This document shows positions 1 through 64,000 of a DNA stretch of 64,000 bases, one piece after another. The position numbers and the translations under genes are program-made. Source of the stretch: Opitutaceae bacterium (lineage in GTDB: Bacteria; Verrucomicrobiota; Verrucomicrobiia; Opitutales; Opitutaceae); NCBI GenBank assembly GCA_028284235.1, contig JANQSC010000057.1:1-64000 (forward strand), given 5' to 3'. The notes below the pieces were generated by a model that ran no database searches, had not been told where the DNA came from, and saw only the letters and a list, made by a program, of their open reading frames with translations. Position 1 is the stretch's first letter, and each line of letters opens with the position of its first letter.

Positions 1-135
1 TCCACCCTTTGCGTTCTTCCAGGTGGAACGCGACGTCCCGGCGCGTTTTTCTCCAACAGAGTGTAATAAACTCCGACATCAGAGTACACCAATCAAAGCA
101 AATTGTAGACGACCTCACTCCCATGTCGCGGCGTA

Positions 136-1752
136 TCAACGAGAAGCCGGATCACTCCTCACTCTTTCCTCCCGCCACTCTTCTAGGACCGCCTTTTCTT
201 CCTTGGTCGCGGCGCGATTGCAGATTCCGCGCGCTTGGGCGATTACCTTTCGGGCCGGTTCGATTTGCACCGTGAGCGCTCGCTCCCCGTTAACGCGAAG
301 CGAGAAGATCGCAGCGGATCCGCTCATGCAATACGAGACGTATCCAGAAACGCAATGACGCATCTTCCGTCCTTCCTCGTACAATTCCTCTCCGGTAGCC
401 AACTCGATCATCTCCCATTCGCCATTTGGACCCCCTTGCCAATCCCAGCCGCGCTTGGGCCAAGTCTTGTTCTGCCAAGGGCGGGCGAGTTCCTGATGGT
501 AGCGATTCGCTCGCTCCAGCGCTCTCGTCGGGGAACGCCCCTTCCACGTAAACCGTTTTCCACCTTCGCGACGGGCTTCGGTGTATTCATGAACTGCCCA
601 CGCGAGAACGTCGTCGCACTGCTCGTCGGTGAACTCCAACTCGAATTGGCTCAACCAAAGAACCGTTTCGCGCCAAAACGCCTCGAAACCGCTTTCGCTC
701 AACCGGACGTCCTCGGGATTGGTCGGATCCCAGACAAAAACCGCGTTGCCCGACAAACGCTCGTATACCCGTTGCGAACCGCCCAAGCGTTTTACTTCGG
801 CAAACAGAACCGCCCCGATACAATCTGTATCCGCAGGAACCTGATTTAAATGCTCGGTATAGCTGCGCGTCAGCTTCCACCCAAAGCGCTTCGCCGCTTG
901 CTTGAGACTGCCGCCCTGCCCCATGAGGATAAACCAAACGAGCCACTTCAATTGATCCGGATGACAGTCCTCCATGTTCATCCAAGCTGGATACAAGAAC
1001 CACGGCGTATCGTACTGCACAAACAAATGGCGCAATAAACCGACATGGCCGCCCTCCGCGTCCCAGGCATTCGGCTCGCGCAGCCAAAAGGGGGCGAACA
1101 AGCAAATCAGCTTCGCGAGATTCGGGCTTCCCACCTGCCGGCCCAGCGTCTCGATTGTCTTCAACCCCCGTTGGTCGCCAATCGATGTCAACAGCTCGTG
1201 TCGCAACGTCTCCGAGTCGGTCGCGTAGGAGCGAATCAACGCGACGTGCCGATAAAGCCGATCCTCCAAGGAGAGGCTGTTTTTACGATCGACGCCGCTC
1301 GCGGCTTCCTCGCGCTCTTCACCGTCAATTGTCTGCCTAATATCCTCCAAGTGCAGCTTCCAGAAGCTCGGAAGCAGCACCTCTTGCAAAAGAAGCTCCA
1401 ATCGGCGCGTTTCGACTTCGCTCGAATTTGCGAAGCCTCGATCCTCATTGAAGCACGCTTCGCAACAATCCCAGCCCGGAGTATACGTCCACGGGTCATA
1501 AGAGAAATCCGATTCGTAGTCCTCGAGCGACGCCAGATTCTCATCGATCCCCGTCAATTGGTCGCGCTCCCGAATGTAGCCGCGCTTCAGCGCGTCCGGA
1601 CCTAAGGGCCGATGCCAATTATAGACCTTTTTCCCGTCCTTGCGCTGCTTCACGGTAGTAAGGAGTGAAGAGCGAGGGGTGAAGAGTGAAGGAAAAACGA
1701 AGGAGACCGACCGGCTTCCACCAGGGTTCCCAATCAACCCTCCCGCAATCAA
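136..1752 (-). CDS. PcfJ-domain-like protein; true start probably downstream of the annotated ORF start
   Basis: C-terminal GRKMRHCVSGYVSYCMSGSAAIFSLRVNGERALTVQIEPARKVIAQARGICNRAA resembles PcfJ-like proteins. The ORF N-terminus reads through a heptamer repeat (SLFTPRSSLL). Confidence 0.6.
   Translation of the reverse strand: MIAGGLIGNPGGSRSVSFVFPSLFTPRSSLLTTVKQRKDGKKVYNWHRPLGPDALKRGYIRERDQLTGIDENLASLEDYESDFSYDPWTYTPGWDCCEACFNEDRGFANSSEVETRRLELLLQEVLLPSFWKLHLEDIRQTIDGEEREEAASGVDRKNSLSLEDRLYRHVALIRSYATDSETLRHELLTSIGDQRGLKTIETLGRQVGSPNLAKLICLFAPFWLREPNAWDAEGGHVGLLRHLFVQYDTPWFLYPAWMNMEDCHPDQLKWLVWFILMGQGGSLKQAAKRFGWKLTRSYTEHLNQVPADTDCIGAVLFAEVKRLGGSQRVYERLSGNAVFVWDPTNPEDVRLSESGFEAFWRETVLWLSQFELEFTDEQCDDVLAWAVHEYTEARREGGKRFTWKGRSPTRALERANRYHQELARPWQNKTWPKRGWDWQGGPNGEWEMIELATGEELYEEGRKMRHCVSGYVSYCMSGSAAIFSLRVNGERALTVQIEPARKVIAQARGICNRAATKEEKAVLEEWREERVRSDPASR
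1663..1690 (-). repeat. degenerate heptanucleotide array (TTCACTC-type, minus orientation)
   Basis: gagtgaa gagcgag gggtgaa gagtgaa read in 7-nt units. Confidence 0.75.
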
Positions 1753-1859
1753 GCCAGATCCATCCCCGTAATTTCTCAGTTGATACTTTGGAATAAAAAG
1801 CGAACAATCAAAGGTCCAAAACCCCCGCCCCGCTCCAGCGCCTACAACCCAGAACCCAT

Positions 1860-1890
1860 TTCACTCTTCACCCCTCACACTTCACTCTTC
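1860..1890 (+). repeat. degenerate heptanucleotide array directly before the gdhA start
   Basis: ttcactc ttcaccc ctcacac ttcactc ttc, ending 2 nt before the ATG. Confidence 0.75.
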
Positions 1891-1892
1891 CT

Positions 1893-3248
1893 ATGGCCGT
1901 TTCCGATCACGTAGATTTTCCAACCTTCATGGAGGGCGTGAAAAAGCGCAATCCCGGGCAACTCGAATTCATCCAGGCAGTACAAGAGGTCGCCATGGAC
2001 ATATTCGATTTCATCGAAGACAAGGAGGCCTACCATAGCGCCCAGATTTTGCGGAGAATCGCCGAGCCGGACCGAGTGGTTTCCTTCCGCGTGTGCTGGG
2101 AGGACGACAACCACAACATCCGCGTGCAACGCGGCTATCGCGTCCAAAACAACAACGCCATCGGCCCATACAAAGGCGGCCTCCGCTTCCACCCAAGCGT
2201 AAACGAAAGCGTCCTCAAGTTCCTCGCCTTCGAACAGACTTTTAAAAACTCGCTCACTGGCCTGCCCATGGGTGGCGGCAAGGGCGGGGCCAACTTCAAC
2301 CCCAGAGGCAAGTCCGACGCAGAAGTCATGCGCTTCTGCCAGTCTTTCATGACCGAGCTCTACCGTCACATCGGTCCGGACATCGACGTCCCAGCGGGCG
2401 ACATCGGAGTTGGCGCTCGAGAAATTGGATACATGTTCGGCCAATACAAGCGCATCACCAACCGCTGGGAAGGCGTGCTCACCGGAAAGGGCCTCGAGTA
2501 CGGCGGCTCGCAAATGCGGCCCGAAGCCACCGGCTACGGAGCGGTCTACTTCCTGGAGAACATGCTCCACCACAAAAAGGACGCCATCGCCGGCAAAACC
2601 GCGGTCATCTCGGGATCCGGCAACGTCGCCTCCCACGCCGCCGAACAAATCGTCAAACAAGGCGGGAAAGTGCTCACCCTCTCCGACAGCGGCGGATTCG
2701 TGCATGACCCGGACGGGATTGACCAAGAGAAGATCGACTGGATCAAAGACCTTAAAACCAGCCGACGCGGTCGCATCTCCGAATACGCCGACGAATTCAC
2801 CGGCACCACCTACCACGAGGGCAAACGCCCATGGAACGTTCCCTGCGACCTCGCCCTGCCCTGCGCCACCCAAAACGAGCTGAACGAGCCGGAAGCCAAA
2901 GCGCTTGTCGACAACGGGGTGATCGCCGTTTCCGAAGGCGCCAACATGCCTACCACGCTCGACGGCGTACGCGTCTTCCACGACGCTAAGATCATGTACG
3001 GCCCGGGCAAAGCCGCCAATGCCGGTGGCGTCGCCGTTTCCGGCCTAGAGATGAGCCAAAACGCCGAGCGGATCAGTTGGAACCACGAACGCCTCGGAGC
3101 TATGCTCACCGAACTCATGGAGGGCATCCACAACAAATGCGTCGAGTACGGCGACCAAGGCGACGGCTACGTCGACTACGTCAAAGGCGCCAACATCGCC
3201 GGCTTCAAGAAAGTCGCCGATGCAATGCTCGCGTACGGAGTTGTGTGA
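1893..3248 (+). CDS. gdhA: NADP-specific glutamate dehydrogenase
   Basis: GYRVQNNNAIGPYKGGLRFHPSVNESVLKFLAFEQTFKNSLTGLPMGGGKGG and full-length hexameric GDH signature. Confidence 0.95.
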   Translation: MAVSDHVDFPTFMEGVKKRNPGQLEFIQAVQEVAMDIFDFIEDKEAYHSAQILRRIAEPDRVVSFRVCWEDDNHNIRVQRGYRVQNNNAIGPYKGGLRFHPSVNESVLKFLAFEQTFKNSLTGLPMGGGKGGANFNPRGKSDAEVMRFCQSFMTELYRHIGPDIDVPAGDIGVGAREIGYMFGQYKRITNRWEGVLTGKGLEYGGSQMRPEATGYGAVYFLENMLHHKKDAIAGKTAVISGSGNVASHAAEQIVKQGGKVLTLSDSGGFVHDPDGIDQEKIDWIKDLKTSRRGRISEYADEFTGTTYHEGKRPWNVPCDLALPCATQNELNEPEAKALVDNGVIAVSEGANMPTTLDGVRVFHDAKIMYGPGKAANAGGVAVSGLEMSQNAERISWNHERLGAMLTELMEGIHNKCVEYGDQGDGYVDYVKGANIAGFKKVADAMLAYGVV

Positions 3249-3401
3249 GAAGGAGGGATAGAGAGATTGCGAGACCGAGCGATCTTTCATACGCTATAAT
3301 TGAAAATCCACCGAATCGCGGAGGCGCGCGAGCCGTCCGCTATTGATTCTTGTCTCCGTCGCGATTCCCGCCTATGCCATTGCCAGAAACCATATCGAGC
3401 T

Positions 3402-4682
3402 ATGCCCCTCTCGCCCCTTCGCCTCGTCGGAACCATCACGCTTATCCTCGCCCTCTGCCCCTTCGCCTGGTCAGCGCTCCACTCGCCTGGCGTCGATAGC
3501 GTCTCTGTCTCCGATACCGACTGGCCCTGGTGGCGAGGACCCAGCCGCGACGGTCACGCTCCTTCGCAATCGGTTCCGCTGCAATGGAGCGAAGACCAGA
3601 ACGTCGTCTGGAAAACCGACATTCCCGGCCGTGGTCACGCGTCCCCCGTCATTATTGGCGACCGAGTCTTCCTCGCGACCGCTGATGAAGGCAACCAGTC
3701 GCAACATCTGATTTGCATCGACAAACGCGACGGCGGAATCCGTTGGTCCACTCAAATCCATGAAGGTGGTTGGGAAGGGCGTATCCATGCCCGCAACACA
3801 CAAGCCTCCTCCACCGTCGCCAGCGACGGCGAACGCGTATTCACAGTCTTCATGCACGACAGCCATATCTGGCTTTCCGCCCTCGACTTCGAAGGCAAGA
3901 TTCTCTGGCAAAGGAAAGCAAGCGACTTCGCCTCCCACTGGGGCTACTCCACCTCGCCCGCGATCTACAAGAATCTAATAATCGTCGGCTCGGATCACAA
4001 AGAAGGCGGCAACCTCAGCGCCTTCGACCGAACAAGCGGCAATCTGGTCTGGAACACGCCCCGGCCCGCCATCCCCAATTACGCCTCTCCCGTCGTGCAC
4101 CACCTCGACGGCAAGGACCAACTGCTCGTTCCCGGATGCGAGCTCATGGCCAGCTACGATCCCAATAGTGGGAAAGAACTCTGGTCCACCGCAGCGACCA
4201 CCCGCGAAACCGTCGGCAGCGTCGTCACCGACGGTCGCAACGTATTCGCCAGCGGCGGGTATCCGAAAAATGAAACCAGCTGCATCACTGCAGACGGAAC
4301 CGCTCAAACCGTATGGACCAGCCCAATACGGGTCTACGCTCCGTCCATGATCGTTGTCGAGGGATTCCTGTACGCGGTCACCGACACCGGACTCGCCCAT
4401 TGCTGGAACGCCTCCAACGGCGAACTCATGTGGCGGGAGAAAGTGGGCGGCGACTTCAGCGCTTCACCGACATTGATTAACGGCAACTTAATTGTATCCA
4501 GCGAACAAGGAAAGACCATCGTGTTCAAAGCCAATCCGGAACGCTTCGAGCTGCTTGCCGAGAATCAGCTCGGCAACGAAATCTGGGCCTCGCCCGCCCT
4601 CAGCGAAGGGAAGCTCTATCTACGCGTCGCCCACACCGACGAGAATTCCCGCCGCGAAACGCTGTACTGCATCGGAAACTAG
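3402..4682 (+). CDS. PQQ-like beta-propeller repeat protein (exported)
   Basis: DWPWWRGPSRDGHAPSQSVPLQWSEDQNVVWKTDIPGRGHASPVI; repeated W-containing blades; signal peptide after Met at 3402. Confidence 0.85.
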   Translation: MPLSPLRLVGTITLILALCPFAWSALHSPGVDSVSVSDTDWPWWRGPSRDGHAPSQSVPLQWSEDQNVVWKTDIPGRGHASPVIIGDRVFLATADEGNQSQHLICIDKRDGGIRWSTQIHEGGWEGRIHARNTQASSTVASDGERVFTVFMHDSHIWLSALDFEGKILWQRKASDFASHWGYSTSPAIYKNLIIVGSDHKEGGNLSAFDRTSGNLVWNTPRPAIPNYASPVVHHLDGKDQLLVPGCELMASYDPNSGKELWSTAATTRETVGSVVTDGRNVFASGGYPKNETSCITADGTAQTVWTSPIRVYAPSMIVVEGFLYAVTDTGLAHCWNASNGELMWREKVGGDFSASPTLINGNLIVSSEQGKTIVFKANPERFELLAENQLGNEIWASPALSEGKLYLRVAHTDENSRRETLYCIGN

Positions 4683-4711
4683 ATCGACGTCCGCCGACCC
4701 CAATCAACGCC

Positions 4712-7318
4712 ATGAACCGCCAGTCACACAGGTCTGCTTGCCCAGCGGCATTTTTTTTAGTGGTCACTTGCGGTATCCACTCTTTCGCTTCCGACGTCCC
4801 CGAATCGACCTTCCTGTTTCTCGAGAACCACTGCCTGGATTGCCACGATTCTTTCGAGCAAAAGGGAGGACTCGATTTAGAGTCTCTCCGCTTCGACCTA
4901 GGTGATCCGGATACAATGGCCACTTGGATAAAAGTCCACGACCGCGCTCGCGATGGTGAAATGCCGCCCAAGAAACGACGGCGCCCAAACAATGAGGAAT
5001 TAGCCGAGTTCACCGAATCGCTCGCCATTCCGATGATCGAGGCCGACCGCCAACGCATCGCCAACAACGGTCGCTCGAAGGTACGCAGACTGAATCGATT
5101 CGAGTACGAAAACACTCTGCAGCAAATCCTCGACGCGCCCTGGCTACTGGTTGCCGATCGACTGCCCGAGGACGGCACCGACCATCTGTACAATAAGATT
5201 GGCGAGCGTCTCGACGTCTCCCACGTGCAGATGGCCAAGTACCTGGAGACCGCCGAATACGCGATCCGAACCGCCGTCGCCACCGCCGCCCACCCTTCAA
5301 CTACACGTCGATACTACGCGCGTGAGGAAGAAGGTATGCAAAACTACATCCGCTATCGCCCGGGACAACAAGCGCCGACGCGGGCGGCGGTCCCCCTGTT
5401 GGGACTCACACCGCAGCCGGACGTCATTCGCGGAATTGAACCGATGACCGTTGGCGAATCCAACCCCGCCTTGCGCGAGCTGGAGGCGCTTGGATTCGTT
5501 TCCGGTACTTACACAGCCACTACGAAATACGATTTCAATCGAGTGGAAATCCCCATAGACGGCGACTACCGCATACGCCTCAAGACCTACACATACACCG
5601 CCGGACCCAACGGGCGGCGAGGTGGGCCCGACCACGGGCTCACCGGCGGCGACTCCAAATGGTGGCGACCCGACCGCAACGTCGCCTTCGCCGGAAAACG
5701 ATCCGAACCAGTCACGATTTACGCTCTTTCCGCCAGCCAGGACAGCAGGTGGCTGACCACATTCGACTCCTTTCCGGAGCCCAGCATCGCCGAACGCGTC
5801 GTCACACTCAAACACGGCGAACGCATCCGGCCCGACGCCGGCCGACTCGTGCGAACGCGGCCCGGATGGGACGGCAACCCCAACGCCACGCGAGAAGGCG
5901 TCCCTGGGTTCGCTTTGAACTGGCTCGAAGTCGAAGGTCCGCTCAGCGAAACCTGGCCGCCCGCCAGCTATCGCGCCGTTTTCGACGATCTTCCGTTTTC
6001 AGTCGACGAAAACAAGACGCTCACCGTCACCACGGAAAATCCGGACAAAGACGCTCGCCACTTGTTGAAGCGATTTCTTGAGTCGTCCTCCCCAAACTCG
6101 TCGCGAAAGAATACGAATATTGAATCCTACTATCGTATCTATAAACGCGCTACGGAACTAGGCATTCCTTTTACCGACGCCATGATCGCCGCGTTCGCTT
6201 CCGTCCTTTGCTCGCCAGACTTTCTCTACTTCGAGTCGAAAGCGGGTCGACTCGACCACAGAGCGATCGCCTCTCGGCTCGCGTACTTCCTTTGGAACAG
6301 CCCGCCAGACGGGCAGCTCCTCTCCAATCGCAACCTGCGCAAACCCGACGTCCGAGTCCAGGAAGCCGAACGAATGCTCCTCGATCCCAAGTCGGATCGA
6401 TTCGTCAACGCCTTTCTCGACTACTGGCTCGATTTGCGGGAAATCAACGCCAACACTCCAGACGCGATCTTGTATCCAGAATATTATCTCGACGACCAAC
6501 TCACCGAGGCGTCTCTTTTAGAAACGCGCCTCTTCTTCAAGGAACTCGTCGAACAAGACCTTCCCATTCGCAATCTCGTCGACTCCGATTTCACATTCGT
6601 CAACGAACGCCTAGCCCGGCATTACGGCCTGGAGCCCACCGAAGGGGTCCAGTTGCGCCGAGTCGCCCTTCCCGAGAATTCCGTTCGCGGCGGAGTTCTG
6701 ACCCAGGCCAGCATTCTCCGTGTCACCGCCAACGGCACGACGACTTCCCCGGTCGTCCGAGGCGCGTGGGTTGTGGAGCGGATTCTTGGCTTGGAAGTGC
6801 CTCCGCCACCGTCCGGAGTCTCCGCAGTCGAACCCGATACCCGCGGCGCCACGACGATTCGGGAACAACTCGACAAGCATCGCGAAATCGAGTCGTGCAA
6901 CGCCTGTCACCAGAAAATCGATCCACCGGGATTCGCCCTGGAGAGCTTTGACGTGGCCGGAGGCTGGAGGGATCGCTACCGGGCGAACGGCGATATCGGC
7001 GAACCCGTCAAAGGTCTCGGGAAAAACGGGCACGCATTCGAATTCCGACTCGCCGAACCCGTCGATCCTGCAGGAACGCTCTCAGACGGACGCGCCTTCA
7101 AAGACATCCAAGAGCTGAAAGCGCTGCTCCTCGAGGACGAACGCGTGATCGCCCGCAATTTCGTCACGCAACTCATCGTCTACGCGACCGGCGCCCCCGT
7201 CTCTTTCAGCGACCGGGCTGCCGTCGAAGCGATTCTAGACAGAAGCGAAGCAACGGCCTTCGGAACGCGACAGTTGATTCACGAAGTGATTAGAAGTGAC
7301 ATTTTCCAAATAAAGTAG
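4712..7318 (+). CDS. DUF1592/DUF1588/DUF1585 planctomycete-type cytochrome c domain protein
   Basis: CLDCH and CNACH heme motifs, RLNRFEYENTLQQIL (DUF1587-like), ALESFDVAGGWRDRYR (DUF1588/1585-like). Confidence 0.88.
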   Translation: MNRQSHRSACPAAFFLVVTCGIHSFASDVPESTFLFLENHCLDCHDSFEQKGGLDLESLRFDLGDPDTMATWIKVHDRARDGEMPPKKRRRPNNEELAEFTESLAIPMIEADRQRIANNGRSKVRRLNRFEYENTLQQILDAPWLLVADRLPEDGTDHLYNKIGERLDVSHVQMAKYLETAEYAIRTAVATAAHPSTTRRYYAREEEGMQNYIRYRPGQQAPTRAAVPLLGLTPQPDVIRGIEPMTVGESNPALRELEALGFVSGTYTATTKYDFNRVEIPIDGDYRIRLKTYTYTAGPNGRRGGPDHGLTGGDSKWWRPDRNVAFAGKRSEPVTIYALSASQDSRWLTTFDSFPEPSIAERVVTLKHGERIRPDAGRLVRTRPGWDGNPNATREGVPGFALNWLEVEGPLSETWPPASYRAVFDDLPFSVDENKTLTVTTENPDKDARHLLKRFLESSSPNSSRKNTNIESYYRIYKRATELGIPFTDAMIAAFASVLCSPDFLYFESKAGRLDHRAIASRLAYFLWNSPPDGQLLSNRNLRKPDVRVQEAERMLLDPKSDRFVNAFLDYWLDLREINANTPDAILYPEYYLDDQLTEASLLETRLFFKELVEQDLPIRNLVDSDFTFVNERLARHYGLEPTEGVQLRRVALPENSVRGGVLTQASILRVTANGTTTSPVVRGAWVVERILGLEVPPPPSGVSAVEPDTRGATTIREQLDKHREIESCNACHQKIDPPGFALESFDVAGGWRDRYRANGDIGEPVKGLGKNGHAFEFRLAEPVDPAGTLSDGRAFKDIQELKALLLEDERVIARNFVTQLIVYATGAPVSFSDRAAVEAILDRSEATAFGTRQLIHEVIRSDIFQIK

Positions 7319-7348
7319 CAATCTGCCCTACGCATCACCCCCGATCGA

Positions 7349-8665
7349 ATGAACATCCTCTCGTCAGATCGCCGCATCACCCGACGCCAGCTCTTGCGTG
7401 GAGCCGGTGTCGCCATGGCCCTTCCGTTCCTCGAGGCGATGACGCCTCCCTTTACCCAAAAGCTGTTTGGCGCCACAACGAGCGAGAAAACGCCGAGGCG
7501 GATGCTAGCCATATGCAACAATCTTGGCGTCCTGCCCGATCGGTTCTTTCCCAATCAAGGCGGCCGTGACTATACTCTCTCTCCCTACTTGTCTGAAATC
7601 GCCTCCCACCGATCGGATTTCACCGTGCTCAGCGGCGTCTCGCACCCCGGGGTCGATGGGTCGCATTCCTCCGACATCTCTTTCCTAACCGCCGCGCCGC
7701 ATCCCGGAGGCGGCGGATTCCGCAACACCATCTCGCTCGATCAATTCATCGCGCGAGAGATTGGCCACTTGACGCGCTTTCCCTCCCTCACGCTTGGCGT
7801 CAATGCCAAACCTGGGAAACGCAGCCTGTCCTGGACCGACGCCGGCGTCCTCATCCCCTGCGAAAACAAGGCGTCGAACGTATACAAACAGCTTTTCCTT
7901 CAAGGCTCTCCAGACGAAGTGGAGAATCAAATCCGCAAACTGAACCTCGGCGAGAGCATTATGGATACAATCGCCGACCAGTCGAAATCCTTGAATCGAC
8001 GCCTCGGCCCCAGCGACCGGGACCGTATGGATCAATACACTACAGCCGTCCGCGAAGTCGAAAACCGAATGGCCCTGGCGCGGGAATGGGAACGTCTTCC
8101 AAAACCCGCTCCGCCTCAAGAAATGCCCGAAGACCCGACCAGCGACCAGCAGTACATGGAAAAGACGCGTCTCATGTACCAAATGGCCCGGCTCGCCTTC
8201 GAGACCGACTCCACTCGCAGCATCACCCTGCTACTCGACAGCAACAATTCGCCGACGATCGACGTGCCTGGCGCGGAAATCTCCGACCGCTATCACAGCC
8301 TGTCGCACCACGGTAGGAATGAGAAGAAACTCGCCCAGCTCGACGCCATCGACCGTTCCCACATGAAGCTAATCGGGGAACTCCTCGACGACTTGAAAGC
8401 GTCGCCCGACCCCGACCGCAGCCTGCTCGAAAGCTCCCTCGTCCTCTACGGAAGCAACTTTGGCGACGCCAGCAAGCACACCACCGACAACATGCCCATC
8501 CTCGTGGCCGGCGGTAGCCTGCGCCACGGACAGCACCTCGCCTTCGACCGAGACAACAACTACCCGCTACCGAATCTATTTGTGAGCATGCTTCAGGCCA
8601 TGGAGATCGAAACCGATCAATTCGCCTCCGCGACCGGGACGATGAGAGGCCTCGATCTGCGATGA
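7349..8665 (+). CDS. DUF1552 domain-containing protein
   Basis: RRQLLRGAGVAMALPFLEAM Tat-like leader; CNNLGVLPDRFFPNQGGRDYTLSPYL; follows a DUF1592 gene as usual. Confidence 0.88.
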   Translation: MNILSSDRRITRRQLLRGAGVAMALPFLEAMTPPFTQKLFGATTSEKTPRRMLAICNNLGVLPDRFFPNQGGRDYTLSPYLSEIASHRSDFTVLSGVSHPGVDGSHSSDISFLTAAPHPGGGGFRNTISLDQFIAREIGHLTRFPSLTLGVNAKPGKRSLSWTDAGVLIPCENKASNVYKQLFLQGSPDEVENQIRKLNLGESIMDTIADQSKSLNRRLGPSDRDRMDQYTTAVREVENRMALAREWERLPKPAPPQEMPEDPTSDQQYMEKTRLMYQMARLAFETDSTRSITLLLDSNNSPTIDVPGAEISDRYHSLSHHGRNEKKLAQLDAIDRSHMKLIGELLDDLKASPDPDRSLLESSLVLYGSNFGDASKHTTDNMPILVAGGSLRHGQHLAFDRDNNYPLPNLFVSMLQAMEIETDQFASATGTMRGLDLR

Positions 8666-8681
8666 TCCCTGTTTCCCACGT

Positions 8682-9128
8682 ATGAGTTCGCCCGCGCCCG
8701 TCGAATCCTCCCAATCTCGAGTGTCCGCCAAACGAACCACACTGCTCTTAACGCTCCTGGCCCTAGTGCTGATCGCCATTGTCTGGTTCGGCGTCTACAT
8801 GGCCGAGACGATAGGTCGAGACTCGCCGCTATCCGTAGCGCTCGCTGCGGTCGCAATTGTCTCCTTTTTATCGCTCTTGCGTATTCAGAAATCAGACGCG
8901 AACGCGGCGCTTTTCACTGAAGCCTCGATGCGATCGGCGATCGCGGGATCAATCGTCATCGAGTACCTAACACTCATCGCCTTGGTCGCTTTTTTCCGAG
9001 AAGCTCCCGACGAGATTCATCCCGTCACCCAGATGATGATCAACAATTTCACCACGATCGTCGGAATCGTCATCGCTTTCTACTTCGGATCCAGCGCCTA
9101 TATTCAATCGCGCAAGAAGGACCAGTAG
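8682..9128 (+). CDS. small multi-pass membrane protein of unknown function
   Basis: 148 aa with several hydrophobic helices; 16 bp after the DUF1552 gene. Confidence 0.65.
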   Translation: MSSPAPVESSQSRVSAKRTTLLLTLLALVLIAIVWFGVYMAETIGRDSPLSVALAAVAIVSFLSLLRIQKSDANAALFTEASMRSAIAGSIVIEYLTLIALVAFFREAPDEIHPVTQMMINNFTTIVGIVIAFYFGSSAYIQSRKKDQ

Positions 9129-9133
9129 CCCTT

Positions 9134-9407
9134 TAAGAGACTGTCTAATAAATCCGAATATGCGTCGCAGCTGGCATTTTTCGCATTTGGCGCGGCGCCA
9201 ATGCCCGTAGGGCCTTGGCCCTCGGCGGCAACGCCGCCAAGCGCGAAAAAGGACGCTGCCCCGAAGGGTTCGCCCCCAGATAGGCCTGGCGCGGCGTTGC
9301 GCGCATTGGGGATAGCCATTCCATGGATACCCCGCAATGCGCCCGTCTTGCGGCAGGCCTATCTGGGCACGAACGACACATATTCCGATTTATTAGACAG
9401 TCTCTAA
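9134..9407. mobile_element. MITE (non-autonomous, IS5/IS1031-like ends), element 9137-9404 with TAA duplications
   Basis: 26-bp TIRs gagactgtctaataaatc(c/g)gaatatg with one mismatch; TAA at 9134-9136 and 9405-9407; nested 14-bp inverted repeat 9275-9288/9354-9367; no coding content. Confidence 0.85.
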
Positions 9408-9416
9408 GCCAATAAA

Positions 9417-9442
9417 GCCCTGCGACGATAACGCCGCAGGGC
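9417..9442. terminator. hairpin between convergent genes, candidate bidirectional terminator
   Basis: gccctgcg...cgcagggc 8-bp stem followed by ctctcttt. Confidence 0.6.
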
Positions 9443-9467
9443 CTCTCTTTCATACTCACATACTCAT

Positions 9468-12400
9468 TTAAAACCTAAACGAATTGGAGAGGCTCCAAGT
9501 GCGAGGAGCGCCCGCTTTCCAGATAGCGACGCCGTACTCCTCCGAATTGGTAGAGCGAACCGGTATCAACTCGTCCGCATCTGTATTCAGATTCTTAACG
9601 CGCAATTCTATGTTCCAACGGACTTTGTCGTCCCAGATCTTCCTTCCATAGCGCAGCCATGCGTCCGCATATATCTCAGCAGGCGTAATGTGCGGATTCT
9701 GGATGTCTTTCATGATCAATCCGTCTTCCACCCAGGTCGGGTATCCAATGGACGCGCCTTGCTGCCAACGAACGGCTGAACCGACGCTGAAGCCCTTGAG
9801 GGCGCCTTCGTTGAAGCTGTAGTTGGTAATCAAGTTCGCCCGCCACTTGCGCTGCTCGGGAGAGGTCTGGCCTTCAAGCGCTTTTTGCACGCGGAACGGC
9901 GCGTAAACTCTCGACTCCATCGTTCCGGACACCAGGTAGCCTTCATACAGATTCGGACCGCCAAAGTATTGCGGAGGAGATGTTCCCTCTACATCCAATT
10001 CCGTGAAATTGAATGGCTGATCATAAATCGCGCCACCATGCCCGATGTACGGATCGAAGATTTCCATCAATTCCGCCAGACGTGGCGAATAGTTCGTCTT
10101 CACCGTCTCTTGCTTCGCGACGTTCAACGCGATTCGCCACTTGTCCGTCGGATTGAAGACGATTTCCGCCTCGAATCCTTCTGAAGCTACGTCTTCCGTA
10201 TCTGTAACGTTGATGCCTGTTCTTTCAAATCCGGTCTCGTCTGGATCCACAGAAAACGCCGTATTGTAAGCGAAGTCGGGAACCTGCTGCCGGAAGAAGC
10301 TCAAAGCGTCCATCGCTACATCGTAGTTCGGCATGGGATCCCATACAGTACCGTCTTCGTTCAAGTGAAGCGTCGCTGGATCTGTCGAATGGTCGTACCA
10401 CTCCGTGACTCGACCCATCGCCTCCGTACTGAGCAGGACTCCATAAATGTGCATCAACTGCTGATTCACATAGGTGCTATACAAGTTCACCTCAGCCGGC
10501 GAATTCAAGAGATTGGTTTCGAATTTGTTTAAACGCACATGCATTCTGCGATCAAACAGACTCATGGTAATACCATACTCTTTCGTCTCACCTGAAGGCG
10601 AAGCGACATTGGCGCCGTAGAAATCAAGCGCGGATTCGCTGAGCGAGAAATTTTCAGACTCGCCATAGTAGGCGCTCAGTTCAACGGATTCCGGCAAGAA
10701 TTTGCTGGGTACGTGGCCCACGATGGACCAAGTGAAGGTATTGATATCGCCTTCGTCTTCATCGTTGTCGAGCACGAGATCGCCCGGCAAACTTACAGCA
10801 GTCACTGGATCCTCGTTCGAATTGTACGATCGAAAGTCGATTTTGTCTTTGCGCCATCCGGCGAGACCAACCAAGTGCCTGTCGAGGAAATAGCTATTCA
10901 ATATTGCCGATTGAGATTCCACCGACTCATACCGCTCGGTGTAGTTGTCGAGCAATGGTTCGTATCCAAACGACTGGAGCTCGTAGCCGCCCGTATTTAC
11001 ATTAAAGGATTCGACCGTTGAAGTATGACCTCCTCCCCAAAGCTGCGGAGCCGTCAATGGATTCAATCGAACATCGTCAATGGAATCGAGATCGTATACG
11101 CTATCATCGCTGATATAGACAATATAGTTATTGAAACGGCCCCAGTGCGCTCCCACATCCCCAGCGCTTATGTTATTCCCGATCGCTTCAGGGCTATCCG
11201 AGTACTCTCTGTAAACCGAGTCAGTTCGAGATTGGTCGTATTTGTTAACCAGACCGGTAATAGTGTGGCTTCCCAACACTCTCGATAGCATATTATCGCC
11301 AAAATAGTCTTTGGTATCTATATTTAGGAAAGCAGTCGCCCGTGTGGATTCCCGCCTGTCAGAGTACGATTTAAAAACCGTTTTTCCCTGCACGAAAGTG
11401 CGGCCATAGTTGGGATTGGGCCTCCCTTTGCGGAACTCGTTAACGTCTACGAAAATCCCCGAGTACCCCTGGAAGGGCACGAAGGACTCGTTATCATAGC
11501 TTTGCTCGTCATGCACAAGCTCGAAACCCGCCTTGCCATCCCAGAGCACTTGCTCAAGGGAGAGATTGTATTGATCCCAATCATCGTTCTGAAACGCCGC
11601 GTATCCAGAAAGCAAGTTCTCTGTAAAATCGAATTGCTCGAGATTCGAAACACTCGTTGGGGGAAGCGAGTTGTCTATATTTCGCCATGGCTGCACGCTG
11701 CCGTAAAAGTGATAGGTCGGCCATGTATTGTTGCCGCTCGGATCGACTTCATAAGGGAAGTCGTGCCCCGCCTGGAAACCATAACCCCACTTCGCTACTC
11801 TGCTCTCAATCGCGGTAATGCCGTCCCTTCCCGTCGTCGGGTCAGCCGAGTCGTGCTCGAAAACCGTGAAAATCGCCCGGCTGGCATTTGCATGATTGAA
11901 GGTTCTTTCATCATTTCCTCTTCCAACCGCGCCAAGGTTCCAGTTCACATTCTGCCGTAGAATCCCTAAACGGGCTAAATCGTCCGCAGCGTCAATCACC
12001 CCATCGTTGTTTACATCGCTGACGTTTATCCAGTTGTTGTTCGTTCTGAGATCCGCATAGAACGAATTGAAAGCGACGGTGTCGTAGTCGCTCGGGACCT
12101 GAAGCGGATTGCCGTTGACGTCCAAAACGCCGTTTTCGTCCAGCAATTCCTGCATCAACTCCCTCTTCACTCCAAGCTGCTCAAAGAAGTAGGGAAGCGT
12201 ATAGCCCGGGCCGATTTGGCTTGGACGATTGCCATCGCGTTCGCCTACCTCAAAAAAGCCACGGAGCGTCGCGCCTTTCCAGAGCTTCCCTGTAGCCGTT
12301 CCATAATAGCGCACCTGATTTTGGTAGGCTTGTTCCTGGCGAAACCTCTTTTCCTCGTTCAGATAGGAAAAACGCGCCGCGAGACGATCCTCCAGAAGCA

Positions 12401-13451
12401 CCTTGTTGTAATCCAAGGTGAAGCGGTTCGTCCCCTCGCCGTCTAGCTTGTAGCTAAGCGATCCCGAATCGCGGAACTTCGCGCGAGACATTGAGGAATT
12501 AGCAATGCCCGCGGGACTCCCCAGACCAAATAAAATGGAATTGGCGCCGCGGTTGATCTCGACGGAATCCATATTGAACCGATCGGTCGGTATTCTCGAT
12601 GGAAAGTAGTTGCGGGTGATATCCGCTCTCCCCAAACCCCGGATACGCTGGGCATCCTGGGGAGACACTCGAACGGATTCGTCGCTGTAAGACGTTCCCT
12701 CCGGAACCGCATAGTCCGTAAAGTTGCCTCCATCGCCCGCCGCCTCCGTGTTAGTCGTATAGAGAAACAAATCACTGTTACTCGTCGCGCCGATATCGTC
12801 GAGAAAATCAGCCGTAAGAATCTGAATCGATGCGGCAACATCGCGTACCGAGGTCTTCAAACGCGTCCCCGCCATCGTCTGCGTAGCGCGGTAGCCTTGG
12901 TTTTCCGACGCGTCGACGGTGAACGGCGATAATTCGAATACTTCCTCTACGGATGCATCATCCTGGGCAGGCAGCTGCGTCGCCACCGTGATCGCAATTG
13001 CCAGGAGGCCTTTGAAAAAGCCGCCAATCGCTTTTTTAGTTTTTGCTTTTTGTAAATTCATTTGGGTTTGTATAGTAGTGTTTTTCTGCAAGGTGTTTTC
13101 TGAGCGGTCCGGGACATCACCTCCTTTCTCCACTCGCTCTATGATTCCATAAGCCTGCCCGCCACTAACCGGGACGGCCACGAACGGGGTGCCTTCCAGC
13201 AACTGCTCCAAAGCATCCTGGACTAAGAACTTCCCCTTGAGGGGGCGCGTCTCGTAACCCGCGATTAAGTCGCTTGCGAACACAAGCTCGATTCGGCCTT
13301 GTTTCGCCGCGAGCTGGAGCGTCTCTTCTGCCGGCCCAACTTCCAAATTGTACACGCGCTTCTTCGCCGCGCTCGCCTCGGCGAAAGCGCAATGAAGAAA
13401 CGCGCTCAACAAAAATTGGAGAGCCAGCGCATTCCCAATGATATACCTCAT
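9468..13451 (-). CDS. TonB-dependent receptor with N-terminal STN domain
   Basis: STN-like N-terminus (PAEETLQLAAKQGRIELVFASDLIAGYETRPLKGKF), plug region (GTRLKTSVRDVAASIQILTADFLDDI), long beta-barrel ending in F. Confidence 0.92.
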   Translation of the reverse strand: MRYIIGNALALQFLLSAFLHCAFAEASAAKKRVYNLEVGPAEETLQLAAKQGRIELVFASDLIAGYETRPLKGKFLVQDALEQLLEGTPFVAVPVSGGQAYGIIERVEKGGDVPDRSENTLQKNTTIQTQMNLQKAKTKKAIGGFFKGLLAIAITVATQLPAQDDASVEEVFELSPFTVDASENQGYRATQTMAGTRLKTSVRDVAASIQILTADFLDDIGATSNSDLFLYTTNTEAAGDGGNFTDYAVPEGTSYSDESVRVSPQDAQRIRGLGRADITRNYFPSRIPTDRFNMDSVEINRGANSILFGLGSPAGIANSSMSRAKFRDSGSLSYKLDGEGTNRFTLDYNKVLLEDRLAARFSYLNEEKRFRQEQAYQNQVRYYGTATGKLWKGATLRGFFEVGERDGNRPSQIGPGYTLPYFFEQLGVKRELMQELLDENGVLDVNGNPLQVPSDYDTVAFNSFYADLRTNNNWINVSDVNNDGVIDAADDLARLGILRQNVNWNLGAVGRGNDERTFNHANASRAIFTVFEHDSADPTTGRDGITAIESRVAKWGYGFQAGHDFPYEVDPSGNNTWPTYHFYGSVQPWRNIDNSLPPTSVSNLEQFDFTENLLSGYAAFQNDDWDQYNLSLEQVLWDGKAGFELVHDEQSYDNESFVPFQGYSGIFVDVNEFRKGRPNPNYGRTFVQGKTVFKSYSDRRESTRATAFLNIDTKDYFGDNMLSRVLGSHTITGLVNKYDQSRTDSVYREYSDSPEAIGNNISAGDVGAHWGRFNNYIVYISDDSVYDLDSIDDVRLNPLTAPQLWGGGHTSTVESFNVNTGGYELQSFGYEPLLDNYTERYESVESQSAILNSYFLDRHLVGLAGWRKDKIDFRSYNSNEDPVTAVSLPGDLVLDNDEDEGDINTFTWSIVGHVPSKFLPESVELSAYYGESENFSLSESALDFYGANVASPSGETKEYGITMSLFDRRMHVRLNKFETNLLNSPAEVNLYSTYVNQQLMHIYGVLLSTEAMGRVTEWYDHSTDPATLHLNEDGTVWDPMPNYDVAMDALSFFRQQVPDFAYNTAFSVDPDETGFERTGINVTDTEDVASEGFEAEIVFNPTDKWRIALNVAKQETVKTNYSPRLAELMEIFDPYIGHGGAIYDQPFNFTELDVEGTSPPQYFGGPNLYEGYLVSGTMESRVYAPFRVQKALEGQTSPEQRKWRANLITNYSFNEGALKGFSVGSAVRWQQGASIGYPTWVEDGLIMKDIQNPHITPAEIYADAWLRYGRKIWDDKVRWNIELRVKNLNTDADELIPVRSTNSEEYGVAIWKAGAPRTWSLSNSFRF

Positions 13452-13521
13452 TGTTTATGCATGTTTGCAGTTCGAGTTGAACGAGCGTCATGGGGATCGT
13501 GAAAGGGTACACGTCTCCAAT

Positions 13522-13550
13522 GACACTCCGGGTTTGTCGTTTTATGAAAA
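13522..13550 (-). promoter_or_regulatory. candidate ECF-sigma promoter upstream of the TonB receptor
   Basis: minus strand TTTTCATAAAACG-N10-AGTGTC, identical layout to 15331-15359. Confidence 0.6.
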
Positions 13551-13710
13551 GAAATATAGTTTTTTTCTAAAACTCAAAAACAAACGCATTCATTCCTAAG
13601 AATACTTTAAATTAATATGCGCGAATTTATATAACTTATAGAAACGTGCATACGCGAAGAATCTGCCCATCCTTACATGATGGGATCTCACATCCGCTTC
13701 TCGCGCGTTT

Positions 13711-14766
13711 TTACTCCCTTGAGCGAAGTACAATCACGGAATCGCCCATTCGTTCCGCTTCAATGTTCTTCGTTATTTCCAGAGCGCTTACAAACGCGTC
13801 TATATTGTTCGGGCTAATATTGACGGACATTTCCTCGTCGCGAATGGAAGGATCCTCAATGAAGATCTTCCTACTATTGCGCCGATTCAACTCCATCACG
13901 ATCTCCTCCAGAGGAGTCGCGTTGAAAACTAACAACTGATTCAGCCAAGTGAGCTCCTTCTCGATGTCGGCCTCCGACACCAATTCCACCTCAGGCAAGC
14001 GAGACCGGCGACTCGAACTGACAACCGATCTTTGGCCCGCGCTCAACTCCTGGACCGTCGACCCAATCGCTTCCACCTGCAATACGGGTTCACCCGCTTT
14101 TGCGGAACCAAGCATCACCCGCCCCTCGGTCACCAGCACATCGACCGAATCGCTTTCAATCTGTACGTTGAACATCGTCCCGACCGCCTGCACCGCAACG
14201 CCTCGCGCCGTCACTACAAACGGCCTCGCCTCGTCTTTGGAAATCGTAAAATGAGCCTCGCCGCGAACGAGTTCTACATTCCGGCTCGTCTCCGTATAGC
14301 GCACGAACGCCTGGGATTCCCGGTTGAGTTCAACGATGGAGCCGTCCTCCAAGACATGGCGTTCATACGATTCGCTGAACTCCCCCTCGGCCAATCTCTC
14401 CGCCTCCGGACTTCCAGTGAAAATCCACATCCCGAGCCCCAATGCCAACACCGCTGCAATCGAAGCAACCCACTTAGTCATCCAACTCGCATACACACGC
14501 TTCTCCCTTGTCTCCGTATCCAACAAGTCAGGATTCGGCGTGAGACTGTGCTCGGGACGCCAGTCGGCTAGAATGTCTAGTTGCTTCCAGGTCTTCTGAC
14601 GATTCGCGTACGCCTCCGCGTGGTTCGAGTCTTCGCCCAGCCAATCCAGGAATTCGTCCTGTTCTTCACTTGAGAGACCATAGGCTTGCCGGACCACCCA
14701 TTCGGAGGCCTCTCGATTGACCCGAACCAATCCCGGTTCGGCTGAGTCTGCCGTTTCCTTCTTCAT
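13711..14766 (-). CDS. FecR-family anti-sigma factor
   Basis: EEQDEFLDWLGEDSNHAEAY, single TM, FecR domain (ERHVLEDGSIVELNRESQAFVRYTETSRNVELVRGEAHFTISKDEARPFVVTARGVAVQAVGTMFNV). Confidence 0.93.
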   Translation of the reverse strand: MKKETADSAEPGLVRVNREASEWVVRQAYGLSSEEQDEFLDWLGEDSNHAEAYANRQKTWKQLDILADWRPEHSLTPNPDLLDTETREKRVYASWMTKWVASIAAVLALGLGMWIFTGSPEAERLAEGEFSESYERHVLEDGSIVELNRESQAFVRYTETSRNVELVRGEAHFTISKDEARPFVVTARGVAVQAVGTMFNVQIESDSVDVLVTEGRVMLGSAKAGEPVLQVEAIGSTVQELSAGQRSVVSSSRRSRLPEVELVSEADIEKELTWLNQLLVFNATPLEEIVMELNRRNSRKIFIEDPSIRDEEMSVNISPNNIDAFVSALEITKNIEAERMGDSVIVLRSRE

Positions 14767-15299
14767 AACGTTCTAATCCTGCTACAGCTGCGCAAATACT
14801 CCGAACACTTGTCCACGCCGATTGAAAGCTGCGTGTAAACCGTCGGCAACGAGAGGCCCAGCTCGCTGGCAATCTCCTTCGGCGTCATCCCATATACCTT
14901 GCACAAGGTAAATACCCGGCGACATCGAGCCGGAAGCGATTGTATGGCGACCGTCAGCGTCTCCAACTCCTGGTTACGCGAAACGGTTTCCTGAATATCC
15001 TCATCTTCATCCAGTATCTCGAGGTCCTCAAACGTCGCCATTTGGCCCTCGCCCCGAACGGTCGCCGACCGGATCGCGTTCAACGCGACATTTCGAGCCG
15101 TCGCGAACAAGAACGCTTTCGGCGCCTTCACCTCCCTCTTCTCGTACGCGCGGAAAACTCTCAGGTAGGCTTCCTGGATGACGTCATCCAAGTCCAAACC
15201 AGACGGGAATCGGCTTTTCAGCCAAGCGCGCAGCATCGCTTCGTGAGGCTGCAGATTGGCCGCGAACCAACGGCTTTGCCCTGTCAGTTCAGGAGACAT
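14763..15299 (-). CDS. ECF-family RNA polymerase sigma factor (FecI-like); start placed at internal ATG
   Basis: SGLDLDDVIQEAYLRVFRAYE and LPARCRRVFTLCKVYGMTPKEIASELGLSLPTVYTQL; overlaps fecR by 4 bp. The ORF-track GTG start at 15335 lies inside the promoter-like motif. Confidence 0.92.
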   Translation of the reverse strand: MSPELTGQSRWFAANLQPHEAMLRAWLKSRFPSGLDLDDVIQEAYLRVFRAYEKREVKAPKAFLFATARNVALNAIRSATVRGEGQMATFEDLEILDEDEDIQETVSRNQELETLTVAIQSLPARCRRVFTLCKVYGMTPKEIASELGLSLPTVYTQLSIGVDKCSEYLRSCSRIRTL

Positions 15300-15330
15300 T
15301 AATCGAGATTGGATTTCATATCGATACTGA

Positions 15331-15359
15331 GACACTCTCAGCGAAACGTTTTATGAAAA
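15331..15359 (-). promoter_or_regulatory. candidate autoregulated ECF-sigma promoter
   Basis: minus strand TTTTCATAAAACG-N10-AGTGTC. Confidence 0.6.
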
Positions 15360-15550
15360 AATTCTCGGATTTTTTTTCGCGACTCAACCACACAGTAAGA
15401 AGCGACGTCATTATAATCTAAGGTTCATGTTTTGTTCATGAACAGAATACTGTATGACTTCATGGGTTCTACGTATGTCAACCAAGCATGCGTTCTCTCT
15501 GCCCGTGCCATGCTCTTCGACCGGCGATACGTTACCCCTTTTCTCGGCGT

Positions 15551-15622
15551 CCTCCGCGTCCTCTGCGGTTCAAAATCGACACCTGCCAATTCTAACCGCG
15601 GAGGACGCAGAGTTCGCAGAGG
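15551..15622. repeat. imperfect inverted repeat (AACCGCGGAGGACGCAGAG type dispersed repeat)
   Basis: cctccgcgtcctctgcggtt and aaccgcggaggacgcagagttcgcagagg. Confidence 0.7.
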
Positions 15623-15746
15623 AACTAAACTACTCAATTGAGTTCGGAAGTCACCCCACTCCCTTAGCGCTTCACCTCTTAGCGCATCTTGGAAATTCGA
15701 TCCACCCCCCCCCTCAGCGTTTTTGCACAAGCAAGTCTACCAAGTC

Positions 15747-15798
15747 TTCACTATTCACTCCTCACCATTCACTATTCACTGTTCACTGTTCACTCCTC
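15747..15798 (+). repeat. heptanucleotide array (TTCACTN)n
   Basis: ttcacta ttcactc ctcacca ttcacta ttcactg ttcactg ttcactc ctc. Confidence 0.85.
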
Positions 15799-17143
15799 TA
15801 AATCCCAATCGGCCCAACCCTTCAATCACTTCCGGACACGACATAAACAGGTCCCAAAACAGACCCGTCCGGTAGTTCTCGATCATCACCACTATCGGCC
15901 CCTGGTCGATGGCCAAATATCGTGGAGCGACCCAGCCGCTGTCGGGACGAAACGCGTCGTAGAACCCAGCCGGACCCACCAAGACGTCACCGTAATCCCG
16001 GAAGAACCCGCGGATCGCCGCGAGCGACTCCTCCGGCGTGTACGGAATCACGCAAATCGCCCCGGTCGGGGAAATCACGCCAATGTCCCGGTCCGGCCGA
16101 TGGGACGCGTAGCCGATGTGGTCTTTTTTCGGTGAATAACTCGAAGTCATCCCCCAGCAACTCTCGCCGTATCCGCCAAAGCCATTCGGATTCCGCAAGC
16201 AATAGCGATAGTGCATCAACGCCTGGTTCCGATTGAGCTCCCAGAAATTCCCGTAGGCGTCCTCCAGATTCCGAGGATCCAATCCCATATAGGAATACGC
16301 CGCCCAAAACAGCGGGCCGACCGGCGAATCGTTGTCGTGGTAGTGGTCGAGCACGCGATCGAGCCCGTAGAACGTGTCGTCCGCCTCGATCTCCCCATTT
16401 CGCGCCCAACAGTGATGGTAGACTTCCGGATCCATCGAATGAGTGGGCGACGAAGCGGCTAGCACGTGAGTGATGAGCGTCTCATTGTATCCATGCAACG
16501 CGAAATTCTTTTCGAATCCATAATTTGGAGACCAGTGCCAATAGAGGTTTTTCGTTCCATTGGTATACCAATTCCAGTCCACTTCCCGCCACAAGGTGTC
16601 AATCCGATCCGCCAGCGCCTTTTCCGCCGGATCGTCGGGATCGCAATATTGCCGGACGCACAAGAGCCCCTGAATCAGAAACGAGGTTTCGACCAGATCG
16701 CCGCCGTCGTCGTTCGGGCTGAACGGCTTGACCCGACCCGTTTCGCCATTCAACCAATGCGGCCAAGCCCCATGGAAGCGATCCGCGGTTTCCAGAAAGC
16801 CCACGATTCGCTCCAATCGCTCCATTCCCTCTTCCCGCGTGATATACGACCGTTCGATGCCGACAATCAGGGCCATGACGCCAAAACCTGATCCGCCCGT
16901 AGTCACGATATGGGCGTCATCGAGCGGATAGATTCCATCCGGATGGTAGCGCTCGGGAGCGAGCCCGGAATTCGGTTCGGCGAAGTCCCAGAAGTACCGG
17001 AACGCTTGGGACTGAGTCGCGTCCATCAGCTCCTCGTCGGTCGCCGTTTCTCCAAATTTCTTCCATTCGCTTCCGGCATCGCTGCAACCGGAAAGAACAA
17101 GCAAAAGGCCGACGACGGCCGTTAAACTAAAAGTCGATTTCAT
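15776..17143 (-). CDS. glucoamylase-family / GH144-like glycoside hydrolase lipoprotein
   Basis: LSGCSDAG lipobox; DATQSQAFRYFWDFAEPNSGLAPER...TTGGSGFGVMALIVGIERSYITREEGMERL. Confidence 0.8.
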   Translation of the reverse strand: MKSTFSLTAVVGLLLVLSGCSDAGSEWKKFGETATDEELMDATQSQAFRYFWDFAEPNSGLAPERYHPDGIYPLDDAHIVTTGGSGFGVMALIVGIERSYITREEGMERLERIVGFLETADRFHGAWPHWLNGETGRVKPFSPNDDGGDLVETSFLIQGLLCVRQYCDPDDPAEKALADRIDTLWREVDWNWYTNGTKNLYWHWSPNYGFEKNFALHGYNETLITHVLAASSPTHSMDPEVYHHCWARNGEIEADDTFYGLDRVLDHYHDNDSPVGPLFWAAYSYMGLDPRNLEDAYGNFWELNRNQALMHYRYCLRNPNGFGGYGESCWGMTSSYSPKKDHIGYASHRPDRDIGVISPTGAICVIPYTPEESLAAIRGFFRDYGDVLVGPAGFYDAFRPDSGWVAPRYLAIDQGPIVVMIENYRTGLFWDLFMSCPEVIEGLGRLGFRGVNSEQ

Positions 17144-17199
17144 GGGGTAAGATGTATTTGCGTACGTGCTACGCGGGTAGCAAACGATGACTACACTGT

Positions 17200-17631
17200 C
17201 TAGACGCTCAACGGATTTTCAAGCCTGACTCCCTCGAATCGATGAAAATCGCTGTCGTTGCTGAAAATCGTCGCCCGGTTCTCCATCGCCATGGCCGCGA
17301 TGTAAGCGTCGGTCGTAAGCTTACCCCCAACCCCCAGGGTCACCAGCAACTCCCTGAAGAAGGAATAGTGACGCTCTCCCGGCGACAACAGACTAACGCA
17401 GTCGGAACTCAACCAAACATCCACCATTTCAAACGCAGCGGCCGTCGACAGCGGTTCTTCCAAGATTTTTGGATGCGTCATCAATCGCACGAATCCATTC
17501 ACGCAAATGCTGGGAATTAATACGCTTGTTTCGCCATTCAAAGCAGCCTCCCACCAGCGTCTCGATTCCTCGTGGAACCGAGATGACTCGTTGTGGGCGT
17601 AAACAAGAAGATTAACATCCGGAATGATCAT
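17200..17631 (-). CDS. vapC: PIN-domain toxin, VapC family
   Basis: MIIPDVNLLVYAHNESSRFHEESRRWWEAAL with PIN acidic residues; 4-bp overlap with the upstream antitoxin. Confidence 0.88.
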   Translation of the reverse strand: MIIPDVNLLVYAHNESSRFHEESRRWWEAALNGETSVLIPSICVNGFVRLMTHPKILEEPLSTAAAFEMVDVWLSSDCVSLLSPGERHYSFFRELLVTLGVGGKLTTDAYIAAMAMENRATIFSNDSDFHRFEGVRLENPLSV

Positions 17632-17891
17632 ACCTTCGAGGAGTCTTCCACGTCCAATTCATCGAGCCGCTCCTTCAGCTTCACCTCGTCCACGCCACTC
17701 CGGTAAGCCAATTTCCTCGTCTTCAATCGCGTCCGTCTCTTGGTAGACGAGCCACGAGACGGTTCTAGCCCCCTTCTTAGAGCGCGATTCACCACATCCT
17801 TGAAGCTCATGCGTTGACGTCTCGCCACCCGCTTCAATTTCTCCGCAATATCGTCTTCGATCGTGAGTGTCGTTCTCATTTTAGACATCAT
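17628..17891 (-). CDS. vapB: VapB-type antitoxin (RHH-like)
   Basis: MRTTLTIEDDIAEKLKRVARRQRMSFKDVVNRALRRGL. Confidence 0.85.
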   Translation of the reverse strand: MMSKMRTTLTIEDDIAEKLKRVARRQRMSFKDVVNRALRRGLEPSRGSSTKRRTRLKTRKLAYRSGVDEVKLKERLDELDVEDSSKV

Positions 17892-17912
17892 GATGTTTCA
17901 ATTATTGATGTC
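17884..17912. promoter_or_regulatory. candidate VapBC operator
   Basis: palindrome acatcatgatgt plus a further tgatgtc half-site at the vapB start. Confidence 0.5.
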
Positions 17913-18013
17913 AAGATGTAACTCTTTCCAGATTACTGGCACACCCCATCGGAATGCGTCAAAATATCGGGCAGCAAACCGACGGCCGAGCGACTCTCGT
18001 CGAGTAGCCCCCT

Positions 18014-19006
18014 CTACTCCAGCACAGCTGCGAGTTCATCTAACCAAAGCGGGTCGCTCGCGAGATAGCGCAACGGCCGGTCGCTCGTCGCCACCATCAG
18101 GTCTTCGTAGGGCTCTGAGAACTCGAGAACTGAATTCGTTTTTGCACTATCCCTACTCACGTATATATAGATCCGCGTGCCCCAATCAGGAATCCATAAA
18201 TCCACTACAGAATTTCTTCCTCTGAAACGAACCAGATAGTCCGCCCTGGCAACGGAGTCGTAGTCCCCCGACTTATAGACGTGGATCATATCGAGAGCGC
18301 GCCTGACCCTCCCGGCGTCTACCACACGCCACTTCCCATTGAACGTATGCCCCATGAGTCTCCGATCCAACATTGAACCGTCGCCAGACATCTCTTCCAT
18401 GGAAGGTGGCATGGGAAATCGACCCGGGGGCGTTAGCTTGTAGACCATCGCTTCAAGAGGGTCTCTATAGGCGTCAACGGCTATCGACGCATCCAAACAA
18501 GCGAGCATTGAAAATCGATTCATCCTCGGCGTGAATACGTGAGTGAAAAGCGACCAACCCACCAGCCAAAGAATCGCGCCACCTAAAATCCAAAACCGGA
18601 AGCGAATCACGCGTTGTAGCCACACACTCCTTAGAATCGCCAGCGCGTTGTAGGCGATCCACAACAGAACGCATCCCAGCATTGCCAAGGATATTCCGTA
18701 GTAAAACGATCTCAGCTCAATGAGTTGGTACCCGAACCACATGAAATTGCTGTCGGTTCCAAATATACGCACTAAATCCGCTCTTTCGAGCAGCATGGTC
18801 CCCAAGCGAAACGCCGCCGAGAGACCTGCAAACAGCGAAATCGAAGCGATTGCGAGCAGTCCCTCAATGTCCCTGTCCCCACCCATTCGTTTTTGGAAAG
18901 TCTTATAGGCCGTTCGGACAAGCGCCACCCCGCAAAAAACCAAAAACGCGCGGTACAAGAAATCCATCTCGAAGATGGTCGTATCTTGATGCATCAACAG
19001 GGGCAT
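18014..19006 (-). CDS. membrane protein of unknown function
   Basis: several hydrophobic helices; start placed at MPLLMHQ because a palindrome occupies the longer ORF's N-terminus. Confidence 0.6.
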   Translation of the reverse strand: MPLLMHQDTTIFEMDFLYRAFLVFCGVALVRTAYKTFQKRMGGDRDIEGLLAIASISLFAGLSAAFRLGTMLLERADLVRIFGTDSNFMWFGYQLIELRSFYYGISLAMLGCVLLWIAYNALAILRSVWLQRVIRFRFWILGGAILWLVGWSLFTHVFTPRMNRFSMLACLDASIAVDAYRDPLEAMVYKLTPPGRFPMPPSMEEMSGDGSMLDRRLMGHTFNGKWRVVDAGRVRRALDMIHVYKSGDYDSVARADYLVRFRGRNSVVDLWIPDWGTRIYIYVSRDSAKTNSVLEFSEPYEDLMVATSDRPLRYLASDPLWLDELAAVLE

Positions 19007-19010
19007 GCTT

Positions 19011-19036
19011 CTTATTCCTACATTTGTAGGAATAAG
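19011..19036. promoter_or_regulatory. perfect palindrome with BlaI/MecI/CopY-like TACA-TT-TGTA core
   Basis: cttattcctaca tt tgtaggaataag. Confidence 0.6.
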
Positions 19037-19087
19037 TGTCAAGGTTCAACCTTTGACAACCAAGATACCTATGCCAGCGACGTTGAC

Positions 19088-19243
19088 TCAGTCAGAAGAC
19101 TGATCGACGAAACCTCGTTGCAGCAACCGATCGCTTCGACGGAGAAACGCGCGTTCGCGCGGCTTCCATCGGTTGGCCCACTTGCGCTTGTGCGGTTTGC
19201 ACAGGGCGCAACAGACGCGTTTGTTCTTGTACTGCTTTCTCAT
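19088..19243 (-). CDS. 51-aa Cys-rich small protein (CALCKPHK type)
   Basis: MRKQYKNKRVCCALCKPHKRKWANRWKPRERAFLRRSDRLLQRGFVDQSSD; below the ORF-track length cutoff. Confidence 0.65.
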   Translation of the reverse strand: MRKQYKNKRVCCALCKPHKRKWANRWKPRERAFLRRSDRLLQRGFVDQSSD

Positions 19244-19293
19244 GGCGATCGGGTCAGCCGCGTGTGACTACGATTCCGAATACGAGTTCCGCC

Positions 19294-19842
19294 CTATTCC
19301 AAATCCAGTCCTTTCAATCCGTCAACACTGAGGCGGTTTTTCTCCCGCTGGTAATCCTCGATTCCCGTTTCCCCTTTCGTCTCCGCCCATTTCAAGAGTG
19401 CATCGCGATCCTCCTTGAATTCGTACAAGGGCACCGTGAAGCCGCAGGAGTCGCTGATTCGGTCAACGGCAATCTCAACAATGGATCGAGTTCCTGGATA
19501 CCGGTCGAACGCCCCAATCCGCTTTTCGAATCCTTCCGTTCCCGTTTCAAACACCGTTCCTTTCCCGTGAAACCGAAAGATCTTCGGCGGGCCCTCAAAG
19601 GCGCACATCATGACGACGATCCGACCGTTCTCCTTCAAATGGGCGATCGTCTCCACGCCACTACCAGTCATATCCAAGTACCCAATCGTTCGCTCCCCCA
19701 GAACGCGAAAGGTATCCATCCCTTTAGGTGAACAATTCACTCGCCCATCTCCCGATAGTGGCGCCGTGGATACGAAAAACAGCTTTTGCTTCGCAATCCA
19801 GGCGGCGATTTTGTCGTCAATCCGATCGTATTCCTTTCCCAT
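19294..19842 (-). CDS. pyridoxamine 5'-phosphate oxidase family protein
   Basis: QKLFFVSTAPLSGDGRVNCSPKGMDTFRVLGERTIGYLDMTGSGVETIAHLKENGRIVVMM. Confidence 0.85.
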   Translation of the reverse strand: MGKEYDRIDDKIAAWIAKQKLFFVSTAPLSGDGRVNCSPKGMDTFRVLGERTIGYLDMTGSGVETIAHLKENGRIVVMMCAFEGPPKIFRFHGKGTVFETGTEGFEKRIGAFDRYPGTRSIVEIAVDRISDSCGFTVPLYEFKEDRDALLKWAETKGETGIEDYQREKNRLSVDGLKGLDLE

Positions 19843-19861
19843 AAATATTCCTTGTCAATCA

Positions 19862-21361
19862 CTAGCGAGGCAGACTGCTCGGCTCTCGTTTATATCGATC
19901 CAATATCGCCTTCAACGCGGCTGCCTTTTCTGGATACTGGCCGATCTGATTCTCGGTTTGATTCGGATCGCGAGCGAGATTGTAGAGCTCCGCAGTCTCC
20001 GAATCCGCAACGACTCCCAATGCATCCAACACGTGCCGCGGCTCGCGGTTGTCTGCGCCGTTCTCGTGGTCGATGTAGACCCAGTCCCCCTGCCGAATCG
20101 CGAAATTGCCGCGAGCGCTGTGGTGCACGGTCGCCTCCCGAATCGGAACGGCAAGCGCCCGAGCCTCCAGCGCCGGGAGGATATTATACGAGTCCTCCCC
20201 CGCGTCCTCAGGAATCGGATACCCCGTGATCGCCGCGACCGTCGCGAAAATATCGGTCAAGCAGATAATCTCGTCCGAATTCGCTCCCGCTGGAATCCGA
20301 CCCGGCCAACGAGCGATAAAGGGCACGCGATGCCCGCCTTCGTAGAGGTCGCGCTTTACGCCGCGCCGCCCGTTGGAGCTCCAGTGGCCGAAAGTTTCGA
20401 TGTGACTGTAGGCATTCACCTCCGCGCCATTGTCGGCGGAAAAAATCACCAGCGTGTCCTCCGCTTGACCGGTGGATTCCAGCGTCGCGAGCAGCCTGCC
20501 CACGGCATCGTCCAGCTCCACTACGAAATCGCCAAACACGCCGCATTCGCTCTTGCCGTAAAACTCCGCGTTCGGATTGATCGGCCGATGCGGGCAAATC
20601 GGAGCGAAATAGACGAAAAAGGGCGTATCCGATTCCGCGCTACGCTCGATGAACGCCTGTGTTTTCTCCACCCAAGCCGGGATCATGTCCTCGAACTCAA
20701 ATCCGGGCTGACGGAACCCTGTGTCATTGTTCCCGCCAATTATCGCGCTGGGAATATGACTCAAGTCAAACGCCTCCGTCGGCTCGACAAGAACGCGACC
20801 GTTTTCCATGAACGCCCAAGCCGGCTTCGCCAAGCCAAAGTGGTAGCTAAATCCCGCGTCCAACGCCGAGTAAAGCGCGGGAGCCTCCCAATCGATATTC
20901 TCCGGCGCCACTTCTCCCGAGGCATCTCGCAGCGCCCACTCGTGGCCCAAATGCCATTTCCCAATCGCCGCGGTCTCGTACCCCGTCGACCGAAGCATTC
21001 CGGGCAGCGTCAAGCGATCCCGCTCGATTAAAGGCGGCGACGCGCCATTGAGGACTCCGCGCTTGAGCGACGTGCGCCACGCGTAGCGACCGGTCAAGAG
21101 CCCGTATCGAGTCGGCGTACACACGCCGGACGGACTGTGGGCGTCATGGAAGTTGATCCCTTCCGAAGCAAGCCGATCCAAATGGGGCGTCGGAATCTTA
21201 GAGTCCGGATTGTTGACCGACAAGTCGCCCTGACCCAAATCGTCCGCCAAGATAATGAGGATATTGGGGCGTTCGTTCGCGCGAGCGTCCAAACTAAAAA
21301 CAGCGCGGACAGATAGAAGCAGCAAAGCGGCTGCGACACGCGGGAGGGAAAGAGAATTCAT
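19862..21361 (-). CDS. arylsulfatase (type I sulfatase)
   Basis: NILIILADDLGQGDLSVNN and CTPTRYGLLTGRY formylglycine motif; signal peptide. Confidence 0.93.
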   Translation of the reverse strand: MNSLSLPRVAAALLLLSVRAVFSLDARANERPNILIILADDLGQGDLSVNNPDSKIPTPHLDRLASEGINFHDAHSPSGVCTPTRYGLLTGRYAWRTSLKRGVLNGASPPLIERDRLTLPGMLRSTGYETAAIGKWHLGHEWALRDASGEVAPENIDWEAPALYSALDAGFSYHFGLAKPAWAFMENGRVLVEPTEAFDLSHIPSAIIGGNNDTGFRQPGFEFEDMIPAWVEKTQAFIERSAESDTPFFVYFAPICPHRPINPNAEFYGKSECGVFGDFVVELDDAVGRLLATLESTGQAEDTLVIFSADNGAEVNAYSHIETFGHWSSNGRRGVKRDLYEGGHRVPFIARWPGRIPAGANSDEIICLTDIFATVAAITGYPIPEDAGEDSYNILPALEARALAVPIREATVHHSARGNFAIRQGDWVYIDHENGADNREPRHVLDALGVVADSETAELYNLARDPNQTENQIGQYPEKAAALKAILDRYKREPSSLPR

Positions 21362-21478
21362 GGGCGGGGAAACTGATTCATGATAAACGCCGATCGACGC
21401 GGCAAACGCCGGTCGGATCGAGGCGCAAACCTAGGTCAGGCGCCCCGCCCTGTCCACCATGAACCGCCCCCGGCCAGA

Positions 21479-21838
21479 CTAGACCTCTTCTTTCCAATAC
21501 CGGCTCAACACCCCGTCTCTGAACTCGAAAAAGAAGGTCTCCTTTTCGATCCGCTCCGAGCTCGAGTCGATAATGAACAAGAGGTGCCCATGTCGCTTCG
21601 TGATTCGACTCGACGTGTATTTCAACAGCTCCCCGTCCTCGATTCCATTGGAACTGTCCGGTACGCCCAGGGCGGAAATCAACCACGACTTGGTCGTCTC
21701 CCCAATTTGAATTCTGGATATGGTCTCCGAGCTGACTTTTGTTCCTTCTGTTCTTGAGTGGGAGTGATTCGACATCACGGAACAGCCCGTCAATCCGACG
21801 AGCGCGACAACTAGCAATACAACTGAACTGTGCTTCAT
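21479..21838 (-). CDS. small lipoprotein, possibly BamE/SmpA-like
   Basis: lipobox VGLTGC; ISRIQIGETTKSWLISALGVPDSS. Confidence 0.6.
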   Translation of the reverse strand: MKHSSVVLLVVALVGLTGCSVMSNHSHSRTEGTKVSSETISRIQIGETTKSWLISALGVPDSSNGIEDGELLKYTSSRITKRHGHLLFIIDSSSERIEKETFFFEFRDGVLSRYWKEEV

Positions 21839-21968
21839 AATTTACTGGGTCAATCGTTAGAGTTTTGAGAATTACTTGACTGGGACGAAGCCAGACCGGC
21901 GCTTATTCAACCCAAGTTGCGACACGAAATAAGTTGCGACCGCTCCACTCGAACCATAGCTCTAGTTC

Positions 21969-22775
21969 ATGTCGGACAAGGACGCATTCTGGATCGCGAA
22001 AAATGCGGATTTGCGACTCACCGCCACCCCCGTCCTCTATCACTGCGAGCCGATCTGGAGCTGGAAGTCCGAGTCGCTTCCAGACTACGCAGTCTGGGGC
22101 ATTCTCGAAGGTGAAGGCAGCCTCGTCCAAAACGAGCGACGCTACGCGCTCTCGCCCGGAATGTGCTTTCTCTTTTCCCCCAACGACAAGATCGAAGCCG
22201 CCCAGAACCCTATCGACCCACTGTCCCTCTTCGTCGCGCGTTTTGAAATTCTGGATACAGAAGGACAATCCATCCCGAGCGACCACCTCGCGCTGCCCGC
22301 AGGTCCGGTTCGAGCGACCCACCCCTCCAGCCTCGAAGCGATCGCCAACCTCGCCCTCGCCTGGGATGCGGAAAACGAAATCGAAAACCGGATCCAAGAC
22401 CACGCCTTGCGCATCCTCCTCCTGCTCATCGCCGATTCCGGACGCAACGGTTTCGACGAACGCATTCTCCACGCCTCCGCCTTGATCGACTCAGACCTCA
22501 GCCGGAAATGGACCCTCGAAGAGCTCGGGGCTGAGGCCGGCTTGTCCGCCTCCCAATTTAGTCGGCTCTTCATCAACCAGTTCGGCGAGCCGCCCATCCA
22601 GAACCTGATTCACCGACGCATGCGCGAAGCCAAGCGACTCGTGCTCGAAACCAGCCTCTCAATCGACGAAATTGGCGCAGCCGTAGGCTACGAAAACCTG
22701 AGCTTTTTCGAACGGCAGTTTCTCAAGCACGTCGGATTCGCCCCCGAAACGCTGCGCCGCAACCGCGCCATCTAG
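21969..22775 (+). CDS. AraC-family transcriptional regulator
   Basis: C-terminal double HTH: WTLEELGAEAGLSASQFSRLFINQFGEPPIQNLIHRRMREAKRLV...IGAAVGYENLSFFERQFLKHVGFAPETLRR. Confidence 0.9.
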   Translation: MSDKDAFWIAKNADLRLTATPVLYHCEPIWSWKSESLPDYAVWGILEGEGSLVQNERRYALSPGMCFLFSPNDKIEAAQNPIDPLSLFVARFEILDTEGQSIPSDHLALPAGPVRATHPSSLEAIANLALAWDAENEIENRIQDHALRILLLLIADSGRNGFDERILHASALIDSDLSRKWTLEELGAEAGLSASQFSRLFINQFGEPPIQNLIHRRMREAKRLVLETSLSIDEIGAAVGYENLSFFERQFLKHVGFAPETLRRNRAI

Positions 22776-22872
22776 CCACTCGCCGGCCGAATCACGACGA
22801 ACGGCATTTGCGCCGAAAAACCCGCGAAGCGCATTTGACACCCTCGACGGCCCTCCCTATAGCCACGACTCG

Positions 22873-23901
22873 ATGCAGAAAAACGCGGTTTTGCTAGTCA
22901 ACTTGGGATCGCCGGAGTCCACCTCCGTTTCGGACGTCCGGACTTATCTGAGGGAATTTCTCTCCGACGACCGAGTCCTCGACACGCCCAAACCCATACA
23001 GCAATTCGTGCTCAATTGCTTCATCCTTCCCACTCGCCCCAAGCGTTCCGCCGAGGCCTACGAGAAAGTTTGGACCGACGAAGGCTCGCCCCTCATCGTC
23101 ACCAGCCGAAACGTACAATCGCTCCTGCAGGAACGCATCGACGATCCCGTCGCGCTCGCAATGCGTTATGGAAAACCGTCCATCCCCGACACAATCGCCG
23201 AACTAAAGGAAAAGGGCATCGAGCGCATCCTCCTCGTTCCGCTCTACCCGCACTACGCCATGTCCAGCTACGAGACGGTGGTCGTGCGGGTCATGGAGGA
23301 AGTTGCCGCCCAAATGCCCGAAGTCGAAATCGACACGGTCCAACCCTTTTACGACGAGCCCGACTACATCGAAGCGCTGTATCAATCCGCCAAACCCTAT
23401 TTGGAAACCGACTTCGATCACCTGCTTTTCTCCTATCACGGCATTCCCGTGCGCCATCTGACCAAAGCCGACTCCTCCAACGCCCACTGCCAAGTCGTCA
23501 AAGACTGCTGCGCCACTTGCAGCCCGGCCCACGCCACCTGCTACAAGGCGCAAACTCTCGCGACCACCAACGCGTTCGTTAAACGAGCTGGAATCCCCGC
23601 GGAGAAGTACTCCATCTCCTACCAATCCCGACTAGGACGCGAACCATGGATCGAGCCCTACACCGACTTCGTGCTCCCCGAACTCGTCACGCAAGGCAAG
23701 AAACGCATCCTAATCATGATGCCCGCCTTTGTCTCAGACTGTCTAGAAACGCTCGAAGAAATCGCCATGGAAGGCAAAGAGGAGTTCCTCGAGGCCGGTG
23801 GCGAGTCCTTCCAAGCCATTCCCTGCCTGAACGAACACCCCGCCTGGATCGACTTCCTCGCCCAGAAAGCCCGCTCCCGCCTCGCGTCGGTTGCAATCTG
23901 A
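22873..23901 (+). CDS. hemH: ferrochelatase with internal Cys-rich insert
   Basis: AVLLVNLGSPESTSVSDVRTYLREFLSDDRVLD; LLFSYHGIPVRHL; internal HCQVVKDCCATCSPAHATC. Confidence 0.93.
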   Translation: MQKNAVLLVNLGSPESTSVSDVRTYLREFLSDDRVLDTPKPIQQFVLNCFILPTRPKRSAEAYEKVWTDEGSPLIVTSRNVQSLLQERIDDPVALAMRYGKPSIPDTIAELKEKGIERILLVPLYPHYAMSSYETVVVRVMEEVAAQMPEVEIDTVQPFYDEPDYIEALYQSAKPYLETDFDHLLFSYHGIPVRHLTKADSSNAHCQVVKDCCATCSPAHATCYKAQTLATTNAFVKRAGIPAEKYSISYQSRLGREPWIEPYTDFVLPELVTQGKKRILIMMPAFVSDCLETLEEIAMEGKEEFLEAGGESFQAIPCLNEHPAWIDFLAQKARSRLASVAI

Positions 23902-23921
23902 AGTTCTGCATAATCAGGTAG

Positions 23922-23981
23922 GGACGGACAGTGGTTCGACGAAGCTCACCATCCTGAGCCTGTCGCAGGACCAGGCCGTCC
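23922..23981. repeat. REP-like palindromic repeat (GTTCGAC-AAGCTCA...TGAGC-GTCG type)
   Basis: gttcgacgaagctcaccatcctgagcctgtcgcaggac; the minus frame gives the familiar LRQAQD peptide. Confidence 0.7.
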
Positions 23982-24010
23982 GAACGCCCACTAAACACCA
24001 CAATCGCGAT

Positions 24011-25177
24011 TCAAACCGTCGACGCAAACAGCGCGTCATACTTCCGCTTCACCGTCTTCAACGATCGTTCGAAGTCGCCCACTACGCGATCCCAACCAAG
24101 CTGTAACGCAGTCTCACGAGCCCGGACTCTTATCCCAGACATTGTATCCGATTCAAGACTACACGCATTCATCGCCTGATTTCGAAACGACGATTCGCAA
24201 TCGAACGGGGCGACGAACCCATTGACTCCATTCTCGATCCATTCCCGCCCCGCCGCGTAGTCGTACGTCACAACCGCTAGGCCGGACGACAACGCTTCCG
24301 CGACGACATTCCCGTAAGTCTCGGTAATGCTCGGGAAAAGAAAAACGTCGCCCGAGGCGTAGTGGCGGGCCAAATCCTCACCCTTTCGCATGCCCGCAAA
24401 AACGATGTCCGGGTGGGCCTCCTCCAAGCGCGTCCGCTCGGGACCGTCGCCCACGACCACCATAACCGCGCCGCCAGTCCCCGCGCTCGCCTGCCGAAAC
24501 GCATCGATCGCCAACTCGATGTTCTTCTCGCTCGCGACACGACCCACATAGAGAAACACGCGGCCGTCGGGCTCGACGCCCCATGCGCGTCTCAAGCCCT
24601 CGTCCCGTCGCTCCGGAGAGAACAAAACCGTATCCACGCCTCTCGAAAGCACCCCCACGTTTTTGAATCCCACCGCCCTCAGAGCCGCGACCATTTCACG
24701 AGTGGGAGCCAGAGTGCACCCGCATTCGTTGTGGGTGATCCTCAAAAATACCAAGATGAAATCCCGAATGAGTCCAATCCGATAGTGGCCGGTGTACTGA
24801 TGGAAGTTCGTGTGGTATGTCGAAGTTACCGGAATTCTCAATACGTGGGAAATCCACAGAGCCGCCATACCCAACGGCCCCTCGGTCGCGACATGCACCA
24901 GATCGGGTCCAAACTCGTTCCAGTTCTTCAATAGCCGGTACGCCTCGGGCATACCCATTCTCAATCCGTTGTATCCAGGCAGCGGCACGCCAGGGACGAT
25001 CAATTCGGAAAAGCCTCGATCTTCCCAATGCGACTCCGTTCGATCGCTCGGCTGGATAGGCCGGACGACTTGCACCTCGTGTCCACGTTCGGCAAGACCC
25101 GAAACCAGCCGACCCAAAGTCATGGATACGCCGTTTACCTCGGGAGGAAACGTCTCCGTAACGAGGGCCAGTCTCAT
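24011..25177 (-). CDS. glycosyltransferase family 4
   Basis: MRLALVTETFPPEVNGVSMTLGRLVSGLAERGHEV; SITETYGNVVAEALSSGLAVV. Confidence 0.9.
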   Translation of the reverse strand: MRLALVTETFPPEVNGVSMTLGRLVSGLAERGHEVQVVRPIQPSDRTESHWEDRGFSELIVPGVPLPGYNGLRMGMPEAYRLLKNWNEFGPDLVHVATEGPLGMAALWISHVLRIPVTSTYHTNFHQYTGHYRIGLIRDFILVFLRITHNECGCTLAPTREMVAALRAVGFKNVGVLSRGVDTVLFSPERRDEGLRRAWGVEPDGRVFLYVGRVASEKNIELAIDAFRQASAGTGGAVMVVVGDGPERTRLEEAHPDIVFAGMRKGEDLARHYASGDVFLFPSITETYGNVVAEALSSGLAVVTYDYAAGREWIENGVNGFVAPFDCESSFRNQAMNACSLESDTMSGIRVRARETALQLGWDRVVGDFERSLKTVKRKYDALFASTV

Positions 25178-25205
25178 GACTGTGAAAAACCGGTTCCCGA
25201 AACGG

Positions 25206-25952
25206 CTACTGAGGAATAGGCGGCAATCCCAATTCCGCCGGGTCCGGACCCAGAATCTCGAGCAATTCGACCTCGAATATCAACGCCGACGCTGGTGGCA
25301 CGCCCGGCGTTCCCGCGTCGCCGTACGCCAGTTTCGCCGGCACGAAGAGCTTTATCTTGCCCCCAACCCCGATCAAAGGAAGACCCTGCGTCCAGCCCGG
25401 GATCACGGATTTCAACGCGAAATCCGACGGCCCTTCCTTCCTCTTGTAAGAACTATCGAATATCGTCCCGTCGAGAAACGTGCCCTCGTAATGGCAACGC
25501 ACGCGGTCATTGGTACTCGGCCTCTCGTCGCTACCCGGATCAATGATTTGAAAATAAAGCCCCGTCGCCAGAGACTGGTACTCGGGCCGACCCACCAAGT
25601 TGTCGAAAAACTCCAATTCCTCCGCCTTGTTGCGCTTCTTGTGCTCCTCCATGACCTGCGCCTCGCGCTCCACGAAATAGGTCTGCATCGGGTCGATGGA
25701 TTTCGACAAATCAGTCGGCGGGTCCTCGCGATTGACGTAGCGCTTCATGCCCCTGGCAATCGCGTCGATCTCCGCGTCCGTCACGTCCAAGCCGCCCAAG
25801 TTGAACCGTTCCGACAATAAGAATCCCCAGGTTTCCAGGAGCTCCATCGAAGTGAATTCCGCCACCTCCTCTTGCAACGCCGCGTCGGGCGATTGGGCGA
25901 CCGCCGCAAAAGAGGCGGAACAAAGGGCGACCAAAGCGATCTGCTTTTTCAT
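25206..25952 (-). CDS. exported FKBP-type peptidyl-prolyl isomerase
   Basis: NDRVRCHYEGTFLDGTIFDSSYKRKEGPSDFALKSVIPGWTQGLPLIGVGGKIKLFVPAKLAYG. Confidence 0.93.
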   Translation of the reverse strand: MKKQIALVALCSASFAAVAQSPDAALQEEVAEFTSMELLETWGFLLSERFNLGGLDVTDAEIDAIARGMKRYVNREDPPTDLSKSIDPMQTYFVEREAQVMEEHKKRNKAEELEFFDNLVGRPEYQSLATGLYFQIIDPGSDERPSTNDRVRCHYEGTFLDGTIFDSSYKRKEGPSDFALKSVIPGWTQGLPLIGVGGKIKLFVPAKLAYGDAGTPGVPPASALIFEVELLEILGPDPAELGLPPIPQ

Positions 25953-26091
25953 AAAATCCTCGTTTCCAATAAGATGCACTATTCCAGCGGCGGTGAATCA
26001 ACCGCGATCAATACGCGATTTCGAGCCCCGGAACTGATAGGAGTAGCAAATTGAGTTGAATTGTAAACGACCAAAACCAACCTACAAGCCA

Positions 26092-28008
26092 ATGGAAAAC
26101 GATACGTTCTGGATCAGCGACGACGGCCTCATCACCAGCTCCCGGGAAACCGACGACGCAAACCGAATCGACCTCACCCTCACCTTCCGCCTCCCCGACA
26201 AAACCGAGGTCGAGCGGGCCCGAAGCCGACTGAAGAAAATCCAGTTCACCGAGCGCAGCTCCCTCGCGCGTATCGGTCTGGAAATCGTCGCCAAACGCGC
26301 CCCGCGACTCAATCGAGACCGACTCATCCTCGAGTGCGAAGCCTTTCCCTACGACACGTCTTTCCCCTGCGCCCCCTACTTCAAGGAGCTCCTCAAACCC
26401 GGCACGCCCGCCGGTCGCGTCTTCTACGCCCCCGAATCGCAAAAACTCACTTCCGAGGAAATCTGGGAAGCGCTGAAAGACAATCGCATCAAATTGCCCG
26501 ACACCACTTCCATCGACCGATTCGGCCGCGTGTTTCTCACTCCCCACAAAGTACGCTACACGCTTCCGAGCACTGTTACCAAACGCGACCATCTCCTGCT
26601 CACCGGAGGCTACTACCCCCGGTCGTTTCTCGACAAGGTCCAAACGCGAAAAGACATCGACGTCGTCGACATACCCCCGCAGTCGGGCTTGCTCACCAGC
26701 TGCTCCGTGTATCTTAAAGATCACTACGTCGTCCTGAACCGAGGAGACGGAAACTTCGGACTCCACTCCGGAGCGGTTCTACTGGACCCGATAAAAACAT
26801 GCGGCTCCAACATAATTCTCGAAATCTACAACCGAAGCGACCAGCCGTTGATCAACCCCGTCGTATCGATCGAAGTCTATCACTCGCCCGGATTCGATCG
26901 TTCGCAGAAGGAAGCCCTGCGAGAGAAAAGCAAAACCTTCTACGCCAACCTCAGCCGCGTTTATACCCAGCTCGACGAAAACCCCAAGGCCCACAGCGCC
27001 AGCGTACGGCCAATCACCCGAATATCCGTCGGCGGTCAAAGCGCCTTGACCGAAAACCAGAGCCTCCTCCTGAATACCGATGGCGATTTCGCCAAGGAGA
27101 TTCGACGAGTCAGCAAAGGCAAGCACTTCGGCCACCGAACCGTAAACCAAGCGATTCGCAAAGGCGACCCGAAATCGGACACGCTCATCGTCGATACCTT
27201 TCCAAGTTTGACCGAGCACATCGAAATACTCGCTCGTATCCAAAAACTGAATCTCAAAAAGATCGTGTTCCGAAAAGCGAGCCCGATGCAGGATTTCTTC
27301 CTCTCCAGCTACGCTCACAGCCGATTGGAGACCTACGAGCAACTCGGGTTGAAAGTGTACTGGCACAACACGCATCTCGACGACATCTACCTGCACACCT
27401 ACAAGCACGAGCACGGCTACTTTATAAAAGAAGCCGAAGTGGATCGCTTTCTCGCCTGCACGATCCTGGCATTCTATGGATCCGCCCTGGAAATGAACGA
27501 AGAAGAACGAGCCGCCATCACCTCGCTCGTCGAGCGCATGACCCACTTCTTCGGGCCCAATGTGGGGATTCTGACAGGAGGCGGCGAAGGCGTCATGGGG
27601 CTGGCCACCGATGTCGGCCGCTCCAACAATTGCCTCACCGGAGCGGCCTACCTGGAACTCGAAGCCCAGCCACCAAAGGTGGGTGTCGACTTCTTCAACT
27701 CCTTCCAGGAACGCAATCGGCACAATCGCCAAAAGTGGTTCCAAGTCGCCGACTTCTGCATCTTCAACCTCGGTGGAGCCGGAACTCTTGAGGAAATCGG
27801 AATCGAGCTCTGCAATCTCAAACTCGGAATCCGCCCGCGCGCGCCCTACGTCTTCTTCCATCCGAACTACTTCGACAGCCTCCAAAACCAACTCCACCTT
27901 ATGGCCGAAGAGGGGCGCATGCCTGACTGGATCGAAGACTACCTGCTCTTCTCCGACGACCCCGACGAGATCGTGGAATTCTACCGGAAACGACTCCAAG
28001 TGCTGTAG
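26092..28008 (+). CDS. LOG-family (lysine decarboxylase-like) Rossmann protein with long N-terminal extension
   Basis: GILTGGGEGVMGLATDVGRSNN and NLGGAGTLEEIGIELCNLKLG in the C-terminal part. Confidence 0.8.
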   Translation: MENDTFWISDDGLITSSRETDDANRIDLTLTFRLPDKTEVERARSRLKKIQFTERSSLARIGLEIVAKRAPRLNRDRLILECEAFPYDTSFPCAPYFKELLKPGTPAGRVFYAPESQKLTSEEIWEALKDNRIKLPDTTSIDRFGRVFLTPHKVRYTLPSTVTKRDHLLLTGGYYPRSFLDKVQTRKDIDVVDIPPQSGLLTSCSVYLKDHYVVLNRGDGNFGLHSGAVLLDPIKTCGSNIILEIYNRSDQPLINPVVSIEVYHSPGFDRSQKEALREKSKTFYANLSRVYTQLDENPKAHSASVRPITRISVGGQSALTENQSLLLNTDGDFAKEIRRVSKGKHFGHRTVNQAIRKGDPKSDTLIVDTFPSLTEHIEILARIQKLNLKKIVFRKASPMQDFFLSSYAHSRLETYEQLGLKVYWHNTHLDDIYLHTYKHEHGYFIKEAEVDRFLACTILAFYGSALEMNEEERAAITSLVERMTHFFGPNVGILTGGGEGVMGLATDVGRSNNCLTGAAYLELEAQPPKVGVDFFNSFQERNRHNRQKWFQVADFCIFNLGGAGTLEEIGIELCNLKLGIRPRAPYVFFHPNYFDSLQNQLHLMAEEGRMPDWIEDYLLFSDDPDEIVEFYRKRLQVL

Positions 28009-28092
28009 ACAGCGCCCTCGTATCGACCAAAGTTCTAGCGCGAATAACTTTTCGTTGCCTTCCCGATTTCACGCTTACTTTATCGAAAGCGA

Positions 28093-29382
28093 ATGTCAGA
28101 TCAAAGCCCTCTCACCGCCCTCATCGTCGGCTCCGGCGGACGCGAACACACGCTCGCCCACGCCTGCCTCAACAGCCCCCTGGTCAATCGAGTCATCGCC
28201 GCGCCGGGCAACCCCGGCATCGGTCAGGACTGTGAGTGCGTCAACGTGGCGGCGGACGATGTCGACGCGCTCGTAGCGCTCGCGGAAAACGAAAACGTCG
28301 ACCTCGTTGTTGTCGGCCCCGAGGTCCCTCTTTGCCTCGGTCTCGTCGACAAGCTCGAGGAAAAGGGCATTCTCGCCTACGGTCCGAAAGCGGATGGGGC
28401 CCGATTCGAGGGAAGCAAAACCTACACCAAAGAGCTCCTTCTCAAATACAGTATTCCAACGGGAGCCGCAGCCTATTTCGACGACGCCCAAGCCGCTGTA
28501 GAATACCTGCAAACCGCAAGCTTCCCCATTGTCGTCAAAGCCGACGGGCTCGCCGCAGGCAAAGGCGTCATAATCGCGGAAGACTTCGAGACCGCCCGCG
28601 ACACGGTCACAAACATGATCGACGGCGGCGCGTTCGGTTCAAGCGGCGAACGCGTGCTCATCGAAGAGTGCCTTTTCGGCGAAGAAACCTCCATCCACGC
28701 CATCGTCTCCGGCAAAGACTACGTCATCCTCCCCACCAGCCAAGACCACAAGCAAGTCTTCGAAGGCGACAAAGGCCCCAATACCGGGGGCATGGGCGCC
28801 TACTCGCCCGCCGACCTGATCGACAGCGCGATGATGGAGCGAATCGAGCGCGAAATCGTCAAGCCAAGCGTCGACGGGATCGCCGCCGAGGGAATCGACT
28901 TTCGCGGCACGCTTTTCATCGGGCTCATGATGACCGCCAGCGGACCCAAAGTGCTCGAGTACAACACGCGATTCGGCGATCCGGAAACGCAAGTTCTCAT
29001 CACCCGCCTGAAAACCGACCCCGTGGAGATCATGCTCGCCGCCGCCAAAGGAGAACTCTCGCAAATCGACGTGCAAGTAAAAGATGAATACGCGATGGTC
29101 GTCGTGCTCGCCTCCAACGGTTATCCCAACAGCTATCCAAAAGGCGAGACGATCACATTCCCAGACTCTACAGGACCCGGCGAACACATCTTCCACGCGG
29201 GCACAACAAACGGCGACAATGGCTCCGTGGTCACCAACGGCGGGCGTGTACTCGGAGTCACCGCCCTCGGCGCCGACCTCAAAGAAGCTTCCGACAAAGC
29301 CTACGCCTTGTGCGACAAAATCGACTTCGCGTCCAAGTACCTACGACGCGACATCGGCGCCAAAGAACTCAAGCGGTCTTAA
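28093..29382 (+). CDS. purD: phosphoribosylamine-glycine ligase
   Basis: ALIVGSGGREHTLAHA; VVKADGLAAGKGVI; TGGMGAYSPADL; EYNTRFGDPETQV. Confidence 0.96.
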   Translation: MSDQSPLTALIVGSGGREHTLAHACLNSPLVNRVIAAPGNPGIGQDCECVNVAADDVDALVALAENENVDLVVVGPEVPLCLGLVDKLEEKGILAYGPKADGARFEGSKTYTKELLLKYSIPTGAAAYFDDAQAAVEYLQTASFPIVVKADGLAAGKGVIIAEDFETARDTVTNMIDGGAFGSSGERVLIEECLFGEETSIHAIVSGKDYVILPTSQDHKQVFEGDKGPNTGGMGAYSPADLIDSAMMERIEREIVKPSVDGIAAEGIDFRGTLFIGLMMTASGPKVLEYNTRFGDPETQVLITRLKTDPVEIMLAAAKGELSQIDVQVKDEYAMVVVLASNGYPNSYPKGETITFPDSTGPGEHIFHAGTTNGDNGSVVTNGGRVLGVTALGADLKEASDKAYALCDKIDFASKYLRRDIGAKELKRS

Positions 29383-30214
29383 GCGCCTCCCGCTGGTTCA
29401 GTCTGAACAAGAAGAACTCGTACTTCTTGACCGCGCTGAACTGATCCGCGTCGAGCAGCACGCGCTGCCTCATCGCCTTGTCGTACTTGCGGGCGCCAAA
29501 CCACTTCACCACCCTCCACAAAAACGGATTTCGGGCCCGGAACTTCTCGGTGAGAATCTCCGCCCCGAGCAGGATTTTCTCCGCCCAGTCGTCCGCGATC
29601 TCCAAAGTCTTGCGGATGTCCTGCGTAATGTCCCGCCGATGGGCGATCTCAAACGAGCTTTCCGAAGCCTGCTCCAAGAACTGGTTGTAGTCGTGGCCGC
29701 TCTTGGACAGCTCGCCCGCATTCTGATTCAGCACGAAATAGTCGCACACCATTAAATGGCCACCCGGCTTCAATGCTCTCTGAGCCACCTCGAACACCTT
29801 CTCGATCGGGATGTACTGGCAGCTCTCGCTCATGATGATCAAATCGTATCCACCTTCCAACTCCGCGTCTTCGAACTTGGTAAAGTGAAACGGCGCCGCC
29901 ACCTTGTCTAAAAAGACGCGCTTCTGGTTTACGTCCGGCGAAAGCCCTTCCACCTCGTAGCCCGCCGCCTTTAAATTCAAGCAAAGCTCGCCCGTGCCAC
30001 AGCCGACATCCAAAACTCGCCGCGCGCCCTCGGGAATGCTGTCGATCAAAAAGTCCTCATAGCGCTTTTGGGCCGTTTTCAGCGACTCCATCGTCAACTC
30101 GTCCTCCGGAAGCCACATTCCGTAGTGCAGACGGTCGAGTCCGAGGACATCTTGGTAGAATCGCAGAGCGCGGTCGTTTTTCGCTTTCTCAGTGGGCGCA
30201 GGGGAGGAACTCAT
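29369..30214 (-). CDS. class I SAM-dependent methyltransferase
   Basis: RRVLDVGCGTGELCLNLKAAGYEVEGLSPD. Confidence 0.88.
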   Translation of the reverse strand: MSSSPAPTEKAKNDRALRFYQDVLGLDRLHYGMWLPEDELTMESLKTAQKRYEDFLIDSIPEGARRVLDVGCGTGELCLNLKAAGYEVEGLSPDVNQKRVFLDKVAAPFHFTKFEDAELEGGYDLIIMSESCQYIPIEKVFEVAQRALKPGGHLMVCDYFVLNQNAGELSKSGHDYNQFLEQASESSFEIAHRRDITQDIRKTLEIADDWAEKILLGAEILTEKFRARNPFLWRVVKWFGARKYDKAMRQRVLLDADQFSAVKKYEFFLFRLNQREALKTA

Positions 30215-30394
30215 TTGGGGGGAGGAGTAAAGAAATGTAAGAGCGGGGATCGCCCGCTACCCAATTGAGAGATAAAATAATGTAAAGAGAAAACGGATCG
30301 GAGGCCTCCCCCGGGGGCAATCGCTTCAAGCTCCCGTTTTGCCCACATTCCCGCTTGATTTCGAGACGCGCTCCCATTCCTATCGACAGCAAAA

Positions 30395-32242
30395 ATGGCA
30401 AAGTCGAACTATACCGAATCGAGTATCAAGTCCCTCAGCCCCCGCGAACACATCCGGCTCCGCCCCGGAATGTACATCGGAAAACTCGGAAACGGAGCCT
30501 CCGCCGACGACGGCATCTACGTTCTCCTCAAGGAGATAATCGACAACTCCATCGACGAACACTCGAGCGGCTACGGGAAACGAATCGACATCACCATTGG
30601 CGACGAGATCGTCGCCGTTCGCGATTTCGGACGCGGCATTCCGCTCGGCAAAGTCGTCGACTGTGTTTCAAAGATCAATACAGGCGCCAAGTACGACAGC
30701 GAGACCTTCCAGAAAAGCGTCGGGCTAAACGGTGTCGGCACCAAAGCCGTCAACGCCCTCTCCAGCTACTTCATGGCCGAGTCCTACCGCGAATCGAAAA
30801 TGAAGCAGGCCTTGTTCGCCCAAGGCGAACTCGAGTCGGAAAGCCGCCAAATGAAGACCGACGAAAAGGACGGGACCTACGTTGAATTCACGCCCGACAA
30901 ATCCATCTTCAAGTCCTTTGACTACCGTCTCGAATACGTCGAGACCATGCTCTGGAACTACGCCTACCTGAACACCGGCCTGACGCTGTCCCTCAACGGA
31001 AAGACCTTCCGCTCCGAAAACGGCCTCAAGGATCTCCTCGAAAACAATCTCTCCGGCGACATCCTCTACCCGATCATCCACCTGAAAGGCGACGACATCG
31101 AAATCGCCATGACGCACGGAACGCACTACGGGGAAGACTACTACTCGTTTGTCAACGGTCAGCACACCACGATGGGCGGCACCCACCAGGCCGCGTTCCG
31201 CGAGGCGATCGTAAAGACCATTCGAGAGTTTTTCAAGAAAGACTACGACGCCGCCGACATTCGCACGTCCATTGTATCATCTATATCCCTACGCGTGCAA
31301 GAGCCCGTGTTCGAAAGCCAAACGAAAACGAAACTTGGCTCCCAGAACATGGGTCCGAAAAGCCCGACCATACGAAACTACGTCAACAACTTCATCAAGA
31401 AGGAGCTCGACCTTCACCTCCACCAATTTCCCGAGACCGCCAAGGCCATTCAGCAGAAGATCATCGCCAGCGAGAAAGAACGCAAGGAACTCTCCGGCAT
31501 TCGCAAGCTGGCCCGGGAAAAAGCGAAGAAAGTAAATCTCCACAACAAGAAACTCCGCGACTGTCGGGCCCATTTCAACACGAAGCACAAGCAAGCCGGC
31601 GAATCCACCCTCTTCATCGTCGAAGGCGACTCCGCCGGCGGCTCTATTACCAAAACTCGCGACGTCAACACCCAAGCCGTATTCAGTCTGAAAGGGAAAC
31701 CGCTCAACTCCTACGGGCTCAGCAAGAAAATCGTCTACGAAAACGACGAGTTCAACTGCCTGCAAAGCGCCCTCGATATCGAGTCCGGACTCGACACGCT
31801 CCGCTACAGCAAAGTCGTCATCGCGACCGACGCCGACGTCGACGGCATGCACATCCGCCTGCTGCTGATCTCCTTCTTTCTCCAGTTCTTCCCCGACCTA
31901 ATCCGCCAAGGGCACTTGTACATCCTGCAAACCCCTCTCTTCCGCGTCCGCACGAAGAAGAAAACCGTTTACTGCTACACGGAAGCTCAGAAGAACCAGG
32001 CGGTCGACGAAATGGGGAAAAGCGTCGAAATCACGCGATTCAAAGGACTCGGCGAGGCCTCTCCAGAAGAGTTCGCCACATTCATTGGGCCCGATATCCG
32101 CTTGGACCCCGTCACCATGAATCACCTACACAACATCGACGAGCTTCTGAGCTTCTACATGGGCAAAAACACCCCGCAGCGCCAAGGGTTCATTATCGAC
32201 AACCTCCGCGTAGAAAAAGAGCTGCTGGAAAACGCCTCCTAG
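30395..32242 (+). CDS. parE: DNA topoisomerase IV/gyrase subunit B
   Basis: GHKL ATPase motifs ([22 protein letters not shown]), Toprim EGDSAGGS and [11 protein letters not shown]. Confidence 0.9.
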
Positions 32243-32266
32243 CCAAAACGAGTTTCGTTCCCATAG

Positions 32267-34324
<2,058 letters not shown>

Positions 34325-34568
34325 CCCGCCTAGGCATTACCCTTATAAACGAGCGACTTCGAGACCTGGATACACCTCCTTGAGCTCGGCAAATATTGCC
34401 GCATCCGCCTCTAACTAAGAGAACGCGCCGCTTTTTGTCTGTTTTTCCTCCTCGTAAAGAGAACTTCACCAATCTTTAACTGTCATAAATCTAACGAGCG
34501 CGGCGATTCAGCCGATTAGAAAAGGTGACCCACGCGTCCCACGCTCAGCAATACAGAGAGGAGGAACC

Positions 34569-34805
34569 ATGACAACGTGCATCGACACGCAGCTAACGAT
34601 TAAAGACCTTGAATCCTACATCAAGGACCAGTTAGAGGATCCTCGATACGCCGGAATTCGAATCGATCCGATCCTGGATATCATCATCCACTCTAAGAAG
34701 CGGCTCGACAACGGCGACTACATGCCACGCGTCGTTTCGGAAGCCATGGTAAGCCTCGACGAGTACCTGCTCGAACACGCGGGACTCGAAGCCTGTATCA
34801 TATAA
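34569..34805 (+). CDS. 78-aa protein of unknown function
   Basis: strong Shine-Dalgarno gagaggaggaaccATG; MTTCIDTQLTIKDLESYIKDQLEDPRYAGIRIDPILDIIIHSKKRLDNGDY. Confidence 0.7.
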   Translation: MTTCIDTQLTIKDLESYIKDQLEDPRYAGIRIDPILDIIIHSKKRLDNGDYMPRVVSEAMVSLDEYLLEHAGLEACII

Positions 34806-34826
34806 TTCGCTACGGATTCGCGAATT

Positions 34827-35528
34827 TCACCAGCCGAGTTCCAGTTGATGCTGATCGAGCCATCGCTCGTATTCGCGATAACGCGGGCACGCGTCTTCGA
34901 CCAACGACCAAAATCGCGGCGAGTGATTCATCTCCTTTAAGTGCGTGAGTTCGTGGATCAGCACATAGTCCGAAACTTCAGGCGGAACCATCATCAGGCG
35001 CCAATTCAGCGAGATCGTTCCCGTCGATGAGCACGACCCCCATCGCGTTTTCTGACCTCGGATCGACACTCCGGAATACCGAACGCCCAAACGTTCGCCT
35101 AACTCCCGCAATCGAGGCGGCAATTCCGATCGAGCAATCGCCCGCATCCGCTTTTCTATCGGACGCCTGAGATCAGTCGATTCATCGGCAATAAAAACGA
35201 CTTCATCCCCAAACCTCAAAACGGGTCGCCCCCAATCTTTAGATACAAGTAGTTCCACCTGGTCGCCTCGAAACCAGATGCGATCCCCGTGGGAAAGAGA
35301 CGCATCCGATTGTCGCTCGCGGGCCATTCGCTGCTGCTCCCGCAACCACTCGCAATGCTCGTTGGCAAACGAGATCGCCGCTCGCTTCGAACCTCGACGC
35401 GGAATCGTCACCTGTATACGGCCCTCGTCGTCCACGCGGGCAATGTAGCGCTTGGCGTTGGAGCGCCGATGCAAGACGACTTCGTCTTCATCAATCGGGC
35501 CCGCCATCTGATCCACGAATGCATCCAT
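34827..35528 (-). CDS. YgjP/DUF45-type M48-like metallopeptidase
   Basis: GVRYSGVSIRGQKTRWGSCSSTGTISLNWRLMMVPPEVSDYVLIHELTHLKEMNHSPRFW. Confidence 0.9.
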   Translation of the reverse strand: MDAFVDQMAGPIDEDEVVLHRRSNAKRYIARVDDEGRIQVTIPRRGSKRAAISFANEHCEWLREQQRMARERQSDASLSHGDRIWFRGDQVELLVSKDWGRPVLRFGDEVVFIADESTDLRRPIEKRMRAIARSELPPRLRELGERLGVRYSGVSIRGQKTRWGSCSSTGTISLNWRLMMVPPEVSDYVLIHELTHLKEMNHSPRFWSLVEDACPRYREYERWLDQHQLELGW

Positions 35529-35627
35529 CCTCTCTACAGTGAGGATCTATGCTCGACAGACTCGAGGCAAGCCATAGGTTTTGCCTTCAAAATTTCAGGT
35601 CTATCGAACCCAGAACCAACCCACTTC

Positions 35628-36146
35628 ATGAAGTTCTCGCGAATCGCCGCTCTCTCCACAATCCCTGCCCTGTTCCTATTCGGTTGCTCGCAGCCCGCCC
35701 AGGACAATTCCGAAACGGCTGCGGACACTGAGGCGTTCGAGGCGCCGACCGAATCCACCTATTCGGATCCGGAGCTTGCCCGCATCGCCCGAGAATACCC
35801 GAACGCAATCCGAACCGCATCCGATTTGCACTACATCATCACCAAAGAAGGCACCGGCGACAGCACCCCAAACGCCGGTGATATGGTTTTTGCGCACTAC
35901 ACCGGAACCCTGCTCAATGGAAAGAAGTTCGACAGTTCCCGAGATCGGGGAAGACCTCTCCCGTTTCAGGTCGGAATCGGCGATGTCATCAGAGGCTGGG
36001 ACGAGGCGTTCCTGACGATGAAAAAAGGCGAGCAACGCACTCTCATAATCCCTTCGAAGCTCGGCTACGGATCAAGTGGAGCCGGAGGCGTTATTCCTCC
36101 GAATGCAACGCTGCTATTCGATGTCGAACTGGTAGATTTCAAGTAG
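35628..36146 (+). CDS. FKBP-type peptidyl-prolyl isomerase lipoprotein
   Basis: lipobox LFLFGC; GDMVFAHYTGTLLNGKKFDSSRDRGRPLPFQVGIGDVIRGWDEAFLTMKKGEQRTLIIPSKLGYG. Confidence 0.92.
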   Translation: MKFSRIAALSTIPALFLFGCSQPAQDNSETAADTEAFEAPTESTYSDPELARIAREYPNAIRTASDLHYIITKEGTGDSTPNAGDMVFAHYTGTLLNGKKFDSSRDRGRPLPFQVGIGDVIRGWDEAFLTMKKGEQRTLIIPSKLGYGSSGAGGVIPPNATLLFDVELVDFK

Positions 36147-36171
36147 AGAACCGACACCGCTCGATTACCAA

Positions 36172-36669
36172 CTAGTGGCAACCGCAGCCACCGCCACCAC
36201 CACCGCAGCAGCCGTCGGCCTGGTGGACATGCCCGTGTGAAATCTCTTCTGGTGTCGCAGGCCGTTTTTCCACGACTTCCACATCGAAGAACAAATCCTG
36301 CCCCGCAAGCGGGTGATTGGCGTCAAGCGTCACTTCGTCCCCGTTGATCTCCACTACCTGCACCACAGGCGCATGCTGATCGGCCCCTGCTTGAAAGAAA
36401 TCGCCCACATTGATTTCATCGGCCGGCAACTGCGAGCGCGACACAGTGTCGATCTGCGACTCGTCGCGAAAGCCGTAGCCTTTTTCGGGACGAACGATCA
36501 CCTCGCTCTTATCTCCCTTGGCAAGCGACCCGATACTCTCTTCGAGACCTTCGATGATCGCTCCCGAACCCTCCAAATAAGCGAGCGGACGCTCCGGATT
36601 CGAACGATCCAGGACTTCCCCCGCCTTGTTTCTTAGCGTGTAATGAAACTCAACGACATTCTGAGACAT
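36172..36669 (-). CDS. slyD: SlyD-type FKBP peptidyl-prolyl isomerase
   Basis: FHYTLRNKAGEVLDRSNPERPLAYLEGSGAIIEGLEESIGSLAKGD; C-terminal CCGGGGGGCGCH metal tail. Confidence 0.9.
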   Translation of the reverse strand: MSQNVVEFHYTLRNKAGEVLDRSNPERPLAYLEGSGAIIEGLEESIGSLAKGDKSEVIVRPEKGYGFRDESQIDTVSRSQLPADEINVGDFFQAGADQHAPVVQVVEINGDEVTLDANHPLAGQDLFFDVEVVEKRPATPEEISHGHVHQADGCCGGGGGGCGCH

Positions 36670-36723
36670 GCCGCGTTATCGAACCGTTTCCCCACGAATG
36701 CAACCCTCATCGCGCGGACTCGC

Positions 36724-38226
36724 CTACGCCTCGGAAGATCCCGATTCGTAGCCTCGCACCCGACTCACGCAGTCGCGCCAACGCTTCAACTTCGCTTCTC
36801 GCTCAGCCGGCGCGCTCGACGGCTCGTAGCGGGCGCTCTCCGACCAAGCAGCAGACAATTCCTCCTTCGAGCGCCAATAACCCACCGCCAAACCCGCCAG
36901 ATAGGCAGCCCCCAGCGCGGTTGTCTCCGCGATTTGAGAGCAGCGAATGGGAACTCCGAGCAAGTCCGCCTGCGTTTGCATGAGAATGCCATTGGCCGAC
37001 GCCCCGCCGTCCGCTTGCAACGATTCGAGCGTCCGTCCCGAATCGTCCTCCATCACGGCCGCAACGTCCGCCACTTGATAGGCGATGCCTTCCAACGCCG
37101 CTCGAGCGATATGCGAGCGCGACGCTCCACGCGTCAATCCCAGGATCGCCCCGCGGGCGTACGGATCCCAGTACGGCGCTCCCAGTCCGGAGAAAGCGGG
37201 CACAATCGTCACCCCGCCCGCATCCGGGACTTCGGCCGCCAATGCCTCCACTTCCGAAGCGGACTCGATGATTTTCAGCTCGTCTCTCAGCCATTGGATT
37301 AACGCGCCGCCGATGAAGACGCTCCCCTCCAACGCGTATTCAGTTTTCCCAGCCACGCGCCAGGCAACGGTGGACAACAGCTTGTTTTTCGAGACCACTG
37401 GGGTCTCGCCCACATTCATCAAGATAAAGCAGCCCGTTCCATACGTGTTCTTCACCATTCCCGGCTCGTAGCAAACTTGCCCAAACAGAGCCGCCTGTTG
37501 ATCCCCCGCGATCCCCGAAATCGGTATCGATATTTTGGTCACATCCAGCGACGACTCGGCAAGCTCTCCGCTCGAGTCGACGATTTCGGGGAGGGCCGAA
37601 CGCGGAATCTCGAACAAATCCAGCAACTCTGGATCCCATTGCAGTGACCGCAAATCCATCAAAAGCGTACGACTGGCATTCGACACATCGGTAATGTGCG
37701 CCGCGCCGCCCGACAGCTTCCAGGCGAGCCACGTATCCATCGTCCCGAACGCGAGCCGGTCCGACTTCGCCAATTCCCGCGCCTCTGGATGGGCGTCGAG
37801 CAGCCATTTCATCTTCGTGGCCGAAAAGTAGGGGTCCAGCAGCAAGCCCGTTTTCTCCTGTATCCACGCTTCCCTGCCCTCAGTTTTCAGTTGATCGCAA
37901 TACTCGGCCGTCCGGCGATCCTGCCAGACAATCGCGTTTGCGAGCGGCGCCCCGGTCTCCCGGTCCCACATGACAACCGTTTCGCGCTGATTGGTTATCC
38001 CGATGGCCGCCACGTCGCTCCAAGAAGCGGAGGCGGCGCTCAGGGCGTCTTCCACCGAACGGATCTGGGTCGACCAGATCTTCTCGGCATCATGCTCCAC
38101 CCATCCGGGCTGGGGAAAAATCTGTTCGAACTCGTGTTGGCCGACGCCCGCGATTTGAGAATTCGAATCGAAGAGGATCGCTCGGGAACTCGTAGTGCCC
38201 TGGTCTAGGGATAAGATAAAACTCAC
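36724..38226 (-). CDS. glpK: glycerol kinase
   Basis: FILSLDQGTTSSRAILFDSNSQIAGVGQHEFEQIFPQPGWVEHDAEKIW. Confidence 0.97.
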   Translation of the reverse strand: MSFILSLDQGTTSSRAILFDSNSQIAGVGQHEFEQIFPQPGWVEHDAEKIWSTQIRSVEDALSAASASWSDVAAIGITNQRETVVMWDRETGAPLANAIVWQDRRTAEYCDQLKTEGREAWIQEKTGLLLDPYFSATKMKWLLDAHPEARELAKSDRLAFGTMDTWLAWKLSGGAAHITDVSNASRTLLMDLRSLQWDPELLDLFEIPRSALPEIVDSSGELAESSLDVTKISIPISGIAGDQQAALFGQVCYEPGMVKNTYGTGCFILMNVGETPVVSKNKLLSTVAWRVAGKTEYALEGSVFIGGALIQWLRDELKIIESASEVEALAAEVPDAGGVTIVPAFSGLGAPYWDPYARGAILGLTRGASRSHIARAALEGIAYQVADVAAVMEDDSGRTLESLQADGGASANGILMQTQADLLGVPIRCSQIAETTALGAAYLAGLAVGYWRSKEELSAAWSESARYEPSSAPAEREAKLKRWRDCVSRVRGYESGSSEA

Positions 38227-38423
38227 GCCCGGACGCTAGCAAAGCGACCGGCCCGAATCAAGCGACGAGAAGCGCGCTTGCCTTTTCCCCTAATTCGAGT
38301 AACTCGTTAAAAGTTATCGTAAATGACAAACTATCGAACTCGCCAGGCAATTCGCCTCGTCCCAAGCCCGATTCGCCCCGCGCAAATCAGTCGACGCGCC
38401 GCTAGAGACTCATTCACGCAGCC

Positions 38424-39479
38424 ATGCTTGTAGCGTTTATCGGAGCGGTCGCCTTCACGATCGGAGCGTCCTTCTACTGCTCCATGATGGAGGCTTTGAT
38501 TTTGAGCACAACCGTCGCCGAAATCGAGTCCCTCAAGAACAATCGGCCCAAAAAAGGAGAGCAGCTGGAAAAGCTGAAAGTCGACCTCCCCGACACGATA
38601 TCCGCGATCCTCACCCTCAACACGATCGCCAATACCGCCGGCACGGCGCTTGTCAGCGGACTCGCCGTCATCATGTGGGGCAACGCGATTGTCGGCATCA
38701 TAACCGGCGCAATGACGCTCGGCGTGCTCATCTTCTCCGAAGTGATCCCGAAAAACATCGGCGTCCACTACCGCACCCAGCTTCATCCCTGGTCGGTCCG
38801 GCCGCTCGTCATACTGAAGTTCTTGATGGCCCCCATCACCTACATGACCAATCTCTCCGTTCGACTGGTTGTCAAAGAAGAGGCGAGCCAGGATCCCGAC
38901 GCCGAGGAAAAAGAGATCATCCTTCTCGCTGAAAAAGGAGCCAAGGAAGGAAGCTTGACCTCCGGCGAATCCGACATGGTCACCAACGCATTGAAACTGG
39001 ATGACGTTCTCGTCAGCGAGATAATGACTCCGCGCGTCGTCGTGACCGCGCTCGAGAAGTCGCTTACAGTCGGCGAAGTGTTCTCGCGCTCACCCCATCT
39101 TCAGTTCGCCCGAATTCCGATTTACGACGAGGAGCTCGACAACGTGGTCGGGATCATCCGACGCCGCGATTTGCTCAAACAAAAAGCCGACGACCACGAC
39201 GACGTCGCTATTTCGGATATCATGGACGAAGTCCGCTTTGTTCCCGAAACCGTAACCGCCTACTCCGCTCTGCAGACCATCCTCAAGTCGCACCAGCAAT
39301 TGCTCGCGGTCGTCGACGAGTTCGGCTCGCTCGCCGGAGTCGTTACGATGGAGGATATCATGGAGTACATACTCGGTCGGGAAATTTTCGAAAAAGACGA
39401 CGTCGCCATCGACATGCGCGAGCTCGCCCGCAACGAGCACAGCCGCGCCAACGATCCTCTAACCCACGAAGAATCCTAG
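38424..39479 (+). CDS. CNNM/DUF21 and CBS-domain transporter-like protein (CorC/HlyC family)
   Basis: EALILSTTVAEIE; SEVIPKNIGVHY; VLVSEIMTPRVVVTAL. Confidence 0.87.
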   Translation: MLVAFIGAVAFTIGASFYCSMMEALILSTTVAEIESLKNNRPKKGEQLEKLKVDLPDTISAILTLNTIANTAGTALVSGLAVIMWGNAIVGIITGAMTLGVLIFSEVIPKNIGVHYRTQLHPWSVRPLVILKFLMAPITYMTNLSVRLVVKEEASQDPDAEEKEIILLAEKGAKEGSLTSGESDMVTNALKLDDVLVSEIMTPRVVVTALEKSLTVGEVFSRSPHLQFARIPIYDEELDNVVGIIRRRDLLKQKADDHDDVAISDIMDEVRFVPETVTAYSALQTILKSHQQLLAVVDEFGSLAGVVTMEDIMEYILGREIFEKDDVAIDMRELARNEHSRANDPLTHEES

Positions 39480-39489
39480 TACTCGCTTC

Positions 39490-40329
39490 ATGGATACTGG
39501 CGAAGACATTGTCTACCGGGTGCACGAACCCACACCCTTTCTAATACAATTTACCGAAACGTTCGGCATCCGCTACTACGGACTCGCCTATATTCTGGGA
39601 TTCGTCATCGGCGCCTGGCTGCTGAGCCGCTACTACAAAAAAGGCGTCTCGCCCTACAACCCAGCCCAGCAGTCCGACTTCTTCATCGCCCTGATCGTAG
39701 GCGTCGTCTGCGGCGGACGCATCGGCTACGTTCTTTTCTACGCGCCGGAAATCCTCCTCACCGAACCCTGGAAGATATTCTACGTCTGGGAAGGCGGCAT
39801 GGCCAGCCACGGCGGCTTTATCGGCGTCGCCGCCGCGACGTTTTATATGGCTCGAAAGCACGGCCAATCGTTTTGGCTCACGGCCGACCTCGCCTGTTCG
39901 CTCGCTCCCGCTGGCTTGCTCTTCGGACGCATCGCCAACTACCTCAATGGCGAGCTATGGGGGAAAGTCAGCTACGTTCCCTGGGCGGTCCGATTCACCA
40001 CCGACCCCGAAGGCGGAGCGGAGCCGCGACATCCGTCCCAGCTATACGAAGCCGGGCTCGAAGGGCTCGTCATGCTGATTTATTCGCAATTTCGAATCTG
40101 GAAAACACCCATTCTAAAAGAACGGCCCGGCACGCTGGTGGGCGAGTTCCTCCTCCTGTATTCAATTCTTCGTGTCGTTGGAGAACAGTTTCGCGAGCCC
40201 GACGAGGGGATCGAACTGATTCTCGGACTCAGCCGCGGTTCCGCCCTGTCGGTACTGATGGGGGCTGCCGGACTCGCAATCATCGTGATGGCGAGAAAAC
40301 GAAGCTCCCCAGAAAACGTTTCAGGCTAG
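39490..40329 (+). CDS. lgt: prolipoprotein diacylglyceryl transferase
   Basis: GIRYYGLAYILGFVIGAWLL; GGMASHGGFIGV; GRIANYLNGELWG; PRHPSQLYEAGLEG. Confidence 0.95.
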   Translation: MDTGEDIVYRVHEPTPFLIQFTETFGIRYYGLAYILGFVIGAWLLSRYYKKGVSPYNPAQQSDFFIALIVGVVCGGRIGYVLFYAPEILLTEPWKIFYVWEGGMASHGGFIGVAAATFYMARKHGQSFWLTADLACSLAPAGLLFGRIANYLNGELWGKVSYVPWAVRFTTDPEGGAEPRHPSQLYEAGLEGLVMLIYSQFRIWKTPILKERPGTLVGEFLLLYSILRVVGEQFREPDEGIELILGLSRGSALSVLMGAAGLAIIVMARKRSSPENVSG

Positions 40330-40832
40330 AACCCCAACCAAAACCGCATCGCCACATTGACCACGAAGCAAGTGGCGACGCCCGCGACGACATCGTCCGC
40401 AACCACGCCAAATCCGCCGTAGTAGCGCTGCAGTTTCTTGATTCCAAACGGCTTAAGAATATCGAATAGACGGAATGCGATAAACACGGCCGCAATCACA
40501 ACCAATCCATGCCCCGCCGCGATGTAGGGCTTGAGTCCCAAAAAACAAATGGGGATTGCGACCACCTCGTCGAGAACGATCTCCCCAGGGTCCACCTTCT
40601 TCAATCGCTTCTCCGCCTCGCCACAAATGCCAATCGCGAAATAGCAACTGGCAACGATCAGGATCGCCCCGACGAAATTGCTAGTGAGATAGAACAAGAG
40701 AAAATACAACAAAACGCCCGCTGCCGACCCCCAGGTTCCCGGAGCCTTGAGTTTTCCGATGTTTCCAAGCGTCGCCAGCCCGACCACCACGTGTGTCGGC
40801 CAATAGCGAGGCCACTTAGGATTGCGAATCAT
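40326..40832 (-). CDS. pgpA: phosphatidylglycerophosphatase A
   Basis: ATLGNIGKLKAPGTWGSAAGVLLY; DPGEIVLDEVVAIPICFLG. Confidence 0.9.
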   Translation of the reverse strand: MIRNPKWPRYWPTHVVVGLATLGNIGKLKAPGTWGSAAGVLLYFLLFYLTSNFVGAILIVASCYFAIGICGEAEKRLKKVDPGEIVLDEVVAIPICFLGLKPYIAAGHGLVVIAAVFIAFRLFDILKPFGIKKLQRYYGGFGVVADDVVAGVATCFVVNVAMRFWLGF

Positions 40833-41428
40833 GAGCGGTCGCCCCCATCGTCCAAAAAGACCAGTTCGCCGTACTTCTTGAAATACTTGGCGCCTGAATA
40901 CAGTGTCATAAACACGCACAGCCAAAATAGAATCAATCCCGTCCAGTTCAGGATGTTCGCCAATTGAAGCGTCCAATCGCTTCCCGATCCCGACAAATCG
41001 GCCCGAACCACGGCTTCCAGCAAAAAGGCGCCCACCGCTAGAATTTGCGTAACCGTTTTTTGCTTACCGGAACTTTCCGCCGCGACTACCACCCCCTTAG
41101 TCGCCGCCACAAGCCGCATTCCCGTTATCATGAACTCTCGCCCGAGGATCAAAAGCACCAGGAAGATGTGGATCTGACCGACATCGACCAACGCGATCAT
41201 CAGCCCCAGCATCAGGATTTTGTCCGTCAAGGCGTCCATGAGGATGCCGAAATTCGAAACGAGCCCCTGCTTGCGGGCCACGTACCCGTCGAGCCAATCC
41301 GTCAACCCCGCGATGACGAACAAAACGAACGCCCCCGTCGCCGCCCAGGCGAAATCCTCCCGCATCAGCCAAACGATGAGGAACATCAAAGGAATCCGCG
41401 AAAGAGTCAGGAGATTCGGCAAGTTCAT
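40829..41428 (-). CDS. pgsA: CDP-diacylglycerol-glycerol-3-phosphate 3-phosphatidyltransferase
   Basis: LPNLLTLSRIPLMFLI; GLTDWLDGYVARKQGLVSNFGILMDALTDKIL. Confidence 0.94.
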   Translation of the reverse strand: MNLPNLLTLSRIPLMFLIVWLMREDFAWAATGAFVLFVIAGLTDWLDGYVARKQGLVSNFGILMDALTDKILMLGLMIALVDVGQIHIFLVLLILGREFMITGMRLVAATKGVVVAAESSGKQKTVTQILAVGAFLLEAVVRADLSGSGSDWTLQLANILNWTGLILFWLCVFMTLYSGAKYFKKYGELVFLDDGGDRS

Positions 41429-41544
41429 TCAGGCGCACTCAAAGAGCAAACATAGCGAAAGTAAAGCTTCGGTCGCCCTCATACTTGAAGAAGCAAACAT
41501 TTCGTTGCAAATCCCGACCTCCTGGCTTTCCTCAAGAACGCCTT

Positions 41545-42030
41545 ATGAGAGTCTGCATCTATCCGGGCACCTTCGATCCCGTCACCCATGGACACCTCGA
41601 CGTCCTCGAACGCGCTTGCCGCATGTTCGACCGCGTCATTGTCGCTATCGCCGAAAATCGGGACAAACAGCCGTTCTTCTCCGCGGAGGAGCGTCTCAAG
41701 CTAGTCAACGAAAACCTCGCCGACTACCCGACCGCGACTGCTCAGGTTTTCGACGGTCTCCTCATCGACTTCGCCAAAGCGCAAGGAGCGTCCGTAATCA
41801 TCCGTGGACTACGGGCGGTTTCCGACTTCGAGTTCGAGTTTCAAATGGCCAATATGAACCGCCATCTCGGACCGGAAATCGAAACGACACTCGTCATGAC
41901 CAAAGAGGGCTACAACTACACGAGCTCAACCTTGGTGAAACAAGTAGCCGAATACGGCGCGGATGTCAGCGAATTCGTTCCCGCCAATGTTTACGCGGCC
42001 TTGAAACATCGGCTAGAGGAGTCGACTTAA
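41545..42030 (+). CDS. coaD: pantetheine-phosphate adenylyltransferase
   Basis: MRVCIYPGTFDPVTHGHLDVLERACRMFD; IIRGLRAVSDFEFEFQMANMN. Confidence 0.96.
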   Translation: MRVCIYPGTFDPVTHGHLDVLERACRMFDRVIVAIAENRDKQPFFSAEERLKLVNENLADYPTATAQVFDGLLIDFAKAQGASVIIRGLRAVSDFEFEFQMANMNRHLGPEIETTLVMTKEGYNYTSSTLVKQVAEYGADVSEFVPANVYAALKHRLEEST

Positions 42031-42038
42031 AGGTCGAC

Positions 42039-42881
42039 CTAAGACGCTCGATCGCCTCGCGTATCCAGAATTTCCAGCAACTCGTGATACACCTGCGGGT
42101 TTGTCGCGATCGTCGCGTAGCCGCGAATCTCCGGCAACTCGTCCCGAGCGTCGTCTGCGAAAAAGCCGTAGCGAGCGCCCGCCTCCAGGGCGATCAGCTT
42201 GCCCGCCGCCAGGTCCCACGCCTTTATATCCTCCTCATAGTAGGCGTCGATCCGCCCGCAGGCCACCCAACAAAGATCGAAAGCGCAGGACCCCGATCGG
42301 CGGATGTCGCGACACCGACTGCGGACCGCCCCCAGCCGCCGAGCCAGACGGTCGATCCCTTCCCATCCATGGGGAAATCCGGTAGCGACAAGCGAATTCT
42401 CCAATGAACTTGTCCCGCTAACTTGGATACGCTCGCCATTAAGAAACGCGCCGCCACCACGGGTCGCGGTAAACACCTCGCCCAGAGCAGGACAACTAAC
42501 GACCCCCACTTGTATTCGACCGCCGACGCAAAACGCGATCGATATGCAAAATTGGAAATGCCCGCGAGCGTAGCCAACGGTCCCGTCGATCGGATCAATC
42601 ACCCAAGTCGGTTCGACCAGATCGGGGCGAGCGGCAGCCGCCCCTTCCGATTCTTCCGTGAAAAACGCGTGCTCCGGAAATGCGGCTTGGATGCGCGCTC
42701 CGATCAACGCGCTCACCTCCAAATCCGCGGAAGTCACGAGCTCAACGCTCTCCTTAAAGTTCTGAGCGAGTTCGCCCGATTCTCGCAAGGCCAGCGCCCG
42801 CTCGCCCGCTTCCCGAGCTATCGACTGGGCGATGCTCAAAATTTCGTCGAGATCGTATTCATGCGATATCGATTCTTCCAT
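42039..42881 (-). CDS. inositol monophosphatase family protein
   Basis: WVIDPIDGTVGYARGHFQFCISIAF; WDLAAGKLIALEAGA. Confidence 0.9.
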   Translation of the reverse strand: MEESISHEYDLDEILSIAQSIAREAGERALALRESGELAQNFKESVELVTSADLEVSALIGARIQAAFPEHAFFTEESEGAAAARPDLVEPTWVIDPIDGTVGYARGHFQFCISIAFCVGGRIQVGVVSCPALGEVFTATRGGGAFLNGERIQVSGTSSLENSLVATGFPHGWEGIDRLARRLGAVRSRCRDIRRSGSCAFDLCWVACGRIDAYYEEDIKAWDLAAGKLIALEAGARYGFFADDARDELPEIRGYATIATNPQVYHELLEILDTRGDRAS

Positions 42882-42987
42882 AACGATATCGCTAATGCCT
42901 GGATACAGTCCCGCACGCCAGCGAATTATTCGCGCTGGCGAAGGTGGTGGATTTGCTTCGGTCTCGCATAAACCCACAACCTAGTAG

Positions 42988-43018
42988 GTGGAACGCGTCG
43001 TCTCGACGCGTTTTCCGC
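42988..43018. repeat. REP-like palindrome ggtggAACGCGTCG-TCT-CGACGCGTTttcc; related copy at 21-50
   Basis: 9-bp perfect arms; shares aggtggaacgcg.cgt..cg.cgcgttt with the window start. Confidence 0.7.
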
Positions 43019-43032
43019 AGCAGGCACTGAAG

Positions 43033-43404
43033 CTACGCCGTTTTCTGATGCAGCAGCGAATCCAGTTCCCGACCCATGTCCACGCAACTGAACGGCTTGT
43101 GGAAATAGCCTGCAAAGCCTTCTTTTACGCTGTCCGATCGCGTTACGTTCGGACTCCCCGTCATGAGAATCACCGGCGTTTCGGAATCGTTCGATTTGAT
43201 CGTCTCCATTATATCCGAACCCGTGCCATCGACGAGATTGTAGTCGGTTATCAAGGCGTCGAAACGCCCCGGACTTCTGGCAATGAGTTCAATCGCTTCC
43301 TCCACCGATCCCGCTCCGGTTACCGAGTAACCCATCATCGACAAGACGTTCTCCATCATCGACAAAATCATCGGCTCGTCGTCGACCACTAGTATTTCTT
43401 CCAT
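43033..43404 (-). CDS. stand-alone response regulator receiver domain
   Basis: ILVVDDEPMILSMMENVLSMMGYSVTGAGS; DALITDYNLVDGTGSDIMETIK; PVILMTGS. Confidence 0.92.
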   Translation of the reverse strand: MEEILVVDDEPMILSMMENVLSMMGYSVTGAGSVEEAIELIARSPGRFDALITDYNLVDGTGSDIMETIKSNDSETPVILMTGSPNVTRSDSVKEGFAGYFHKPFSCVDMGRELDSLLHQKTA

Positions 43405-43633
43405 TCGTTCCTCCCTTCCCCACAGACTGCAAAATCCTTCGCCTGTTGCTTCTTATAACGAATAACACACGCGTATGGATTCCAAATAGGACAACAAGAA
43501 ACCGAATTTGCTCCCTTTCACATTATTCTGACAGATTGGCAATGCTGTCCATAACCCGTTCATATTGAGTGCATTCCCGTGTCCACATGAGGGCGAAAGC
43601 GAGCGAATGGATGCAAACACAGGACCGCTTGGA

Positions 43634-43670
43634 AAATAAAAAAGCGGCCTCCCACAAGGGAAGGCCGCTT
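43634..43670 (-). terminator. rho-independent terminator of the groESL operon
   Basis: minus strand aagcggcct...aggccgctt stem followed by TTTTTTATTTT. Confidence 0.85.
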
Positions 43671-43709
43671 CGAAATCAAATAATAAATACTAGCGTAGTG
43701 AGCTGTGGA

Positions 43710-45359
<1,650 letters not shown>

Positions 45360-45399
45360 TTAAATACTATTGGTTGATATTGATTGGTTCGCGTCGGGC

Positions 45400-45708
45400 T
45401 TACGACTCGATCACGCCGAGGATGTCGTCCTCGCGGACCAAGAGGTAGTTTTCGCCGTCGATCTTGACTTCGGTTCCGCCGTACTTGCTCGTGAGGACGC
45501 GGTCGCCGACCTTCACATTAAATGGGACCGCGTTGCCGTCCCCGTCCTTGGCGCCGGTGCCGAGGGCGATGACTTCAGCCTCTTGAGGCTTTTCCTTAGC
45601 GGAATCCGGAATGATGATACCACCCCGAACTTGTTCGTCTTCGTCGACGTGCTTGATCAGCACGCGATCTCCTAGAGGTTTTACTTTTACTGATGTTGAT
45701 GCGCTCAT
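45400..45708 (-). CDS. groES: co-chaperonin GroES
   Basis: [42 protein letters not shown]. Confidence 0.97.
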
Positions 45709-45817
45709 GATTGAGTTTATTTTACTAGATAGTTTTGATTAGACAGATTTTGTTATCACTAAGACCCGAACCCCGCGCTCGACGATCGCGTTAACGGGGC
45801 TCGAAATTGTTCGTCGC

Positions 45818-47779
45818 CTACTTCTTGTCGTCGTCTTCAACAACTTCGAAGTCGGCATCCACGACGTCAGCCGGCTTGGGCTCGCTCGAAGCCGAATCCG
45901 CGTCGCCCGCAGGCTGCTGAGGAGGAGGTCCGCCAGCGGCGCCGGCCATGTCCTCCATGTTGGGCATCCCGCCATCCGCGGCAGCCGCCTGATAGAGATC
46001 CGCTCCGAGCTTGTTCAAGTCTTCCAACGCTTTCTTGATCGCGTCGGGATCTTCCGACTCGAGCGCTTTCTTCGCATCCGCGACGCCCGCCTCGATTGGA
46101 GCCTTCTTGTCCTCGGGAAGCTTATCGCCCGCCTCGCCCAGCATCTTCTCCATCTGGTAGATGGTACTATCGAGCTGATTCCGGTTTTCGACGCGCTCCT
46201 TGAGCTTCTTGTCTTCCTCGGCGTGGAGCTCCGCTTCCTTGGTCATCTTCTCGATGTCTTCTTCGGATAGTCCGCCGGAGCCGGTGATCGTGATGTGCTG
46301 ATCCTTGCCCGTGCCTTTGTCCTTGGCGGAAACATTGAGAATACCGTTGGCGTCGATGTCGAAGGTCACTTCGATTTGCGGCGTTCCGCGCGGCGCGGGA
46401 GGAATGCCGTCCAAGTGGAACGTTCCGAGAACCTTATTGTCCGTCGCCATGGGGCGCTCGCCTTGAAGGACCTTGATCTCAACCGACGGCTGATTGTCGG
46501 CATAGGTCGAAAATGTTTGCGACTTTTTTGCGGGAATTGTCGTGTTTCTCGGTATCATAGCAGTGGATACACCACCCGCGGTTTCAATCCCAAGCGTCAG
46601 CGGCGTTACGTCGAGAAGCAGCACGTCACGCACGTCCCCCTTGAGCACCGCTCCCTGGATACCGGCGCCAATGGCGACGACTTCGTCCGGATTCACCCCT
46701 TGGTGAGGTTTCTTGCCGGCAAGCTCTTCCGCAATCTCGACGACCTTCGGCATACGGGTCATGCCGCCGACGAGGACGAGTTCGTTGATTTCCGACGCGG
46801 ACAGGTCCGCGTCTTTCAAGCAATTTTCAAACGGAACGCGGCAGCGAGCGAAGAGATCGTCGGTGATCTGCTCGAGTTTCGCGCGGGTCAGTTGAATGTT
46901 CAAGTGCTTCGGACCCGTCGCGTCCGCGGTGATGAACGGCAAGTTCACGTCGAACGTCGTTGCCGAAGACAGGGCGATCTTCGCCTTCTCGCCTTCTTCC
47001 TTGAGGCGCTGCAGAGCCATGGGATCGCTTTTCAGATCGATTCCATTTTCGCTCTTAAATTCGTCTACCATCCAATCGATGATGGCCTGGTCCCAGTTGT
47101 CGCCACCTAGCATGGTGTCGCCGTTGGTCGCTTTAACTTCGAAAACGCCATCACCGATTTCAAGAATCGAGACGTCGAAGGTGCCTCCACCCAAGTCGAA
47201 AACCGAGATTTTCTCGTCGCTCTTCTTGTCGAGCCCGTACGCGAGCGACGCGGCAGTAGGCTCGTTGATAATACGGAGCACGTCGAGCCCCGCAATCTTG
47301 CCGGCGTCTTTCGTCGCCTGGCGCTGGCTATCGTTGAAGTATGCGGGAACTGTGATCACCGCCTCGGTGATCGTTTCTCCAAGATACGCTTCCGCGTCGG
47401 CCTTGAGCTTGGCGAGTACGAAGGACGCAATCTGCTGAGGAGCGAACTGCTCGGTTTTGTCCCCCACCTGGCACTCTATAATCGCGTCGCCATTGTCCGC
47501 TTCGACAATCGCGTACGGAATGCTTTCCGCCTCCGAAACGACCTCGGAATATTTCCGTCCAATCAGTCGCTTGGCCGAGAAGATGGTATTTTTCGGGTTG
47601 GTTACCGCCTGCCGCTTGGCAGCCTGGCCGACCAGCCTTTCACCAGTCTTTGTAAACGCCACGATCGACGGAGTCGTGCGAGCGCCTTCCGCATTCGGCA
47701 CAACGACCGGCTCATCGCCGTCCATTACTGCCATGCAGGAATTAGTAGTACCTAAATCAATTCCGAGTACGCGTCCCAT
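45818..47779 (-). CDS. dnaK: molecular chaperone DnaK
   Basis: [41 protein letters not shown]. Confidence 0.98.
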
Positions 47780-47991
47780 GCCACCGCCCCAGCAAGGGGC
47801 ATACCAGCTGAGCTAAAAACAGATTAACCTCTTAATCAACAGTAACTTAAACTCATTTTCAGCTAACGGGATCGCCCAAGATCGAGCCAATCGCCAGTCA
47901 GAATGTCACAGTTTGTGTCACACCTTCGATGACCTGGGACATCCGAGTGACACATTCGCCCCTAGTATTCGGGCGGCAGCGATAGAGAGAT

Positions 47992-49743
47992 TTATCCCTT
48001 CAAATGGGGCCGTTTCCGGGCCAACACCTCGACGACCTCTGGCAAAGACAGCGTGTTGACAACGTTTTCCGCGGTCAGCCAACCTTTGCGAGCAACATTC
48101 ACGCCGGCTTCCACAAAGTCGAAATGCTCCGGCGCGTGGGCATCTGGATTGATACTCGTCGCCAAACCCTTCTCCGCCGCCTTTCTCCAAAACCGCCAGT
48201 CCATGTCCAGCCGATACGGATTCGCGTTCAATTCTATAATCACATCGTTCGCGATCGCTGCATCGACTATTTTATGAGTGTCCACCGAGTACGGCTCCCG
48301 CCTCAAAAGGAGTCGTCCCGTTAGATGCCCCAGCATCGTCGTCGCTGGGTTTTCGATCGCTCGAATGATCCGGGCGCTCATTTCCTCTTCCGACTGTGAA
48401 AACGACGAGTGAATCGAAGCGACCACGTAGTCCAGTTTCATCAATATCGACTCATCGATATCGAGCGACCCATCCGGAAGAATGTCGCACTCGTTACCAG
48501 AGAACACATGCGTCGAAAGCCGCTTCGACGCATTCAGTTCTTCAATACGTTCAATCTGTTCCAGCAATCGCTCCTCATCGAGTCCATTGGCTTGGAAACT
48601 GGCTTTGGAATGATCCGCGACACCCCAGTACTCCCAGCCGCGCGCCTGCGCCGCCTCGGTCATCTCCTCCAAACTGGCGCGACCATCGCTGGAGGTCGTG
48701 TGATTGTGAAACGTCCCTTTGAGATCCGAAACTTCCAGCAGTTCCGGAAACCCGTCCGATTCCGCCGCTTCCAATTCGCCCAGCCCTTCGCGCAACTCCG
48801 GTGGGACAAACTGCAAGTCCAAGTGCTTGAAAATATCCTCCTCGCTATCCGCCTTCAGGCTACTCTCCTCGAAACTCTCCGCGTCGACGGATTTCAGTCC
48901 CCACTCGCTCAAGCTGTATCCACGCGACAATGCGCGCTGGCGCAACAACACATTGTGGTCCTTCGATCCGGTGAAGTGGTGCAACGCGAAACTGAATTGC
49001 TCCGAAGGCACCACTCTCAAGTCCGCTTGCAGTCCGCTTTCGAAACGCACGCTCGCCTTAGTGTCCCCTTTCGCCGTGACCTCGCGGATATTGTCCTGAG
49101 CGACAAACCAATCCATAACGGGCCCAGGGTTCGAGGACGCCACAATGAAATCCAAGTCGCCCACGTGCTCCCGCTTGCGACGAAAACTCCCCGCGTGCGA
49201 CGCCCGCTCCACTTCGGGCAACGCCTGCAGGCCCTCCAAAATTGGTTCCGCCACTGCTCGAGCGTTCCACCAAAGATGACGCTTTCCGTAGGCTTCCCGG
49301 TTCTTGATTCCCTCGGCAATCTTGTCCTGCGACTTCTTCCCGAATCCCTTGAGTTCCGCTACGCGATTCGCCTCGCAGGCCTCCTGCAACTCCTCGATCG
49401 ACGACACACCCAAAATCTCGTGGAGCGACTTGATCTTCTTCGCTCCCAAACCCGGTATTTCGAGCATGGATACAATTCCCGGATCCACCGACGCTTTCAA
49501 CTTCTCGTAGAACTCGAGCGAACCCGTTTTTGCCAAGGTTTCAATCTTCTCTACCAGCGCTTTTCCAAAACCAGGCACGTCGCCCAAAGTTCCTTCCTCA
49601 ATCAGCGTATCGAGATCTTCCTCCAAAGTCTCCAGTTTTCGAGCGCCATTGGAATACGCCCGTATCTTGAACGGGTTCTCCCCTTTGAGCTCAAGCAGCG
49701 TAGCGATTTCGTTAAGAACGTCCGCGATTTCCCGTTTGTTCAT
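47992..49743 (-). CDS. polX: bacterial DNA polymerase X with C-terminal PHP domain
   Basis: [71 protein letters not shown]. Confidence 0.94.
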
Positions 49744-49814
49744 AGTTCGTTTCTATCAGCCTCTCGCAAACGCCACCCTGGAAAACACCCGCGTTTAGGT
49801 CCAACTCTTTTTCC

Positions 49815-51206
49815 TCAATCACCGAGCGCGAGCGACTTGAGTTTCCCAAGGAGTGGCTTTCCCGCCTCGCTTCGAGGCACGCGTTCCAACCGGATCCATT
49901 CTTTAGGGCGCTTGAAGTTGGCCAGCTTCGTTTCGATCTCCTCTTTTAAATACGACTCGCTCACGTCTTCCGACCGTGGCGCGTACGCGACACAGAGCCG
50001 CTCGCCCCATTTCGCGTCGGCAATGCCGAACGCGACGACGTCCGATACCTCGCCCGTCCGTTCCAACACGACTTCGATCTCGCCCAAGTCGATTTTCTCT
50101 CCACCCGAAATAATCACGCGGTCAATTCGTCCGAGAATCGAAAGCTGCGTCTCGCTATCGAGAACTCCGCGATCATGCGTGAGCAATTCCTCGTTTTCCA
50201 CGCGCTTTTCTCCCCAGATCCCCGCGCACAGGGATTCGCTTCGAATGCGAATTCGTCCCGGGCAGCCGCTCGCGGCCGGAACGCCGGCCTCGTCGAGAAC
50301 GTCAATCCGGGCATGAGGCAGCGACTTCCCCACCCCCTCGACTCCATCCAAAAACGCGTTCGGCAGCTGGGTCGCGACTTGGGCCGCCGTCTCCGTCATT
50401 CCATAAGTCGGAGCCAACGGCAATCGCCACGCTCGAGCCTGATCCCGCAACTCGCTGGAAATTCCGCCACCGCCAACGAAAACCGCGTCGTAAGAACGCA
50501 TCCGCTCCCTCGACTCGGAATCGCGGGAAAGGCGCTGCAATTGCGTGGCGACGAGCGACAAAAATCGCTCCTCGGAGGCCGCTTCGAAGAGTAGGTCATG
50601 ATTTGCGGCGAATGAATTCACCGAGCCAAAAACAACCGATCCGCCCGTCATCAGGGCTCGAAAGAGCTGCATGAATCCACTCACGTGATACAAGGGGAGC
50701 ACGCAGTGCGACGACAATTGGGACGCGTCCAAATGCCCGCGGAGTCCCTCAACCGCTGCCGCCAAAGTCTCCCAGTTGTGAATCGCGAACTTCACCCGTC
50801 CCGACGTCCCCCCCGTTGGAATCATAATTCGCATCCCTTCGACTACCCCTTTCGATCGCGATTGTTGTGTTCCCGCCGACGAACGCGCCGAGACGCTCCC
50901 ACCGACTTCAAGAATTCGATTCGGGTCTGCCACTCTCAACGCTTCCCCCATCTCCCGTTTCCCCCAATTCGGATTGAACAAAAACAAGTCGCAATCCAAA
51001 TCAGCCCAAGCGAGAAAACGACCAATGAACTCCTTCGGTTCCGCGACCGACAAGGCGAGCCGCGGACGGCCCCCTTCTAATTCCGCGATGAGTTCTTCCC
51101 TCTCCGCCCGAATCGAGTCCGAAACCAAAGTTGCGCCCGCAAAGAACTGCGGGAACAAAGCGCCCGAACGACCCCGATCCAGAATGTACTTCAAACCGTG
51201 TCCCAC
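49815..51206 (-). CDS. menE: AMP-binding ligase, probable o-succinylbenzoate-CoA ligase
   Basis: IPTGGTSGRVKFAIHNWETLAAA; APTYGMTETAAQVATQLP; adjacent to menC. Confidence 0.82.
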   Translation of the reverse strand: MGHGLKYILDRGRSGALFPQFFAGATLVSDSIRAEREELIAELEGGRPRLALSVAEPKEFIGRFLAWADLDCDLFLFNPNWGKREMGEALRVADPNRILEVGGSVSARSSAGTQQSRSKGVVEGMRIMIPTGGTSGRVKFAIHNWETLAAAVEGLRGHLDASQLSSHCVLPLYHVSGFMQLFRALMTGGSVVFGSVNSFAANHDLLFEAASEERFLSLVATQLQRLSRDSESRERMRSYDAVFVGGGGISSELRDQARAWRLPLAPTYGMTETAAQVATQLPNAFLDGVEGVGKSLPHARIDVLDEAGVPAASGCPGRIRIRSESLCAGIWGEKRVENEELLTHDRGVLDSETQLSILGRIDRVIISGGEKIDLGEIEVVLERTGEVSDVVAFGIADAKWGERLCVAYAPRSEDVSESYLKEEIETKLANFKRPKEWIRLERVPRSEAGKPLLGKLKSLALGD

Positions 51207-52192
51207 AGCGTTTCAAAATCGTCGAGAGCAGGCATCCCTGTTCGTTGCAAAAAAGGTCCAAGAATAGCGGATACACCGCTATCGGCAAACAAAGCGTCGA
51301 CTCCGAATCCAAGCGGACGGCCCCCTTCTCCCGCTTCAATCGCAACCGAAAGCGCAGCCGCCGTCCCCACCATCGTCTCCAACGCGCTTGAAAGAGCCAC
51401 CGACTCCCTTTCCCCGCTTTTTAGCTCGTTGATCAAACTGCGCCGCCCTCCAGACAACGACGGTTTTACGACGAATACGCCATCCCAGTGGGCGTCCTTC
51501 CAGCGTTTCAAATCGTCGACCGAGCAAACCGATTCGTCCAAGGCGATGGGCGTCGGGTAGTCCTGGGCTAAGGCCTGCATGGTTCGCTCCTCGCCCTTTG
51601 CCAAGGGCTGTTCCAGAAACTCGGCAGGCGTGTCGGCGAGAAACTCGAGCCAGTCGCGGGCGGCTCGCAAGTCGAGACTCCCGTTAGCGTCCAGCCGCAG
51701 CGGAATCGCGCCATCGGTCCGTTCGAACAAATCGCCGACCATCGCTCGTTCCTCCTGAAACGAGCCTTTTCCGATCTTGATTTTTAGACACCGATACCCT
51801 TCATCCATCAGCCGCTCCAACCGCTCCGTGTCACCCAAATTCGGAAGCAAGCCGCACACCGCCCAGGGCTCATCCAATTCTGGTGGATACGATTCTGACT
51901 CGAGCATTGCGAACGCGGACTCGATTCCGAAGCGGAGGCATGGAAACGATTCCAGATCCGGCAAAATCGCGCGGTATTCAATTTTCCCCTTCAAGTCAGC
52001 GCACGCCGCCAAGGCCGAAACAAACGACTCCGAGCCGAATGACTCGATCGGAGCCACCTCTCCAAACCCGGTTCGCCCGTCGCCGTCACGCAGTCGCAGA
52101 AGGATCCCCGATCGCCGCGCCATCGCGTCCGAAGCGGTCGCGTACGCCTGCGCGAATGGCCTTCGGTACGCTTTGAACTCAAAATCAACCAT
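51191..52192 (-). CDS. menC: o-succinylbenzoate synthase (enolase superfamily)
   Basis: YRCLKIKIGKGSFQEE; IPLRLDANGSLDLRAARDWLEFL; PIALDESV. Confidence 0.88.
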   Translation of the reverse strand: MVDFEFKAYRRPFAQAYATASDAMARRSGILLRLRDGDGRTGFGEVAPIESFGSESFVSALAACADLKGKIEYRAILPDLESFPCLRFGIESAFAMLESESYPPELDEPWAVCGLLPNLGDTERLERLMDEGYRCLKIKIGKGSFQEERAMVGDLFERTDGAIPLRLDANGSLDLRAARDWLEFLADTPAEFLEQPLAKGEERTMQALAQDYPTPIALDESVCSVDDLKRWKDAHWDGVFVVKPSLSGGRRSLINELKSGERESVALSSALETMVGTAAALSVAIEAGEGGRPLGFGVDALFADSGVSAILGPFLQRTGMPALDDFETLWDTV

Positions 52193-52291
52193 GAGTTGCG
52201 ACTCAATCTACCACCACGACAATACGCCACTTTTTTCCTAAGCCCTTCGCAAAATACTTGATTCCGAAATTCAGACTCTCTATGCCGGATC

Positions 52292-53860
52292 ATGGCCAGT
52301 CCGAGCGCAACCAACTTCGACGAAAACCAGTTTTACCAGAGCGCTGACGCGTTCTTCCACGACCAGCGCGATACCGCCCTCACCTACGACGATGTCTCGC
52401 TGGCAACCAACTTCAGCGACATCCTCCCGAGGGACACGAAGCTGGAAACGACGATTTCAGGCCGCATCGCGCTGAACATCCCGATCATCTCTTCGGACAT
52501 GGATACCGTGACCGAGTACGACATGGCGATCGCCATGGCCACCAGCGGCGGAATGGGAATCATCCACTACAATATGCCCTACCGCGAGCAAGTCTCGCAA
52601 GTGACGCGCGTCAAATACCACATCAACGGCCTCCTTCCCAACCCGATCACGGTTTCTCCCGACAGCTTCATCGGCGACGTCATTGAGCTCATCGAAGAGA
52701 AGAACTACAAGTTCCGCACCTTCCCCGTCACCGAACAAGACGGGACGCTCGTCGGCTTGCTCGGCAGCCGCGTCGTCAAGTCCCGCTACGGCCACATAAA
52801 AGTGGCGGACGCGATGGACCCGCAGTCTCAAGTGCTCAGTCTCAACGAAAAGGAGATCAAACCCAACCCGATCGAAGTCGCCGACAAGTTCTTCAGCAAT
52901 CATCTCGGAATCAACAAGCTGCTAGTCGTCGACGACCACAACAAGCTTAAGGGACTGGTAAGCATCTCGGACATCGAGCGAATCATCTCCGAAAAGCAAA
53001 GCGTTCTCAAACCCGCCCGCGACTCCGACTTCCGCTTGCTCGTCGGCGCCGCGATTTCGACTGTCTGGAAGAGCGACGGGACGCTCGACAAAGACGCCAT
53101 CCTCGAGCACGTCACCAATCTCCGTAATGAGCGAGTGGATGCAATCGCAGTTTCCGCCGCCCATGGACACAGCAAGGGCATCGGCCAAGTGGTGAAATTG
53201 CTGCGCAGCGAATTCGACGATCTCACGCTCATCGCGGGCAACGTCACCTCCGGCAGCGGAGTCGAGTACTTGGCCGAATGCGGAGCCGACGCAATTAAAG
53301 TCGGCCAAGGCCCCGGATCGATCTGCACCACGCGCGTCGTCGCCGGAGTCGGAATTCCCCAGCTCTCTGCCCTCTACAGCGCCTCGAAGGGAGCGCAGAA
53401 AAAAGGCGTTCGCATTATCGCCGACGGCGGCATCACCAAATCCGGGGACATTGTCAAGGCCATGACCCTTTCCGACGCCGTCATGCTTGGCGGTCTCCTC
53501 GCTGGAAGCCGAGAAGCGCCCGGCGAAATCATCGAGATCAACAACAAGCTCTACAAGCAGTACCGCGGAATGGGAAGCATCAGCGCCATGAAAAAAGGCT
53601 CCGCCGCCCGCTACGGCCACGACAAGACCGACACCGCTCGCAAGCTAACCGCGGAAGGAATCGAAGGCATGAAAGAAGTGCGCGGATCCGTCTTGAACAT
53701 ACTCGCGGAAATGGCCGGCGGCCTCCAATCCGGCATGGGCTACAACGGAGCCAGCACCCTTTCGGAACTCAAAGCGAAAGCCCGATTCGTCCGCATCAGC
53801 TCCGCTGGAATGAAAGAGTCCGCCCCGCACGACGTGATCGAAGTCGCGAAACGCGGTTAG
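52292..53860 (+). CDS. guaB: IMP dehydrogenase
   Basis: [62 protein letters not shown]. Confidence 0.96.
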
Positions 53861-53899
53861 CCGCGGCGAGACTCAATTTGACGATTTCGTTGGACTAGG

Positions 53900-54916
53900 T
53901 CACCAATTTTTGCGGCTGTCTCGCTCTCCAGCTTCAACCGGAAGCTCAAAATCTACATCTTCATTGGCTACATATCCCGACAATCGTATATTCGAGTAGA
54001 GAATCTTCCAATCTCTACGATTAAAATTAGTATCCCAAACCGACGGACGCCTTGGAGTTAACCCACCTCGCCGCCACTCTACCTTTGCAGTCGCGTTCGA
54101 ATTCTCAACTTGTACCACCACATGCAAATCGCGATGGACCCAAATTGTACTCGCATTACTAAAATCGCCTTCTATTCGATGGCAAAGCAGCCCGTCCACG
54201 CTTTCCACTCCTCTATATCGCAAGTTACCTATATTGCTCGCCCGGAGCATCAAATTTCTTCGCATTCTTTCAGATAGCAATTCCCATTGAAAGATAGCGT
54301 GGAAGTTTGGAACCTGCATCGATGCAAAAACCGCGTCGCGCAACGAATTGAACTTTTGATATTTCTGGTGGAGCTCTCTATATAGATAATAGAAACCATC
54401 TCGCGTAAACAGAACCACAGCGAACTCCTGTTCGCTCCTAAAACGCTCCTTCCAGCTCACTTTTATTCTATCTGGACTCGCGTACACAATTTCCACTGGC
54501 ATCTTCCAATTTTCGTTTTCGCCACCTGTAGGTAAGTCGATTTTCCAACTTGGCTCCTCGGACTGACCTGACTCCAGAACACCTTCGCATCTGAAAGTCA
54601 TCATCGAACCATATGCGAGAACAACGGATTCCAAGACCGCGAGAGACTCAGGATCACTTTGCCATTCGATTTCCAAACTCTCGCCAAGCTCTGTGATCGA
54701 CTCATCCGCCCAACCACTATTGGCAATGGAGAGGAGCGAACACGAAATCACCGCGACACAAACATAGCGCCCACGGGCTCTTGACGGATTCACATACAGA
54801 ATTGGGGAACTCACGCCATGATACTTCGAATCGACCACGGCTCTTGGATTCAAGGCCCGCAAGGGGCTATATAGCCCATGCCCAACCAAAGCGTCCACCT
54901 CGCCCCATCGAATCAC
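53900..54916 (-). CDS. hypothetical protein, possibly LolA/DUF2092-like; start uncertain
   Basis: internal hydrophobic segment [57 protein letters not shown]. Confidence 0.55.
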
Positions 54917-55070
54917 TCAACCTGCTCTTGCGCCCTGCTCAACCATTCCGAACGTAGGTTCGGTTTTGCTCGATTCGCTCGCTGCGAATCAGCAGATTCC
55001 CCCCTTTGTGGTCAATTCTACGGCTCCGATTCGGTCCCTCGTCCACCTTCAAAATCGCAGAATCACTCTC

Positions 55071-56627
55071 ATGGCACTTACACCATTTAAAAGCAGGCTC
55101 ATCGCGGATTGCGGAATCAGCATGGGCGACGAAGGCAAAGGCCGTCTCATCTCCGAAGTCGTCGAGGAACTCCGCGTCACGACCGGCCAGGAAAACCCGG
55201 TAGGAGTCGTCATCAAGATCAACGGCGGCGCCAACTCCGGCCACACCGCGGGCGGACTCAAACTCAATCTCCTTCCGGCAGGAGTCGTCGATCGATCCGT
55301 GGGAACGCTGGCGATCGGCGCTGGAGTCGTCGCCGACCCGAGAAAATTCCTTTGGGAGCTCGTACCCGTCGACGCTCAAGGCTACAACGTGACGCGTCGA
55401 CTCGCCATTGACGAGCGGACCATGGTGTCCGACCTCACCCACCGACTGCTCGACCTCGCTTGGGAGTGGTACCGCGTCAACCGAATCGACCAAGAGCCAC
55501 GCGGCAGCACGGGCCGCGGCATCACGCCGTCCTATCTGGATGAAGTGGGGCAATTTCAGATCGTCTACAGCGATTTTCTGGGCGAGAGAAACGCCTTCGC
55601 TGAAAAGCTGGCCCAAAAGGCCGAGCGCGCTTGCAAAACGATACGACACGTCTGCGGCGTCAGCGAAGACGACTGGCATGGGTTTTTCACTACGCTTACG
55701 AACGCCGAACTGCGCGCCAACGAGGAAGCGCTCAAAGCCGGACACTTTGCGCGAGACGAATTCGACTTCACCCGCTTCAAAGGAGAAACCCCGTTCAACC
55801 TCAACATCGAAGCAGTGATCGACGCGTACTGGGATGCCGGGACAAGACTTCACGAACAGATCGCAGATGTCCGCGAAATCGTGCGCAAAACGGAAAACTC
55901 CGGCCAATACGTGATTGGCGAGTACGGCCAAGCCTACTGGCTCGACAAGCGCCACGGGTTTTCGCCCAACGTCTCCGCGTCGCACACCTACGCCCCCGAG
56001 TTTTTCAACTCCGCATGTGTCCCCGTTCAGCCACTACACGTGTTTGGAGTCGCCAAGGCCTACGACACCAAGGTCGGCACGCACGTATTCATAACGCAAG
56101 TCGACGAACCCCATCCCCTTTTCGATCGACTGAAGCGACTCGAGTTCGGCACCTCAACCGGCCGGCAAAGAATGGTCGGCTGGTACGATGCGGTCGAGAA
56201 AGCGGATACGCTTCGGTACGGCGGCTTCGACGATCTAATGATAAACAAGATCGACGCGCTGGGCCACGACGAGGACTGGACAGGCAATCTCAAAATCTGT
56301 GTCGCCTACCAGAACACTGACGGAAACCGTATCTGCCGAGTTCCGCGCAACGAGGCAATTCGACGTACGCTCACTCCGGTCTACCAGGAATACGCGGGCT
56401 GGAAGGAAGACATATCGACCGCCCGAACGTTCGAAGCGCTGCCGCCCGAGGCGAAAGCCTACGTCGCCGGCATGGTCCGGAGTGTTCTCGACTCCGCCTA
56501 TCACGACGAAGAGTGGCCCGAGAGTTTGCCCAATCTACGCTACTTGGGAGTCGGACCAATGCCCGCCCAAATCATTAAGGACATTCCGGATACGCGTACG
56601 CTTCTCGACTACGACAATCCTCTGTAG
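55071..56627 (+). CDS. purA: divergent, long adenylosuccinate synthetase
   Basis: [43 protein letters not shown]. Confidence 0.85.
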
Positions 56628-56639
56628 ATCTCGCGTCAC

Positions 56640-57569
56640 TCAATCCGAAGCCACCGGGTTTTCCGCGTCCCGCTCGCGGCAAGCGATCCGCAGCAATCGG
56701 TAAAGCGTTTCCAATTTGGGAGCGTCGACACCGGCTGCAATCGCTTTCCTCAGCGGTTCCCCCCAAATGGCCTCCACTTCTACCGACCGGCCCGCTTGAA
56801 AGTCGACCAAACTAGAGGGCCGATAGTCGCCCATCGTCTTCGTCATCTCGAATTGCCGATCAATCAACTTTGAATCGATAACCAACCCCAACGCGGACGC
56901 GATCGCGACCACCTCCTCCATCAATCCGCGAGCCAAACGGCTCAGGTTCGGGTCCGAGATAATCACGTCGGTAGAAACTTGCCCGGCTGCGATGGAAAGC
57001 CCGTTGAACGGGATATTCCAAAGGAGTTTCTTCCATTGAAGCAGGTTCATGTCCTCGAATGCGCGGGCATTGACACCCGCTCGTTTGAACATATTCGCGA
57101 TCGCGTCTCGCGCCGCCTGGTCCCTGCCCGTAACGCCCAATCGGCCCACGTAGAAGTTTTCGACCGTCCCCGGTTTGACCCGATTCAAGCAAATGAAACA
57201 AGATCCCCCCAAGACGCTATTCCGCGGGAACTGGGATTCCAAAAATGGAACCGCGCCGAGGCCGTTCTGCATCGACAGAATAATCGTGCCCGGATGAACC
57301 ATCGGCTTGATAAGGGATGGGATTTCCCCGTTCGACGTCGCTTTCAAACCCAAAATCACCAGGTCTACCGGTCCAATTTGGTCGGTCGTTCGATAGACGT
57401 TTACCTTCCTCAACTGGAAGCTCGCGTCTGGAGCTCGAATCGCGATTCCCGATCGCGCGATCGCATCGAAATCGCTCCGAACCAGGAAATGCGCGTCCTC
57501 GCTCGCTCGCTGCAGTCGAGCCCCGTAATAAAGCCCTACCGCCCCCGCTCCTACAATACCGATCCTCAT
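56640..57569 (-). CDS. panE: 2-dehydropantoate 2-reductase
   Basis: MRIGIVGAGAVGLYYGARLQRA; QNGLGAVPFLESQFP; KKLLWNIPFNGLSI. Confidence 0.92.
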   Translation of the reverse strand: MRIGIVGAGAVGLYYGARLQRASEDAHFLVRSDFDAIARSGIAIRAPDASFQLRKVNVYRTTDQIGPVDLVILGLKATSNGEIPSLIKPMVHPGTIILSMQNGLGAVPFLESQFPRNSVLGGSCFICLNRVKPGTVENFYVGRLGVTGRDQAARDAIANMFKRAGVNARAFEDMNLLQWKKLLWNIPFNGLSIAAGQVSTDVIISDPNLSRLARGLMEEVVAIASALGLVIDSKLIDRQFEMTKTMGDYRPSSLVDFQAGRSVEVEAIWGEPLRKAIAAGVDAPKLETLYRLLRIACRERDAENPVASD

Positions 57570-58257
57570 TGAGCTCGCTCGGCTGGGACAACCCGAAATT
57601 CAACGAATCGCCTCTCTTTTGAGCCTATTTTGGTCGGTTTCTTCACAATTATTCGAACGTCTCGCTGATTTTGAGAATAATAGATCGTTCAGATAGATCG
57701 ATCCGCATGTCAATCCGGACAATTTGTAAAAAACAAGGCGGGATGCTGAACAATCGTCTGCCCTAGGAGCCCCGTCCCTGTCAAGCGCTCTAATTTAATT
57801 CCATCGAGATTCTGAAATAATCTCGCGGCACACTGCCTTCAGAAACTCGATAAGATATTTTAATCACTGATTATTAATTACTTAAAACGAAAACTGAACC
57901 TGATCGGATTCATAAGCCACCACGAGCCCGTTCAATCGCATCCTGAATCGGGCCCGTCAGTCTCCGTTCCCGTCCATTCGCTCCATTGAGAAGCGTTCGG
58001 CGACGTGGTTTTTACAATTGGTTTAGGCATCGACCTCGAGCGTTACAGTTCGGTGACACCCGTGCTGCGAAAGCCCTTAAGAAATCGCGATTTACCAAGT
58101 TACTCTCAAGTTATTAACAGCCAATGTGGATTACTGCCCGCAGTTCGCCCAATCGCTCGCTAAACCGAATTCGAATGGCCATTTCGAGAGTTGCGAAGAA
58201 TTGAATTGCCAACCACACGCCAGTTTCAAATTGAGGTCTACTGCGATCACGCAATCC

Positions 58258-58908
58258 ATGACCGATTCAAAAAACGCCGCCTACCTGTTCGATATGGACG
58301 GGACCCTGGTTGACCATTTCGAGACGATATTTCGCTGCTACGAGTACGCCTCCATCCAGCTCGGAAAAGCCCCGCCGACCTACGAACGCGTGAAACGCAA
58401 CGTTGGCGGCTCGATGCCCGTGACCATCCGCAAGTTCTTCGACGAATCCGAGATCGAAGACGCCATGCGACATTGGAACGAACACTTCGACCGCATACAC
58501 CTGGAAGGCGTCATATTGCTAAAGGGGGCCCGGCAACTCGTGGAAGCAATCGCCTCGCGCGGAATCAAGGCCGCCGTTTTCACCAACAAGAGCGGCGAAC
58601 ACACGCGGAACATTATCGAGTCTCTCGGCCTCGGCGCCCACTTCTCGCTCGTAATCGGCGCGGAAGACACGCCATACCGAAAGCCCCAACCAGAACTCTC
58701 TCGCATCGCGCTCGAACGACTCGAAGTCGACGCGTCAGACGCCACGCTAGTCGGCGACTCGCCCTTCGACATCGAATCCGCGCATTGCGTCGGGATGACC
58801 AGCTTCTGCGTCCCCACCGGATCCCACTCCGAACGCGAACTCGTGGAAGCCGGAGCGGACCGAATATTCCCGAGCTTGCAAGCGATCGCCGAGACGCTAT
58901 TCCCCTAG
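58258..58908 (+). CDS. HAD-family hydrolase
   Basis: AYLFDMDGTLVDHFETIFRCY; KAAVFTNKSGEHTR; ATLVGDSPFDIESA. Confidence 0.9.
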   Translation: MTDSKNAAYLFDMDGTLVDHFETIFRCYEYASIQLGKAPPTYERVKRNVGGSMPVTIRKFFDESEIEDAMRHWNEHFDRIHLEGVILLKGARQLVEAIASRGIKAAVFTNKSGEHTRNIIESLGLGAHFSLVIGAEDTPYRKPQPELSRIALERLEVDASDATLVGDSPFDIESAHCVGMTSFCVPTGSHSERELVEAGADRIFPSLQAIAETLFP

Positions 58909-58911
58909 GAC

Positions 58912-61110
58912 GTGCCACAGTCTCCCGGCAACGAAAAACTCATTGGCGTTCTTGAACGAATCAAGTATTCGAATGATGAAGACGGGTTCATGATTGCCGA
59001 CCTGCGGCCTGAAAACGCGAAAGAGGTCGTCACTATTGTCGGGAAGTTTCCCGGTGTGCAATGCGGAGAGTCGCTTCGAATCGACGGAATCTGGACGCGA
59101 CACCCCACCCACGGTCCCCAATTCAAAGCGTCTGGATTCCAGTCCGAGTTGCCCGCCAGCGTTTACGGCATCCGAAAATATCTCGGCAGCGGACTCGTAA
59201 AAGGCGTCTCCAAAGGACTCGCCGACCGAATCGTGAGACGTTTTGGCGAGGCGACACTAAAGGTCATTTCCGAAGAGTCGGCCCGACTACAGGAAGTCGA
59301 TGGAATCGGGAAGCAGCGCGCCCGCTCCATCAAAGAGGCTTGGGACGAGCAATCCCATATTCGCGACCTCTCGCTCTTCCTCGCGCCTTACGGAGTCACC
59401 CCCGCCCAAATCGTCAAAATATACAAGGAGTTCGGATTCGTCGCCATCGACACAATTAAAGAAAACCCCTTCAGACTCGCCCGAGAGATCAAAGGAATCG
59501 GATTCAAGAGCTGCGATCGAATCGCCATAAACATGGGGATCGGAAACGACAGTCCCAAACGAGTCGACGCGGGAATCGAATTCGTCATGCAGGAACTTCA
59601 AGACGAGGGCCACACTGCATTCCCCGAAAGCGATCTCGTAGACAACGCCGTGGAAAAACTGGAGATCGACATCGACACCGCAAAACAGGGAGTCGACCGA
59701 GTCGTCGCCGGATCCGCCCTGAAACGATTTACTCCCCCCGACTCCACGACGTATTGCCAACTCCCCTACAACTTCACCGCAGAGGAGAAAATCGCCCGTT
59801 CCGTCCGTCGAATACAAGACAATGAGAGCGGTTTGCCGCCCATCAAACGCTCCATCGCCGTGGACTGGGCAGAGGAGAAAGCGGGATTCGAATTCGGCGC
59901 CCTCCAGAAAGCGGCAATCGAAAACGCCCTCGCCCACAAGATATTCGTGCTCACCGGAGGACCCGGAACCGGGAAAACCACCATCCTCCGAGCCGTCGTC
60001 AATATTCTCAAAGCAAAGAAAGCGCGCGTGCTCCTTGCCGCCCCGACCGGCCGCGCGGCCCAACGCCTCACCGAAACAACCGGCGCCTACGGGCAAACCA
60101 TTCACCGCCTTCTCAAGTTCGACCCCTCCGAGGGTTCTTTCACGGTCAATGAAAGCAAGCCGCTCAGCGCCGACGTGATCATCGTCGACGAAGCGTCGAT
60201 GCTCGACGCTCGACTCGCTGCCAGTCTCTTCCAGGCAATCCCCACCCGAAGCCATCTCGTGCTCGTAGGCGATATCGACCAACTCCCCTCCGTCGGCGCC
60301 GGCAACGTATTGAAAGACTTAATCGCCTCCCAGCGCATACCGGTGACACGGCTCGATCAAGTGTTTCGCCAGTCCAAACAATCGAGCATCGTCCACTACG
60401 CCCACGCCATCAACAGCGGACAAGTCTCGCTCCCCACACCCGTCGACAAAGCGAGCGAGCTCGTTCGCAACAAAGACTTCCAGTTCCTCTCCGCCGCCGA
60501 TCAGGCCGACTGCTCGCAGAAGATTCTGGATGTATTTAATGTATTTATAAAACGGACACTCGCCATCGATCCGGTGAACGAGGCTCAAGTCCTCGCGCCC
60601 ATGCACAGAGGCGACGCCGGAGTGGGCAACCTAAACGCTCTGATGCAGGATACGCTCAATCCAACCCGCGAATCAATACCCTTCGGGCCGACTAGATACA
60701 AGCCGGGAGATAAAATAATCCAGACTCGCAACAACTACGACAAAGGCGTCTTCAATGGCGATATCGGGGTCATCGCGTCCATCGACGGCGTCAACGGAAC
60801 CATCGAGGTGGATTTCGACGGCAACACTGTCACCTTCGAAAAAGCCGATCTCCTAGACATCGCGCTAGCCTACGCAGTCAGCATACACAAGTCCCAAGGC
60901 AGTGAATATCCAGTAGTGGTCATTCCACTACTAAAAGCGCATTTCATGATGCTGCAACGAAATCTCGTCTACACCGCCATCACGCGGGGAAAACGAAAAG
61001 TCGTCATAGTCGGCGATCCTGCCGCATACGCCATGGCCACCCGAAACGCGGATTCGAAAACCCGCTGCACGCTTCTCAAGGAACGGCTCGTCTTGGAAGC
61101 CGCGGGCTAA
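58912..61110 (+). CDS. recD2: RecD2-type ATP-dependent DNA helicase
   Basis: VFVLTGGPGTGKTTILRAVVNILKAKKARVLLAAPTGRAAQRL-type Walker A; ALAYAVSIHKSQGSEYPVVVIPLL; GTG start. Confidence 0.95.
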   Translation: MPQSPGNEKLIGVLERIKYSNDEDGFMIADLRPENAKEVVTIVGKFPGVQCGESLRIDGIWTRHPTHGPQFKASGFQSELPASVYGIRKYLGSGLVKGVSKGLADRIVRRFGEATLKVISEESARLQEVDGIGKQRARSIKEAWDEQSHIRDLSLFLAPYGVTPAQIVKIYKEFGFVAIDTIKENPFRLAREIKGIGFKSCDRIAINMGIGNDSPKRVDAGIEFVMQELQDEGHTAFPESDLVDNAVEKLEIDIDTAKQGVDRVVAGSALKRFTPPDSTTYCQLPYNFTAEEKIARSVRRIQDNESGLPPIKRSIAVDWAEEKAGFEFGALQKAAIENALAHKIFVLTGGPGTGKTTILRAVVNILKAKKARVLLAAPTGRAAQRLTETTGAYGQTIHRLLKFDPSEGSFTVNESKPLSADVIIVDEASMLDARLAASLFQAIPTRSHLVLVGDIDQLPSVGAGNVLKDLIASQRIPVTRLDQVFRQSKQSSIVHYAHAINSGQVSLPTPVDKASELVRNKDFQFLSAADQADCSQKILDVFNVFIKRTLAIDPVNEAQVLAPMHRGDAGVGNLNALMQDTLNPTRESIPFGPTRYKPGDKIIQTRNNYDKGVFNGDIGVIASIDGVNGTIEVDFDGNTVTFEKADLLDIALAYAVSIHKSQGSEYPVVVIPLLKAHFMMLQRNLVYTAITRGKRKVVIVGDPAAYAMATRNADSKTRCTLLKERLVLEAAG

Positions 61111-61114
61111 GCGC

Positions 61115-62392
61115 TCACGGCGCCCGAAATACGAGCGTCACATTGGCCCCGCCAAATCCGCTGCTGTTGCTCAACGCCACTTTTGGAGCTTCCTCAATCG
61201 TATCGCGTATCACGTTGATGGACTCAAATGCCGGGTCGATCTCTTCGATATGAGCCGAGCCCGGCGTGAACCCGCCCCGCATCGACAAACTTACTATGGC
61301 CGATTCGAGCACACTGGCCAAGCTGAGACCGTGCCCTGTAATTGCTTTCGTACTACTCACTCTGGGCCGATTGTCCGACTGAGTGAAAACCGCTTCAAGA
61401 GCTTTCACTTCGCTCGCATCTCCAATCAATGTCGACGTCGCGTGGGCATTGATGTAGTCCACATCGCTCGGCTCTAAACCAGTGGAGCTCAAAGCGTTCT
61501 TCATCCCCCGCACAAGCCCTTCACCCTCGGGGTGGGAAATCGCCACATTGTGCCCATCGCTCGCCTGTCCCCAGCCGAGAAGCTCGGCGTAGGGCGTGAC
61601 CCCTCTTCGCTCGACTTCTTCCTCGCATTCCAATACAAGCGAAACGCCGCCTCCCGCGCTCACGAATCCGTTTCGCTTTCGATCGAATGGACACGAGGCC
61701 TTGCGCGGGTCGCCCTCCAAAGACAGAGCCCGCATTCCCGTAAACGGGACGACGCTCTCGTAATTCACATCCTCACCAGCGGTGACAAACATCCGGTCTT
61801 GTCGCCCCGAAGCGACATCGTCGTAGGCGTAGCCGATCGCATGGCCCGAGCTCGCGCAAGCGGAAGAAAACCCGCAGGAGTTTCCCAGAATCTTAAAAAT
61901 GGCTACCAGATTGAAACTCAACGTTCCTGAGATTGCGGATACAATACCCGTGGGCGGACAACGCAATGGCCCGAGCTCGCGCATCCGCTGGAAGTTGTTG
62001 AACAAGAGTCGAGGAGAGCCCGCGGAGGCCGTGTAGATTCCCGTATTCGCGTTGGAAATCTCGTTTTCGGCGAGTCTCGCGTCTTCAATCGCTTGCTTCA
62101 TCGAGCAATACACATAAAGCCCGTGTGGCGCTAAACCGCGCATCTCTTCGCGGCGTATCGTATACCCGCTCGGGTACGTCCAGTCCTCGAAATCAATCGA
62201 ATCCACTTCGAACCCTTTCGGAGCGGATACCAGCTTCACCAAGGAAGACGGATCGTCTTCACAGGGAGGATACGGAGGGAACGGGCTAAACCCGTGCGTC
62301 AATGTTCGGAGGCTCTCGGTCGCGCTTTCCCGATCGTTGCCAATGCCGCTTATGATGCCGACACCTGTTACAAATACCCGTCGCTTGCTCAT
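61115..62392 (-). CDS. beta-ketoacyl-ACP synthase (FabF-like)
   Basis: RRVFVTGVGIISGIGNDRESATESL; SSACASSGHAIGYAYDD; INAHATSTLIGDASEVKAL; KAITGHGLSLAS. Confidence 0.92.
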   Translation of the reverse strand: MSKRRVFVTGVGIISGIGNDRESATESLRTLTHGFSPFPPYPPCEDDPSSLVKLVSAPKGFEVDSIDFEDWTYPSGYTIRREEMRGLAPHGLYVYCSMKQAIEDARLAENEISNANTGIYTASAGSPRLLFNNFQRMRELGPLRCPPTGIVSAISGTLSFNLVAIFKILGNSCGFSSACASSGHAIGYAYDDVASGRQDRMFVTAGEDVNYESVVPFTGMRALSLEGDPRKASCPFDRKRNGFVSAGGGVSLVLECEEEVERRGVTPYAELLGWGQASDGHNVAISHPEGEGLVRGMKNALSSTGLEPSDVDYINAHATSTLIGDASEVKALEAVFTQSDNRPRVSSTKAITGHGLSLASVLESAIVSLSMRGGFTPGSAHIEEIDPAFESINVIRDTIEEAPKVALSNSSGFGGANVTLVFRAP

Positions 62393-62536
62393 TTTCTAAA
62401 TGCCTGCCGCTCGTTCTTAAAACGCGATAAAACAACCCCAGCGACCCGTAAGTCCAGCCTTTATACTGTTCCCCGATCCAAGGGCCGCCCAACTGGACGT
62501 CTCAAGTTTGTCCAGCGCGATCTCGAATGCGGCGCC

Positions 62537-63481
62537 CTAATGCGCGCCGTTGTTCGATCGAGTCGACCCATTCGAGCCCTCGGACACGGCAGAGTGACTA
62601 CCATTGCCGTTGGATGCGGACTCTACTTCGACCGGCTTAAAGGCCAGCGTAATTTCCTCGGCCACCACCGCTTTTTCTCCGTTCACAGTGATCTGGCCAG
62701 AGAATACCGCCAGCGGGGCCCGGACGCGTTTCAATTTAATGTTCAGGTCTAGCGAGTCACCCGGCTTGCAAACCCGGTGGCAGCGCACGCCGTCAACTCC
62801 CGTGAAGTAGACTTCCGACATGTCGATCGAACCGCCGATTTCGCTGGGAGGATTTTTCAGGAGCGAAAATACGGCCAACTGTCCGAGCGCCTCCAGCATA
62901 ATGGACGCGGGGAACACCGGGTTGCCTTTGAAATGCCCTTCGAGAAAGGCTTCGTTGCCCGAGATCGAGTAGCGACCTTTCGCTTCCCGCTCACTCAAAT
63001 TCGCCTGCTCTAAAAACAAAAACGGCTCCTGCTGAGGCATGACTGCCGCCACCTGCTCGATGGTATAAAAATCGTCCGACTCGCCGCTCTTGAATCCCGT
63101 GATCTTCTCCTGGATGAAGACCTTCAAGTCCCCGATGGAACGCAGGTTCAGAAGCTCTTCGTTCTTGATCGAAACACCCAGGGATTCTTCTACCATCATG
63201 ATCGCCTCGATCATCGTCAAAGAATCCAGGCCTAAATCCTCCATGAATCGCACCGAATCGTCTCCGCTTCTCAACTTGCTGATCACGTCCGGATCGAGGA
63301 AACGCTCGACAATTCCCAGCACGATGACCGGCAACAACGAAACATCGCCCGAGGAACGATACTTCAACGCGGCCTCCAAAGTCTCCGGCGAGCAGCGCTT
63401 CAGGGTGTCCCTAAGCAGGGCCTCGCTGCCCGTCTTTGGCGTTAAGGCGGATTCCGCCTTGGTGGTTCTCTGGTTTGACAT
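62537..63481 (-). CDS. fused acyl carrier protein and FabZ-like hot-dog dehydratase
   Basis: ACP motif MEDLGLDSLTMIEAIMMVEESL; hot-dog EGHFKGNPVFPASIMLEALGQLAVFSLL. Confidence 0.85.
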   Translation of the reverse strand: MSNQRTTKAESALTPKTGSEALLRDTLKRCSPETLEAALKYRSSGDVSLLPVIVLGIVERFLDPDVISKLRSGDDSVRFMEDLGLDSLTMIEAIMMVEESLGVSIKNEELLNLRSIGDLKVFIQEKITGFKSGESDDFYTIEQVAAVMPQQEPFLFLEQANLSEREAKGRYSISGNEAFLEGHFKGNPVFPASIMLEALGQLAVFSLLKNPPSEIGGSIDMSEVYFTGVDGVRCHRVCKPGDSLDLNIKLKRVRAPLAVFSGQITVNGEKAVVAEEITLAFKPVEVESASNGNGSHSAVSEGSNGSTRSNNGAH

Positions 63482-63699
63482 TGCGAGGCAAGCAAAGGTC
63501 GCCGTGAGTCATTTGTAAATCATAAACATGGTCAACGGTTGTAGATTGACTTCATCTACCTAACGTCCCTTGGGGCACCGTTGCGTCAGACTACCCGATT
63601 TCCCCGAAGTCGCCCCAAGCGAGATTTATAGCTTGTGAAGCCGTCTCGCGGTTCGAATGCTCTCTCGACTCCTCCCGCTCGCCGGCCGAATTCCGCGCG

Positions 63700-64000
63700 A
63701 TGATCCCGAACAAAGAGACTCCCATTTTCATTATTTCCCACGAGTTTCCGCCCACGCGGGGAGGCGTCGCCACGTTCACATACGAAATGGCCCGGGCGCT
63801 CGCCCAACTCGGATACTCCGTCGAGGTATGGGCCCCGCAATCGGGAAATGCCGACGACACAGCTCTTCCTTTCGCTGTAAAACGTTTGAAATTAAGAGGT
63901 TCGAGAGATCTCGCCTGCCAAGTACGCTTGATTCAGACCTGGATCGCCCACCGGGCCGAACTGCGCGACGCCATGGTCTACCTAACCGATTCGGGACCCA
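63700..64000 (+). CDS. glycosyltransferase family 4, N-terminal fragment running off the window
   Basis: MIPNKETPIFIISHEFPPTRGGVATFTYEMARALAQLGYSVEVWAPQSG; open to the window end and therefore absent from the ORF track. Confidence 0.8.
   Translation, partial: MIPNKETPIFIISHEFPPTRGGVATFTYEMARALAQLGYSVEVWAPQSGNADDTALPFAVKRLKLRGSRDLACQVRLIQTWIAHRAELRDAMVYLTDSGP

Follow-up and report, generated by a model that had tools for sequence, protein, structure and literature searches.

The question raised by this locus is why the heptamer TGGATAC, with its reverse complement GTATCCA, recurs so often in a 64,000-nucleotide stretch of an Opitutaceae genome (the window), and which process could maintain it. 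The host is described as a marine bacterium. The window holds exactly 40 copies, 18 on the plus and 22 on the minus strand; 38 of these are inside open reading frames (ORFs) and two are non-coding. A sequence-only reading had counted about 38 copies. Its list was nearly complete but missed the four so marked below, and most of its coordinates were exact or at most one nucleotide off, a single copy being misplaced by 10. The copies of TGGATAC are:

340-346, minus strand, within the ORF at 136-1752
988-994, plus strand
2426-2432, plus strand, glutamate dehydrogenase gene
3781-3787, minus strand, missed earlier
4494-4500, minus strand
4773-4779, minus strand, missed earlier
6472-6478, minus strand
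7962-7968, plus strand, earlier given as 7972
9324-9330, plus strand, non-coding, in a MITE; present in 3/3 MITE copies examined
9741-9747, minus strand
10962-10968, minus strand
11601-11607, minus strand
14516-14522, minus strand
16487-16493, minus strand
19495-19501, plus strand
19712-19718, minus strand
19767-19773, plus strand
19931-19937, plus strand
22252-22258, plus strand, retained in 3/4 aligned congeners
24630-24636, minus strand
24971-24977, minus strand
25123-25129, plus strand
27236-27242, minus strand
29846-29852, minus strand, missed earlier; retained in 8/9 congeners
32938-32944, minus strand, retained in 7/7 aligned Pelagicoccus, and in part of the genus
32972-32978, minus strand, not retained elsewhere
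34367-34373, plus strand, intergenic
37733-37739, minus strand
37860-37866, minus strand, retained in 6/7 aligned relatives
39491-39497, plus strand, start of an ORF
42061-42067, minus strand
42424-42430, plus strand
42900-42906, plus strand
43920-43926, minus strand
46564-46570, plus strand, dnaK
46656-46662, plus strand, dnaK; missed earlier
48916-48922, minus strand, polX
49467-49473, plus strand, polX; retained in 2/2 aligned congeners
51884-51890, plus strand
52500-52506, plus strand, IMP dehydrogenase-like gene; final copy in the window

The over-representation claimed from the window is real and extends to the whole genome. Dinucleotide shuffles of the window gave 2.75 +/- 1.6 copies with a maximum of 7, motif-masked Markov models of orders 0-4 predicted 3-6.5 copies and the unmasked third-order model 7.0, against the 40 observed; these counts reject chance, base composition and Markov structure of orders 0-4 as the source of the excess. 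The 6.13-Mb genome contains 2,648 copies (1,317 and 1,331 by strand), or one per ~2.3 kb. Of the two refuting conditions named in the sequence-only reading, a codon-shuffled or Markov model with similar counts and a genome-wide fall to background, both were checked and neither held. The count stays above background across the whole genome: the reversed word used as control occurs 210 times, although the TAG within it biases this control low, so that the fair excess is that of the codon and Markov figures, about 3.5-4.5 fold. Shuffling of synonymous codons in 859 kb of sampled coding DNA predicted 102 copies where 360 were observed, and against this model TGGATAC ranks first of 8,192 7-mers. 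Amino acid and codon usage are thereby rejected as the source, and the sequence-only reading had already held amino acid usage to be insufficient; every test agrees on a genome-wide word at the DNA level. The 7- to 9-mers that contain TGGATAC are enriched 4-9x. In the same 859 kb the 9-mer TTTGGATAC was found 76 times with 8.5 expected and the 11-mer ATTTTGGATAC 14 times with 0.5 expected.

The motif is wider than first noted, with an A/T-rich stretch at positions -5 to -1, the core TGGATAC and then a purine. The core is partly tolerant, with T or C at position 1 and G or A at position 3. Each of the six codon phases is enriched, as is intergenic DNA, and the spacing is random (mean 1,856 bp, sd 1,840). 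Coding copies occur both in sense (219) and antisense (138) orientation, which disfavours a signal at the RNA level. A promoter or transcription factor site is disfavoured because divergent intergenic regions are near background; convergent regions are several-fold higher. The coding copies are divided into 213 leading and 147 lagging where the codon shuffle predicts 63.8 and 35.3, and this comparison gave no replication-strand bias beyond codon use. A strand-polar segregation motif, one of the roles suggested by the sequence-only reading, is for this reason disfavoured. Inverted pairs within 20 bp number 6 genome-wide with about 5.7 expected by chance, which rejects terminator hairpins. Within the window the density is 0.52 per kb in syntenic and 0.78 per kb in non-syntenic DNA, and no depletion was found in the latter.

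The copy at 9324 was correctly placed in a non-coding MITE, an element of 270 bp at 9136-9405 with 32-nt inverted ends. One TGGATAC per element is found in every copy of this MITE family examined (3/3). The flanks of TGGATAC copies are otherwise unrelated, which rejects an origin as fragments of a longer repeat; of 411 copies, 3 are found no more than 200 bp from TTAACAGGAT-type element ends, and no rve-family transposase was found in the genome.

Sites are retained across species, although some turn over. The synonymous codons beneath TGGATAC are conserved in 94 cases where 58.9 are expected, whereas no such conservation holds for the amino acids. The DNA word itself is therefore maintained, by selection on DNA and not on protein.

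Strong enrichment is restricted to one clade of Opitutaceae (Verrucomicrobiota), which includes Pelagicoccus, and the motif with its flank preference is common to several genera. The 12 motif-rich genomes sampled carry 309-563 copies per Mb and the nine motif-poor family members 14-217. A RecB-type ORF of about 1,160-1,260 aa, or an equivalent weak match, was found in 12/12 of the motif-rich genomes, which in G001, G006 and others means an ORF of RecB size that matches PDDEXK_1 weakly. All nine motif-poor members have an AddA/AddB-like signature and not a RecB-type one, an assignment checked with profiles in two of the nine. Some AddAB-bearing relatives show a moderate excess over the codon shuffle (G115 3.7x, others 2-2.6x; flank comparison based on 13-28 copies each), and in several GC-rich relatives with 2-2.6x excess TGGATAC ranks in the highest few per cent of 7-mers without being unique. 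A search for dialects in other Opitutaceae genera, in samples of ~60-100 kb, found no single dominating word.

The host genome has a recC-recB-recD operon (L230, positions 2709-6311, 6185-9802 and 9799-11544) in which all three matches exceed the NCBIfam curated cut-offs. Together with homologues from six further clade genomes, seven RecC sequences from three genera were compared, the clade RecCs being 37-55% identical to that of the window genome. The clade RecC differs from that of E. coli at most Chi-site residues: among the recognition residues listed in PMC5959072, Q38, T40, Q44, W70, D133 and R186 are replaced in 7/7, with L38, R44 and I186 invariant and P or S at position 40, while L134, D136 and R142 are retained. 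Neither the E. coli Chi (48 copies, 28 expected) nor that of P. syringae (67 copies, 70 expected) is notably enriched in the host.

The most probable role of TGGATAC is to label the chromosome for the DNA-break repair enzyme of the cell itself, an uptake function being less likely. The chances are about evenly balanced that the word, with its A/T-rich 5' flank and 3' purine, is the Chi-type sequence of RecBCD in the Pelagicoccus-like clade, with a new specificity. Among the roles proposed earlier, repair or recombination is the best supported because RecBCD co-occurs and because density and fold-enrichment are Chi-like; selection on the DNA word instead of the protein also favours a Chi. The comparison set for RecBCD and AddAB comprises the Chi sites of E. 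coli (GCTGGTGG), P. syringae (GCTGGCGC), L. lactis (GCGCGTG) and S. aureus (GAAGCGG). The E. coli Chi occurs once per 4.5 kb with a 4-8x excess, and that of P. syringae once per ~3 kb (PMC5959072). Like these, TGGATAC is short and asymmetric, in 3.5-4.5x excess at one per 2-5 kb, and found on both strands in coding and non-coding DNA of a host with RecBCD. RecBCD would enter at a double-strand break and unwind and degrade the DNA. By analogy, RecC would read TGGATAC on the 3'-ended strand, upon which RecBCD would cease degradation and load RecA. The cell's own chromosome, with a site every ~2.3 kb, would thus be repaired and not destroyed.

Several observations weaken the Chi reading. The sequence is unrelated to known Chi, which are richer in G, and an A/T-rich stretch on the 5' side is not among the known features of Chi. 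The moderate enrichment in some AddAB-bearing relatives also speaks against it. RecBCD and strong enrichment may have had one origin each within this clade, so that finding them together may reflect one coincidence. TGGATAC also differs from the E. coli Chi in having no replichore orientation bias beyond codon use. This lack of leading-strand preference is neutral, since strand skew is small for Chi in several species and orientation bias is not universal (PMC5959072).

It is possible but unlikely that the word is instead an uptake sequence, with a type IV pilus or competence surface receptor preferring (A/T)-TGGATAC-R and with biased uptake and recombination accumulating the word where it is tolerated. 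Neisseriaceae and Pasteurellaceae are the only families known to use uptake motifs (PMC12616744), and the Opitutaceae would then be a third, independently evolved lineage, in the Verrucomicrobiota, that prefers kin DNA in transformation by self-recognition of (A/T)-rich-TGGATAC-R, which is doubtful. As in the DUS and USS of these families, TGGATAC is present in thousands of copies with random spacing and near-random orientation, is family-restricted, occurs in coding and intergenic DNA and has an A/T-rich element beside a non-palindromic core. Its distribution between convergent and divergent regions and the conservation of sites with turnover are likewise in agreement with uptake. ComEC, DprA and PilT are present in the host, but they are equally present family-wide in motif-poor relatives, and competence genes therefore failed as a discriminator. 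The core is also shorter than in DUS and USS, and there is no pairing into terminators of the type reported for known uptake sequences. The excess of 4-9x for 7- to 9-mers is far lower as well. In Haemophilus and Neisseria, uptake sequences are commoner than chance predicts by roughly two orders of magnitude. The presence of TGGATAC in every examined copy of a mobile MITE is a further point against uptake.

A site for another genome-wide DNA protein, such as an orphan methyltransferase or a nucleoid-associated or chromosome-organising protein, is rather improbable. The asymmetry of the word, the flank preference shared by several genera and the tolerance at positions 1 and 3 suggest recognition by a protein, but the analysis found no candidate, and restriction-modification usually depletes its own site. 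Organisers specific to ter, ori or strand are opposed by the even spacing and the lack of orientation bias. The earlier analogy with cyanobacterial HIP1 (GCGATCGC) is weak: both words are clade-restricted and in genome-wide excess, but HIP1 is a palindrome and TGGATAC differs from its reverse complement. The HIP1 palindrome is linked to methyltransferases that recognise its inner sequences (PMC4390886). An indirect effect of bias in codon pairs or in mutational context with no recogniser, to which the non-unique excess in GC-rich relatives could point, is very unlikely given the enrichment in all codon phases and intergenic DNA, the conservation of synonymous codons well above matched codons, and the fact that most words one letter away, among them C-to-T at position 7, show none of the depletion that a repair bias predicts.

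For Verrucomicrobiota, the literature searched described neither a Chi nor an uptake sequence, and TGGATAC itself was not found in any relevant paper. Should TGGATAC be a Chi, the clade would offer a natural experiment: RecBCD occupies the place that AddAB has in relatives, its target word is new and the pocket of RecC has been re-tooled. It would help to show how RecC reads DNA, which is an open point (PMC5959072). As an uptake sequence, it would be without precedent beyond two proteobacterial families. Cultured Pelagicoccus would allow a direct test of both readings, and either role would aid genetic work in this little-studied group.

The window contains 40 copies of the heptamer TGGATAC, 18 on the plus and 22 on the minus strand. 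Dinucleotide shuffles give 2.75 +/- 1.6 copies and Markov models of order 0-4, with the motif masked during training, predict 3-6.5; by the trimer Markov score TGGATAC is the top over-represented 7-mer there. The 81 contigs of the genome, 6.13 Mb in all, contain 1,317 forward and 1,331 reverse copies, against 210 of the backwards-read word, a control biased low by the TAG inside it. The word is again first among 7-mers in a sampled 459 kb (243 copies, 51 expected), and 859 kb hold 411 copies where a masked third-order Markov model predicts about 90. The genome-wide excess proposed in the sequence-only reading is real and solidly established. The final 11.5 kb of the window (52507-64000) are free of the word; with four gaps above 9.6 kb seen genome-wide and 2.1 expected, this gap is near expectation.

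Coding bias is ruled out as the cause. ORFs were called in the 859 kb and synonymous codons shuffled gene by gene, which preserves each protein and its codon usage; coding DNA has 360 copies compared with 102 after shuffling, and TGGATAC ranks first of 8,192 strand-pooled 7-mers (z 25; z 14 for the best 7-mer not overlapping it). The excess extends to each of the six codon phases (2.6 to 9.4 fold) and to intergenic DNA, which contains 50 copies against about 11-14 expected, so amino-acid use is insufficient, as had been argued. Intergenic copies per kb number 0.11 in divergent (near background), 0.38 in co-directional and 0.63 in convergent regions. The word also lies, as first noticed, inside a non-coding element:

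Window 9136-9405: MITE of 270 bp with 32-nt inverted ends AGAGACTGTCTAATAAATCCGAATATG...

Copies of this MITE were found in two sampled stretches elsewhere in the genome (L154 and L155, 92% and 83% identity) with a fragment in a third (L015), and all three full copies carry one TGGATAC at the matching place. Another repeat family of intergenic DNA, bounded by TTAACAGGAT / ATCCTGTTAA, has 31 matches in 859 kb of the same genome (L009-L028, L149-L168) and none in the window; GCCCTAC and ACAGGAT are further enriched intergenic words. In another family member (G017; L035, L145, L146) the 9-mers AGCGTGCCC, GGTCACGAC and GGAGGGGCA are strongly over-represented in 60 kb, much more weakly in coding DNA, and probably represent an abundant intergenic repeat, while words like CGATGACAA and TCCTCGCGA in G032 (L048), in many copies within 15.5 kb, are apparently a tandem or dispersed repeat. 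A GyrB/ParE-like gene adjoins a 685-aa ORF at window 30395-34324; its protein is 81-92% identical within the Pelagicoccus clade and the next relatives listed are Bacteroidota (about 67%), which suggests transfer between phyla.

Window genes were aligned with those of 19 relatives (DNA identity about 70-80%), scoring codons with the wobble base inside the motif and the amino acid conserved, and taking the same codon elsewhere as expectation. Of 150 cases, 94 retained the identical codon, where 58.9 would be expected (z 6.3, an optimistic value since comparisons share sites and ancestry); amino-acid conservation was ordinary (221, 216 expected). Within the genus the 7-mer was retained in 46% of aligned cases and composition-matched words in 16%. 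The codon effect is present at many separate sites, including 37860, 49467 and the two below, with turnover at others.

Window 29846: TGGATAC copy retained in 8 of 9 congeners
Window 32938: TGGATAC copy retained in all 7 Pelagicoccus

The flanks of 411 copies are biased to A/T from -5 to -1, most so between -4 and -2, and to a purine at +1, where T is avoided; this pattern is missing around control one-off words and recurs in several genera. Most one-letter variants show no excess, the exceptions including TGAATAC (3.3x) and CGGATAC (2x), which suggests that a putative recogniser accepts substitutions at positions 1 and 3. Distances between copies follow an exponential distribution (mean 1,856, sd 1,840). 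By GC skew, 59% of coding copies are on the leading strand, against 64% predicted from the codon shuffle alone, and intergenic copies divide 29:22 by orientation. A terminator role is rejected because close inverted pairs are at chance (6 genome-wide, about 5.7 expected from copy numbers).

The host belongs to the Opitutaceae (Opitutales, Verrucomicrobiota) and is related to Pelagicoccus mobilis. Among 244 family genomes, about 300-560 copies per Mb are found only in genera g1 (11/11), g9 (1/1), g13 (2/2) and g56 (8/8), the last including P. mobilis; most others have about 10-100, with a handful in between, reaching about 230. Sampling 105 genomes from the whole order revealed no comparably rich family. 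Against the codon shuffle, TGGATAC ranks first among 7-mers in g13, Pelagicoccus and further g1 species and second in G115 (3.7x); four more genera have a 2-2.6x excess, and G012, G013 and G017 have none. The g9 value, a tentative 2.2x, comes from a 32-kb sample only; its whole-genome count is high (2,379).

A DNA uptake sequence is the main rival explanation, less likely than the Chi-type signal considered below. ComEC (27 of 30 genomes), DprA and PilT (31 of 31 each) are compatible with uptake but do not discriminate, being present in motif-rich and motif-poor members alike. In two Pelagicoccus genomes (G214, L241, contig C23; G213, contig C22) comEC lies about 7 kb or less from pilT, a possible competence cluster.

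The window genome has a recC-recB-recD operon (NCBIfam and Pfam; L230 2709-11544, contig C7), and RecC was found in six further clade genomes, two confirmed above cut-off. A PDDEXK_1 nuclease survey gave a RecB-type ORF in 12 of 12 motif-rich genomes and an AddA/AddB-like signature in 9 of 9 motif-poor ones; two of the latter have AddA/AddB-like best matches below curated cut-offs, and the remaining genomes were assigned from ORF length and domain match alone. The window genome RecC aligns with E. coli RecC over 1,014 residues. Of the E. coli residues affecting Chi recognition (PMC5959072), none of the seven clade RecCs keeps Q38, T40, Q44, W70, D133 or R186 (L38, R44 and I186 are invariant instead), and four have a replacement at L64 too; L134, D136 and R142 are retained, as is D705 in the window genome. 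The P. syringae RecC retains the recognition residues and its Chi is close to that of E. coli (PMC5959072). Since these residues are replaced and neither Chi is notably enriched in the window genome, the clade RecBCD probably reads a different Chi. TGGATAC is the single dominating word of clade genomes, with a density and fold-excess near the published Chi range (PMC5959072).

Enrichment size, co-occurrence with RecBCD and the lack of terminator pairing lead us to prefer a Chi-type signal to an uptake sequence. The co-occurrence may reflect one evolutionary event and therefore does not count as statistically independent evidence, and some relatives that carry AddAB are also enriched to an intermediate degree, which speaks against a Chi-type signal. 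RecBCD in the clade and AddAB-like genes in other sampled family members are a lineage-specific difference in break-repair enzyme, and the chances are about even that TGGATAC would serve the clade RecBCD as its Chi-type signal.
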